From Porodaedalea pini (lineage: Eukaryota; Basidiomycota; Agaricomycetes; Hymenochaetales; Hymenochaetaceae), in assembly GCA_002794775.1 (NCBI GenBank), contig NBAY01000002.1, forward strand, positions 496,001 through 560,000: a stretch of DNA of 64,000 nucleotides. The letters run 5' to 3'. Position 1 is the stretch's first letter. Each line of letters starts with the position of its first letter. Position numbers and translations under genes: made by a program. Below are positions 1-64,000 of this stretch, piece by piece. The notes beneath the pieces were generated by a model, which was not told the origin of the DNA, did not search any database, and worked only from the letters and a program-made list of their open reading frames with translations.

Positions 1-1702
1 TGAATGGTTGGGATAGGATAGAAGAAAGGAGTTCATAACAGGCCGTAAGGGAAGAACGGTGTTTCCTGCACCCATGCTGGGCATCAGGGAGAAGGTTATT
101 AGTTTCGAAAAAGGGTTGTAAGAAATTGAAAAGGACGTGTTCGAAGAGTTTACTGATCGTATCGACCAGGGTAATGGGACAGTATGCCCGTGGGACTGAA
201 AAATCAGAACGTTTGGGTTTAGGAATGAAGGTAACAAGAGATGTTTTAAAGGACAGTGGAAAATGACTGAGCTGAAGGCATAGAGAAAAAAGGTCAATGA
301 AAAATTGGCCACGGTGTTCAATAAGTAACGTGAGGTGTTTGTACGAGATGTGGTTGTTACCAGGACTCGTTTCTTGGTCGATGCCTTTGATCGCATCATG
401 GATGTCGTTCATTGTGAAAGGTGGGAAGTCGCAGAGGGCTGGGAGTTGGATAACATCTGGTTGAGACGATAAAGGAGGAAAAAATGTCTCACGAAAAAGA
501 GTTGCTTTGTCGTCTTCCGAAAGGGTGAATGAACCGTTAGCCATGCGCAGTGCCCCAATAGGGGAGCAACGGCGAGCAGTACCCAGATGTTGATTGTGCC
601 AAATAGATCGGGTGTCGGATTGCTGAAGGCGAGCGCCAAAAAAGGCATTTTTGGCATGAGTAATCTCGATGTCAAGGCGTCTATGCGATTCAGGATGAGG
701 GTTTCGACAGTGTTCGCGATACAGTTTTGAACATGCTTCGGACCACCAAGAATTGGGGCCAAAGTATGACCATGGTTTTCGTTTTTTGAGAAAGAGGGTA
801 GCGAAGTTGGAAAAGGAAGTCTGGAATGACAAAAGGAGGTCGTCCAGCGCCTCCGGTGTATGAATGTCTGATAATGAAAAGGAGAAATTGTTAGAATCGC
901 AAAATTCCGCAACGAACATGGGTAGGTCTTGAGATCGGATAGAACGAAGGGCTGGTTTTGTAGAGGAAGGGATTAGGTCCAAACGGAATGAAAAAAGAAG
1001 TGGTCGGTGGTCCGACGAAATGTCCAAAGAGTTATTTGAAACAGAAATATGATCCAAAAGAGAAGGAGCGAAGTCTTCTGAAGTGAGGACGAGGTCAATG
1101 ATGGATTTGGAATTGTTGGAGCGATTGAAATAAGTGTACTGGTTGGAAGGGTTACAAACGGTTAGGCCGCTGTCGTTGATCCAGTCAACGAGGGCTCTTG
1201 ACTTTGAAAATTCGTGCGATTGAGCCGGAAACGACCACAAATCGCAATGTCTGTTAAAATCCCCAGTGAAAATATTAGAGGGAAAACAACATGAAGGAAA
1301 AGGGTTTTCGAATTCATGAAGAGTGGGGGAGTTGTAAACGTTCCATAATAAAAGAGGGGATGCGTCATCCTGAGAAATGGAGATTACGCAAATATTAGGA
1401 GACGGGGGGTCGGAATCATATAATGAGACCCGGTGGATGATTCGCGGGTGTACCAAGGTGAAACACCGCGGCTTAGATGAAGGAGATGGCCTAAAGATTG
1501 TATAAGGATTGGAGTTGCGAATTTGAAAAATTTGAGAACCGGAAGGGGATGTTTTAGAAGGGACTGTAGAAGAAATGGTAGGAATTTCCTGAAAGCAAAT
1601 GATATCAGGAGTGTAATCGGAGGATGAAAAGGAACGTAAGAGGTAGTCGAAAGTGGGTTCTGAATTTCGGATGTTAAGAGAAAAACACAGAGATCGTGTC
1701 CA
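1..1702 (-). CDS. LINE ORF2: apurinic-type endonuclease and start of reverse transcriptase (partial)
   Basis: Reading the minus strand from 1702 gives an open frame to the window edge. An exonuclease-endonuclease-phosphatase domain is visible: CFQEI near the start, then GDFNRHCDLW (about 1280-1230), then IIDLVLTS, then the SSDHRPL signature (about 1010). Past it come a linker and the N-terminal part of an RT domain (IPKPKRSDF, then YCPITLVDTISKLFE, then AQHGCRKHRSS near base 60). The catalytic YxDD block lies beyond the edge. In other LINEs this protein nicks target DNA and copies its RNA at the nick. No ATG sits in frame at its start: after the ORF1 stop TAA comes a second in-frame stop (1703-1705), so the start needs reinitiation or a frame change. 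The alternative is mild decay. Confidence 0.8.
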
Positions 1703-1711
1703 TCATAAGAA

Positions 1712-3487
1712 TTAAAAGGGAGACCTATAGTTGTGGCGAGCTGGACACTCCGATGACCTGGCGCTATGATTACCCTGGCAGTTAATGCAGCGGGCGAAGT
1801 GTTTGCATTGGAGGTTATTGGAAGCCGTGCATGGAGCGCATTTAGCGACATGCACGGCAGTCCGGTGGGGCTCAGAGCAAATTGCGCAGCGTGCTACTGA
1901 GCGACATTTCGATGCGGTGTGTCCCAAGCGATGGCAGTTGTTGCATTGGTTGATGGTAGGACGGGCTTTCATCTCTTCAAGGCAGCGGATGACGTCAAAG
2001 ACAGGGACAGATCTATTGTTATGAAGGAAGAAATGGTCAAAACAAAGACGAGAATTGTCCTTGAGGACGACCGAAACATTGCAGTAATTGCGTTGGTTGA
2101 GATGTTCAATAGAGGACATGAAACGGGGCGGGAACATGAACTCGTATCCTTCAAATTGTGGCAGAGCGGAGATTTCCTTGATTAGGTCCTTCTCTGAATA
2201 AATGAGATTGGTATCTTTGTCGAATATGGGGACACCAGGGATGACCATTTTGAATTGAGGTGAAGGGGTGAATGCCCTCGCCCCGGAGATGTTGATGATG
2301 CGGTTAAGCTGGGTAACTAGAGCGCTGTATTGTGCATCGAAATCAGAGCGAATGTTAGTAAACGCAATTAAGAGGTTGCTGTTAGACGTGTATTCCACGT
2401 TGAGAATGACAAGGTGTTTGAAAAGCGGGTTGCCTTTGAGGCCCGCACGTACTGTGTTTTTAACTGAAAGAGTGGAAGGACGAACGGCAAGGTCGCCTGG
2501 AAGTGCAAAAAAGATACGGCGAACATTGCGAACGCGCGTATTCACCGATCCGTTAGACCAGTTGATTGGAATGGTTGAGACTTCCCCTTGGGGGTTCTGC
2601 TCTGTAGTTCGAGTAACCTTGGTAAGGACCGCTTTAGGTTTCTTTTGGGCAGCTTTGGCGTACGACACTGTGGTGAAGCCTTCCTGGTCGACTCCAACTG
2701 ATTCGACCGCTGGATGGTAGATTGTAGTCTGTGATCCGCGAGGAGCATTGTGTGCTGAGTGAGCGTAACCATCAGGTGCGATGATGGTACCCTCCGTAGT
2801 CATATGATAGCTGGAGCCCGGGATGCGGGTTTTAGCGATGGCAGCTGCATATTCTGATTTTCCATTTTTTGGGGTCTGAACGTGCTGTTTAGCGATAGGG
2901 CCTGGGGGGGGAAATTTGGGATCGTGTACGAAACGAACTCCAATTGGGTCGGGTAGAATTTTATTCTGTTTGTTGATGTTAGTGTTAGTAGGAGCCGAAC
3001 GCTGAACTGAAGAAGCTGGGACGTCAGAAAGCTGTTTTTCGATTGTGTTAGTTTTTTCAGAGATAGAAGAGACAATGGCGGAAAGGTGCTGAATGGACCT
3101 GGACATAGCGTGCATAGTATCTGTAATTTCCTGATCGTGAATGGTTTGACTGTTAACATATATGTTTTCAAAAACGTGTTTGAAAGACGGTGAGTGGATA
3201 CGAAAGGTAGAATGAAAAGCTTCCAGACTCTCGTTGGCCGAGTTCTGGAGAGACGTCTGATCGTCAAGGGTGTTGGACTTGTTAATCCAGGATACCAAGT
3301 TGGAACCAATATTAGCGAGGATGGACCCAGCCCGATTGGGGTCATCGTACCAGGGCTTCTCAGACGTCCATGTGGGTTGAGAGATGAGCGTGTTTATTGT
3401 ATTGATGGTTTCCTTAGTAAGATTGGAGAAAGAACGGTTGACGTTCTCGGCGATGTCCAGATCATATTGTTCATCAATAGCAGTCAT
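1712..3487 (-). CDS. LINE ORF1: gag-like protein with zinc knuckles (591 aa)
   Basis: This is a 591-residue open frame. The N-terminal 180 residues are polar and helical-looking, the middle is basic and proline/serine rich, and residues of about 330-500 look like a folded RNA-binding region. The last 80 residues are a cysteine cluster: a clear CCHC knuckle (CNNCHRLGHTASKC, about 517-530), then CAIC...H...C and CINCQGNHSARSSEC. ORF1 proteins of this type bind the element's RNA and form the ribonucleoprotein. Its ATG overlaps the ORF0 stop as ATGA, which fits coupled termination and reinitiation. The start was chosen because of that overlap. Confidence 0.8.
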   Translation of the reverse strand: MTAIDEQYDLDIAENVNRSFSNLTKETINTINTLISQPTWTSEKPWYDDPNRAGSILANIGSNLVSWINKSNTLDDQTSLQNSANESLEAFHSTFRIHSPSFKHVFENIYVNSQTIHDQEITDTMHAMSRSIQHLSAIVSSISEKTNTIEKQLSDVPASSVQRSAPTNTNINKQNKILPDPIGVRFVHDPKFPPPGPIAKQHVQTPKNGKSEYAAAIAKTRIPGSSYHMTTEGTIIAPDGYAHSAHNAPRGSQTTIYHPAVESVGVDQEGFTTVSYAKAAQKKPKAVLTKVTRTTEQNPQGEVSTIPINWSNGSVNTRVRNVRRIFFALPGDLAVRPSTLSVKNTVRAGLKGNPLFKHLVILNVEYTSNSNLLIAFTNIRSDFDAQYSALVTQLNRIINISGARAFTPSPQFKMVIPGVPIFDKDTNLIYSEKDLIKEISALPQFEGYEFMFPPRFMSSIEHLNQRNYCNVSVVLKDNSRLCFDHFFLHNNRSVPVFDVIRCLEEMKARPTINQCNNCHRLGHTASKCRSVARCAICSEPHRTAVHVAKCAPCTASNNLQCKHFARCINCQGNHSARSSECPARHNYRSPF

Positions 3488-3948
3488 GTCCTCGTCGACT
3501 TGGGGGCTTGACTGGCCGGAGCGTCCTGGATGTATAGATCATCGTCGTCCATAGCATCGTTGTCAATGCGGGCAGGGGGAGGGATTGATCGATGTTCCTC
3601 CTCGGAATTTGATCGTTTAAGCATGTTCTGCGACTCAATGTCTGGGGTGGGGGGAAGGTCCCCTTGTTTATGGAGCTTGGCGGCGTGTTTGTCTGCCTCG
3701 ACATCGGGTGACCAATTTGCACGATTCGTCTGAACTTGATTGCATACAGCGTCATTGTGGTTGTAGGTCTTGTCGCGACCACAAACGGCACATAACTTGG
3801 CGGTCCCGCTAACACACTGGCGACTGTGATAGGGGAGATCCTGTTTACACTCCTCACACTTTGTGGGGTCCTTGGGATTAACAAGGGATCGAAAAGACTT
3901 TGTCTTGTGAAGAGAGGCTTTTGCTCTGGTCAACATTTTGTTGTCCAT
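3484..3948 (-). CDS. LINE ORF0: small cysteine-containing protein upstream of ORF1
   Basis: This frame gives 154 residues from the ATG at 3948 (the frame stays open to 4047). It holds two CxxC pairs, CEECKQD and CAVCGRD, about 30 residues apart with an intervening Cys and His, so a small zinc-binding fold is likely. Downstream it is charged, with a stretch of aspartates (MDDDDLY) near the end. Its TGA shares four bases with the ATG of ORF1. I do not recognise the family. It could be a true extra LINE protein or the N-terminal part of ORF1 cut off by a frameshift; the tidy ATGA junction favours the first. Confidence 0.6.
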   Translation of the reverse strand: MDNKMLTRAKASLHKTKSFRSLVNPKDPTKCEECKQDLPYHSRQCVSGTAKLCAVCGRDKTYNHNDAVCNQVQTNRANWSPDVEADKHAAKLHKQGDLPPTPDIESQNMLKRSNSEEEHRSIPPPARIDNDAMDDDDLYIQDAPASQAPKSTRT

Positions 3949-4047
3949 AGCGAAGAGAGAGAATATGATGAAGACTGTAAAGCAATTTTCCCACGATGGA
4001 TGATGATGGTAGGAAGAGAAGTGCAGTTCAGATGACTTTACGTACAC

Positions 4048-4637
4048 AGCAAGTTCGAGGCTGGCTTTGCGTTACTTTTCCCTGCATTCTTGGTGCGTTT
4101 AAACTGTATTGGACGTCCAATGTCTCTCCGGTAACATTGACCTCCTGGAGATATATGTTGCATCTCTGTCGACTCGGGAGAGAGAAAAAAAGTAATTGGC
4201 CGCACTGCTTTCTTTCAGTCACCGAAACATGCTTTATTCTCGAACCTACCAATAACCATTCGAGAGACTCTCTGTGCCTTCACCTCTGATGCTTCAAGAA
4301 GATTTTGGACAGATTTTGGACAGCCCCTGAACATCGAAATTGTAGTCAGGCCTTCTGAACTGAATACTAGAACGCACAGGTTCACCGCCATATCATTCCC
4401 ACGGTGTCTATGCATATTTGATGCTGTGTCTCAGCATCCATACGTATTACCGGGCAACATCGCTATGGCTCATCAGATTAGTACAACAGCCTTGAAGAGG
4501 CACGAATACCATTTAAGCACTGTTCCCCAGGAGGCTGTAGTCTATACTTGACTTCTTAGACTTTCGAGCGATATAAGGACGATGCTCTCTACGAGCTCGA
4601 TGTCGAACGCTTGTGATCCCGTCCTTCTCCTACTACA
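4048..4637. other. Gap between LINE and RING gene; no gene seen
   Basis: Only short overlapping open frames without recognisable domains occur here. It probably holds the promoter and 5' UTR of the gene starting at 4638, but I see no clear TATA box or other motif. Confidence 0.5.
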
Positions 4638-5265
4638 ATGCCTAAAGAGTATCCATACTTGAGGACCTTTCTCTTCCTCTGTGCAACCGTCATGTCTGTG
4701 CTTCCGGCCATATCCATACAGAATCCTAGGCTCTCGACGATGGACATATTTCGCATTAGACTTAATGAATCCAGCGCCAGTAATGTCGGTGAAGTTAGGG
4801 TGAGTCCTCGCCTGTACTAGCCCTCATAATTTTTCTGATTATTCTTATTCTTGATAAGCTTGGACTGTGGTACCTAGCAATCTGGCTTTTGCATCAGCTG
4901 CCATCGTTTACTGATTTCGTTGATAGGTCATTCTGCCTTCATCGAACTTCCTTGGAAGGAAACAACACCATCTGTGATACATTCTCTCCCTGTGATTTAA
5001 GCGGGTCTCTCCGCCTCTGCAGCGACCAAAGTGAGCACTTGCCGTATTGGCATCAGTTTAAGTGGCTAACGAAGGTCTCGCTTTCTTGATCAGAATATGG
5101 GTATGAACTTACCATGACAAGCTCAGGGGAAAATGCAAACTCCAAGAGCATGTCACCTGCTTGGACAAGGCCCTTCGTGGCGCATGCTGCTGGTACGCTG
5201 CTATTTGTTATTAAGGAAGATCCAGAATTGGAGTATTAAGCTCGTTATGATTTTTAGTTGCTATC
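4638..5265 (+). pseudogene. 5' half of an interrupted host gene: SUR7/PalI-like membrane protein with RING finger
   Basis: Exons read as 4638-4799, 4859-4869 (an 11-nt microexon), 4927-5030, 5094-5192 and 5258-5265, with GT-AG introns and matching phases. The encoded part has a first TM segment (residues about 8-27), then an outer loop with LGLW followed shortly by spaced cysteines and a GYEL motif, as in the SUR7/PalI family of fungal plasma-membrane proteins. The fifth exon starts exactly at 5258. After 8 bp it runs into the giant transposon, so this half would end in element sequence. The second half is at 34823-35588. Joined across the empty site the frame stays open for 333 codons. Split by insertion, so presumably a null allele. 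Confidence 0.75.
5258..5265 (+). repeat. 8-bp target site duplication, left copy
   Basis: TTGCTATC directly precedes the element tip CACTTCAGG. The same 8 bp follow the right tip at 34823-34830. Eight-base duplications are known for hAT and KDZ/Zisupton elements. It coincides with the first 8 bases of an exon, just after the splice acceptor TTTTTAG. Confidence 0.9.
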
Positions 5266-5343
5266 CACTTCAGGCTACCCCTCAAAGTAGACCTATTAGG
5301 CTAATTCTTACACACAAATAATTAGCCTATTAGGGGTCAGGTT

Positions 5344-5576
5344 TGGGCGTACCCAATTTTCTGGGTGCGCCCAGTGGGTGTGAGCTGGGTATACCCAATT
5401 GTTAATACCGTGGGAAAATTGGGCCTACCCAGCTTCTAGGGCACTCCCAACTGGGCCTCCCCAATGTTCCTAGGTGGGCATGCCCGATTTTCTGGGTGTG
5501 CCCAGGTGGGCATGCCCTGGGTGTACCCAGATATGTCACTGTCACTGACTGTCTGGGGGACTTTTGGGCACACCCA
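5344..5576 (+). repeat. Cluster of 12-bp palindromes TGGGN4CCCA near the left tip
   Basis: Within 233 bp about ten copies occur, for example TGGGCGTACCCA (5344), TGGGTGCGCCCA, TGGGTATACCCA, TGGGCCTACCCA, TGGGTGTGCCCA, TGGGTGTACCCA and TGGGCACACCCA (5565). Spacing is irregular and the inner four bases vary, while the TGGG and CCCA halves are kept. This pattern fits binding sites for a dimeric protein. The mirror cluster is at 34512-34744. Confidence 0.8.
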
Positions 5577-6840
5577 ACTTCAAATTTTCTGATAAAATAT
5601 AGACCTTTATAGATGTTGTAGTTTATAATTTTTGATTATGAAAATCAGTTTTTTTTCCTGCTGTTTAATCTAACTGTATGAGTTGACCTTTGATGTGAAC
5701 TAGGCTTGGGCCAACAGTAGTTACAATTAGCTGGATCTGGACATATATTTAGTAAAGCTCTAAGTCTTAAGTCTCTCTGCTTCTACCTCTGTTTCTTTAT
5801 GTAGCAGTACTTTATAGCCACACTTGAAGACTGGCTGTTCAACCTGAACCTTAAATCAAACTCTTCATAAGCTACATACAAACTGAATCATGATTTGGTT
5901 CAGGGTTCAAATCTTTTACCTAATGAAAATGTTGATATGATTTGATAGTTTTGTAAGATTTCTTCATATTGTAGAGAAGGCCATTGTAGTGTTTGTAGAC
6001 ACTTGTATGTATCAGTAGTGGAAGGCACCTAGGTAGTGCCAACACTTGAGCCCACAAGACAGATGGGACAAAACAATATTTGTTGCTGTCAGAGAGAGTG
6101 GAAATCATACAGGAAAATTGTCTACTCACCTTTGTTACTGTCAGAGAGACTGAGGCAACAAAGGCATTGGAAAGGGTTCAAATAGAAAAGATTAAATAAT
6201 ATAAACTGTACAGTACCAGTCTGACAGGAATCCATTGAGAATTACTCTCAGAATACATAAATCTTTGGCATATGCATGCCGAAGGATCACTCTACTTGGT
6301 GTGAGTATGTATGAGCTTCAGCTGGGTTGGGGAGTGAAGGGAATATGAAAAGGACATGAATAGAATGTAACGTGCCATGCTCTGAAGGTCTGGAGGCTAT
6401 GCTGCCACCGAGTTTCGGGCTTGGACTCGGTGTGGTCGCAGTACGGCTGTATGTTGGCCTTCCAGAGTTTGTGCATCTCAGAATATTGGCAGCTTGGTAC
6501 CTCAGAGTCATGACACAGTGTCCTGACAGTCAGTGTCATGTCAGACATGGTGAGAATGCTCTGGTGGGCTTACAATTCCTGCAGATATCTGTATTGCCAA
6601 GTCTTCATATCTTGAATCCTGCTCTATTTAGGTTGTTCCTCTTGATATACTAAGTCACTGAAGTCTAGATATCATTCTAACTGGCTAAGGTCTGAAATGC
6701 TAAGAGATGGAAGGTCAAAATAATAGAAATATGAGAGAATAAACAGAATGCATGTAATGTCATTATAACAAAATTAAGATGGGCAATTCATGTTACTAAG
6801 ACACTGAGATATATCTATAGATATCACACAAAGTTAGGCA

Positions 6841-7655
6841 TACCCAAGTGGGTACTCCCGACTACTTGGGAATGCCCAACTGGGTACTCCCAAACTACTT
6901 GGGAACGCCCAACTGGTACTCCCAAACTACTTGGGAACGCCCAACTGGGTACTCCCAAACTACTTGGGAACGCCCAACTGGGTACTCCCAAAGAGAATTG
7001 GGAATGCCCAACTAGGTACTCCCAAACTACTTGGGAACGCCCAACTGGGTACTCCCAAACTACTTGGAACGCCCAACTGGGTGCTCCCAAAGAGAATTGG
7101 GAATGCCCAACTGGGTACTCCCAAACTACTTGGGAATGCCCAACTGGGTACTCCCAAACTACTTGGGAACGCCCAACTGGGTGCTCCCAAAGAGAATTGG
7201 GAATGCCCAACTGGGTACTCCCAAACTACTTGGGAATGCCCAACTGGGTGCTCCAAAGAGAATTGGGAATGCCCAACTGGGTACTCCCAAACTACTTGGG
7301 AACGCCCAACTGGGTACTCCCAAAGAGAATTGGGAATGCCCAACTGGGTACTCCCAAAGAGAATTGGGAATGCCCAACTGGGTACTCCCAAACTACTTGG
7401 GAATGCCAACTGGGTACTCCCAAAGAGAATTGGAATGCCCAACTGGGTACTCCCAAAGAGAATTGGGAATGCCCAACTGGGTACTCCCAAAGAGAATTGG
7501 GAATGCCCAACTGGGTACTCCCAAACTATTTGGGAATGCCCAACTGGGTACTCCCAAACTACTTGGGAACGCCCAACTGGGTACTCCCAAACTACTTGGG
7601 AACACCCAACTGGGTACTCCCAAAGAGAATTGGGGACACCCAACTGGGTACTCCT
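6841..7655 (+). repeat. 33-34 bp minisatellite of the left arm
   Basis: About 25 units alternate between two forms that differ only at the end, ACTACTT (33 bp) or AGAGAATT (34 bp). Each unit contains two TGGGN4CCCA palindromes: TGGGAAYGCCCA and TGGGTACTCCCA. Because the unit is 33-34 bp, open frames run through in several phases; these are not genes. Single-base losses occur in a few units. Confidence 0.9.
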
Positions 7656-7807
7656 AAGAGAGATGAGTATACTAGACATTCCTAGCTGAAGCCCAAAGAA
7701 TACCAGATATTTTTAAAAAAGCAAAACATGTAAACTCAGATACTTTGTAAATGGCTGTAATATATCAGCAAAACAAATAAATCTAAAAGACAAGATACCA
7801 GAAAGAG

Positions 7808-8125
7808 GAACTTGTGCTCAGAGCAATGAGGAGAACAAGAGCAGTGTGGGTAAAATTCCCTAATGAACTAACTTAACACTGAGTGTAAGAAATAAACTGA
7901 AAGCCAAGAATGAATGAATATGCATTCAGTGTGATGAAGAAGACAAGAGCACAGTGAGAGTGGAGTACTCAATGAACTAACTTAAATTCTGAGCATAAGA
8001 AATCAAACTGAAAGCAAACATGCTGAACCTATGTCTGATGCAATGAAGAGAACAAGAGCACAGCGAGGGCAGACTGCCCAGTGACCTATCTTAATATCTG
8101 AGCGGAAGGACTCAATCATTTTTAA
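7808..8125 (+). repeat. About 105-bp subterminal repeats, outer left cluster (3 units)
   Basis: Each unit carries a core like GATGAAGARAACAAGAGCAC, then GTGAGGGT, an ACTACCCAATGA-like part and TCTGAGCRTAAGAA. Related units recur at 9395-9715, and inverted at 30225-30432 and 32015-32330, always on the side facing the element centre from each arm. Confidence 0.75.
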
Positions 8126-8175
8126 GGCCATAAAGAGTGGGCTTGAAGACAACTTTCAGAAGGAGATATTCGAGC

Positions 8176-8586
8176 TCACGGATCAACTGTTGCACAAGCC
8201 ACAAGAATGGAAAGGTGCTCTAGGAATAGCAAGCTTGTACTCCCTGCGTGGCTACTTCCACACTGATAATAATCATAGAATCGCGGGTCCGCACAAGATA
8301 CATCAATCTTAATGTGCATCTCCTTATGACCGTCGCGGCTGAGCAAGTAATTCATCAGTCTCACGCAGAGGCATACCGCTTTGGACTGGACTTCCCAGAG
8401 CCTACTAGCGACCACGAGAGCAAGGTCCCATTCTGGCTTAGGTTGCGTGAAGGTAAAAAAGTCTCGCTTTGAAATCTGCAGGCCTTGAACACACAATCCG
8501 TCTAGGACCGAGCCAGTGGCCCTCCGAAACCAACCTTCCACATTTCCGCAGGAAGATGGAAACACTTTTCGTGCTTTCCCATTCAT
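8176..8586 (-). other. 136-codon open frame inside the left arm
   Basis: The same 136-residue frame occurs unchanged in the right arm (31538-31948, plus). No domain, signal peptide or TM segment is evident. The arms are almost identical throughout, so conservation of the frame is not independent evidence of function. It may be chance, or an exon of a short arm-encoded transcript. Confidence 0.3.
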
Positions 8587-9127
8587 TTAAGCAGCTCGGG
8601 ACGATAGCATGCTTATTTGTATCTATTTATAAGAATAAGTATATTTTGTAAGCTGTCGGAACGGATTGCCAAAAGCAAAATTTCGGTTTCCCATGTATTA
8701 ACTGCAGAAGCAGTTGCTATCTAGATTAGAAAATGCGCAAGAATTAGGAATTACTTAGCTATCTTGCCCGTCGTCGGACGAGTTCGTTGCCAACAGTCTA
8801 TCCTCTTCACGGAAACCAAGCTCGTTCTAATATAATGGGCAGAATCACGCTACCGTCAGTTGTTATTGGCTCGGGGTATTACCTCAGTTATTATCCTCGT
8901 CCGGACTTGCCATCCGCGTCGCCGCCGCGATCTTTGCTGTCTGATTCACCGAGCTCTTCGACCGCAGACCCTCACGCGGCGGGCTCGAGCAGCAGGAAGG
9001 TGCGCGGTTGGGGGTGGCTTGTCCACCGAAGGGGTCGGGTACGCTTGTGACAGGTGAGTATGCGGTGCCATTTTGTTTGTGTTCGTCTCGCCCATTCCCT
9101 CCCGTCCACAACCGACTCGCGATCTCA

Positions 9128-9390
9128 TTCTCTGTCCCGCGCGCAGCCAACAAGACACAATCCGGTCGATCATTGGTTTCGTCTTCGCGACTTCGCTCTC
9201 GGTCCCTCCTCCCCTTTCACGCTGTTCCTTTCGATTCGGACTGTTTGTTGTTCCCTCCAGCATGTTTGTTTTCCATTCACAGTATGCTAGGGTGCTATGC
9301 ATTTCCTTGTACCGTCATTCGTCGCGTTCAACCTATGCCACTCTAAGTCCTGTTCAATAATATATTCAAGTCAGTGTATATCCTCTGTGT
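9128..9390. repeat. Inner, diverged continuation of the left arm
   Basis: Beyond 9127 the sequence still matches the inverse of the right side (about 30433-30997) but only in patches, e.g. GATCATTGGT, CCCTTTCGATTCGG and AAGCCGGATG. The step from near identity to loose similarity is abrupt. Confidence 0.6.
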
Positions 9391-9394
9391 TTAA

Positions 9395-9715
9395 GCCGGA
9401 TGGACTGCGCCTTATGCGATGAAGAAAACAAGAGCACGGTGAGGGTAAAATACTCAATGATCCCATTTGAAATCTGAGCATAACGAAGGATCTTCTAACA
9501 AGAATGAATTAAGAATTGGCGCGATGAAGAAACAGGAGCACAGCGAGGGTACAACCCGATGACCTATCCTAGTATCTGAGCGTAAGAAATAGACTTAACA
9601 ACAAAACATTAGAGAGAAGGAATCTGCGCTCAGCGCGATGAAGAGAACAAGAGCACGGTGAGGGTAGACTACCCAAAGATCTATCTTTATATCTGAGCGT
9701 AACAACGAACCTCAG
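9395..9715 (+). repeat. About 105-bp subterminal repeats, inner left cluster (3 units)
   Basis: Three further units of the family at 7808-8125, with cores GCGATGAAGA, AAGAGCAC and TCTGAGCGTAA. They abut the 3' end of the minus-strand cargo gene. Confidence 0.75.
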
Positions 9716-10447
9716 GAGAATGAACCTAAGACCAATCAACGGAATCATGACGTGTGTTGCGGAAGTGGTACCCTTGCTCCTCGTCTCCGCTGACTCCATA
9801 CTCATCCATATCGTCTTCGTGAAACATCGGGGCGCTGTGCTGGCCTCTATTTGGTCGCCCCCCGATGGCCGTGACGAAGATCCCTGCACAAATTCTTGCT
9901 GGCGTTCGCTAGGTACGTTGGGTATCTTTCTCCTCTTCATAGGTCCCCATGATGCCGCCTCAGACTGATCATCGGAGGGAAGATTCATTTCGGAAACGCG
10001 GCGTTTGGTGTGCACATTCGGTTGCCCAACCTCATCAACATTAACCGATACAAGCCGGGAGGATCCTCTCGTAAGTTTATATGGATGGTTCGGATGCTTC
10101 GCCAGAAAAGCAGCAGCGCGAGTCTGCGGTATTTCATGAGGCGCTTGTGATGGCGTGGTTGAGTATAGTGGCGTATCTTGCTGGCTCTGCCTCACACGAA
10201 CGCGAGACTTGGGGAAGTCGACATGAAGATGGGGTCCTGATGACTTTTGCACCGTAGCGCGGTCGCGATGGATGTCGGTTGCCTTACCCTGCCTGGCAGG
10301 GAGAGGACGGTTCTCATGCTGATGGTGAAGGGATTCAATAGGAACGTTGGGTGCATCGAGTGAAAGCTGACGAGACGTGTATCGAGTGGTCACAGTGGGC
10401 GGGAGATGCGGCTGTACGATGTCGTCAGCTTCGTTGCGCTCTTTAGT
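9569..10447 (-). pseudogene. 3' part of cargo gene 1, severed by the chromovirus
   Basis: This frame continues cargo gene 1. On the far side of the retrotransposon the frame ends ...FMKALT, and here it resumes with KERNEADD once one copy of the 5-bp duplication is removed. It encodes a polar, basic, probably disordered tail with MKRRKIP-type nuclear-signal-like stretches. The first in-frame stop is at 9569, inside the repeat cluster, but a splice may end the protein earlier near 9730. In its present state this piece has no start of its own; the open frame entering it from the LTR is accidental. Confidence 0.7.
10443..10447 (+). repeat. 5-bp target duplication of the chromovirus, left
   Basis: TTAGT precedes the 5' LTR; the same five bases follow the 3' LTR at 16690-16694. 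Five bases is usual for Ty3/Gypsy integrases. Confidence 0.9.
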
Positions 10448-10860
10448 TGTTAGAACCTGAACTTTCACCTTTTCCTTTATTTTCCCTTTTACCATTTCCT
10501 TTATTATATTCGTCCTTTTCATTATATTTACCCATCTTACACAATCATTCCCACACTACCTTCATTTGTTCCATTCCCACTCGTTATGTAATGTTAGGTA
10601 ATATAGTCTCACGGTCGTCGCTATATAAGGTCTCAGGAATCGCATGAACTCCTTGTTCTGCTTTTCCTCTTACCTCCGCGACAACCTAGGTGAGACTTGT
10701 CCCCCTTGTATTAGTTTAGACTTGTATTAATCCTCTTACCTCCGCGACGACCTAGCCTGAGTAAGCGTGTCCCGAGTCTACGCTCGAGTATAGCACGTCC
10801 CAGACGACAGTCAGCCGAGGCCTGCCCAGTCCGAGTCGTCTCCCGGGCTCCCGCCTAACA
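10448..10860 (+). repeat. 5' LTR
   Basis: 413 bp, starting TGTTAGAACC and ending GCCTAACA. Holds a TATA box and the inferred transcript start. By eye it matches the 3' LTR at 16277-16689 throughout. Confidence 0.95.
10622..10665 (+). promoter_or_regulatory. LTR promoter: TATA box and likely transcript start
   Basis: TATATAAG lies at 10622. Thirty-three bases downstream, at 10655-10665, is GTTCTGCTTTT, the exact complement of the 11 bases just inside the LTR (10862-10872). In self-primed Tf1-type elements the first 11 nt of the RNA pair with the primer site, so the start is expected at 10655, a normal distance from TATA. Confidence 0.75.
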
Positions 10861-10861
10861 T

Positions 10862-10872
10862 AAAAGCAGAAC
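10862..10872 (+). promoter_or_regulatory. Primer-binding site, self-priming type
   Basis: AAAAGCAGAAC starts two bases after the LTR end. It does not begin with the TGG expected for tRNA priming, but it is perfectly complementary to 10655-10665 in the same LTR. Known precedent: Tf1 of fission yeast. Confidence 0.75.
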
Positions 10873-11570
10873 CTCACCCAGGCTCATCCCCAGCGTAAGT
10901 CGTCGCTGTCGACTCGCCTTCACTCGGTCTAGAGGAGCGCTCCCCTCGACGGACTTGACGTGTAAACCCCCTAAACGACAACCCTCAACCCTGCCCGGAC
11001 GTTTTCGGACGTTCGTGTATTACGTAAATATATCAACCGACATTTCCCAACCCTGGCTCTACGAATTAGCCTCTGGTGGAGCACGCACCTAACGTGGACG
11101 TGGGTAACAAGACGAGTCCAAACTTCGATGACAATCTCGTTTGTAATCTCACTCGGATCCTACCGCCTCGTCATCAACTTCGCTGACGAACCCGCTCAAC
11201 GTTGGCGTAACCCCGGATCGAACGCGCAACCGATCCCTGTCCCTCCGCCAACGTCAAGATAGATCTCACCGACGAACAGCAACGGGCCCTTCCTGCTTCA
11301 GCCCGTTGGGATCCAGACCGACCAGGCTACGTCGCGACCAATAATAGCGGCGTCACTCACGACATCTGGTGGAGTGAAATCCGGCGCAGCTGGTATTCAT
11401 CAGACGAACGAGGGAGGAGAGCAAGGTGGCCCCCAGCCGCTCCGTCGTCACCTGCACCGTCAACGTCTACGGTCAACCTACCACCGACCCCAGGTCCTTA
11501 CCGCGAAACCAACAGAGACCCCTCACCGCCGACTCCTCCAGAACCTTCGACACCCGCACCCGAACCCGCG

Positions 11571-12392
11571 ATGTCAGCAGAAGGTTTCAGCCAACAGCAA
11601 ATGGCGCAGATCGCGGCCATCGTTGCGAATGCCTTCGCCCATCAGGCGAACAATGCCCCAGCACCGGTCGTGGCCGCTAACCCCCCGACCCCCAACATAG
11701 ATGTCGCCCGGCCACGAGAATTCACTGGTGGCGACGATTACCTCGACTTCAGATGTGAAGTCCTCCTTTTTGTATCCGCAAATCCAAGTCGATACCCTAC
11801 GTCAGAGAGTAAGATTTATGTAGCTCTCTCCTACCTGAAGGGTGGTAATGCGGCAACGTGGGCACAGAACTACGTCGAGGAGTCGACAACGTCGGGGATC
11901 GTCACCTTCACCGACAGCTGGGAAAGATTCCAGGAACAACTCGACGCCTCGTTCGACGACCCGAATCGCAAGGAGAAAGCGCTGAAGGATTTCCGAGATA
12001 AGGTTCAGAAGGACCTAACCGCGGATGAGTTCTTCCAGAAGTTCGACGTGATAATTAAGCGCGCCGAGTTGAAAGACGACAGCGTCATCTGCGATCGCCT
12101 CAAGCGGGCGATGAACATCGAGGTGGTCCGTGGAGTGCTAAGGTCGACGCCAGTCCCAACGAAATACGAGGATTGGAAGAACAAGGCGATTGAAATAGAC
12201 CGCGGCGAACAGCAGATTCGCGCTATCCAACGAGGACGCGCCTTTCTTCCCCCTCCTCGCCTACCACAACAAGCGCCCCCAGCTCGCCGTCAGGTAGCGG
12301 CCCCTCACGTCGACAGACGCGATGCGACCGGCGTCACCTTTGGAGGCGCTGGTCAACCGATGGACGTCTCGATGAACGAGGCACAACGATGA
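11571..12392 (+). CDS. Chromovirus gag (capsid part)
   Basis: 273 residues with the features of a retrotransposon gag capsid: RPREFTGGDD, then alpha-helical blocks containing YLKGGNAATW and FDDPNRKEKA, and a DEFFQKFD segment. The gag family forms the particle that packages the RNA. The ATG at 11571 is the first in this frame, but the frame may be entered further upstream. The frame is stopped by TGA at 12390-12392, directly before the zinc knuckle. Confidence 0.8.
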   Translation: MSAEGFSQQQMAQIAAIVANAFAHQANNAPAPVVAANPPTPNIDVARPREFTGGDDYLDFRCEVLLFVSANPSRYPTSESKIYVALSYLKGGNAATWAQNYVEESTTSGIVTFTDSWERFQEQLDASFDDPNRKEKALKDFRDKVQKDLTADEFFQKFDVIIKRAELKDDSVICDRLKRAMNIEVVRGVLRSTPVPTKYEDWKNKAIEIDRGEQQIRAIQRGRAFLPPPRLPQQAPPARRQVAAPHVDRRDATGVTFGGAGQPMDVSMNEAQR

Positions 12393-12650
12393 CGTGCGTG
12401 CTGGATCTGTGGGGGGCTGGGCCACTTTAAAGACAAGTGCCCACAGGCGAAACCGATCATCCAGCGCATGCTGGAACTGATGGCGCCAGGCGAACGTCGT
12501 GTCCTCGCCGACAAGCTCGGAGCGATGAAGGAGTCGGCCTTCGAGGAAGTCGTAGACACTCGGAGGTCGACGGTGGAGGACTATGTGGAGGAAGAAGGCG
12601 ATAACGAAGAGGTCGTCGACTCGCAGGGTTTTGCGAATGGTCAGGCGTAG
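12393..12650 (+). pseudogene. Gag C-terminal zinc knuckle, separated by an in-frame TGA
   Basis: In the same frame as gag, right behind its TGA, comes CWICGGLGHFKDKC, a complete CCHC knuckle, then an acidic tail ending at TAG 12648. Without the TGA gag would be about 359 residues. The TGA lies in a CGATGACGT context, so a CGA to TGA change (C to T at CpG) would create it. Stop-codon readthrough is the alternative. Confidence 0.65.
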
Positions 12651-15600
12651 CCATCGGGGCGACTGACCGAGAAGAACAAGAGACTTCGAATCCGGATCCG
12701 CTAAAATATAACCAACCGTTTGTACAATATGTAGATGCGAACAACGTCGATGGTTTTCCCGATTACGAAGTCTCCACCGGTGTGAACAAGAATGAAGAGT
12801 GCGAACAACTGTTCATGAGAGGAACTGGCGGACGCCAGCTGGACCTTCTCCTGACCGTCGAGCATGAAATAGCTGGTGAGGCGAGAGAGGTAGATGCGCA
12901 TGCCCTTGTGGATTCGGGATGCACGGGATCCTGCATCGACGTCAGGTTCGTCGAGAGGTACGGGTTGGAAACGAAACGCTACATTCGACCCCTCGCGGTG
13001 CTCAACGCCGATGGCACGCACAATGAGGCCGGATTGATCGAGGAGTACGTTGATGTCAAACTCATGATCGGCCGTCATCAGGAGAAGATCGTCCTCGCAG
13101 TAACGTCCCTAGCGTCATCGAACATCTTCCTGGGGTACGACTGGCTTCGACGTCACAATCCGGAGGTCGACTGGAAAACGGGCTCGATCGAATTCACCCG
13201 CTGTCCAGAAGAATGTGCAATCGAGAGGGAGCCGGTGGAGGACCTAGGCGAGGTGAAGAAGGTGGTGGAGCAGATGAGGAGGGTGAGTGAGATGCGAATG
13301 GACAAGACGTCCTGGCCCACATACCTCAACGACTACGCCGACGTTTTCAGCAAAAAAGGTTTCGAGAAGCTGCCGGAACACCGACCCTGGGACCATGTCA
13401 TTGACTTGAAGCCCGACTTCAAACCGAGCGACTGTAAGATCTACCCGCTCACGCCGACTGAGCAGCAGTCACTCAAGGACTTCCTTGATGAGAACCTGAA
13501 GTCGGGTCGCATTCGACAGTCGATATCGCCCATGGCATCGCCCTTCTTCTTCATTAAGAAGGCCGACAAATCGCTACGCCCCATCCAGGATTACCGTAAG
13601 CTCAATGACGGTACGATCAAGAACAAGTATCCCCTCCCTCTCATTGACGAACTCGTCGACAAGGTCAAGAAAGCGAAATACATCACTAAGCTTGACCTTC
13701 GCTGGGGGTACTACAATATCCGGATCCGCGAGGGTGACGAATGGAAAGCAGCGTTTCGCACGAACATGGGCCTCTTCGAACCGACGGTCATGTTTTTTGG
13801 CCTTTGCAACGCGCCGGCCACGTTCCAGGCCTTTGTCAACCACATCTTTAAGGACCTAATCTATGCGAACTTGATCATCGTATACCTCGACAACATCCTG
13901 ATCCTCTCGGAAACCATTGAGGAGCATATCGACACATCGAGGCGCGTACTCCAGATCCTCCGAGAGAATGGCCTGTACCTGAAGCCGGAGAAGTGCGAGT
14001 TTGACGCCAAGGTCGTCAAATACCTCGGCCACATCATCGGCAATGGAGAGATCAGGGCTGACCCGGCAAAGACGGAGGCGATTGCGAACTGGCCAGTCCC
14101 ACGGAACCTCAAGGAGCTGCAACAGTTCCTCGGCATGGGAAACTGGCTGAGACGGTTTATTAAGGACTACAGCAAGGTGGTCCGACCGTTGACGTCGTTA
14201 ACGGGCAAGAAGGACTGGGTATGGGAGACCGAACAGCAGGAAGCGTTCGAGGAGCTGAGACGACGTCTCTGCTCACCTCCAGTCCTAGCCATTGCCAATG
14301 ACGAGGGCCCTTTCCGCGTAGAAGCGGACTCGTCGAACTTTGCGCTCGGTGGTGTGTTGTTGCAGAAGCAGGAAGGGAAGTGGAGGGTGATCGCCTACAG
14401 GTCAGAGGCACTTGAACCGGCGGAACGAAACTACGAGATCTACGACAAGGAGATGCTCGCGATCGTTTCGGCGCTCAAGGAGTGGCGGCAATACCTCCTT
14501 GGCGCTCGCCACAAAATTGAAATCTGGTCCGACCACGCCAACCTCACCTACTTCAGGTCAGCGCAGAAGCTGAGCTATCGTCAAGCTCGCTGGCGAACCG
14601 AACTCGAGGAATTCGACTTCCACCTCGAACACAAGTCGGGGAAGACAATGGGCAAGGCCGACTTGCTGTCACGCAAGGCGGGCTATGATCAGGGCAAGGA
14701 TGACAATGACGGCGTCGTGTTCATCAAGGAGAAATGGCTGAACCGTGGGGTGGTAAGGACGTCGCGTGATGAAATGTTGGAACGAGTGGGTGAGGCGCAG
14801 AGAGCGCAAGACGAGTCGGAGAGGCCGACGAATATGGTGAAGGTCGACGGGTTGTGGCGGATGAAAGGCAAGGTGTACGTGCCGTCGACGATGAAGGAAG
14901 CGGTATTGCGGGAGTACCACGACTCGACCCTGGCAGGACATCCTGGATCGTCGAAGACGGTCGAACTGGTACGTCGAGACTTCTGGTGGGCGTCAATGTT
15001 CTCCGATGTCCGAACATACGTCCGAGGATGCAACCGTTGCCAACGGACGAAAGCCTTAAGAACGTCGAGGTCGAGACCGCTTCATCCTAACGCGATCCCT
15101 GAAGGTCCCTGGGAGATCGTCACGGTCGACCTAATTGGAGAACTCCCGGACTCTAAGGGACACAATGCAATCTGCGTCTTTGTGGACAGATTCTCGAAAC
15201 AGATGCATGCCATCCCGACGACGACGAAACTGTCAGCAGAAGGCATGGCTCAGTTATACCGAGACCACGTCTTCCGCCTCCATGGCCTACCGAAGAAAAT
15301 CATCCACGACCGAGGCACACAGTTCGATGCGTCGATGATGAAGGAGCTATACAAACTCCTACACATCGAAGGCAACCCGTCAACGGCATACCACCCACAA
15401 ACGGACGGTCAGACGGAACGCGTCAATCAAGAGCTCGAACAGTACCTCCGGCTCTTCGTCGATCATCGGCAATCGGACTGGAAGGACTGGCTCCCCCTCG
15501 CAGAGTTCGCCTACAACAACCGCGAACATTCAGCGACAAGGATGTCACCCTTCTACGCAAACACCGGACGTCACCCTATGAGCTTCGACACCGTACGAAC

Positions 15601-16195
15601 TTCCTCTGCCAACATGTCGGCGGAAGAATTCGCCAAGCACATCAAGGAGACTCATCGCGTTGCTAAGGACAATCTAGTCAAGGCAGCAGAGGACATGAAA
15701 CGCTACCATGACCGGACAGCAGGAGCTTCGGTGGAGTACAAGGCTGGAGACAAAGTCTTCCTTGACGGGCGAAACATCAGTACGGACTCGCCGACGAAGA
15801 AACTCGCAGACAAATGGTACGGCCCCTTTGACATCGTCGACAAGGTAGGAGCGAGCGCGTACAAGCTCAAACTCCCGAAGCGATGGAAAAAGGTCCACCC
15901 TGTCTTCAACGAAGCCCTGTTGAAACCCGCCGTCGAACCGTCCTTTGAAAGCCAGAAGCAACCGCCGCCGCCGCCGCCAGACATCGTCGACAACGAGGAG
16001 GAATACGAACTCGAGGAAGTCTTAGACTCACGTCTGCACCGAGGGAAACTACAGTACCTTGTCAAGTGGGTCGGCTACAATGAACCTACTTGGCAGCCTG
16101 AGACGGACTTCGGCGAGAACGCGAAGGAGGCGATCGCTGAGTTCTACCTCAAACATCCCGGTGCACCTCGGAAACTCGACATCCCTCGTCAATGA
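12647..16195 (+). CDS. Chromovirus pol: protease, RT, RNase H, integrase, chromodomain
   Basis: The frame lies -1 relative to gag and is open across the gag stop, so a -1 shift is the likely mode of expression. Numbered from 12782, the domains are retropepsin with DSG near residue 42, RT at about 195-375, RNase H at about 515-630, a zinc-binding HHCC integrase N-domain at about 712-760, the integrase core at about 775-935 with its D, D and E (VDLIGE, HDRGTQF, ERVNQE), a GPY/F-like region and a chromodomain at about 1080-1130 (YLVKWVGY). Chromodomains steer integration to marked chromatin. The RT active site reads YLDN instead of YLDD. A proline run precedes the chromodomain. Confidence 0.93.
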   Translation, partial: VAIGATDREEQETSNPDPLKYNQPFVQYVDANNVDGFPDYEVSTGVNKNEECEQLFMRGTGGRQLDLLLTVEHEIAGEAREVDAHALVDSGCTGSCIDVRFVERYGLETKRYIRPLAVLNADGTHNEAGLIEEYVDVKLMIGRHQEKIVLAVTSLASSNIFLGYDWLRRHNPEVDWKTGSIEFTRCPEECAIEREPVEDLGEVKKVVEQMRRVSEMRMDKTSWPTYLNDYADVFSKKGFEKLPEHRPWDHVIDLKPDFKPSDCKIYPLTPTEQQSLKDFLDENLKSGRIRQSISPMASPFFFIKKADKSLRPIQDYRKLNDGTIKNKYPLPLIDELVDKVKKAKYITKLDLRWGYYNIRIREGDEWKAAFRTNMGLFEPTVMFFGLCNAPATFQAFVNHIFKDLIYANLIIVYLDNILILSETIEEHIDTSRRVLQILRENGLYLKPEKCEFDAKVVKYLGHIIGNGEIRADPAKTEAIANWPVPRNLKELQQFLGMGNWLRRFIKDYSKVVRPLTSLTGKKDWVWETEQQEAFEELRRRLCSPPVLAIANDEGPFRVEADSSNFALGGVLLQKQEGKWRVIAYRSEALEPAERNYEIYDKEMLAIVSALKEWRQYLLGARHKIEIWSDHANLTYFRSAQKLSYRQARWRTELEEFDFHLEHKSGKTMGKADLLSRKAGYDQGKDDNDGVVFIKEKWLNRGVVRTSRDEMLERVGEAQRAQDESERPTNMVKVDGLWRMKGKVYVPSTMKEAVLREYHDSTLAGHPGSSKTVELVRRDFWWASMFSDVRTYVRGCNRCQRTKALRTSRSRPLHPNAIPEGPWEIVTVDLIGELPDSKGHNAICVFVDRFSKQMHAIPTTTKLSAEGMAQLYRDHVFRLHGLPKKIIHDRGTQFDASMMKELYKLLHIEGNPSTAYHPQTDGQTERVNQELEQYLRLFVDHRQSDWKDWLPLAEFAYNNREHSATRMSPFYANTGRHPMSFDTVRTSSANMSAEEFAKHIKETHRVAKDNLVKAAEDMKRYHDRTAGASVEYKAGDKVFLDGRNISTDSPTKKLADKWYGPFDIVDKVGASAYKLKLPKRWKKVHPVFNEALLKPAVEPSFESQKQPPPPPPDIVDNEEEYELEEVLDSRLHRGKLQYLVKWVGYNEPTWQPETDFGENAKEAIAEFYLKHPGAPRKLDIPRQ

Positions 16196-16261
16196 CTCCG
16201 TCCGCTCTTCGTCGACACCGAGCCTGACGACCGCGATCATGGTTGGTCGGGACGCCCAACC

Positions 16262-16276
16262 TTGAAGGGGGGGTAA
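16262..16276 (+). promoter_or_regulatory. Polypurine tract
   Basis: TTGAAGGGGGGGTAA stands directly before the 3' LTR, as needed for second-strand priming. Confidence 0.7.
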
Positions 16277-16689
16277 TGTTAGAACCTGAACTTTCACCTT
16301 TTCCTTTATTTTCCCTTTTACCATTTCCTTTATTATATTCGTCCTTTTCATTATATTTACCCATCTTACACAATCATTCCCACACTACCTTCATTTGTTC
16401 CATTCCCACTCGTTATGTAATGTTAGGTAATATAGTCTCACGGTCGTCGCTATATAAGGTCTCAGGAATCGCATGAACTCCTTGTTCTGCTTTTCCTCTT
16501 ACCTCCGCGACAACCTAGGTGAGACTTGTCCCCCTTGTATTAGTTTAGACTTGTATTAATCCTCTTACCTCCGCGACGACCTAGCCTGAGTAAGCGTGTC
16601 CCGAGTCTACGCTCGAGTATAGCACGTCCCAGACGACAGTCAGCCGAGGCCTGCCCAGTCCGAGTCGTCTCCCGGGCTCCCGCCTAACA
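16277..16689 (+). repeat. 3' LTR
   Basis: 413 bp, matching the 5' LTR in length and, by eye, in sequence. Followed by TTAGT at 16690-16694. Confidence 0.95.
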
Positions 16690-19600
16690 TTAGTCAAGGC
16701 TTTCATGAATGCCGGCGAGTCTTTCATTGACAATATTGTCTCCAGATCACCGTCACGCATGACTAGTGGAATGTTGACCAACTCCTCCAGCTTTTTGTCT
16801 TCGAATTCTAAACGTACTTAAGTCAAATATTTGCAAATGATTACACAGTACTCACCCTTCGAAGCATCTACCACACGGACGACGTTAGGCGTATCATGAA
16901 AACCAGCTACACGACGATGATCAACTTCGATTAACTTGTCATTGATCCAGCGCACGTCTTCGCTTTTGAGGTTTTTGATAAAGTCAGGCTTCTTGGGCCC
17001 TGTTTCGAAGGGAATGTTCTCAGGCCAGACAAGGGCCATACGATGGTGGTAAAAATGGTCGGCGAAGTTAGTCCAACTGATACGATGCTTGCTAAACTGA
17101 AATGTTTTGTCGCCCCGCGATAGGCCACACTCGACTACAGAAGGATGAGTACATGAGTAGATGTATAAAAACAACAAAGGACCCACCCATCTCATTCGCA
17201 AGATGCAAACGGACGTTGGAACGGCTGAGGTCTTTGGAATGCTTCTCGCCCTCGTCGTGCTCCCAGATCAACTGGGGCCTTGCGAGCGTGACATCGCCGC
17301 CAGCCACCAGCTGCTCAGATAAACTACAATGGACAAGCGTGAGATGCAGGAAATCTAATCTAGCGAAAAGTGAAGCTCACCGAACAGCTGTTTCCACGCG
17401 CCATAAAAACCTCTCGTCCATTGTGGGAGATGACTTGAAAAAATGTGTTGCAACGGGAGTTGTGCCAAAGAAAAATGACGAGCCATTGCGATTCATGAGG
17501 GTGCAGGCTACAACACCGACAACGTGAAAGCCTAATCCACCCATGCGTGTCGCCTACGAGAACTCAGTATCCTTAAATTTTGTCGAATAGTTCATTTACT
17601 TACAGTTTTATTCATACTGTCAATAAGCGGCTGAATGGCTGACACAGGGTTCTTATGTTGCTCCATAGCCGCAAGCGACGTAGACTGTAAGTGAGAAATC
17701 TCCGCTTCAAAATGCGCACGGCGTTCGACTTCAGATGGAAGGGTATCGCAGACTTCCTTGTAAGCAGAACGCGTAAGACTAAATCTCTCTTGCGCATTGA
17801 CTGAAGTGTTTCATTGTCAGCTCGTCTTCGATCTACTGTGATAGACACTCACGCTTTTTGAAGTCATCATCATCTTCCCTCTGTTTGGCGTAGAGGCTTT
17901 GGAACGCATTCCATGAATTTTCACCCCGATACTCCTTTCCAACCCCAAGTTTGGTTCTTACATAGGTCCAGAGCCGGCCAAGACCAACATCGTCCTCAGC
18001 TTCGATCTCCACGATGCCTCGTGTCAAATCATCAATGAGCCCATCCAGACTCGCCTGTATTCTTTGAGGAAGTCGCCCACGTTTCGTGCTCGGCGTTTTT
18101 TCTTTCGAGTTGCTATTGCTGACTCGAACATACTGGGATGCGTTAATCTGCTTTCTGTTGTCTTTCGTTTTATTACGAGCGACCGAGTTCGTGCAGCCAT
18201 GACCTACATTAGAGTTAGATATCGCCGAGCTATACACTTATGAAAACTTACCTTTCTTGAGACGTGCATTGGGAGTGCGGGCCTCGCCATCGATTTCAGG
18301 AAGGGCTTCAGCCTCAAGTGCGTAATCCTCCTCGGCGTCCTCTTTTTCATCCGATGAAGAGCGGCCCCTGTGTCGCGCCCTAGCTTTAGATCGGGTTGTA
18401 GAATAGTCTGAACCAGAGCTGTCGTTAGTCTGGCCGACAATATCGCTGACCTCATCCTGAGCGAACTCGCCATCAGCCCCGTCCTCGTTGTTCAAGCCGT
18501 TGTCCTCGTCCTCATCGGACCTGCCATTAGCCCCGCCCTCGTTGCTAAAGCCGTTGTCCTCGTCATCATCGGACTCGCCATTAGCGCCGTCTTCGTCGTC
18601 CAAGCCGTTGTCCTCGTCCTCATCGGACTCGCCGTTAGCCCCATCCTCGTTGTCCATGTCGCTGTCCTCATCCCGAGAGAACTCGTCATTGACCCCGTCC
18701 CCGTTGTCCATATCGTACCGACTAAAGTCGCCATTGCCGCCGCCATCGGGATCATCCTGGTACTCGTGTTCTTCGTGGGGGTCAGACTCGACAAAGGTCG
18801 CCGGATAATATGTCAACAACTCCTCAGCCGTGAACTTCGTAAGCCTCAGTACCATGCATTGACACCAAGATCCTAGCGGGATCCCCACGTATCGCCCATT
18901 ATCATCGTAATAATGCGGTGCGAGTTGGAGCAATTCCTTCCGGTGCTTGCAGTGTCTGAGGGCTATTGCCTGCGTCTCGTTGGGACTGATGTATGTCACG
19001 CCAGGCGGAACAACTTCGTTCGGATCGACATAGTCGTCCATCAGCGGGAGCTTCTTCCTCTCGACACGATCAAGGCTTATAGGAAGCGGCCGTGGCTTCT
19101 CGGCTTTCAATGGTACGGACTTAGCGTAGTCAGGCTGGACGTGTCTGACGAAAAAACGGGGATAGTAATGAAAGACCAACTTGAGCCTATCAATTGATTT
19201 GCTGACTTCGTCCTTGTCATGGTGCAGATGTACGAGCACCTCCGTCAACTTCATGCCATGAAAGCTTCCGTCCCCATAGTAATAACGCCCTGCAAGTCTC
19301 ATCAGCTCCTTCCGATTTCTACACCCCCTAATTCTCATAAGTTCTGCCTCCGAAGGACCGACATATGTCCAATACGGTTTCTGATCTTCGCCCTGGCCGG
19401 TAGGCGTGTCAGACGGGTCATTCTGGCCGGTAGGAGACTTTTCCAAGTCGACTTTGCCGCGCTGCTTCAAAAAAAAGCCAGGGTAATAAGCGAGTAGAGA
19501 CTCAAGGTCTACGAAGCCCTCGTCCTTTCCTAGAAAGTCATCCTTCGTATAACCGACGTAATGGCCATACTTGTTAAAACACTGTGCAAAATCGGCCCTG

Positions 19601-20980
19601 AATTCTTCGCGAGTCTGGCAGCTGGAAGCAGCGAACGATTCATCTTCCGCTGGGCCCACATATATATAACCGGGAACCTCGTATTCATTGACTTCGCAGC
19701 CATCGCCACGCGATCAACCCTTCTGCTTTCCGTTACTTCCACCGTCTTGAGCGTCGGCAGCCTCGTCGGAACAAGCTTCTTTAACTTGATTGCGGAGTTC
19801 TTTAACTTCTTGCTCGAGCACGGACTGGCCCGCAGCAGCCTCGGATTGCTGCTCTTTTCCATTGTTCGCTCCTTTGGCCGTGACCGAAGGGGCCGCTGAG
19901 ATCATATGGGACATAGTCGACCTCGGGACACGTAAGAACGGGTGTTTAAGATGACTCTGGCTGCGTTCAGATGCTTTGGAGGGAAAGCCGGCCATGAGCG
20001 CTGCTCGCGTGTTTATAGCAACGTTGGTGGCGTTCATATTTTTCGGCAAGAACTGTTCGCGGCGCAATGACCCTTGCCGAACCAAGGCCTTCGCCTTCTC
20101 CTTCTCCTCGGCTGTTTTTGCATACGGACCATACACTGGCTTCGGCTTGACCGTGCTGGCCTTCTAGAGTAAAGTCATTAGAGAGGAGCTTATTAGTGAA
20201 TGACGGAACGCACTGATGTCAAATTTGTGTTAACTGAAGCTTGGACACTTCCGTTCCCATCGGCTACTTGGACTTGTGCCTCCGTACCGCTCGCAGGTGG
20301 CGGCCCAATGCTTGCGATCGTCTGCGTGTGTCCATCGGCCCTCTCCTGTGTTACGGGCTTTGAATTCTTTAGTTCCGGGGCGCGGGGGGTCGTAGACGGG
20401 GATGCAGGCTCTCCCATATGGACTACTTGAGCTCCTACATGTAGAGATGTACTGTCATTGTCCGCCTGCGGACCCGCGGATGTCTCGTTCGTCGGCCCGT
20501 GCTGCACGCCCTTAAGTGTCGGATCACTCGCATGCACAGAGTGAGGAACAGTCTCCTTCGAGACTATCGCCTGAACTGGTGCAACCAGGTTGTCCGCTGC
20601 ACCATTTGCGCTCGTTGTCTTTGGAACAATCGAGCCTGCATTAGCACCCTGCTAAAACGAGCCTCGTAAGAGGTAAACTCGGAATGGAAAGAGAAAACGA
20701 GACATACCAAATTTGTCTCACTTTTCCCCGAAGAGCTGCTGTTGTTCGCTGTTTCTTTAGCAGACCCATTTTTCTGTACAAGACAAGCTTAAGAATATTT
20801 TAGCAAAAAAAGCTCTCGAATACAGACCTTTCCTCTGCTCCGCCTACCGCGTGGCTTCCCAACTGGTCCTTCGCCGTTGACAGGCGGAGGTTGTATCCCT
20901 GCTATTTTTCAGCACTCAACCCAATTGTCTATCTGCCAAACGGACATACCTTCTTTTCTGTACTGACTGCGAGTAAACAT
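16690..20980 (-). CDS. Cargo gene 1, 5' part: large protein with a threefold repeated unknown domain
   Basis: Start ATG at 20980 (MFTRSQYRKE). Exons read by frame and splice sites include 20950-20980, 20828-20901, 20708-20773, 20214-20651, 19737-20163, 18252-19691, 17853-18203, 17604-17800, 17381-17553 and at least three more to 16690. The N-terminal 350 residues are polar with a coiled-coil-like KELRNQVKE stretch. The big exon at 18252-19691 holds three copies of a unit of about 90 residues with pattern Y-V-G/S-P-x-E, C-x-x-R-x-E, YY-x-x-G, and YYPxFF at the end, then a long acidic repeat (DEDNG units). Later exons carry WNAFQSLYAK and GFHVVGVV segments. The chromovirus cuts the last exon, so the product would be truncated. 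I do not recognise the family. Its place in the element suggests an accessory or cargo role. Confidence 0.65.
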
Positions 20981-23691
20981 GAATTTTGATTTGAGAGTGA
21001 AAGCAAGATGGTAGTTGGTGTCAACGTCTGCACTGATAGGCAGTTGTAGCCTACCGAATATTTGCGTACTTAAAGTTCGCCGCTCGGCCGGACCGATTCT
21101 ATGCCTTTTCCATGGTCATGTCCTTAGCGTAACGGCCCAAGCGATTTCGCGAGTTACCCAAAGTACTTCCCAGAGGAACATTCTAAACGCTGAAACAATC
21201 AGACTGTCGTGTAGGTATTCGCAAACTATCGAGATGCGCAAGAGGAACTCCGTACGGAAGGTACATCAATTGTATCACTAGCGAATTAAATTTAAAGGAA
21301 AGCTGATGGCCGCTCATCGTCCATGGATTCCGAACTTCTACGCACTCCCGTCTGAGCGTAGCTTTCCGGATCATACTCTGTGACAATCTGTCGTTAGATT
21401 GCTTGACACATTGACTACACACATAATTAGCTTACGCAAAATCTACGACTGGGGTTGTGAGGCGGCCGAGGAATAAGCGACACTGCGCCTCTGCCGTACG
21501 ACATGTATGAAAGAGTACAGAGTATAGGCTTGTATGTACTTGACGACGTAGTCCCCAGTTGAACATGTAATACCTATCGAAAAAAACATCATCGCGTGGC
21601 ACACGCACCTGCAGTCACGAAAGTTTGCTGCTTCATTACATGTTCTACTGTTGCTAGCCGTATGGTTGTTGTGAAGTATGGGGGCATGGCACACAGAAGA
21701 GAGGAAAGGGATAGAACATAGCGCCATGTCAGATGAAAGGCCAGCCGCGAATAGGGTGTCTATCGTAGTCGAGCAGTCCCAGCTGGAAGAATAGCAGACA
21801 GTGGCAGCAAGTTTAAGAGTATAATGCTAGATACTTACTTGATAGTTGCACACTGTCTCAGATTGAGAAATGTGCGCTTTCGTCTGGTCCAGTCAGTCAG
21901 TGATATAGGCATCGGGAAAGAAGGGGGAAACTGACCGAAAGATATGCAACCATATTATCAAAATAGCCTGGCCGATGTATGATGCGTTGCAGAGTACGAT
22001 GCACATCTACGAACAGAGACGCGCAGCATTCGATGGGTGTGCAGGCCGCTCTTGCGGGCTGCACGTCACCCTGCTCAAGCCATCGTCACCGGCCGCTCTC
22101 AGCGGGCGATGAGGATGGTTGCCTCGGCCACAGTAGTAGGCGAGGCGTCAAGCGGATGGAGGATGTTGGCCATAGGGAGCGGGGCAGCGACCTCGTCTTG
22201 ATCATTGATAGTGGTAAGTGATGAAAGGACTTAAAAGAAATTCGGCCATTAGATCACGCTGTGACAATCACGCAATGTTACATAACTTACCGGGATCGGC
22301 CCGGCATGGGTAATTTGACACGCGACGCACTCCTGACTCCACACGTCTTGCTCGTTTATCTCTTCATCGTTCCGACACAGCAAACCACCCGGGCGCAAGA
22401 TCTCGTTCCAAACAGACTCCACCCGCCCTCTCGTACCTCACGCCTAGTCCCGACCGAAGCATCCGACCAATTGCTAGTCCTACCACCTTCCAATAGAACT
22501 GTCCGCCCGCCATCCCGCCTGTGGACCCGCAATATCCGGAGCACCAAAAGTCCCTGTTGAGCGGGCTTTGAGCCGCCTCTTGGGCAGAAATAATGACGGC
22601 CGACAATAGTCGCCCGTCTGTTTCTTTATCTTCGCGTGGATCAAATTGATCCTCGGGAAGTGATATTCTTTGCGAGGGGACCCGGTGGTACGCAAGCGCA
22701 CGGTGTACTATCTCAGCTCCAAGGTATGCATACACGCATATGTTGCTCATTTTTTTTACTCAGCTGACTCTTGAATCCGGCATGTCAGTCGAATCAAATC
22801 CCTCATTGCTTCATCTCTGTAAGTTATGTGCTACATCTTCCTTTCATTAGCCGAAGATGACGTTCGTGTATAATATCAATCCTCACTAAACACGGTTCTT
22901 CGAAAACATCAAGCAAGGTATGTGACATTTTCTTCTCCTTTCTTCATATGACATTTCTAATCATGCCATTCGTTGCTTATCTACACTAAATCACTGTCCT
23001 ACCGAGACCCCATAACAGCCGTTAACTGCACTGTACCAGCAAAACATTTGTAAGCCGTGCCTTTTTGTCGGATTAAGTACACTCTAACGAGCGCCGGATT
23101 CTTTGTATGCTAGTCGAGGTGAATATCTTATATCCATTCTTCTCCGCGTAGTTTGTAGAGTAGATGAAGCTTACGATATGATATTAATTCTGTAGTGTGT
23201 TATTTTGTTTCTCTTTGTCTGGTATTACATTGGAGGATCGGTATGTACCTTGATGTCTGAGTGTTGTGTTTGTAAAGATCAAGTCAGCTTATGATTCTCA
23301 GGTCGACGAGGATTCAAATTAATTTGTTTGATAGACCTGCGCTCCGTGAATTAAACTTCTCCGATGTGAGTCTTCTAAAGAAATGAACAACACGACTTTT
23401 GACTTTCAATACTGACAGCGAGAATGCAGATACCTTGCGGAAATCTTGGATATTGGAACTCTTTCCTGCTTTCACTCTCGTTGTTCTGTGAGTCTTCTAA
23501 AGAAATGAACAACACGACTTTTTTGACTTTCAATACTGACATCGAGAATGAAGATACCTAGCGGAAATCTTGGATATTGGAAACTCTTTCCTACTTTCAC
23601 TCTCGTTGTTCTGTAAGTGATTTCGTGTTTTCTCGAATTTCACTACTGATGATATTTACGACGCTCTTGCGACTAGTGAGATAAATTCAAT
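20981..23691. other. 2.7-kb intergenic region between divergent cargo genes
   Basis: Short open frames of 60-130 codons occur on both strands without any domain I recognise. The only structured part is the duplication at 23366-23613. The region should contain both promoters; no clear TATA box stands out. Confidence 0.5.
23366..23613 (+). repeat. Tandem duplication of a 122-126 bp exon-like unit
   Basis: Two adjacent copies (23366-23487 and 23488-23613) share GTGAGTCTTCTAAAGAAATG at the start and CTCTCGTTGTTCT at the end, with small changes. Each begins with a consensus 5' splice site and holds CTGACA followed by AG-like acceptors, so each may be an intron plus a short exon of the 5' UTR of the gene at 23692. 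Confidence 0.75.
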
Positions 23692-26328
23692 ATGGATTGG
23701 GGTTCGGAAGTTACTTGGGAACCGGAGAGAGAGATTCTCATCAAACAGACTCATGATCTCGGTATGCTTTGTTTCTACTGAAACTCGTACGTCTTACACT
23801 CACTCAATAATAATGTGCAGTCCCAGGAATCAAAGTTCAGCCTTATGATGCACGAGTCGGCGCGGAGATGGGCTATCTGAAGCAGGTAATAACGAGCCCG
23901 AATGCAGACTGGGTTCCGCAGTACCCTCTAGTCGAGGAGCCGGGCATTCTTAAGCGTGCGGATGGTCTGTGGGGCGGCCATGAATATACTCGATGGCCTC
24001 AGATATTTTCGAAAAACTCCATCCATCACGCCTGCATCCCTTTTGAGAAGAAGCCCGTTCGTGACGTGCCTACTTCCGACTTCATCCAGTGGTATGACCC
24101 AGAGCGCAAAAATGACTTCGCGGACACTGGCGTCAGGGATACCCGTACTGGGAGCGAGATCGGACAACTTCGTCTTTCTGTGCTGGAGCCTCTCGGAGCT
24201 CGTTTTTCATTGGTCGCAGCGAAAGTAAACGAAATCGGACCAAAATACGGCAATGACGAGTCACGGAAGGTCTTCAAGCGCTGCGTCGAAACTGGAAAAT
24301 CTGCGCTTGACCGGCTCGGCGTCGAGAAAGCCAGTTGGCGTACTACGCTTTTCACCGTGCGTGACGTTCAGCGGGCCATTCTCGAACTTGAGGGTTTGTA
24401 TACCTACTTGAAGACCATCGGACCTCGCATCAATTCCACCGAGTCGTTCAAGACAGAAGTTCTTCCTGTGCGCGGCACATTCACTACCGAGTCTCCCGTC
24501 GCTGAACACTTGTATCGTGTCGGCATTCCTGTATGGCAAATTCGGCACTACAAGATGCTATCCGATCAAATTAAAGTATTCAGCGTTGTCGAGTGCACGC
24601 CGTGGTCGACTAGCGTCGACAAAAACTTTGTATACTACAATGATCCGGACGATGGCAAGGTCAAGGTCTTAAACGTCGGTTTCAACCTGCAGTCGATACC
24701 GAAACTATTGGACATGGCTTCGAATCAGCTCATGAGTGACCGCAACATGTCTGAACTCCTCGAACAAATGTACGGCTTCGAGAAGTACAGGCCCGGAGCG
24801 TCGACCATCACGTCTTCATCGTCATCTGCTACTACGTCTCCCCCTATCACTCCTTCCTCGTCATCCACTGCCTCTCATGGACCTGTACTTCCGCCTGCAT
24901 CCTCTTCGACTTCTACCCAAAGGCAGAAGAGAGCTGGATTAAAACGAAAGCCGGAGAAGGAAGCCGTATCGTCACGAAACTCGACGAAGGAGTCGAGCGT
25001 CAACTACTCTACCTTTCTGTATGTCCCAGATGGTATTGATGGACGGCCCGATCTCCCTGCTTACTGTCGCGAGGTCCACGATGGCTTGAAGAGGCTTGGC
25101 ACCATACCTGAAAACCGATCCGTCGCTGCACTGTATCCCCTTCCGCCACCCTTCCTTCTCATCCACTCTAGTCCAGAGAGATCAGCGGACTTGTATCTAA
25201 ACTACATTAGGATACATCCCATCTTGATCGACATGCTCACGAACGGCGGCCTCTTCAACAAGCGCGTCTGGCGCAAATTACGCGACTGGAGAACTATTTT
25301 GCATGGCGACTTCAGGAAATCGACGCCGCTTCCTCCAAATACCGCCTCTCCATTTGTCGAGAGCATTTATAACTACTTGCCCTCTAGATCTAAGGCTGGT
25401 ATTCCTTCAGATCGGCCATCGGGTTCGCACAAACGTGATGAGCCGGACGGAATCAACTTGCCTCCCGCGAAACGGCAGCGTATTCTGAATAACGCGACAA
25501 TCAAGGTCACTTTTGGCGCCGAGCGTCATCTGGAGCCGTTTGACCGTACAGAACATCAGCAGTGGTGCGGCAAAACTGTCTCCGCCGACAGGATAAATCG
25601 CGACAAGGTCCTTCGGATGGAAGTACAATGGGAACTTTCCGAGATACTGTTCCGGTACGAGTTTTACGCCCTCGATCAAGCGATTCTGCCGCGCGATCAG
25701 ATGACAGTAGAAGAACATCGCCAACGAAACGGCCTTTTAAGCCGGGTATACTTGGGCGTCACCGATGGTTCATCTACCGTCGTCCCCGATCTGTCGAATC
25801 CTATCAAGGAGTACTGGGGAGAAAGGTTGCACAGCGATTCCGTCGACGCCTTCCGCCAGGTATTGAAGGGATGGCCAAACTGCCCCGAGAGACTGAGGCT
25901 GGAGACAGACGTAGATCCGAGAGACTTCAGTGTGATGATTGATTTCTACATGCAGACTTTCGTGCGAGTTTTCTGTCGTATACCATCTATGCATTGCAAT
26001 ACCCCGGTCTCGCTAATGTAATTAATTCAAAGCTAATATAATGCCTTGCGGCGAGCACTAATTACATTGAACTGTTGAAGTATCTTGGAATATTCTTTCT
26101 CTGATTGACCGTTACCCGCTTGCAGATTCATTGGCCCGATCGCCTACCGAGTTCTGGAATGCCCGCGCTTCCCGCTGCCGTACGTTCTCCTTTCTCTTGA
26201 TTGCACGACCTTACTGAAACTTACATTTAATATATATCGTGATCTCGTTTGATGGAGCCTTCATAGGGCAGAAATTCGGACCGACGCATCCGAGCTCAGA
26301 TATGAAGGCCTCGCAATATATCCTTTAG
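23692..26328 (+). CDS. Cargo gene 2: unknown protein of about 780 aa
   Basis: Exons 23692-23761, 23821-25977, 26126-26179 and 26267-26328 join in phase to 780 codons plus a stop; the 148-bp second intron is the least certain part. The N-terminal 320 residues look folded (LWGGHEYTRWP, then VRDVQRAILELEGL, then GIPVWQIRHY). A serine/threonine-rich linker of about 60 residues follows, then a second folded half with ERNRS-type helices and a basic patch (PPAKRQRIL). No catalytic motif, TM segment or signal peptide is visible. I do not recognise the family. It runs in the same direction as the transposase downstream (177 bp gap), so it could be an accessory protein of the element or unrelated cargo. 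Confidence 0.65.
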
Positions 26329-26505
26329 GTGAAAACGTGTCCAATGTTATACAAGCGTGAAGTAAAGTGTCTAAAATGCGTTAGTCATCTTTGATTCCGA
26401 CACTCTGCAACGTCACGTATTCCGTAAGTCGTCGTCCAGCGAGTTGTGCTGCTTCATGGCTCCCGACTGAGTTTTCTTCTCGTCATATTGTAGGTCGAGA
26501 TCGCA

Positions 26506-29500
26506 ATGCTCTTCTCATCAAAGCAAAGACAACAAGCGTACAATCGTCAGCAGCCAGCGCACGACCCAGGTTTGATTACTGGCCCTCTCGCGGCCGACTT
26601 CTTCGCCAGCTCTTCACCCCGAAGGGTAAAAGCCCGCCCACTATTATTTCTGTCGGATGGAAATACACTGATTCAAAACCCTCACCCTTACGGTTCTGGT
26701 GATACTCAAACGAGGCCTCTTACACCCGCATTCAAGGCATATGAATCATGCGACAGTTATACTGCGCACACGTTCGACAATCTCCGGCCTTCATCCTTTC
26801 GACAACACACCCAGGCGGAACGAACACCTTCAGGGCGGAAGAAGACGAGACAATGGGAGAGGTGGAGAAACGAAGTCATACCACAATTGCAGCAGCCGTT
26901 TATGGAGGTGTTGCGCCGCTCGCATTCCTTGAGGTACCCAGTTCCTTCCTTGCCTAAAACACCTTGCACGTGCGGCGCACGCCCTTCGAGTTTGGAAATA
27001 TTGTGTCTGTATTTTGATCGTACGTGTTCGCTGCAGCGTTTGTGCTCATTACTAACCAATCTTTTAGGTTTGGAGACTTTGGAACTTGACGCCTGTCATT
27101 GCCAGTCGGCACCTGTCCAGCTTCTTAATATCGGTCTATTCCCTTGCTCCCCATGCTTCCCGACACTCGCAGTCGACCTGAATCTCCTAGATTTTACCTT
27201 AGAACTTTTCCTTCATATTCCACCGAACCGGACTGCCATCAGCTCAACTATTAAGGCCTTTCTCTACGCTCGCGGCTACGCATTTGATGGGGAGGTGCGT
27301 TTTGAACAGCAAGAGCAGGCCTCTAACTCACTAAATGACTGGTCAGGACTCGTTGAGACGGCGCTTTTCAAGCGCATTGCAGTGGTTCGGTGTGCTCCGA
27401 GATGAAACCCAAGCGCAATTAAATCGAGAACTAGAAGTAGCGTGCGCTGAGCAGAGCAACGAAACTGTCTCAAGTCCACCTCCGAGCCCGTCTTCGTCTG
27501 TTACTGAGATACTCACTCCGAGTTCACCGTGCCCGAGTCGAAATATGTGTTCGAATCTCGTCCATGAGTTACACGAGGATGTATCTGAGCAGAGCGAGTA
27601 TTCTATTGAATCATTATTCGATATAAGGCTTACACTCATAGACAGAAAGTTCAGGACATTCCGCCGACGACGTATATGCTTCGCGGTACTTGCAAGACTG
27701 CTGTCCCGCCTGCTTCGGGGCAAAGTACACGATCCAAACGCTCTGTAAGTTAGCTTCAATACGTTACACATACTTCGTTAATCTGTTGCATAGAATCGAC
27801 ATACTTGTATGCCTGGACGCTTGCTTTCAACAGAAGCGTGGCCAAGGAGGTCGTGATCCTCGACTAATGCATGCCGACACTGTATTAATACCAGAGGCCG
27901 AGGTTCATGCTATGGAAGAGCGCGTTAATTCAGTGCGAGGGCCTCCGTCTTCGGCGAGTGCTCCAGTACAGCCTTCAGAAAGTCCCGTAAGCGCCGCTCA
28001 GTGGAAGATGGTCTCGACGATGCTATCGTGCCTGGCATGCAGATTCCGGAGTCTGTGCTTGACGGATGCGGCGCATCATTCAAAGCGGCGGATGACAAAC
28101 GACAAAAGGCTTCAACAACATTCTTCGCTGACACGGGACTCATGGCTATGCTCTGTCGCCACGATCAGGTGCTGTGGCTCGCCAACATGACATCAGCGGG
28201 GGAGAAGCAGTACTACCCTCTGGCCCTCATTGCGAAGCTTCTGCAGCACTTGTCGAAGAATGTTAGAGTCGGCGTTCTTTATGACATTGGATGTCAGTTA
28301 CACCGGAGCATAGTCAAATGGAATTTTTTCCCCGATGATTCGGACCGACTTGTTTTCGCTCTCTCGGTTCTGCATGCATTCGGACATCAGTGGACTTGCC
28401 AACTTGTTTACCATCCACGTAAATGCTCCGGGTTCGGACAAACGGACGGCGAAGGCTGCGAGCGCTTTTGGAGTTCAATAAAACATCTCATACCTTCAAT
28501 GCGTGTTAGTGGAGTACGTCTCGCCAATTTTGACCATCCTATTCAGTTTTAATCCTTCACAAACAGTTTCATTCGCGGATATATACTATCGATTCTCAAG
28601 TTCATCACCTGCGCAATGCTAATTCATACAAACTCGGAAGCTGGGTTGAGCGGCACTATTGGAGAACCAAACAACGGCTTTTCGATGCTCAGCGAACCCT
28701 TCAGCGATGCGGATTTACGGAAGAAGAAATGACCGAGCAATGGCATATGCAGATCGCCGAGCAAACAAAGCCTTTACCTCGTCCGTTTCTTTCTCAAGTT
28801 TTCCTTCCTTCCTTCCTTCCTTCCTTCCTTCCTTATGCGTGTTTTTAATTCAGGACAATCAAAGACGGCGGCACAAAATGTTGTAGAAGAAGTTGCAGCA
28901 CTGCAGACTCGTCTAGAGACCATCAAATCATTCATTTCCACTCTCGACAGTGCAGCCATCGATCCGACTTCCACTATCGATTTTTCGGAATGTGAGGAGC
29001 AAGCGCGTCGAGCTATTTGTACGCAAGCTCGTCTTGAAGCTGAAATTACTCAAAAGCGTCGAAAGCTTGGCATCCCCGAGACCCAGAAACTCCGGGCACT
29101 GGAGTACAGTTCCTTCATCAGTGATCGCATGAACACTCGTGCACTCAAGGTTCGGTTGCGCTCTAAACTAACAGCGCGCAGGTTTGAGCTCCAGAACATT
29201 GAACGCCCCTACAAATCACATACGTCGGAGAGCAATGGTATATTTACATCCTATTCTTATGCAACTACATTTGACATACTCCAATCAGAACGAAAAAAAG
29301 TCGACCATATTGAATCTCAACTCCATCACCGAGATCCCGGTATCACCCAACTTGCGCAAAAGTATAACAAGCTCTGTCAACACATGCGCGTCCTCCAGTC
29401 CAAGGGACAGTCCCCTGAAGGTGCCATATGCCCCGACGAAATCCCGACGAAGGGCCTCTTCAGCTTGGACGTTGATAGTACAATCTGGAGTGACCTTGGT

Positions 29501-30196
29501 CTTTATGATGATAGTGACGAAGACATTCCGCTCTGGCTGGGTGACGAAAATGTTCGAGAGGGAGTTCGTGCTATGCTGGCCATTCATCGTTGCAAGGAAG
29601 AGTTAGCTCGTATTGAAAAAGAGCGCTGTGCTATGCAAGAATGGTTCTCTCGCAAATGGGCTTCGGTTACCGCTGCACTCAGCGTAGCTCGTGGGTTTCT
29701 CATTCCTTCCGGTCTTTAATTTATGACTGAGATATATCTACCAGCTACTGATTCGGGCGTACATTACATGCACACCATACGTCGACTACACCTGCTGCGA
29801 CTATATTGCAAGTGGAAGAGCAGTCTCGATGCCCTCTTAATTGAACTCCCTTCAAGTATACCTAGCTGGGGTCCGCATCATACGGAAGTTCGCGAGTTTC
29901 TCCTCCTTCAGCAACGTATGTTAGGGAAAGTCAACACATTGTCTTCACCTGATCTTCGTCCCTTCTCTCCTGTCCTTTACTTCGATTTGGATGATGTAGA
30001 TGCAGACGATGACTGCGATGAACTCAAGGCTCAAGACGGCGATGTCCTCGAAGTCATGGGGGCCTTGGAAGCCCTGCATGAGTTGGATGGTGTTCTCGAC
30101 AGTTCAGATGCACCTTTTGATAATAAGTATGTTGCATCGCATGATTCATCATTTCCCCCATCCCCTCGAAAGAAAGCCCGCATTACAAACGAATAG
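26506..30196 (+). CDS. KDZ (Kyakuja-Dileera-Zisupton) transposase
   Basis: Eight exons join in phase: 26506-27019, 27068-27294, 27347-27580, 27642-27986, 28043-28513, 28567-28780, 28854-29690 and 29745-30196, giving 1097 codons. The N-terminal part has the CxC-type cysteine region (CTCGARPS, CHCQSAP, GLFPCSPCFPTLAVD). The RNase H-like core shows LDACF (Asp near 384), CRHDQVLW, YDIGCQ (near 521), YHPRKC and DGEGCERFWSS (Glu near 577). The C-terminal part is helical, with the LFSLDVD and WLGDENVREGVRAML blocks seen across fungal KDZ proteins, and ends with a basic tail. KDZ enzymes cut and move DNA elements. No stop or frameshift remains once introns are removed, so the copy looks functional. 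The ATG at 26506 follows a possible splice acceptor, so an upstream exon is possible. An optional intron near 27752-27794 would keep the frame. Confidence 0.88.
28797..28836 (+). repeat. (TTCC)n microsatellite in a transposase intron
   Basis: About nine TTCC units lie inside the intron 28781-28853. They do not disturb its GT and AG ends. Confidence 0.9.
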
Positions 30197-30224
30197 CTTT
30201 GACCTACGTAATGATTACATTCTA

Positions 30225-30432
30225 ATTTTGTCTCTCATACGCTCAGATACTAAGATAGGTCATCGGGTATTCTACCCTCGCTGTGCTCTTATTTCTTCAT
30301 CGCGTCAATCCTGTATTCATCTTTGTTCGAAGGTCTTTCTTACGCTCAGATTATAAGTGAGATCATTGAGAGTTTTACCCTCACTGTGCTCTTGATTTCT
30401 TCATCGCGTCAGTTGCAGTTCATCCGGCTTGC
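30225..30432 (-). repeat. About 105-bp subterminal repeats, inner right cluster (2 units)
   Basis: Inverted copies of the 9395-9715 family, ending in TTCATCGCGTCA. They start directly behind the transposase stop codon. Confidence 0.75.
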
Positions 30433-30997
30433 GCACAAAGCATTTACTGACATAAATACACTATTTTAAAGGACTTCCAGTGGAAGGGGCAAAACAAAGC
30501 ATCACTCAGTACAGATGACTGGAAGCCTACGACTACTCCGACACCCGGTCAGTCACTTCTCAACAAGGGACGTGTCTTTATTTACCTTTCGTATACAAGA
30601 AATTTTTAAATACGGGCTACAACGTTGCCTTTTCTTGGGTTTACAGGCTTTCGCTGGTCACTGACGTTCTGCATTCAAAGCCGTTCGATCTGTTGCCCCC
30701 TTGCCGGAGATTCTGGGAGAAGTATTCAAAGCCATACTCCGGTGCGATCTTGTATGCACCGCGCTCTCAGTGATCTCAACGTCCTCTACCATCTTTACGG
30801 TCCCCACACCTCTGTTATCAACAGTCACAATCACAACATGGCGTACTACAAAAAAAAGCAACTTGATGGAGGGAACAGCCCGCACTCCGAATCGAAAGGG
30901 AACAGTGTGAAAAGGAGAGATCAGGAGTAAAGCTGCGAAGACGCGACCAATGATTAGTTGGATTGCGTCCTTGCTGGCTGCGAACGGGTCCGGGAGC
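30433..30997. repeat. Inner, diverged continuation of the right arm
   Basis: Patchy inverse similarity to 9128-9390, with extra unmatched sequence between 30480 and 30690. No gene is seen. Confidence 0.55.
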
Positions 30998-31537
30998 GAG
31001 ATCGCGAGTCGGCTGTGGACGGGAGGGAATGGGCGAGACGAACACAAACAAAATGGCACCGCATACTCACCTGTCACAAGCGTACCCGACCCCTTCGGTG
31101 GACAAGCCACCCCCAACCGCGCACCTTCCTGCTGCTCGAGCCCGCCGCGTGAGGGTCTGCGGTCGAAGAGCTTGGTGAATCAGACAGCAAAGATCGCGGC
31201 GGCGACGCGGATGGCAAGTCCGGACGAGGATAATAACTGAGGTAATACCCCGAGCCAATAACAACTGACGGTAGCGTGATTCTGCCCATTATATTAGAAC
31301 GAGCTTGGTTTCCGTGAAGAGGATAGACTGTTGGCAACGAACTCGTCCGACGACGGGCAAGATAGCTAAGTAATTCCTAATTCTTGCGCATTTTCTAATC
31401 TAGATAGCAACTGCTTCTGCAGTTAATACATGGGAAACCGAAATTTTGCTTTTGGCAATCCGTTCCGACAGCTTACAAAATATACTTATTCTTATAAATA
31501 GATACAAATAAGCATGCTATCGTCCCGAGCTGCTTAA

Positions 31538-31948
31538 ATGAATGGGAAAGCACGAAAAGTGTTTCCATCTTCCTGCGGAAATGTGGAAGGTTGGTTTCGG
31601 AGGGCCACTGGCTCGGTCCTAGACGGATTGTGTGTTCAAGGCCTGCAGATTTCAAAGCGAGACTTTTTTACCTTCACGCAACCTAAGCCAGAATGGGACC
31701 TTGCTCTCGTGGTCGCTAGTAGGCTCTGGGAAGTCCAGTCCAAAGCGGTATGCCTCTGCGTGAGACTGATGAATTACTTGCTCAGCCGCGACGGTCATAA
31801 GGAGATGCACATTAAGATTGATGTATCTTGTGCGGACCCGCGATTCTATGATTATTATCAGTGTGGAAGTAGCCACGCAGGGAGTACAAGCTTGCTATTC
31901 CTAGAGCACCTTTCCATTCTTGTGGCTTGTGCAACAGTTGATCCGTGA
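31538..31948 (+). other. 136-codon open frame inside the right arm
   Basis: Mirror copy of the frame at 8176-8586 with the same translation. No recognisable domain. Confidence 0.3.
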
Positions 31949-32014
31949 GCTCGAATATCTCCTTCTGAAAGTTGTCTTCAAGCCCACTCTTTATGGCCTT
32001 AAAAATGATTGAGT

Positions 32015-32330
32015 CCTTCTGCTCAGATATTAAGATAGGTCACTGGGCAGTCTGCCCTCGCTGTGCTCTTGTTCTCTTCATTGCATCAGACATAGGTTCA
32101 GCATGTTTGCTTTCAGTTTGATTTCTTATGCTCAGAATTTAAGTTAGTTCATTGAGTACTCCACTCTCACTGTGCTCTTGTCTTCTTCATCACACTGAAT
32201 GCATATTCATTCATTCTTGGCTTTCAGTTTATTTCTTACACTCAGTGTTAAGTTAGTTCATTAGGGAATTTTACCCACACTGCTCTTGTTCTCCTCATTG
32301 CTCTGAGCACAAGTTCCTCTTTCTGGTATC
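32015..32330 (-). repeat. About 105-bp subterminal repeats, outer right cluster (3 units)
   Basis: Mirror of 7808-8125. Confidence 0.75.
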
Positions 32331-32468
32331 TTGTCTTTTAGATTTATTTGTTTTGCTGATATATTACAGCCATTTACAAAGTATCTGAGTTTACATGTTT
32401 TGCTTTTTTAAAAATATCTGGTATTCTTTTGGCTTCAGCTAGGAATGTCTAGTATACTCATCTCTCTT

Positions 32469-33246
32469 AGGAGTACCCAGTTGGGTGTCCCAATTCTCTT
32501 TGGGAGTACCCAGTTGGGTGTTCCCAAGTAGTTTGGGAGTACCCAGTTGGGCGTTCCCAAGTAGTTTGGGAGTACCCAGTTGGGCATTCCCAATTCTCTT
32601 TGGGAGTACCCAGTTGGGCGTTCCCAAGTAGTTTGGGAGTACCCAGTTGGGCATTCCCAAATAGTTTGGGAGTACCCAGTTGGGCATTCCCAATTCTCTT
32701 TGGGAGTACCCAGTTGGGCATTCCCAATTCTCTTTGGGAGTACCCAGTTGGGCATTCCCAATTCTCTTTGGGAGTACCCAGTTGGGCTTCCAATTTTTTG
32801 GGAGTACCCAGTTGGGCATTCCCAATTCTCTTTGGAGCACCCAGTTGGGCATTCCCAAGTAGTTTGGGAGTACCCAGTTGGGCATTCCCAATTCTCTTTG
32901 GGAGCACCCAGTTGGGCGTTCCCAAGTAGTTTGGGAGTACCCAGTTGGGCATTCCCAAGTAGTTTGGGAGTACCCAGTTGGGCATTCCCAATTCTCTTTG
33001 GGAGCACCCAGTTGGGCGTTCCCAAGTAGTTTGGGAGTACCCAGTTGGGCGTTCCAAGTAGTTTGGGAGTACCTAGTTGGGCATTCCCAATTCTCTTTGG
33101 GAGTACCCAGTTGGGCGTTCCCAAGTAGTTTGGGAGTACCCAGTTGGGCGTTCCAAGTAGTTTGGGAGTACCCAGTTGGGCGTTCCCAAGTAGTTTGGGA
33201 GTACCCAGTTGGGCATTCCCAAGTAGTCGGGAGTACCCACTTGGGT
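32469..33246 (-). repeat. 33-34 bp minisatellite of the right arm
   Basis: Same unit as at 6841-7655 in inverse orientation, about 23 units. The order of the two unit forms and the positions of truncated units differ from the left array, e.g. a degenerate unit near 32785 that is absent on the left. Confidence 0.9.
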
Positions 33247-34511
33247 ATGCCTAACTTTGTGTGATATCTATAGATATATCTCAGTGTCTTAGTAACATGA
33301 ATTGCCCATCTTAATTTTGTTATAATGACATTACATGCATTCTGTTTATTCTCTCATATTTCTATTATTTTGACCTTCCATCTCTTAGCATTTCAGACCT
33401 TAGCCAGTTAGAATGATATCTAGACTTCAGTGACTTAGTATATCAAGAGGAACAACCTAAATAGAGCAGGATTCAAGATATGAAGACTTGGCAATACAGA
33501 TATCTGCAGGAATTGTAAGCCCACCAGAGCATTCTCACCATGTCTGACATGACACTGACTGTCAGGACACTGTGTCATGACTCTGAGGTACCAAGCTGCC
33601 AATATTCTGAGATGCACAAACTCTGGAAGGCCAACATACAGCCGTACTGCGACCACACTGAGTCCAAGCCTGAAACTCGGTGGCAGCATAGCCTCCAGAC
33701 CTTCAGAGCATGGCACGTTACATTCTATTCATGTCCTTTTCATATTCCCTTCACTCCCCAACCCAGCTGAAGCTCATACATACTCACACCAAGTAGAGTG
33801 ATCCTTCGGCATGCATATGCCAAAGATTTATGTATTCTGAGAGTAATTCTCAATGGATTCCTGTCAGACTGGTACTGTACAGTTTATATTATTTAATCTT
33901 TTCTATTTGAACCCTTTCCAATGCCTTTGTTGCCTCAGTCTCTCTGACAGTAACAAAGGTGAGTAGACAATTTTCCTGTATGATTTCCACTCTCTCTGAC
34001 AGCAACAAATATTGTTTTGTCCCATCTGTCTTGTGGGCTCAAGTGTTGGCACTACCTAGGTGCCTTCCACTACTGATACATACAAGTGTCTACAAACACT
34101 ACAATGGCCTTCTCTACAATATGAAGAAATCTTACAAAACTATCAAATCATATCAACATTTTCATTAGGTAAAAGATTTGAACCCTGAACCAAATCATGA
34201 TTCAGTTTGTATGTAGCTTATGAAGAGTTTGATTTAAGGTTCAGGTTGAACAGCCAGTCTTCAAGTGTGGCTATAAAGTACTGCTACATAAAGAAACAGA
34301 GGTAGAAGCAGAGAGACTTAAGACTTAGAGCTTTACTAAATATATGTCCAGATCCAGCTAATTGTAACTACTGTTGGCCCAAGCCTAGTTCACATCAAAG
34401 GTCAACTCATACAGTTAGATTAAACAGCAGGAAAAAAAACTGATTTTCATAATCAAAAATTATAAACTACAACATCTATAAAGGTCTATATTTTATCAGA
34501 AAATTTGAAGT

Positions 34512-34744
34512 TGGGTGTGCCCAAAAGTCCCCCAGACAGTCAGTGACAGTGACATATCTGGGTACACCCAGGGCATGCCCACCTGGGCACACCCAGAAAA
34601 TCGGGCATGCCCACCTAGGAACATTGGGGAGGCCCAGTTGGGAGTGCCCTAGAAGCTGGGTAGGCCCAATTTTCCCACGGTATTAACAATTGGGTATACC
34701 CAGCTCACACCCACTGGGCGCACCCAGAAAATTGGGTACGCCCA
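34512..34744 (-). repeat. Cluster of TGGGN4CCCA palindromes near the right tip
   Basis: Exact mirror of 5344-5576, at the same distance from the tip. Confidence 0.8.
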
Positions 34745-34822
34745 AACCTGACCCCTAATAGGCTAATTATTTGTGTGTAAGAATTAGCCTAATAGGTCTA
34801 CTTTGAGGGGTAGCCTGAAGTG

Positions 34823-34830
34823 TTGCTATC
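34823..34830 (+). repeat. 8-bp target site duplication, right copy
   Basis: TTGCTATC directly after the right tip; pairs with 5258-5265. Confidence 0.9.
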
Positions 34831-35588
34831 ATGATGACAGCTTGCTTCTTGCTACTAGTTATCAACCATCCTAGCACGACGATGTACTTCATAACTATCG
34901 TTATCTCCACCGTAACCTTCTTCTGTGATATAGCGGTCTCGTATCATCTCAAAGCACTAGTGAAGGAACTGAATGGTATGGGACTCGGAGAGAAATACTT
35001 GGTTGGATCAGGTTCGTCTCTATCTTATCTTTTCCCTAAAGCCATAAATGATCTGACCCAATTTCGCAAAAACCGTCAGGTTTCGTCCTCCAGCTCATCT
35101 CAAGTATATGGCTGGCCCTGGAACTCTTCTGGATGCTTTGCGTAGACGATGAAATTGACGCGCAGACCCTGCCTACATCAAGCCGTCAGCAAGCGCACTC
35201 GTCCTCTTCTGCTTCCCAAAGTTCACGCATGCAGGAGCTAAAGCCGGATTTCTTTCCCTCGCGATCGCCCTCTCCCATTCCCCGACCGAAGCCCGCACGC
35301 ACTAAGCCACACAGGAAAGCAACCGACGGATTGCCTGGAAAAGAGTGCCCTATTTGCTGGGAGCGTAAAACATCTCTGAGCGAGCTACCGTGCAAGCACA
35401 TCTTCTGCACAGAGTACGTTTATAATGATTTCTTAAAGTGCCCTATCGTCAATCGCTGATTTCAATTATCATCTTTCTTCTATAGATGCATCTCGACATC
35501 GGTAGGGCTATACAGACGCTGTCCTCTATGTAACAGACAGGCAAACAGATTTGATGTAGACCGTGTTTCTGTTCTGAGTTTCGTCTGA
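34823..35588 (+). pseudogene. 3' half of the interrupted SUR7/PalI-RING gene
   Basis: Exons 34823-35011, 35080-35413 and 35486-35588. The first encodes two TM segments (MMTACFLLLVI and IVISTVTFFCDIAV); the next gives a fourth (LISSIWLALELFWMLC), then a serine-rich linker and a RING finger. The RING reads CPIC, then PCKHIFC, then an EC pair completed across the last intron, then CPLCNRQ: a C3HC4 pattern typical of ubiquitin E3 ligases. The whole joined gene would be 333 residues with four TM segments and a cytosolic RING. Phases at every junction agree, including the one restored by removing the element. This half lacks its own start; ATG codons at 34831 could give a truncated membrane RING protein if transcribed from the arm. 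Confidence 0.78.
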
Positions 35589-35806
35589 TGCTGCTATTCT
35601 GAATATTCGTGCCTTCCGTGATTCTTGATATATACCCTGCATTTTTGATACCTTTAGCACTCACATACACTCTTCATTTATGTATCCTCCTTTATGTGTT
35701 TAGATATGCGTACACTTAAGGATAGACTTAGTCCGCAACGAATAAACGTACTTATCATGGTACGCACTAGTAGCCGCAAATCGAAAGATTGACTCTGTAT
35801 GGCCAT

Positions 35807-37405
35807 TTAGATACATTGCAAAGAATCACTCGCTAGTGCTAATTGTACCGCTGAATCTGATACAGGCGGAAGACCCTTTTGCGCCGCTTTGCTGCTGTCA
35901 AGACTAGGCGACGTTGTTCCCGAAGAGTCAACAACGCGGTTACTCCGAGTCCTGAATGCGATGAGCTCTAGCCTAATGGCGTTATTGTCACGCCGCCGCC
36001 GCCGACACCGGAGACACCGCATCCAGACAGCGACATTATCCTGCATGCAGATCAAGAGGGTACGTGCGTATATATATTGCAGAGCGGAAAGCGCTTAGCG
36101 CACCTGAGCTGTCCCGAAAATCACGAATGCTGTTAAAGGAACTAGAAAACGGTCAGCCTAAGCTCTGATACCAAATGACAATAGCGCCTACGAGTGGATA
36201 TGAAAATATAGGGGAAGATTAAATCGGGAATGAGTGTATTAATGCCCGCTATGCTGTGCAAGCAAATGAGAGGTCCGCTCCGTAATATCAATCCACAAAA
36301 CGCTCACATAAAAGTAATTACAGTGTATGCGGCGAATGCGGAGACACGCAGTGACATGTTGTATGAGGACCTGTCTGCCGCTCTGATCTGGCGAGAGGCT
36401 TTGTAGAGGATTGAAACTGACAGAGTAAAGTAAGCATTGTTCGAACAAAAAGCATACACAATTGGAGGACTTACCCTCGAAACAGCACATTATCGCGAGT
36501 GTAAACAAAGTCAAACCTGATACAGTATTGATACTAAACAAGGACGTTCAGAACTTTTGATCCTCACTATAGGCAGACAACGCATAGACTCACACAGCAT
36601 TTGATGATATAGTACAGTAGAACAGCCACCTGTACGACACTTTCGATGTATTGGCACTTCCATACTAATCGTGGATGAGCGCTGGTCAAGTATTCACGGT
36701 ACAAAGCAGAAAGCTTACTACAGCCACAAGGACAGCCACGAGAATAAGGGACAGCCAAGGTGCGCTCACGAGCTAAAAATAAAGAACTGTCAGATGATGT
36801 GCGAGATAAGCACATGACCGCGTACCAAAAGCTTGCTCCTGAGTGGTAGGAAGGTCACATTTCTACCTCGGAATTCGAGCCATAACTTACGAGTATTTAC
36901 TGAGTCAGACATCGGTCTGTATGCGTAGTAAATGCGAAGTTCACTTGCAAGACAAGACACAGTGTGGCCGTTCCGACCCTGAGAAAAAAAAAGACGTCAA
37001 AAACTCCATCCCGAAGATGAATGCAAAGGGCCTTGCACATCACTGTTCCACCGTACACGAGCGATGCTTGAGCTAAGCATAGGCCAAAATCTGGTTCTCG
37101 GCTTTGATATTCACCGGAGTAGTATCTGTTATGGCTTCATCATCGGCCTATCCGGCGCTCTCAGAGTTGTAGCACGTTCATGATGCTTACAGTAGTAGTA
37201 CGGCCGTTGCGTATACAATCCAGGAAACCAGCATATTAATCAAGGTCGGATATCTTCGGCTCGCCGTATGAGAGACAAACATTGTACCGAGAGCAAGAGG
37301 TAAACCGACATGCCCTCCGACCAATAGTAGCGAAAGATAAGCCTTGAGAACGGCGTGTCCATTCGAGCCAAGGTTGATTTTGGGGGCCTCTGGGGCAATC
37401 TTCAT
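35807..37405 (-). CDS. 7TM receptor-like membrane protein, paralog A
   Basis: The first exon (37187-37405) has GGHVGLPLALG and PTLINMLVSWIVYA, then an intron, then an exon with YYSGE, CLAQASLVYGGT (about 37130-37050). The last exon (from about 36050) encodes a short basic tail after the final TM and ends at 35807. The same blocks in the same order appear in paralogs B (45208) and C (52818). The family is common in Agaricomycetes and looks like a seven-TM receptor, but ligand and G-protein coupling are unknown. Several middle exons were not fully traced, so decay cannot be excluded. Confidence 0.55.
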
Positions 37406-38178
37406 CCTTCAGCACAAGAGACGATGAGGCTTGACAAGGTTTGCCGCTCGGCGTCCAGGTCAAAGAGGTGAAGGAAGCAGAAGGAACGTATAGATCTTGT
37501 GGAGAGCGGGTGCACGGTCAACCCGGGGACTCACCACGCTCCGAGTCTTCTCGAAGTGAGAGTTAAGATACAAAAGGGTACTCCGAATCTTCGTCACGAA
37601 ATAGGAGCGGCCTTCAATAAAAAGCCATATCGCGGATGCAGTCGGATATTATTGGTTGGCGTGCGGACTGATGGTCAGACGCCAATTGTAGCTTTGTGCC
37701 CTTTTCGAAAAATGAAAAGAAAATTGGTGCGCGTGGCCTTTCAGAGATGATAGTTGACTGATAGAACAAGTTCAGTAAGGAGACGGATCTTATACAGTCT
37801 CTCGAGCCTGCTGCTTAAACGCAAAGTGATCTGAATACACCGTCGTTAGTTTAGGTTCCATACCATACCATGTACAGTTATGGATTGGATACATCTTCGC
37901 ACGCAGATGTATCTACAGACCATCATCATCTGCAAGCATCTCTTCATAGCTGAGGACCTTATCGAGGTCGAATGGAAGGCTGGTGGTGATTGACCGATCA
38001 CCACGCAGAAAAAAAAACAAGCAACCGGCGCTGAGCACAGCTTCGCCATGACGGAGCTAGCACATTCAGATAACGATATTGTATATTCAGGAATAGTTGC
38101 GGGTTACTTGTGCCCGCGTTCTAAGGAGACAAGGCCGCGCTCAGAGCGAGAGAAAAGAGTCAAGGACTGCCTTGATCA
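37406..38178. other. Intergenic; no gene seen
   Basis: Only short frames (up to 83 codons) without domains. Lies between the 5' end of paralog A and the 3' end of the permease. Confidence 0.5.
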
Positions 38179-38191
38179 TCAAACCCCAATT

Positions 38192-40426
38192 TCACATCTG
38201 TAAAATTTATCCGCCCCTTTCAGTTTTTCTTCCACAAGAAGGTATGACAATAAACGTACCAGCCAGCACCAGAAACGCTCGAGCCAGTTTCTTGGAGGCG
38301 CCTCGTCGTAAGTTAACTCATCTATCTCTTCGAGACCGGATTGGAAATCCATTTCTGTCGGACGCTTAGGCTTGACCTTTAAGCGCATACGCGCGAGGAT
38401 GTACAAGACAGGGAACAACGCGAAGGGGATATAGGTTGTAACGAATGAATCAGTTTGCCACGAGTCCTTGAGGAAGACACTGAAACCCGAAAACTTTGCG
38501 AGATAATACAATTAGACCGGATTGCGCAGAGGTGAGAAGAAAGACGTACCAGACAAATCGTTGGACAAGCGATGACTGCCCACCACGCGGCGTAGGGGTT
38601 GAGCTTGCTCGCGTACGGCATTTTCGAGCGGTCGAATCCCTGAGCGCGAAGTCCTTTGTAGAAGCGAAGGTACATGACCGCAATGCCGAACCAGTTGGAC
38701 AGTCCGGCTATTGCACACATGTTGACAAACCATCCAAAGATAGTGCCTGCAGTCGTGTCTACGACCATATACGCAAGGAGTGCAAACGATGCGTTGAAGG
38801 CGATCGCGATTATTGGGAGGCCACCCTTCGTAATATACGAGAAGATTCTCGGAGCATTACCCGCCACAGACAGGCTGTGAAGCGCGCGGGAAGAGGAATA
38901 TAGGTCTGATGTCGAGGCTGACCACGCAGACGTAAGAATGGCTGCATTGATTAAAGATGGCAGGCCTTTTATTCCGGCTGTTTTGATAGCAATCACGAAC
39001 GGAGAACGAGCAGCTGTCGACGTCGCCAAAAGTAGGTCAGGGTGATTAGAGGGTACGATGAGGCCGATGACGAATGTTCCACCAATGTAAAAGAGAAGAA
39101 GGCGTATATATACCCGCTTTATCGCCTTCGGAATATTTTTTCTCGGATTTTTCGCTTCACCGCCAGCGATCTTGTTGGAAAAAAAAACGATAGTCAAGGA
39201 ATGAGTATGCACTTCATTTTCGCGCCAAAAGGCGAGAAAACCTCACCGCGACAACCTCTGTCCCAATGAAAGAGAAAGCGGCTTGTGTCATCACATCCCA
39301 CCAGCCCAGGAATCGGCCCTTCGCTCCGGCTATACCATTGAACTGGACAAATGGGCCTGGATCATGCCAGTAGCGAAAGCCAATGCGGTCATGATTCGGG
39401 CCTCCTCCGAGATCCAGGACGATCCCGAGAATCTGCGGTCATTGGGATTAGACAGCATATTTTGAAGTGCTGGAACCATGTACAAGTACATACAATGAGA
39501 CCGACTATAGTCACAACTTTAATTGACGCAAATGCAAATTCGCATTCTCCGTACACTCCTGCGCGAGAGTTCAATTCGGACCATGCCATCAAGGACGACG
39601 CTACTCACCGACGCCAAACACGTTGATGGTCACTACAACTACCAAGCACATAGTAATCCAAACCGCCGGGTTCACATCATCTGGCTGAGTAAAATGCCGT
39701 ATCCTAAGGATGGAGAAGCCACGAAAAAAGAGTAAGTCTAAAGCTCACTGATTTCCAGTATTGCATCAGCACCGCCGCAGCGCTCAGCTCTGCTGGAAGG
39801 CCGATGGTCCAATTATACCAGTAGTTCCATCCTAGTGCGAAGGAGAATGCAGGATCAACAAAACGCTCCGCTAGCTTGATGTGGCCACCGGGCATAGGGA
39901 GATACGAGATCATCTCTCCTAGAGAAATCTATTATCGGTCACGCCAATCCATTCGAGTCAAGAAACCGAAAAATGAAAATAGCTCGGGTGAGCGTCGTCC
40001 AAGAACCTGATATTCGACAACTGACGTACCATGACACTATAGCATAATGAACCTACGACAGAGTAGGCTAGCAGTAGTCCAAGCGGGCCACCATTTGCGA
40101 GACCGGTGGCAGTCCCAAGAAATAATCCCGTTCCGATTACACCTAAGGAGAAGAGAAAACACCGTTGGAAGTGCCGAAGCAATATTTAATCCGCAAGGAA
40201 ACGACAGACCTCCGATACTAAGGAAACGTTGGTCAGCAGCTAAAGAGTGTGGAGAAACTCCAAAAACTAACCTGATCATAGAGAGATGCCTATTTTTCAG
40301 CTGTCGTTGGAGCTTGTATCGGTGACTTAGCAGGCCTTCGCAAGATAGCGAGCTCTGGGACTGCATCGTATCATTGTGCTTCGCAGACTCCAAGCCCAAA
40401 TCTGCGTCATCGTTTAAGGGATCCAT
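38192..40426 (-). CDS. Amino-acid permease (yeast YAT/GAP1-type)
   Basis: Many short exons from ATG 40426. The start is hydrophilic and leads into KNRHLSMI, then IGTGLFLGTATGLANGGP (TM1), the SLGEMISYLP and FALGWNYWYNW blocks, a FSFIGTEVVA block, the GGEAKNPRKNIPKAIKRV motif and several further TM segments, ending ERFWCWL. This order is that of the APC-superfamily yeast amino-acid transporters at the plasma membrane, normally 12 TM and about 550 residues. An 8-nt microexon (TATCGGAG) is needed early in the gene to keep the frame. The last splice probably gives ...WLM and the stop at 38192; without it the frame runs to 38179. Substrate cannot be predicted. Confidence 0.88.
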
Positions 40427-41220
40427 GCCTAGCTATAGCGGCGCAGACGGCTCGAGGAAGAGGATGGGTGATGCGACGATAGAGAGATCGCACGGAAGAA
40501 ACCATTCTTTTAAGCCGGAGACGCACACCGCATATGGGTAGCGGAGAAGGGCGACTCTCTACTATACATGCATAATGATTTGTGATCACCACTAGTAGAA
40601 GTGAATATTAATAAAAGATTTGTGGAGGACCGCACACACCGAAAACACCGTTCGAAGATCAATCGGCTGTGTTTTCACTTACCATCAACGAGCGAGCGAA
40701 ACTTAGCGCTAGAGAGGAGCTTCTGTCCTAGCTGAAGGACTCCAGCGGAGGTCCGGGTACCAGATCAAAATTAGCACACATAAGGTTGGCTTCTGCCCGC
40801 AGAAGAACTGGCTCTATTTCCACCGGTTTCAATCCAGATGGTAGATTTGATCATGCCGAGAGAGACGCTGAAATGCCTATGATATGCGGCGTCCTTAAAA
40901 TTGCCTTCGGATGGTCATATCTGTCCGGCAAGCACGTTGCTCCTTGGAAGTCTTCCGAGATAAATGTCCTTTTTTTTCTGTCTGGCTTGAGAGACTGACC
41001 TATAAAATAACTTTTGCAGAAGACGAGTGTATGGTGCAAGTTTTCTCATGAGAGTCGAGAGCCAGCCTTGCTGACGTTCACTACCATGTTTGGCTTTCGA
41101 CAACTACATCCAAAACAGGCAGGTCATTATGCAATTTTCTTAAAATCCAAACACGAACAAAGTACAACGATGAATGCAAGTTATCTAAATTACAAATGGA
41201 GCAGAGCAGAATCAAATTGA
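40427..41220. other. Intergenic; no gene seen
   Basis: Holds the permease promoter and the 3' flank of the kinase-like gene. No motif recognised. Confidence 0.5.
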
Positions 41221-44200
41221 TTAAAGAAACTGTTTAAAAAGTTGGCCACCTCCAAGGAAAGCTGAAAGTGAAGTTGGCCCATGGCCACCTGGTTCCGTCA
41301 TCAACAACAATCGATTCCTCACCTCAGCCATGTCAGCCACGTCTTCCTCAGTCAGCGGGGCCGGCGGAGGTAGCCCTTCCAGAGGAACCTCGTAATACCA
41401 GGAATTCCGAGAGCCAACATTCGCATCGCCCTCTGGACGACGCCAGCGTCTCGTACGCCGCGGCGGCCACGCCGATGAAGACGGCTCTTGGTCATTTCCG
41501 TCCGACGAGGACGACTCTGACGCATTATCAGAGAATCGGCTGCTATGGACGGTCGCACGGGCCGAGAACTGGTCTCCACCATAAGAAGTTCCACCGGAAG
41601 ATACGTTGCGATTGACACGACGAGGAATGATATCTGAAGGCGACGAATAGGGCACAGAAGGTCGCACCACAGAGCTAGTCAAACGGGAAGAGAAAGCAGA
41701 TAGTAGACGAGAGCCAATGGAGGAGCCGCCGTCGCTGCTACCTGAGCGTGCTGCAAACGCATTTGGGGCGGCTGAGTATCTCTCGAAACCGATCCCACCA
41801 CCAAATAATGATTCTGATTGCATACCGGATGGACTAGACTCGATACGTGCGCGCTTGGCAGGCCTTGAAAAATCGCTGTCCTTGTCGTCTTCATCATCTG
41901 GATCCGGTGGGTTCCTCTTTTTGTACAGTTCAAGGTGCGCACGGTTTCTGGCTTTCTCTTGAGGGGTAAGCTGTCGACGAAGGACGCCTCGCGACGGCTG
42001 AGTCTGTTTTGGACCGAATTGAAGTGGTGACGGTAAAGGAGATGTCGTGGAATATGCAGAAGAATGAGGATGACCTGCAAGCTGCGATTCCTGCAGCTCC
42101 TGCCAAGACAAAATTCTTGGGCCCTCAGCTACACCATCGTTGCCAGCATCACTGTTGGGCTCGTTGCCGTTCCCGTCTTCAGTATCACTCAGGCCAGTCC
42201 CAGTGTCCTTCCTCCTGCCGAGATATTGATCCATTCGAATGGCCGCGTCTCTCTTTCGCTTGCCAGGATTCTCCATTTCCAATTGTGCACGTCTCATAGT
42301 ACCACGATTCCGTATCAGCTTTCGCCTCGTCTTCTTCCCGTTCTGACCAACCTCAACTATCTTCACGATCGTACTCGGCACCTTATTTTCGAGTTCAGCG
42401 AGAGGATAAGGCAGGTTGTCATCTATGCAGCGCTGTATGTTATATTGCTGGATCCAGTTCCTGCGCATGCGCGAGAGTTCTTCCGGTGAGTAGAGGTTAG
42501 GAAGGATAAAACCGTCAGAGCCTGTGTAGCCCTCAAAGGGTACATAAATCTCAGCGACTAGAGGGCGTTTGTCGGTAGGAGAGACGGTCGATAACGTAAC
42601 GTGTCCCGTAGGCTCGGTAGGGCTATTCACAGGAAGAGTAGCAACGACAGCTGACGAATCTGCGTCCGATTGCGTATCGGATTTAAAGTCGCCAACGTCT
42701 GCACTGGCGTGACTGAGTAGGCGTTTCTTCGGTGAGGGCACCTGGTCGAGGGTATCTCCCGCGAGATCACGACCACGCTTAAGATTGATGCGTGTCGGAA
42801 GAACAGGCGTATTTGCGGGATTGGGTATAGGCAATGAATGTTTGTCGCCCGAGAGACCCGTCTCCTCCGAGATATTAGGTGCCATATGATCATCGGTGTT
42901 CGTTATTTTGTCCTTCTCCTGCCTGTCGAGCTCCTCCATCATGAACTCTTGAAAGGTAGCATGCACCTTGAACTTGTCCTGCCCTGGTACGATACAACAT
43001 GTGGGCGTAGAGGGCTCTCCGATCCAGCAGTTTTCCCACGTCTGCGGATCCACGATTGGGTTGAACACATCATCTGCATCCTCTGGCTCGCTCTCTTCAT
43101 CCGGCCCAGGGGGGTCAATACTCTGCCCCAAAGCAACCAGCTTTAAACGACTGATGCGCGCCTGCCGCTTCAGTTCGTCCCGTCTCAGCACTCGTCTCCG
43201 TTTTTCAGTTTCCCGCGACTTGGCATCACTATAGTTCAGCTTAAACCGAACCTTTCTCTTCTCCAGACAAATTTCGGCGTCTGTCGCCAGCTTCAGGCCG
43301 ACAGCCTTAACAGGCTTCAGCGCGCGGCTCTCCTGAAAGTCGATAATCGTCACGTCGCGCTGAGAGCTGATTAACATGTGCCGAAGCTCGACATCGTTGT
43401 GTAAGACGCCGCGATCGTGGATAGCATCGAAAGCAGCGATACACTTGCGCTTGAGGTGATTAGACATGTCCTCGGAGGCTTCAACCCAGAATTCGGAAGA
43501 TGGAAGCTCCATAGCAACACTGGTAGCACCTTCAACGAGGTAAAGGCCGATGATTTTGGGTACGACGCTTCCTTGAAGTTGACGTAGATACGCAGGATCC
43601 GAGTAAAGGGCCATCTATGTTTCAAGTTAGCCTCTTGTCTGTGACAATATACACCACAGCGCACCTCAGAGAAGAATCCTTCCCATTTTTGAGACAGTCG
43701 CCAACTGAAAGAGAATTTGTTGATTAGTGGGCATCCCATACGATCATTGCCAGGGCATACGTTTTGCTGATGTAGGTAATCTTCCGTCCGTCTAAAAGAC
43801 CTTGCTTTATGTATGCTTCACACATAGCACCCTCTAAGGAGACGGTCAGCATGAGAGTAGCATTTGAAACAGATCAAGGACATGCCGTGCAACGTGGCGA
43901 TGACCATAGGATTCTCTATGGGTGCATTGGCAAATTCAGCCCACGGATTCGAAGGATGGTAAAAAAGCTGCGCAGCTTGGCCGGCATCAAGGGTAGGCCT
44001 ATTTGGGAGAGCCTCGTCGTCGTCGAACCTGTCGGAAGAGAAGCCAATTTCGCAGTCTGATCCATCTGACTCATCCGACTCCAAATCGTGTAGGTATAGT
44101 GATCGCGGCAAGGCGTGCCTCATTTGTGGTGTCTTCAGCGCCGGAGAAGTCGAGTAAGGAACACGAATCCGTGTCGAGTACGATGTCAAAGCATCCATCA

Positions 44201-44656
44201 TGGCTGCCAGAAACTTGTTCTCTTGGGCGACATTTTCTTTCTGCGAGCCACGTTCATCGCCTGAGTTGACGGGCAGTCTGTCTACGTCCTTGTCCGTATC
44301 GTTAACTGCCTCAGTCGTACTGTAGCTGAGATTAGCATTCACACTATTTGAAGCTGCATCAGCTGCTAGCGAAGCTTCAGTGCCATCTAAGTAGATTGAG
44401 GCCTCAGTACCGTGAACTAGCGATGCATGAACGTCGATCTCTTACCGTGTACTGGGTCCCGCCCCTCTTCATCATTGTTCGTCACCTCTTCATCACTTGA
44501 GTCGAAATCACCGTCACCGTCACCGTCACCTTCGTCGTCTGTGTCGAATACGTCGACGAACGCCACGTTTGCATGGCTCAGCGAGGGCGAAGTAACGACT
44601 TGTAAACGTCTTCCTTCGTCTGTCTCTTCATTCGGGTTTCGAGGAATTACATCCAT
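41221..44656 (-). CDS. Kinase-like protein with long disordered C-terminal region
   Basis: Exons start at ATG 44656 with an acidic segment, then 43818-44386, short exons near 43770-43830 and 43670-43700, and a long exon ending at 41221. The kinase-like part shows QLQGSVVPKIIGLYL, a helix, VLHNDVELRHML where kinases have HRDxxxxN, and IIDFQES where they have DFG. Fungal proteins of this small atypical kinase-like group share these blocks. Behind it come about 600 residues rich in charge, serine and proline with several basic nuclear-signal-like patches (KKRLLS, KRKRD, RPAKRAR). Whether it phosphorylates anything is open: the catalytic Asp is present (HND), the DFG glycine is not. Confidence 0.7.
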
Positions 44657-45207
44657 CGTCGCAGACGGTGGAAGGAGTGATGGGGATGGTAGTAGTCAAA
44701 AGACAAGAATGAGCGCAGTCGCTCCATCTTCTGGGCCACGGTTTTCATGAGTGCAACGAGCCACAACGCACATGAGTACAAAGACGCCAAACAAGGGTCG
44801 TCCTAAAAGGGATATTTGGCTACACGTGAGCCTGGAAACTGCCTGCAGTCTAGTGTCGCTTTAGTCCAAAAGGTTGAAATACATAACGTTGCTCCGCCGA
44901 TTCTGCTACCATCATGGCCCTCAAACTGACCCCTGTCTACGCGTGATTCAGATCAAAAGAAGAAGGAAAGGGTTACAACAGTCAAGGCCGTCTTTGATAT
45001 CACGAAAAGAGATAGGAGGCATGATTCCTACGGTATTCGTCCTCTTCAAATACCGGAGAGCCCGAAGTATGGGACTGAGACTGGTTCATATCTGCCCTTC
45101 AAACAAGGTCGCCATCTGCGCTGGCGTCTTTTCTTACCCAAGAAATTGAGTCTCTTTGGCAGCTTTGAGTCGTTTTTGTATTCGTTTACCTTAACCTTGC
45201 TGGACAA
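44657..45207. other. Divergent promoter region
   Basis: Lies between the kinase-like gene (minus) and paralog B (plus). No clear motif. Confidence 0.45.
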
Positions 45208-46817
45208 ATGAAGGGTCCGTCTCTATCTCCTAGTTTTGCCGCTGTTCGCTCGTTAAAGCCTGCAATCGATCTTCTTGGACCTCGAAAAGATGCTATTCTG
45301 GACGTTTTCTTTGCTTTCCATATCGTAGGCGGCCATGTCGGCCTGCCGCTGGCGCTCGCAACAATGGTGATCATGAAGACGATGGCTCGACGACATCCGA
45401 CGCTGATCAACCTCCTGGTATCGTGGTTCGTATATGCGACTTCGAACCTGCTACTGTAAGTTAGTATCGCAAGGCCTAAACTCTAACACTGACAACGTCA
45501 TAAAGAATGTATTCGGGCGAAGCTCATAAAGCAGAGCCTAAGTTTGACGTCTGTTTAACTCAGGCTTCTATGATCTATGGAAGCACGGTGGGGTGAGCAG
45601 GCCCCGCTTGATGATTATATCGATATCTAATTCATTTTGAAGGGTTGCTGCCGCTACTCTGAGCTTAGTCCTCCAGGTATTATGTTCCAAAACGTCCTTT
45701 GTCTAGTCGATGCTTACCCGTGCGTGGTGTAGTTATGGTTGGAGTTTAAGGGCATGAAGTTCGTGAAGGACTCCCGAGCCAATTCTCTTACCGTATGAAT
45801 GTCCATTTATGCTTCTGCCGAAGTGGTTGCTTATTGTGTCCCTGTTCTTTTCCACCACTTGCACCGCCACGCTCAAGAACATACAGCTATTGCTGCTGCC
45901 CTGGGCTTGCTTTATCCTCATCACGATTGGTTCAGCAGCAGTAAGTAAAAGGCTTTTTAACTGAATCCAGACGCTGATTGAGTGCATAGTTTGGCGCCAA
46001 GAACCCGTCGCTGGTCTCGATCCAATGGCAATTCTACTGCACATTGTCTTCAAATGCCATGTAGGCTCAGGAGTAACGCTCTGTCTGGAATTTTATCTGA
46101 CTGCCTTCACGAAGCATCTACACCGTTTGCGCGTTTACGTTGGTTTTCTTGGCTCTTACCCTTGGCTTCCAAGGTAGGAAGACTCTTCTATGTCATTATC
46201 TCGTCATTCTCATGGCATACTGCAATAGCCTCTGTACTTCGTACTCTCTTCAAAGCATCCCGACAGTTCAGGGCAGTGAATCAAGCTTCATACTACCTAG
46301 TGCTGCGCGTTGGGATTTTCACCATCTACTCAGTCATCACATTCATGTGCGTCCATGACTTCTAAAGCGAGAAGAGGTAGATCCTCAAATCCGCAACAGT
46401 GTGTCGATCGTCATAACTCTTCGGCCGACTTCTATCTTTGCGTATCTCTTTGTATCAACGTGTACGTTTGCCAACAGATTCTGGGACTCAACTTACGTTT
46501 TCTTTAGTGCCCCTCGCAGCTTTTCTGATATTCGGAACTCAGAAGGTACCCATCTTCGTGGCACTTCATAAGATTGTATGTATACTGAATGAGCCCGACT
46601 CCAGGAAAACCTCCGTTTCTGGTTTAGAGTTCCAGGCAGACGAAAGGCTGATAGACACATCCCACTGGCACCAATGGCATTCAAACCAGCTACTGCACAG
46701 CTTCAACGAAGTGCTCCTCCCCCCGAATTTGGTCTCAACTTCAATGTCGACAAATACCTCCCGAAGTCACCCAATCCGTCGAACGCCGCTAATGGACTCA
46801 GCGTCGAGGGCGCATAG
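45208..46817 (+). CDS. 7TM receptor-like membrane protein, paralog B
   Basis: ATG 45208 opens an exon with IVGGHVGLPLALAT and HPTLINLLVSWFVYA. Next exons carry YSGEAHKAEP, CLTQASMIYGST, LVLQ/LWLEFKG, a TM around LLLLPWACFILITI, LVLRVGIFTIYSVITF and PLAAFLIFGTQK. The final exon gives a soluble tail (FGLNFNVDKYLPKSP) ending with TAG at 46815-46817. Several exon borders in the middle (45660-46300) are uncertain. Best match by block order to paralogs A and C, which supports a tandem-derived receptor family. Confidence 0.6.
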
Positions 46818-47090
46818 GAAGTGGTACAAATCAAAACTCACAGTGTATCTCCTCGACAGGATATACCGTGTTGATTGTTTGGGTTGAAATCGCTGTAGCT
46901 AATACTAATAGTCGGCTGTACGTGTATACACATGTGTCTTTTAGGCTGGTTTCGAATTCTAAGCGTCAGCCAACGATCGAAAGAAGCACACAACAGCCAG
47001 CTCTTTTTCAGTCACATAGCCAGTTCGCCTCCTTGACCTACTTAGGAAACCATCCACGCCTCACCATCCACAGTCTAAGCATTGCAGAAA

Positions 47091-47528
47091 ATGCGACCCA
47101 TAAAACAAAGAAAGCAACGTCGCACCGAGGATGCCGGTTCGGCGGGCTGCCCTCCTCAAGCCGTTGGCTGCACCACTGATCCAGACGAACACGACCTCAC
47201 ACCCGCCCAAGCCTCCTCTCTTTCGCAATCTCTAGCTGCTAGCACAGCATCTGCAACCTCAACAGCGACCGTTACTGGGTCCGGGGGAACCGTGACGCAT
47301 AGCGACATAAACCCCCAAGCGGTCGCTGGCATTATCGTCATCATCATACTGGTACTCGCATTCGCCACAGCAATTGGCTATGTCGTATTCGGATCTCGAG
47401 GAGAGCGCTGTTGTTGTACGATCCGGAGGCGCAAAAGGAGGCAGGCGGTACTAGAGGAAACTCAAACTGAGGCGTCGCCGTACATCGTGAAGGAGGATTC
47501 GGAGGCGCGACTCGTTCAAAAGGCATGA
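47091..47528 (+). CDS. Small single-pass membrane protein (145 aa)
   Basis: Starts at ATG 47091. A basic start (RPIKQRKQRR) is followed by a Ser/Thr/Ala-rich stretch, a TM segment at about residues 82-106 (IIVIIILVLAF core) and a basic, cysteine-rich inner part (CCCTIRRRKRR). Looks like a small stress-sensor or mucin-like surface protein, but no signal peptide is visible, so an upstream exon may be missing. Function unknown. Confidence 0.5.
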   Translation: MRPIKQRKQRRTEDAGSAGCPPQAVGCTTDPDEHDLTPAQASSLSQSLAASTASATSTATVTGSGGTVTHSDINPQAVAGIIVIIILVLAFATAIGYVVFGSRGERCCCTIRRRKRRQAVLEETQTEASPYIVKEDSEARLVQKA

Positions 47529-47769
47529 CGTACATTGTCAAGCCCTTTATGCTATCTTTTTCCTGCATTTTATCCAGCCTTTAGATTTGTAGTATTTTTG
47601 GAAAAAGATATGTTGGTCGTGGTTGAGAGAGCGGCTGGCGCGTTGCGTCCGAGTCGCGAGTGCACAGCATCAACCTTGACATCAAACCACTCTGCGTTAA
47701 ACCATGATTTATACAACAAGCGTAGCGGCGTGAAGCTTGCCTCCCGTCATCACCTCATCCACAGTGAAC

Positions 47770-49340
47770 ATGGAGTCCTCAGACCTCCCTACCGAAAGGA
47801 CGCCCCTCATGGATCGTCGCAGCGCTTCCGAGTCTCTTCCATTCATTCTCGAGTTCGAAAGGAACATCTACTCCGACACGGACTACCCGGCTGTTCACAA
47901 AGTAATCGAGCGCAGAGTCGAAGCTTATACGACTTCTCCTAGCACGGAGTTAACTCTGAAGCTTCTACTATGCCTCAGATATCTGTCTGGAGCATACTTC
48001 CAACTGGGCAAAGATGACTGGATCGACTCGCGATCTGTTGAACAGGACGCCACTGAGTTGGCAGTTCGGTGCTGGACAGGGCTTCAAAGGGTTGCATGGT
48101 CACAGGCTGCTCTTGATGAAGCCCTGTGGACACAGTTTCCACTGGAAAGCGGTAAAAAGGAACATATATCTCGTTGGTTCCTTTCCTTTCTGTTCGTGAA
48201 CCCTACTGAATTCGAGCTCGCAGTAATGGAAATTATTTTGACGAACCAAGCAGGTCTTCCGCTATCTATCCAGCTTGATGACCGGATAGCTTCGAGTCTC
48301 CTGCGAATCTGGAAGAGCGGAAGACCTCGGTCTGCTTACAATGGCCCGATATCCACTTTTGATACCGTTTTGGCACGGATCGAGGGTTTTGCTACACCCC
48401 GGTTAGTCGTTAACGCCCAGCAATTGAAGTCAACTTCTCGCTGACGTACATCCATAGGGTCCTTCATTTACTGGATCTTGTCTTTCATTTGGTTTACATT
48501 CTAATATTCGCGAACTACATCCTGTCTGCTCCCTTATACTCGACCTATCCGTCTCTCCCCGACTATCACTTCTACTGCATAGCGTTATATGCAGTATCCA
48601 GAATCCTAAGGGACCCATGGCCGTCTGCGACCCGGGCATCTTTCGTTTTAACCTTGGCTGCATTCTTATCGGCGTTGCCTTCAATGCCGGAGGCGAAGGA
48701 TTCTTCATACCGTGTGCTGCTTTTCAGTTTCGTCATGCATGTTATCCAGCTGCTTCTTCCTTACTCACCCTCGCTTCCTCTATTGGAGCCTCGTTCTTCC
48801 ACCTTCCCGCTTTCTTCGATGCTCCAGAACCTGTTTGTCGCTATATTCATACCGGCCATCGTGTTTGTCATTCCCATTTTCATGTTACTGCTTATCCTTC
48901 TGGCAACATCCCTTAACAGTATTTTTCTGCGGGCCGATGACTTGATGATCTTCGACATTTTCTTGCTTTACCTCTCCTTTTTTGCCTTGTTACTTTCATC
49001 TCTCATAGCATTCATGACACTGTCTTCTTCCTCTCTCCCACCGGCCACTTTCCACCACCCGGCAGTTCCTGCGAGCTGGAGCTCTTACGGACCAAATGTC
49101 GGTTTATCGTTAAGACACCATTTCTCCCGTTCGGTGATCATATATTCCAGTCCTCACTTCTACCCAGCTCCGCTCGACCTTCTTTCGTTGATATTTGTGC
49201 GCCTCCCACGCGCCATCTTGCTCTTCTTCCGCCAGGAGCAGATAGCGTCGCGACTGAACCTGACCGTGGAACCGACATTATGGAGATTCCTCGTCTTGCC
49301 TCTTGCTTTTGTATTCGGGATTGCTTGGCTTTGGAAGTAA
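47770..49340 (+). CDS. Multi-TM membrane protein of unknown function (504 aa)
   Basis: Exons 47770-48401 and 48458-49340 join in phase to 504 residues. The N-terminal 210 residues are soluble and charged, with an ERTPLMD motif near the start. The C-terminal half has about five to six hydrophobic helices (e.g. VYILIFANYIL, VAIFIPAIVFVIPIFMLLL, IFDIFLLYLSFFALLL) and a final LPLAFVFGIAWLWK. Fungal homologs with this soluble-then-TM plan are common in basidiomycete genomes as uncharacterised proteins. Chosen start: first ATG in frame after a TTG-only extension. Confidence 0.75.
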
Positions 49341-49489
49341 TTTACAGAGTAATATATGTGCATATTTTGGTTCTATCGAGAGACAAACAAAGATGCCGGC
49401 TATCTAAGAATCGCAGGTGAATATAGCGAGGTCCGGAAAAACGTATCAGTATCAGGTACCACGAAAGGCATAAAGTTGAAGATGCATAC

Positions 49490-49930
49490 GCACCAGTAAT
49501 GGCGTAGCTATCGAAAGCCCGGAAGATGCTGATCGTGATTCCGGGGTCGGATCCTGCATAAGCTCCCGGGAAGGAGACGGCATCGGGCTCGGTGCATTTC
49601 CTGATAGTGATATGAGGCTAGGCGCGTTCCATTTATCCATGATATCGGAGTCCAAAATGCGCAAAGACACGAGGATCATGCAGAAGCGTTGGGGACGCAT
49701 TGGATCCCCGAGATGAATGTAGCTTGGACTATGCACCCTGTTACATTGACTCACCGTGCAATGCGGTGATCTCTTAGCGGAAGAGGTATTTGGTCAGAGG
49801 GATACACGGGAGGATAGTGAAGTTCACTTGGCCATCGTTGGTAACAAATCTGTCGACGCCAAGCTCGCCCTCGTATCTTGAACCATGTGAGACCCGTCGC
49901 ATCACTCTGTGTAGCATTCAGAAATGACGT
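49490..49930 (-). pseudogene. Decayed C-terminal half of an AA9 monooxygenase
   Basis: The minus strand shows ATQSDATGLTWFKI, GVDRFVTNDGQVNF and YLFR followed by a stop, then, in another frame, remnants of the [14 protein letters not shown] block. The same blocks in order occur intact in the AA9 gene at 50523-51564. At least one stop and one frame change break it, and no N-terminal half is found upstream. A local partial duplication that decayed. Confidence 0.75.
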
Positions 49931-50522
49931 TAACTAGTGTAGCATTTCGTCCAGAAGGGAAGCTGGAAATGTAGAAAATGGGATATGTCGACGTAGACGG
50001 AGGCACAAAAGAACAGGCCTAGGATAGATATCAAGTGCAATGTCCGATGCTTCCATACCGACGAGCACGCTAGGTATTCTGACTATTATTTTCGTTTTGC
50101 ATCAAAACCCATGCAAGTTAGTCACGCAGAAAAGTGATGAGGATTTTATGGTGTTGTTTTGTGGCACGTTACGACCGGGGCCGCGGTCAGCAAGTGACAG
50201 AGCCAAACTCAAAGTTGGCGTAAACAATAACGAATTGAAGGTGCCTCTCCAGACAAGTTGCTTTCGTCTTGTCAAATTTCCGCGACGATTTGAAGTTCGA
50301 CATGACGTTGATTTTTGTGCAGTATTTAGATGATCGTTGTGCGTCGAAGGTTGAAGCAAACGCGTGCACGTGATGAAAACGCGTCTCGCGTCGCTCTAAT
50401 CCTTCTGGTCACCTAAAATGTACTGTAATTCAATGGAACCGTTTAACAGGCAGTCATATCAGTATATTTTACACGTAGAGCATTGAGCCCGCAAGCTCAA
50501 CGCAAAAACAATTATCTGTCGC
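49931..50522. other. Intergenic between AA9 fragment and AA9 gene; nothing seen
   Basis: No N-terminal AA9 exons and no other coding signal were recognised here. Confidence 0.5.
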
Positions 50523-51564
50523 TCAGCACGAAAAGACGTCAGGACCTGCAATCACTGGTAAGTGTACTTGAAGGTATTTGAAGCAATCGCACATACCAGG
50601 AACTGTGTAGTTAGTGAGAGGTTGGTAGATATTGATGGTGATTCCGGGGTCACTGCCAGCGTATGCGCCCGGGAAAGAAACCGTCTCCGGCGACGTGCTA
50701 CCGCCACCAGTGATATCTAACTGTGCGCATTCCATCTGTTGGAGTCCCAGAACAGTAGTAAGCATACGTAAACCTATTATATGGACTCAATTCAAGTACT
50801 CACGTAGAACTGGGCGCCAGGATACGTTGATGCAGCGTGCAGGGCAATAATCTCGTGTCGAAGAAGGTATTGGCCCGCCGGAATGCAGGACGGAAGAGTG
50901 AACGTGACCTTGCCCTCGTTCGCGATAAGACGGTCAACACCCCATGCGCCTGCAGAGTCGAGCCCATCCTCATAGATCTTAAACCATTGGAGACCCGTTA
51001 CGTCACTCTGTGTCGCGTCAGGGATGGCGACACTTAGAAGACGAATAAAGTTAAGATGGTTGTCTACATATATTGCAGCGAAGAGTGACACACAGGTATG
51101 AAATGATTGGGCCCTTATGGCTCGCGTCGATGGGATCTGCAGGGTCTCCCGTGCCTGCGCTGTCGAGAGTGTGGTGCCACTCTGCTGTGATCTGAGAGCC
51201 AGCGGCAGTAGAGATCACGACGTCAGAGATATGAGTGAGGGGGTTCGGACCTCCATTGCAGATGATATCGTCCGAGGTGACGTCGGTGATGGGCTATATA
51301 TGCATTGATTAAGCCTTCATGCTGCATCTACAAAGCTATGAAATCAAATTCGTGCTTGCTACTTACGCCGTCGTAGTCCGGGGCACGGATTCCGACAAGG
51401 TGTCCTTGGTCGACACTATCAATATAGACTTCCTACAAAAAAGGATGTCAGAGATAACATAAGGGAAAGAGCATAGTAGATTGTGGACCTGGAAAATTGT
51501 GTGTGCTGAGGCAGTGCCGGTCACAAGAGCGAGAGTAGCTGAAACAAAAGTTTGTCGATTTCAT
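50523..51564 (-). CDS. AA9 lytic polysaccharide monooxygenase (former GH61), with a 1-nt frame problem at the start
   Basis: Exons carry HTIFQ (the mature N-terminal His that binds copper), [16 protein letters not shown]-like [11 protein letters not shown] (second copper His), [53 protein letters not shown] and the ending PGPDVFSC. AA9 enzymes are secreted copper enzymes that cleave cellulose oxidatively. About 240 residues, so no cellulose-binding module. The first exon ATG at 51564 is out of frame by one base with the signal peptide: four T where three would give an ideal leader ending ASA before His1. Either a frameshift, a base-calling error in a homopolymer, or a start I cannot see. Confidence 0.85.
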
Positions 51565-52817
51565 GGCAAACCGAGTACAAGACGGCTAATGCTCAGATGC
51601 TAGTATCCTGAGGATCATCATAGCCAGGTACACCCGCCTACTTATATGTTGCAAAGCAGCCTCCTTTCATGTCGTAATTTTATCGGAAAGAAAAAAGCAG
51701 GTTAATACAGTTCATTGTTTGTCAGGCCAGTTACGGACAACCGAATGATGTATTTCCCTTGACCGAAAGCGAGAATAGAGCGAAGTAAATACGAAGGAGA
51801 GTGGCTTGTGTTTTCCGGACATACACTTCAAGGTGTCAGGCAGGTTGGCTACAGGCAACGATGCGAAGTTTTTTCTGAACTTTCTCCGCTTGCATGTGGA
51901 ACATTGTCATGTTGGTCGTGTTCATAGAAAGCGAGAAGCATGCAGCTCGAAGGACGCATCGTCAAGAGGTGCCCGTTATCTGACGCATGAGCAGACATCT
52001 GAATAGGGTGGAATAGAGAACTGATGAACACGGACAAAGAGACCATGAGAGATCGTCGCCAATCAATGGCCTGATACGGACTGATCGACGCTCTTCACGT
52101 CTCGTAGCCATGTTGGAACTTACTATTATGTACATATGTTTTTTAATCTCTAAGCACCAGTCATCAAATTCTTGAGCTGCCCATGGTCGAGGAGCTGAAT
52201 ATATTCTTGCTAGGTGATACCGAAAGTGACCGAGGACTTTCTCTACAAAGGTGCCATAAATTCACGCTATGAACTGGAACAGGCCAGCCCCTAGTATCGG
52301 CATTATAGGATGATGGAGCATCCACGATCACACTGTAACTCGAGAACGCCTCAAGATTCCGAAAATTTTATGGTAGGACCACATGTATCAATAGCTAAGC
52401 TGTGTGGTTGGGTGGCCTGACGCCGCGACTTTGATGAAGATGCAACAGCTGAGCTCAGGCCTCACTGCCGCGGTGTGTTGGTCCCGTACGACTGAGGGGA
52501 CAGAAAGTTCTTTATGGTCTGATCCACCTCCCGGTAACTTTCTCAACGGTATGAAGACCTAATCACTCCCAAAGGTACTAAAGTCGATCAAGTCAATCAC
52601 TTCGATCGCGTCTCACGGATGATGGTAGTGTCTATAGCCTGTGCAACCATCAGCACACGTTCCTACAGTCTTGCTATCACATCTAATAATCAGTTCGAGG
52701 TCTGGTGCTAGTTCCGACGGTTCGCTCGTCTTGCTGCTAGATCTTCCCCCGAGCAGCAGCGATAGTTCTCTAGTAGTCCCCGGTGGAAGGATACAGAGGC
52801 AGGCTCTGGAAGCTAAT
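51565..52817. other. 1.25-kb intergenic; no gene seen
   Basis: Holds the AA9 promoter on its left part and the paralog C promoter on its right. Only short frames without domains. Confidence 0.5.
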
Positions 52818-54537
52818 ATGCCCTACATTGTGGCGCAAGCAGGTCTGTCAAAAGTACGATTCTATAATTGTCGTCAGGCTTATCATCTCTACATGGGCCG
52901 TAATTTCAAGGTTCAGCATCGGTATACAATTTGCAGAGTCTCATCCCGGTCTGGCTCACCCTGCACATTGCTGGCGGCCAGATTGGGCTTCCGCTGGCGG
53001 TCCTTACGTTCATTTTTGCGCCCAAATCTGCGGGCATGCCGAGATACATCACGCTCGTTAACTTCTGCGTCACCTGGATCATCTATTCGCTCGTCTATTG
53101 CATTTTGTGAGCACGTCGTACTTCCTTGAGAACGTGAGCTGAAGGCATTTGCGTAGACTATACTCCGGCCAAGCGGATAAAAATCAGGAGTCACCGACAA
53201 AATTATGTTTGGCTCAAGCTGCGTTGATACACGGGGCCCCTCCTATGTAAGTGAATATCTGGATTGTTATCGTATGAAGGCTGGAATGTTGCGTCAGGTG
53301 TGCGGTGGCTGGTCTGGAAATGGTCCTACAGGTACGACTGCATATAGTAGACATGCGTCGCATGCGAAGCTTCAACCGTCTTCATTCTAGCTGTGGTTCG
53401 TGCAAAAACGTATCAATAGAACCGACTTCCCATGCATCCGGAACCTTTCTAGTCATTTTGTGGATATATTGGTTTGTGTTTTCGATAGGTTTGATGCCCT
53501 TCTTGACCTCACTCCAGTCTGTTTAGATCATCATCTCGCCATATATCGCATTCCTGGGATTCTCTCTCTTGGCAATGGGGGTAAGCGATTCTGTCAATGT
53601 ATAGATATAATCTACTTAATTTTGTTAAGCACGGCATTCTGGAGGAAAATATGATTCTGTCTCTCAATCATATATACTGTTCATCACAAAGTTATCGCTT
53701 GTAAGTTCGTTGGCTTTGTAAATGTTTCTTGCTCCTCATTGCTGGACAGTTCTCTGATCGTCCCGATATTCTGCGCGGTCGTAATGGCAGGGATCATAAT
53801 GGTTGAAGGCAAGTTGGCCTTGGTACCGCCCTTTGTCTCGTATCTAAAGCGACGTGACAGCCATAATCTGGTACAACTGGTATAAGGCGCGAAAAGAAGT
53901 GGACGACCTCCTGGAGGTTAATCAGTCCGATAGTCTCGCAGGCGTCACCAGAGAATACCAGCACAGGAGACTTTCAGCTTCAATTTCTATAAGAGTGGGA
54001 ATATTCACGTTATACAGCATCACTACATTGTCGTAAGTACAGTCATCCAACGTGCTCATAGCTCTCTGTTAATGATCTATAGTGCTTGCCTCGTATTCGT
54101 TTCAAATATGCCAATTTCGTTCCCATACATGGTGGAAGCTTGTCGTCAGTAACAATTTGTTATGAGTTGGCCGAGCCTGGAGACTGATGATGACTTCCTG
54201 CAGTTCCCATCGCCGCTTTCCTGCTTTTCGGAACTCAAAGAGTGCGTCGTAACCCCCACTCGATTGCAAGGGAAACTTATCCTCCCCTGAACTGCAGGAC
54301 ATTGTTGACTTCTGGTTCTGTCGCAAGCGGCGTCTTAGGTCTCGTAGTATGAGCAGTGTCGAGAAGGGCATTCCGAGCGCTCGTTCACCGTCAACGTTTC
54401 CGTCCATCGAATCGATACTGACACCTTCTATTTTGACAACATCGACAGCGATAGCCCCAAACTTATCACGGGGAGACGACGAGTCAGATGAAGCTCAGCT
54501 AGAAAGTACGAAAAACTCTGAAGCTGCATCTCTTTAA
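52818..54537 (+). CDS. 7TM receptor-like membrane protein, paralog C
   Basis: A short first exon (52818-52842, MPYIVAQAG) splices in phase to 52911-53106, which encodes LTLHIAGGQIGLPLAVLTF and NFCVTWIIYSLVYCIL. The next exon has LYSGQADK and CLAQAALIHGAPPM. Later exons give ISIRVGIFTLYSITTL, PIAAFLLFGTQR and a basic then serine-rich tail ending at 54537. Exons between 53250 and 53950 are only roughly placed. Same block order as paralogs A and B, with the closest sequence in TM2-TM3 and TM6-TM7. Ligand unknown. Confidence 0.6.
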
Positions 54538-54816
54538 CGGACACCGCGGCGTGTATCTTAGTATTCTTGTAGCAAAGAAACTGTCTGTAGCATAGCCATT
54601 AGGGAAACTCGCCTCACTTCACCTGCGTCCCCAAAGGATGCAGCACAAAAGCGTTTTTTTTTGTGGTAATGCTGTCATTCTGGATGAAAGAATTACAAAT
54701 GGAAAGAGAAACCACAGCGGCGAAGACAGGTATGGGAGAAATACTGGACTCCATCCCTGTACAAAGCCAGCTTTTTGCAAAACCGAATGCATCATGCACC
54801 TCCACTAAAGGCCACG

Positions 54817-55219
54817 TCAAGCTGTCAGTAGAGTCACAAATGTCCTAAAGAAGTACACATACACAAGGATATTGTTGCTGCGATAATATTGTCAGAACAA
54901 CAGTACGACTTCAGAATGGCATTCCACTCACATAGGAATGTGGATTAGCTTCACGAAGTATCCAATGAACCCCATAACGGCAAAACCGACAGCAACTGCT
55001 CTGCAGATCTGGATGAATTCTGCAAGGACTTCAGAACTCGACGGATATTATTGCAATAAAGAAACACACCCTTCTGTGTGGGCTTTGTACACCGAGTCAT
55101 GAACTGTCATAAGACAGTGAGTAAAGCATTCGCGGCCAATGAGAAAGCAGACATACCTGGTTCCCCTCTCGCACAAACTGTTGCGGCACTTCAGCAAACT
55201 CCTTGAGCTTTTCAGACAT
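54817..55219 (-). CDS. SSS1: Protein translocase subunit Sec61-gamma (Sss1)
   Basis: Exons 55157-55219, 55070-55103, 54932-55019 and 54817-54877 join in phase. The product has the strongly conserved features of Sec61-gamma: start [19 protein letters not shown], then the RCTKP motif, [13 protein letters not shown], and the single TM segment [14 protein letters not shown] followed by NNILV. It sits in the ER membrane and clamps the Sec61 channel. With the simple reading the protein ends at 81 residues after a 14-residue extension past NNILV; since the family usually stops near NNI(I/L)VG, one more short intron at the end is possible. Shares a 255-bp promoter region with the PPR gene. Confidence 0.93.
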
Positions 55220-55474
55220 GGTAATGAAGGAAGACGAGTTGGACACAGGGCGAGAGAGTACCGCGCAAGTGACAGCGCGCTGGCGGGCGCGACGTGGCTA
55301 TCACGGGATCAAGATCTCCAAAGCAGAAGCTCGTTCCCATCTACCTCAATTACAGCTTCACTACCGACTGCGATTAGCAAAAATCGGTTTGCAAGGTCAG
55401 TAGAGTGAAAATTATGCTGGATATTGCTAATTTTTGCGTATTTTCGCGTATTTTACAGGCTGGGGTGCTCATGA
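55220..55474. promoter_or_regulatory. Bidirectional promoter between SSS1 and PPR gene
   Basis: Only 255 bp separate the two divergent start codons, so the promoters must overlap. The right part is AT-rich (TTTTGCGTATTTTCGCGTATTTTA at its core, near 55430-55455). No TATA box is obvious. Confidence 0.6.
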
Positions 55475-57820
55475 ATGAGCTTGAGGCCATGCATCGCGAA
55501 GCTCTCGTCCAATTTTTGGGCGGCGCGACGGCATGTACGCTCTGGAGTGCTGTTGGCCAGACGCGTTGAACGGCGGCCTCTTAGTACACGTGCGTTCCCC
55601 ACTGAACTCCAGGAGAGTATAAGCTCGGGCGTGGTCAAACGTTTGACGGCATTTCACGATGAGCTAAAGGCGGCCTTGGAGAAGAGGAATGCAGACGATA
55701 TCTGCTTCAATTTGACTTCATCGAGGAGAATATTCTTCACTCTGCCAAAAGCAGCTTGGCAGCATGTATCTGACAACCACTTGCGCCTCACCAAGTCAGA
55801 TATGGAAAATATCGCGGATGTCCTCGCAAGACGATGTAAAAAAGGAGATGCCGAAGCTCTTGGACAGCTGGTTCGAGATTCGAAAGCTATGTACGGGGTT
55901 GAGCCAAGCCCCGAGCTCCTCCTTTCCGCGTTAAACGCACTAGTGCGCAGCGGCCAGCAGACGAGCGCATATGATCTTTTACAGTTGTTTTACAACTACA
56001 AGAGGAAGCCCTTTCGTCTGAACTCGAATCATTGGCGAGCCGCGATGTGGGGCCTTGCTCAAATCGGAGAGGTTGAGAAGCTGAAGGAATGCTTGCACAT
56101 TATGAAAGACTCCTGGCCGTTTCCGGGAAACCCTCATTACCATGCCTTCCTGGAGTGTCTCATTCGCCGTGTGGATCCACCGTCGGCGAACGAGGTTCTC
56201 CAAATTCTGGACGAAATGCAGAAATATCGTCTCCCCTTCGACGATAGCATTTATGCTGTTCTGGTCAAAATGGCGCAGAAGCATGAGCTCTATTCTCTTC
56301 CATCCGATTATAAGGAGAGGTGCGATTCCCAAAGCAGGCCCACGGACGAACAAGTCGAGGGGTGGCTGAAAGAGCTTGTAGCCTATCGAGAAAGGGCTAA
56401 ATCGGCCTTCGAATGGAAACTCAACTTCCTTCGCCGCGTTGGATTCTTACCGGACGAGCGTACCCTGACGAAGTTTGTACAGGTGACGTCCCTGGCGTCA
56501 TCTGAGGAGCTCAATTACCTTCAAGAGACGCTGGAACTAAAGCCCAGCATTATCACTTGGTCGATCTGCATGCGAAATGCACTCAATAAGAATGGCTGGC
56601 GAAGTGCGCTTGAAGCTTACAATGCGGCGAAGACTCAGGGAATCAGGCCGGATGCGGCGATGATACATCCATTGCTCCGTGCGATGTGCAGCAGGTACAT
56701 CCAAGAGCCCCCAGAACCCGTATTGGACCAAGCGTTGAAGTTATACAATGATCTGAACGAAGACGCCAAGTCCAGCAGTAAGCCCGGAGCTGATACCGGT
56801 GTTTTCAACACGCTGCTTCGGGCGCTCGCCGCAAGCAAGAATAAGCAGAAATTCTTCCCAGTCGCGTTGCGTCTCCTAGAAGACATGCGCTCACAGGGCG
56901 TCTACATGGACCACATGACTGCGACATCCGTCGCCGTCCTTCTGGTTCGCTCGTCATCTACCTACGAGGAGGCCGCAGAGGCGTATAAGCAGGTGCGCAG
57001 CGTGAAGGCCGACGGATTGGATGAAAAGGGTTTTGCAGCTGTCTTGCACGCCTTCTGCTCACTTGAGCCTGATAATCCACCTTCAGAGACAAGCGAAGCA
57101 GATTCTTCAGACAGCGAAAACTGGAAGGCAGAACGACGGTTTCCCATTCCGCCTGCAAAGATTTATTTCCAGATCGTGCAGGACATGCATGCGCATGGGC
57201 TTCGAAAGACAGCAGAAGTGTATACGATTCTCCTGGGACGCTATGCCATGCTCGCGACGCGTGCGCGGAATGTGCGCCTTCCGTCGAGACGCGCAGTGAT
57301 CGTCCGTCTAATTCGTAAAGTCATCAAGGATACGCACCGCCAGATCTCCGTCGACGCAGGTCTGAAGCCAGACGCGCCGCTACTGAACCAGCTGATGGAC
57401 GCTTACAACCGTGCAGGCTTGTTTAGGGACGCTATGCAGGTGTGGACGATGCTCAACTCGACCGGGCTCGTCAGCCCCGCGAGTGTCAGCATTGTCTTCG
57501 ACGCATGTGGATACCACAGAGAATCTGAACAGGCCGATGCGATCTTCCGCGATCTGAAGGAGCGGGGCTTTCAACTGAATCGTCGCAACTGGCATTCATG
57601 GGTAGAGTGCCTGTGCCGCTTGGGCCGGTTGGACGAAGCGCTCAAAGCTGTATGCTCTGACATGGCTGGTGCTGAGAGTCCTGAACAACGACCCGATGGC
57701 GAGACGGTCAAAATCCTTTTGTCATTCGCTTCAGTGTCTGGCAGGTCGGACGAAGTACGTTCACATCTTAGAACCTATTTACCAAACCTGTGGAATTCAT
57801 TGGATATACTTGATCGTTAA
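55475..57820 (+). CDS. Pentatricopeptide repeat protein, probably mitochondrial (781 aa)
   Basis: One intron-free frame of 781 residues. The first 40 residues are rich in Arg, Ala, Leu and Ser with almost no acidic residues, as in a mitochondrial targeting peptide. Helical-hairpin repeats of about 35 residues follow, e.g. NALVRSGQQTSAYDLLQLF, YHAFLECLIRR, NTLLRALAASK, LLNQLMDAYNRAGLFRDAM and HSWVECLCRLGRLDEAL. Fungal PPR proteins bind organellar RNA and act in its stability or translation. The specific RNA cannot be told. ATG 55475 was chosen because the targeting peptide begins there. Confidence 0.88.
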   Translation: MSLRPCIAKLSSNFWAARRHVRSGVLLARRVERRPLSTRAFPTELQESISSGVVKRLTAFHDELKAALEKRNADDICFNLTSSRRIFFTLPKAAWQHVSDNHLRLTKSDMENIADVLARRCKKGDAEALGQLVRDSKAMYGVEPSPELLLSALNALVRSGQQTSAYDLLQLFYNYKRKPFRLNSNHWRAAMWGLAQIGEVEKLKECLHIMKDSWPFPGNPHYHAFLECLIRRVDPPSANEVLQILDEMQKYRLPFDDSIYAVLVKMAQKHELYSLPSDYKERCDSQSRPTDEQVEGWLKELVAYRERAKSAFEWKLNFLRRVGFLPDERTLTKFVQVTSLASSEELNYLQETLELKPSIITWSICMRNALNKNGWRSALEAYNAAKTQGIRPDAAMIHPLLRAMCSRYIQEPPEPVLDQALKLYNDLNEDAKSSSKPGADTGVFNTLLRALAASKNKQKFFPVALRLLEDMRSQGVYMDHMTATSVAVLLVRSSSTYEEAAEAYKQVRSVKADGLDEKGFAAVLHAFCSLEPDNPPSETSEADSSDSENWKAERRFPIPPAKIYFQIVQDMHAHGLRKTAEVYTILLGRYAMLATRARNVRLPSRRAVIVRLIRKVIKDTHRQISVDAGLKPDAPLLNQLMDAYNRAGLFRDAMQVWTMLNSTGLVSPASVSIVFDACGYHRESEQADAIFRDLKERGFQLNRRNWHSWVECLCRLGRLDEALKAVCSDMAGAESPEQRPDGETVKILLSFASVSGRSDEVRSHLRTYLPNLWNSLDILDR

Positions 57821-57970
57821 CTATGCATAATTTATGAACAAACGTCTAATTGTAATATGTATGCGGGTTGAACCAGAGCCAAAGCAAGGAAAAACGTCTA
57901 ATGAAGCAATATTAATATCTGATCCTGTGCTCGTGTTGAAAAGCGCGATGTGTAAAGAGAAAAAGGGAAT

Positions 57971-60900
57971 CTAAGAGGACGCGACTTCTTCGACAGATGG
58001 ACAGTCGCAAACTAGGTTGAGGTCTCCATAGGCTAATGAAAAGCGTATGAGTAAGAGTAAAGCAGAGATGATTAGGATGCGACGTACCATCGTCAACCCT
58101 GGCAACACTGGGCCAGAATTTCTTCTCGCGCAACCAAGGCAATGGGTATGCAGCGCGTTCACGCGAATATGGCCTGTTCCACTGGTCCTCTGGGAGCAAC
58201 ATCACGCTCACGGGGTGTGGCGCATTCTTCAGCAAATTGTTATCCCTTGGCTGGAGCCCATCAGCGATCTCCTGCGCCTCCTTGCGGATCTCGATCATCG
58301 CCTCGCAGAAACGATCGATCTCCGCCAGGCTCTCACTCTCTGTCGGCTCAATCAGCATCGCGGTGCTGAGCGGCCACGAGCACGTCGGCGGGTGAAATCC
58401 GTAATCCTGCAGGCGCTTCGCGAAGTCCGCAACACGCAGCCCTGCACTACGCTCGAGCTCGCAGAGGTCAAGCAGCAGCTCGTGTGCCACACGTCCGTGT
58501 CCGTTCACAAAGCGCACGCTGTAATGCCCCGAAAGCCGCGCGGCGATGTAGTTCGCGTTGAGCAGCGCGGCCTTCGAGGAGGCGGTCAGCCCTGAACCAC
58601 CGAGCATCTTGATGTACGCCCAAGATATGAGCAGGATGGAGGCGCTGCCGAAGGGCGCGGAAGAGACAGGGGATATGCCTTTTTCGCCACCCGTACCGAC
58701 GATGGGGTGTTTAGGAAGGAAAGGAGCGAGGTGCCCTGCGACGCAGATAGGTCCGACACCAGGTCCTCCGCCGCCATGCGGGCTGCGAAGAAAGATCAGA
58801 CGAATGACTATATACAAGGCCTGGTAGTTGATGCTCACATCGAAAAGGTCTTGTGAAGGTTCATATGGCATACATCGCCGCCGCACGTCGCAGGGTTTGT
58901 CAGGCCAATCTGTGCGTTCAGATTCGCGCCATCAAGATAAACCTGTCCACCGTTCTCATGGATGATCTTGCATGCCTCCTGGACGCCGTCCTCGAAGACG
59001 CCGTATGTTGAGGGATACGTGATCTATAATTAAGTAGTTTAGTCGGCGATCTTATTTTCAATTACTCCTGAGCCTTACCATGAAAGCAGCGAGCTGCTCC
59101 TTATATTGCTCAGCCTTCGCACGGAGATCATCGAGGTCGAGTCCGCCATTTGCAAGCACCTTCACAGAGACGACCTTAAGGCCAGCCATAATAGCCGACT
59201 ATTATCGTAATTGTCCATCAGTAACACTTTCTAAAGCTCTTAGAATCGGGACCAGAAGACTCACAGCAGGATTTGTCCCGTGAGCGCTAACGGGGATCAG
59301 GCAGATATTGCGCTGACCTTCTCCACGGGACTCATGGTACGCGCGGATAACGGAGAGCCCTGCAAATTCACCAGACGCGCCTGAGTTGGGTTGCAAAGAG
59401 CACGCGTGAAAGCCGGTAATCTTGCATAGATCAGATTCGAGTTCCTACAAAAGTCACTTTCAGCCTCCAATCCTACAGAAACGATGAATAACATATAAAA
59501 GTGGGTCGTACCTTGATCATCTCGAGATATCCTTCAACCTGGTCGACGGGCACAAACGGATGCACTCCGCCAAATTCAGGCCACGTAAGCGGGATCATGC
59601 TGCTCGTGCTGTTGAGCTTCATCGTACAACTCCCAAGCGGAATCATCGCGTGCACGAGCCCGAGGTCCTTGCCCTGCAGGTACGTGATGTACCGCAGCAT
59701 CTCCGTCTCGGAGTGGTGAGTGTTGAAGACCGGGTGTGGGAGGAATGGAGAGGATCGTACAAGGGTGCTGGGAAGCGCGGATGAGGACGCGGAGGGTTCA
59801 CTGAGTGAGGAGAGCGAGAGCGAAGAGGCGGAGGCGGCACGTGCGAAGACGTTGATGAGTGAGACAAGATCCTCAGCGGAGAGGCTCTCGTCAAGCGTGA
59901 CGCCGACGCGAGAACCATCGACTTCACGCAGGTTGATGAGTGAGTTGCGCGATATACTGTGTACGGACTGTGCGCCACCAGATACGGAGCTCACTTCGAT
60001 CGTCAGCGTGTCGAAGAACGCCTTATTCTCAATCGTGAAGCCAAGCTTCTCCACCTGCTCTGCCAGCACGCGCGTAAAGCCATGGACGCGGTGCGCGATG
60101 CGCACGAGACCCTCTGGTCCGTGATACACTGCATACATAGCCGCCATGTTCGCAAGAAGCGCCTGACTCGTGCAGATGTTGCTCGTCGCCTTCTCGCGGC
60201 GGATATGCTGCTCACGCGTCTGCAGGGCGAGGCGGTACGCGGGCGCGCCAGTCGCATCGCGACTACGGCCAATGAGGCGACCGGGCAATTTGCGCTTGAG
60301 CTTCTCGGTGCACGCGAAGAAAGCGGCGTGCGGCCCGCCGTAGCCCGCAGGAACGCCGAAGCGGGCCGAGCTACCCAAGACGACGTCCGCACCCCACTCG
60401 CCTGGCGGCTTGAGCATCGTCAAAGCGAGCAGATCAGTTGCGCAAATGACGAGGCCTTTGGCTGCGTGTACGGAGGATACGAGCGTCGAGAAGTCCGTGA
60501 TCCGTCCATCGACGTCCGGATATTGAACTAAGACCCCACAGAGATCTGACCTGACGGCTTCGTCTTCGACGAGTTTGAAGACATCACCGATAACGAGCTT
60601 GATGCCGAAGCCCTTTGCGCGAGTTTGAAGAACCGAGATAGTCTGAGGAAGAACACCGGAGTCGACCACAAAAGTCTTCTTTTTCATACTCGATGCCGCG
60701 AACGACATCGTCATACCCTCAGCTGCGGCTGTCCCCTCGTCCAGAAGAGACGCATTAGCGATATGCATAGAGGTAAGAGACATGACCATAGTCTGAAAGT
60801 TGATGAGTGACTCCAAACGACCTAATGAAAAAAAAAAAAAACAGTGAGTATATATGCGCTAAAAAGCCGATGTCGCGAGCATACCTTGAGCAATCTCCGG

Positions 60901-61437
60901 CTGGTAAGGCGTGTACGGTGTGTACCAAGCCGGATTCTCAATGATCTGTTACGAGTATCAGCTCTGAAAAGGGATAATATGCACAAGTCTCACATTGCGT
61001 AAAATAACAGGAGGAACGATCGCATTATGGTACCCCATACCGATGTAGCTTTTGAACGGCTTGTTCGCCTTCGCAAGTGCCTTTGCACGCCTGAACAACT
61101 CGGATTCGCTCAGAGCAGGGATGACCGCGTCGTCAACCGCTGACGCCAGCAGGCGGATGGACGGTGGGACGGACGCATCTACAAACGCGTCCATAGAGTC
61201 GTACCCGAGCGTGTCGAGCATCGTCTTGAGCTCGCTGTCGTTCGGGCCAATGTGTCGCTCGGCGAACGTGTCGAGCGGGGCAAATAGCGAGCTTTGCGCC
61301 CCCGATGCCGTCCCCAACGCTCTGCGACGGAGCACACGCACAGTGGCAGAGACGGCTCTCGGATTTGGGACCAATCTGGCCTGCTGGACGCGCAGACCGC
61401 TGCATATGCGACGGATGGCGGCCATCGTGTTCGCCAT
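57971..61437 (-). CDS. GCV2: Glycine dehydrogenase (decarboxylating), glycine cleavage P-protein
   Basis: Eight exons in phase: 60994-61437, 60885-60945, 59512-60821, 59265-59444, 59079-59198, 58839-59023, 58088-58782 and 57971-58032, total 1018 residues, the normal length. The start is Arg-rich and fits mitochondrial import. Landmarks: ERHIGPND, the SYIGMGYH block, [46 protein letters not shown] and [17 protein letters not shown], where Lys763 binds pyridoxal phosphate. The enzyme decarboxylates glycine and passes aminomethyl to the H-protein, in mitochondria. One difference: the residue after HKTF is Ser, usually Cys. A run of about 15 A lies in an intron near 60830. Confidence 0.95.
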
Positions 61438-61850
61438 GCTCGACGATGAGCGCAGGTAGTACGAGGAGACAGCTGTTTTTCATGTCTCTCCAGATAAGAC
61501 TCATCGTTGAACTCGGTGGACGCTAAATACTGCAATTTATGATTCTGCATATGGTAACCCGAAAAAATAATTTCATCCGGCTAAGAAAGACTCGGGTACG
61601 TACAGCCCGCGCAAATCACTATAACTAAAGCTTAATTCGTGCCTTCTAATCAAGCCACAAGTCCACAATCACGTCCTTAAACACCCATAATTGCAAAATC
61701 GTCTCTGTATTCGAGTATATGGGCTTCTAGATTTGAAAGATACTCTAAACAATAGTGATACTTGATGTGTATTTCGGACGCGATTTGATGGTTACGTTCT
61801 CATTTTACATATACACACCGGAATAAATGATCAAACACTACCACACCTAC
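61438..61850. other. Short intergenic: GCV2 promoter and ARMH3-like 3' flank
   Basis: AT-rich, with no gene seen. Both neighbours are on minus. Confidence 0.5.
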
Positions 61851-64000
61851 TCATGGCTTAAATTCAGTGTCCGGTCCAGGCATGAGCGTCAATACATCTG
61901 CATACGCAAAGCGCACAAAGCCAACCTCGCCCAGTTCATCCGAGCGTTTCCTAAATGCAAAATACCGTCAATGTTCACTCACATTTGCAGCACGTTGAAC
62001 CAGAGAAAAGAATCGACGTACGGCGCCTCCTCCTCGTTGGCCTCCTTCGCACCGTACACACCATCTCTCTCCACCTCACGCGCAATCGCGCGCAACACAG
62101 TACCTGCAGTCGTACCCTTTGCGCCGCTCTCGCGTACGACCTGTTCGTAGTGTGCCGTCGCGTCTAACAGGCGCCGCAGTGCAACAGCAGGACTTGTCAA
62201 CAGATTACCAGTATGTCTCCTTGCAGCTGGTTTCTTCTGGCAGAGGGGATGTTGTCTGTGGAGGGTGGTCGTGGAGCGGACGAGCTCATACTATTTGTGC
62301 GTAGTATTGGTCATTTAGAACAATATGGAAGAAAACCAGACTTACGACGAGCTGGTGAACAGCCTGAGGAGTTCCAAGGTATGATTCAGCATGACATAGC
62401 GCGAAGTCGAGCAAGATAATAGTCTAAGTAACCGTCGTATAGTATGGGGTTAGCCTCCTAGAATGGTTCGTTCCGGTTTGCACGAACCTCCTGAACAAGC
62501 TGCTCCACCTTCAAAGAATGGGTCATCTTTGCAGATAGAAAATCAAGTAATAAAATGAGCGATCTCCAGAGCTCTTCCCAATGATATTCTACTTGTACAC
62601 TATAGCATCAGCTCGAAATAATAAAATTAACTAAAGAACAGACAGACCTATTCGCCGTTTTGTCTTGCTCAAGAACCAGACAGTGCGATAGACAATCCAG
62701 ATACAAGTACTGCAACCATCGAAACGTCAATATTTATCACCTGAAGCAAACTCCACAAGCACAAACACGCGCACATGTAGGACTGAGTCTCCAGCCTCTT
62801 GTGCAGGTTATGTCTCAACCACAGCACACAGCAATCCAGTACTGCACATAAAACAGGTCGAGTGCTCGGCCCAATCGGCAGGAGAGGTAGCCTCTTCATC
62901 AGCATTCATCAGCCACCTCTCCTCCCTTCATGCTATGCAAGGATTCTCTATCTGCACTCACCTGTCGACATATCCTCACCTTTATATCCGAGCTTGATGT
63001 AGGCTGCACAAGCGCGCTCATAACAACATCGTTCTCCACGATGTGCAGCAGCGTCCCGAGGCATAGCGCGGCGTATGCCGCTGCCCTTGCGCTCTGCGCG
63101 GACGATGCATGCGTGAGGAGGTACGACGAGAGCGTTAGGAACGTGTACACGAGCAGCGTCAGTTTTTGTTCTGCCTTGGTCTTAGAGACTGGTTCCGACG
63201 GAGTTGTAAAGGAGGGAGGAGAGATGAGCGGCTCAATGAGGACCGCGTTGAAGACAGTGTTGAGATGCAGAAAGTCGTGCACCAGAAGGAGGATGACTGC
63301 TGCTTCGATAGGCCTCGATAGCAAATTCAACAATCTCGAACCTTACATATAGAGAGCATCAAGCTCACTGATTCTTGAAGAGCTCCTTCGGCGTATCAAC
63401 GGGCGTCGAGGATAGAGCTCGATCTGGTCTGAAGGATGCGAAGAGACTGCTCACAGAACTTGCAAACGTTGGAGGTGAGTCGTCCGAGATCTCTTGGTAT
63501 GCCCTAAGGAACTACGAATCAGCTCTCTCGCTCTCCTGAGCCTATATTATCTGAGAGCGCACCTGATAACACTGTCCATCGTGAAATTCGCAGCATGCAC
63601 CAGCGCGCGCACAACTTTCCTCCCAGACCGAGTTAGTCAACATATGCGCCCGCACAAAAATCTGACACACATACGTACATGTTTTATCCTCCGTCGCTCC
63701 AATCGCTCTCAAATACCCATTGAGCCGTGGCGCGTTCGTGCGATGGAAACTTGCGAGGACACTCAGAAGTAACACCGCCTCAAACGTGAACTCCTGCGTC
63801 TGTGGCGCCTTAACGACGCCGGCGAGGGCGGGGAAGAGGTCCCGTCGGAGAAGGTACGCACCTGGGCTGAGTTGCGCGATTGAGCAGGCGAAGACGAGGG
63901 CGAGATGTAGGATGGCGCGCTTGAGCTCCGCTGTATGCATATAATGTGCATGAGTCGTTGAAACATAGTAGTATGGCGAGAGGAACATACCAGGAGCATC
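61851..64000 (-). CDS. ARMH3/DUF1741 armadillo-like helical protein (C-terminal part)
   Basis: Truncated by the right edge. Exons in order show LLLSVLASFHRTNAPRLN, then HDFLHLNTVFNAVLIEP, then KVRICRQ...RLPLLP, RPVLCAVLDCCVLWLRHN, and VALRRLLDATAHYEQVV. The same landmarks stand in the same order in the human protein ARMH3 (C10orf76), which works at the Golgi with GBF1 and PI4KB. Helical, no TM segments expected apart from hydrophobic repeats. The 3' end is uncertain: the simple frame stops at 61979, but a segment in frame after a very short possible intron (GEVGFVRFAYADVLTLMPG) looks coding to the TGA at 61851. Confidence 0.78.

What the first reader, a model, noticed from the sequence alone, without database searches (positions are those of the whole stretch)
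5266..34822. A 29.6-kb KDZ DNA transposon with 3.8-kb inverted arms, 8-bp duplication and cargo genes
Seen: matching inverted tips, TTGCTATC on both sides, near-identical arms, one KDZ transposase, two other genes, and flanking halves of one host gene that rejoin in frame. Known: KDZ/Zisupton elements make 8-bp duplications and have subterminal repeats, and KDZ transposases are abundant in mushrooms. Inference: this is a giant cargo-carrying KDZ element, comparable in scale to the Starships of ascomycetes but with a different enzyme and with arms several kb long. I know of no description of such an element, but could not search.
Basis: partly seen in the sequence, partly recalled or inferred. 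Interest (0 to 1): 0.93.

Follow-up and report, generated by a model that had tools for sequence, protein, structure and literature searches.

The report
Giant palindromic KDZ transposon family
The window holds a large jumping gene of a fungus with long mirror-image ends, and many relatives in the same genome are little more than two mirror-image halves carrying scraps of host genes, which suggests that the halves copy each other.

Summary
At 5266-34822 lies a KDZ-superfamily transposon with matching tips, TTGCTATC on both sides, ~4.0-kb inverted arms, and KDZ and CxC1 domains. Its 29.6 kb includes a nested Gypsy element of 6.24 kb. The two other genes recur in a second KDZ-bearing copy (dN/dS 0.19 and 0.43), so they are probably element genes, not passive cargo.

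The family is the surprise. The exact tip occurs 91 times in the 53.3-Mb genome. Of 36 tip pairs examined, 26 have an exact 6-8-bp duplication; 8 of 13 tested have a match spanning the empty site elsewhere. Of 15 other copies read whole, 13 are KDZ-less palindromes: two arms of 6.2-7.8 kb, nearly identical, around a spacer of at least 305 bp. Some arms carry captured host fragments (HSP90 with introns; fatty-acid synthase) in mirror image. In 12 copies, copy-specific changes sit mostly in both arms with the same base, never with different bases.

Best reading: a foldback-type KDZ family with homogenised arms, moved in trans; a new variant of known kinds. Assembly may hide small arm differences.

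The parts
5258..5265 (.). left target-site duplication TTGCTATC
   Evidence: exact
34823..34830 (.). right target-site duplication TTGCTATC
   Evidence: exact
5266..34822 (.). whole KDZ element, 29,557 bp including the nested Gypsy
   Evidence: tips and duplication; 91 exact tips genome-wide
5266..9272 (+). left inverted arm; its outer ~390 bp is similar to KDZ-less copies (75.6% to C14a)
30854..34822 (-). right inverted arm
6843..7654 (.). 33-bp minisatellite with CCCAACTGGG decamers, proposed subterminal transposase-binding array (function inferred)
32470..33245 (.). mirror copy of the minisatellite
9338..9587 (+). older inverted repeat inside the left arm, 81% to 30235-30483
30235..30483 (-). 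partner of 9338-9587
10448..16690 (+). nested Ty3/Gypsy LTR retrotransposon, LTRs 10448-10861 and 16277-16690 identical, 4-bp repeat TAGT at its edges
18241..19713 (-). 491-aa ORF with an acidic repeat region, no Pfam family; counterpart in C28 (dN/dS 0.43)
23814..26018 (+). 735-aa ORF, no Pfam family, counterpart in C28 (dN/dS 0.19, one in-frame stop there)
26494..30193 (+). KDZ transposase gene region, several exons (CxC1 in 26494-27402, KDZ in 27642-28549); exon borders and intactness not resolved

Best explanation
The window copy is a KDZ-bearing member of a foldback-type transposon family: ~22-23 kb without the nested Gypsy, with ~4-kb near-identical inverted arms, subterminal CCCAACTGGG arrays, a KDZ/CxC1 transposase gene and two companion genes. 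Its transposase, or that of a sister copy, most likely cuts at the shared CACTTCAGG tips and makes 7-8-bp duplications. It probably also moves, in trans, a larger set of KDZ-less relatives that are giant palindromes: two arms of 6-8 kb around a spacer of at least 305 bp. The arms of one copy are kept alike by copying one arm onto the other, most likely by gene conversion in place, so that a host fragment caught in one arm (HSP90, fatty-acid synthase) ends up in both. Shown: structure, copy number, duplications, empty sites, mirror cargo, arms changing together. Inferred: movement in trans, the role of the arrays, gene conversion as the copying process, capture first into one arm.
For: KDZ and CxC1 domains under constraint between window copy and C28 (dN/dS 0.09 in the KDZ core exon, 0.25-0.49 in five other KDZ ORF comparisons). 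Of 36 tip pairs: 15 exact 7-bp, 10 exact 8-bp and 1 exact 6-bp duplication. Spanning empty sites for 8 of 13 copies tested. KDZ-bearing and KDZ-less copies share the tip; the first decamer lies at 181 or 182 bp in 15 of 16 copies. Of 36 pairs only the window copy and C28 contain one of the KDZ hits listed. Arms: identical in a ~800-bp central piece in 13 of 13 copies, C1 at 0 of 808 within against 68 to the nearest other copy; copy-specific changes over the inner 4-5 kb of 12 copies: 344 both arms same base, 26 one arm, 0 both arms different base, or 132, 18 and 0 without C3. HSP90 piece with the same two boundaries in 6 of 10 copies tested, and in both arms in 20 elements. In C144 one-arm changes are 18 outer, 0 inner, both-arm changes 1 and 7 (p 1.2e-5).
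Against: Seven of 36 pairs have no recognisable duplication and 3 more have one mismatch. The centre-outward pattern is seen in C144 and C112 (p 0.003) but is reversed in C3 (p 0.04) and not significant in C35. In one of two pieces C35 is not closest to its own partner and 4 copies tie. Arm differences are kept best near unique flanks, or, in C3, next to a long unique spacer, as consensus collapse would predict. Beyond ~400 bp and the arrays the palindromes share little sequence with the KDZ-bearing copies. No transposition was observed.
Confidence: 0.65

Rival explanations
1. The palindrome is re-formed at each birth: a half element folds back and is copied at its centre during transposition or repair, so arms are identical at insertion and only diverge afterwards.
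For: Seven of 12 copies have no left-right mismatch outside the border; C25 has identical arms, a foreign spacer and no duplication, as a fresh fold-back join might; the Gypsy in C19 is in one arm only (LTRs 99.8%).
Against: One-arm and both-arm changes should then be spread evenly along the arm; in C144 and C112 they are not. Array lengths differ between arms in C29a and C116, which otherwise have no mismatch. The spacer is homologous in 12 of 13 copies aligned, so palindromes are inherited rather than made anew each time.
Confidence: 0.2
2. Arms differ more than the assembly shows; reads of the two arms were merged into one consensus, so near-perfect identity is partly an artefact.
For: In C144 and C112 differences survive mostly near the unique flanks, and in C3 throughout, where the spacer is ~4 kb. 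Read data were not available.
Against: C35 keeps differences deep in the arm with a 305-bp spacer. Mirror-image insertions of over 1 kb and the 8% divergence shared by both arms of C1 are too large to merge.
Confidence: 0.12
3. Two separate families: an ordinary KDZ element with long ends, and palindromes of another origin that happen to share tips and are not moved by KDZ.
For: Outside ~400 bp and the arrays, similarity between the window copy and palindromes is weak.
Against: Same 14-bp tip, same decamer at 181/182 bp, same kind of array, same duplication lengths.
Confidence: 0.08
4. A giant cargo element like a Starship.
For: Size, extra genes.
Against: No tyrosine-recombinase match among the 18 ORFs scanned, inverted arms present, size inflated by a Gypsy, extra genes conserved with C28.
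Confidence: 0.02

Closest known systems
KDZ elements of Cryptococcus, KDZ1-KDZ3 (PMC12810828, passages seen)
   Same: KDZ plus CxC1 transposase, 8-bp duplications (4-8 bp for KDZ2/3), ~9-11 kb
   Different: inverted repeats there are 139-241 bp, here ~4 kb, and 6-8 kb in KDZ-less copies; no palindromes mentioned in the passages seen
Kyakuja and Zisupton (PMC12730594, passages seen)
   Same: Kyakuja: 7-bp duplications and CA..TG ends; Zisupton: 8-bp duplications
   Different: the Kyakuja families described there have no terminal inverted repeats; subgroup of the window transposase not tested
Galileo (PMC3573991, passages seen)
   Same: foldback-like ends with internal tandem repeats, longest in transposase-less copies; chimeric copies without matching duplications; authors propose that long ends attract recombination and conversion
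   Different: P superfamily; inverted repeats up to ~1.26 kb; here about five to six times longer and nearly perfect
Tm1 of root-knot nematodes (PMC3169594, abstract seen) and Tetris (PMC4079207, listing only)
   Same: foldback-type composite ends; transposase-coding and transposase-less members (Tm1)
   Different: Tm1: Mutator-type transposase, 9-bp duplications
Pack-TIR and Pack-TYPE elements (PMC8277862, passages; PMC8903248, listing)
   Same: host gene fragments carried by DNA transposons
   Different: here the fragment lies inside both arms in mirror image
Starships of ascomycetes (recalled; listings only)
   Same: large fungal mobile element
   Different: KDZ transposase, inverted arms, no tyrosine-recombinase match in the ORFs scanned

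Membership tests
KDZ superfamily | KDZ transposase domain (PF18758) | tested here: met
   E 8.1e-54, 183 bits against a cut-off of 26.6
KDZ superfamily | associated CxC cysteine cluster | tested here: met
   CxC1 27.5 bits against a cut-off of 26.9
KDZ superfamily | 7-8-bp target duplications | tested here: met
   window copy 8 bp; 25 of 36 pairs exact 7 or 8 bp
KDZ superfamily | catalytic residues and intact gene | not tested
   exon borders not resolved
KDZ: Zisupton, Kyakuja or Dileera subgroup | place in the transposase tree | not tested
Foldback-type architecture | long inverted ends with internal tandem repeats and little or no middle DNA | tested here: met
   13 of 15 other copies read whole; arrays in the seven copies analysed with TRF
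Galileo / P superfamily | P-type transposase | tested here: not met
   the transposase is KDZ; no P-type match among 18 ORFs scanned
Pack-TIR (host fragment capture) | host gene fragment with a donor elsewhere in the genome | tested here: met
   HSP90, donor C3:770493; fatty-acid synthase, likely donor C9:1083512; not in the window copy itself for HSP90
Starship | tyrosine-recombinase captain | tested here: not met
   no such match in the 18 ORFs scanned of 50 listed

The most novel reading that the evidence does not exclude
A transposon family whose unit of inheritance is the half element: giant KDZ-mobilised palindromes in which any change or captured host gene that enters one arm is copied to the other, starting from the centre, so that long near-perfect palindromes, usually unstable, persist in 40 or more copies and spread mirror-image host gene pieces that could form double-stranded RNA.
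Probability: 0.35. Interest if true: 0.87.

Novelty: new variant of a known kind. Interest (0 to 1): 0.72.

Why it matters
Long near-perfect palindromes are generally held to be unstable (recalled), yet at least 40 homologous central spacers of this family are found in one genome. The copies are a natural experiment: many palindromes of different age, mostly with target duplications and some with empty sites, in which arm-to-arm copying, its direction and its rate can be measured. They also show host gene pieces multiplied in mirror image, which could feed small-RNA silencing of HSP90 or of fatty-acid synthesis; that is untested.

Tried and rejected
Passive-cargo reading of the two extra genes: rejected as the default because both recur in C28 at dN/dS 0.19 and 0.43. 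The 735-aa protein has 59 further matches at 47-56% identity (61 of 108 candidates scored); one of these, examined more closely, belongs to a high-copy repeat with a nearly fixed 3' end and ragged 5' ends (26 of 161 candidates scored), so what the protein does was not settled. Its fold without an alignment was too poor to search (mean pLDDT 35.4), and its only PDB sequence match had E 0.98.

Uniform centre-outward copying in all copies: not supported (C3 and C35). Host-gene rejoining in frame: left open. Rfam at gathering thresholds gave no match in the window. Homologues of the 735-aa protein in public proteins could not be searched.

Not in print, as far as searched: searches list no title or abstract start on palindromic or multi-kb-armed KDZ elements; the library holds open-licence papers only and the listings were capped. 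Iyer 2014 and the original Zisupton paper are recalled, not seen.
Full report
OBSERVATION. The window is G000:C2:496001-560000 of an unnamed 53.27-Mb genome in 201 contigs; that it is a basidiomycete is my inference from its KDZ/CxC content. The arms are 5266-9272 and 30854-34822, about 97% alike. Outside the minisatellite and the inner border there are 4 mismatches in the outer 3.84 kb. A Ty3/Gypsy element with identical 414-bp LTRs lies at 10448-16690, so the KDZ element itself is ~23.3 kb.

GENES. Of 50 ORFs of 120 aa or more in 4000-36500 I scanned 18. CxC1 and KDZ matches lie within 26494-28549; the Gypsy gives the other matches inside the element. The 735-aa and 491-aa ORFs have no Pfam match. 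A second KDZ-bearing copy, C28 (22,052 bp), shares 11.7 kb of interior at 82%. dN/dS between the two is 0.09 in the KDZ core exon, 0.25-0.49 in five other KDZ ORF comparisons, 0.19 in the 735-aa ORF and 0.43 in the 491-aa ORF. A sixth, mis-framed KDZ comparison in that call gave no estimate and was dropped. C28 has one in-frame stop in its 735-aa ORF. I do not claim that either copy is active.

FAMILY. The tip has 91 exact sites; with one mismatch allowed there are 131, against 25 for the reversed control pattern. I examined 36 convergent pairs: 34 with two exact tips, C20 with one and C1 with none; 22 exact tips were left unpaired and not examined. Spans run from 10.7 to 35.1 kb (the longest, C50out, encloses another copy and may not be a true pair), and 26 of 36 lie between 12.5 and 15.7 kb (coordinates). 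Duplications: 15 of 7 bp, 10 of 8 bp, 1 of 6 bp, 3 of 7 bp with one mismatch, 7 none. Thirteen of the 36 were tested for empty sites by joined flanks. Eight have a match across the join: C35 98%, C46 99%, C121 99%, C125 99% (two places), and in dispersed repeats C37 94%, C45 up to 96%, C49 97%, and C116 80%. None was seen for C1, C40, C42, C144 or the window copy, but only 40 of 215 and 40 of 182 candidates were scored. Of the 77 KDZ matches in the genome (75 candidates scored) only those at C2:524049 and C28:19200 lie inside one of the 36 pairs.

PALINDROMES. Fifteen other copies were read in full. C28 bears KDZ; C1 is a palindrome disrupted by a Gypsy; 13 are palindromes. One of these, C19, has a Gypsy in its left arm only (LTRs 99.8%), and its arm pieces are 97.9% (outer 1.6 kb, array included) and 99.96% (inner 4.7 kb) alike. 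In the other 12 the arms are 6.15-7.79 kb. Left-right mismatches up to the border: 0 in C14a, C14b, C25, C29a, C116, C121 and C125; 1 in C29b; 6 in C35; 13 in C3; 26 in C112; 39 in C144. C29a and C116 differ between arms by 160 and 224 bp at the array. Each of the 13 has a spacer of 305 bp or more. Of 13 spacers aligned (C1 included, C3 not) 12 are homologous and C25 has a foreign one; C3's is ~4 kb and was not examined. At least 40 homologous spacers exist in the genome (40 of 52 candidates scored).

ARMS CHANGE TOGETHER. In a central piece of ~800 bp the two arms are identical in 13 of 13 copies; 11 are strictly closer to their partner than to any other copy and 2 tie (C1: 0 within, 68 of 808 to the nearest other). 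In a second piece 8 of 13 are strictly closer, 4 tie and 1 (C35) is not. Over the inner 4-5 kb of 12 copies, copy-specific changes are 344 in both arms with the same base, 26 in one arm and 0 in both with different bases; 212 of the 344 are C3's, mostly a replaced inner bit. Without C3 it is 132, 18 and 0. Left-right differences are fewer than differences to the nearest other copy in 12 of 12. In wider searches arm pairs mostly score alike: equal bits in 13 of 17 pairs (40 of 263 candidates scored) and in 17 of 20 pairs. In C144 one-arm changes are 18 in the outer half and 0 in the inner half, both-arm changes 1 and 7 (p 1.2e-5). C112 leans the same way (p 0.003), C3 the other way (p 0.04, its innermost eighth left out), and C35 is not significant. 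Of 71 one-arm changes in these four copies 45 are G to A or C to T.

CARGO. The arms of C25 hold a fatty-acid synthase piece (ketoacyl-synthase C-terminal and ACPS domains) and an HSP90 piece. Matches of the fatty-acid synthase piece occur in both arms of 7 copies, with a likely donor at C9:1083512 (90% protein identity); those of HSP90 in both arms of 20 elements, with a likely donor at C3:770493 (94%). HSP90 was captured as genomic DNA: 1,086 host bases including introns, 95.3-95.8% identical, with the same two boundaries in C25, C121, C144, C3, C112 and C125; no match in C14a, C1, C28 or the window copy (left halves tested). The arms of C14a carry part of an unnamed gene that also occurs in single copies elsewhere.

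LINK BETWEEN THE TWO FORMS. KDZ-bearing and KDZ-less copies share the tip, the duplication lengths and the decamer CCCAACTGGG/CCCAGTTGGG. The first decamer lies at 181 or 182 bp in 15 of 16 copies (C1 at 105). Decamers are confined to the outer 2.6 kb in 14 of 16; C1 and C19, both with insertions, are the exceptions. There is none in the 34.3 kb of window outside the element. Otherwise the two forms share little sequence.

MECHANISM. The simplest account is movement by the KDZ transposase acting on the shared ends, with repeated copying between arms. Gene conversion in place fits C144 best. Re-formation at birth and assembly flattening remain as possible contributors, and the latter is the main caution. 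Galileo is the closest precedent: its longest inverted repeats are in transposase-less copies, it has chimeric copies without matching duplications, and its authors proposed that long ends attract recombination and conversion (PMC3573991, passages). The present arms are about five to six times longer, nearly perfect, and belong to another superfamily. Cryptococcus KDZ elements have 139-241-bp inverted repeats (PMC12810828, passages).

VERDICT. The find is a new variant of known kinds with an unusual architecture.

Noticed in passing
L082:4774-7077 (G000:C13) and 59 matches in G000: A 767-aa relative of the element's 735-aa protein sits in a high-copy repeat whose copies share a nearly fixed 3' end and have ragged 5' ends, as in non-LTR retrotransposons (inference); many copies have an unbroken frame.
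   Followed up: partly
G000:C65:52249-52548 and G000:C105:849-1148: The right flank of copy C65 and the left flank of copy C105 are the same 300 bp in opposite orientation (300 of 300): a second haplotype, a duplication or recombination between copies.
   Followed up: partly
G000:C25:136398-136904: The spacer of copy C25 is foreign and by eye resembles the repeat flanking C29a and C90; the copy has no target duplication although its arms are identical.
   Followed up: partly
L012:1497-2366: The 290-aa ORF in the arms of C14a has many unpaired relatives at about 57-78% elsewhere in the genome, several with a TAG inside the match: another repeated gene family.
   Followed up: no
window 41221-43614 and 55475-57820: Two long ORFs (797 and 781 aa) outside the element, not examined.
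   Followed up: no
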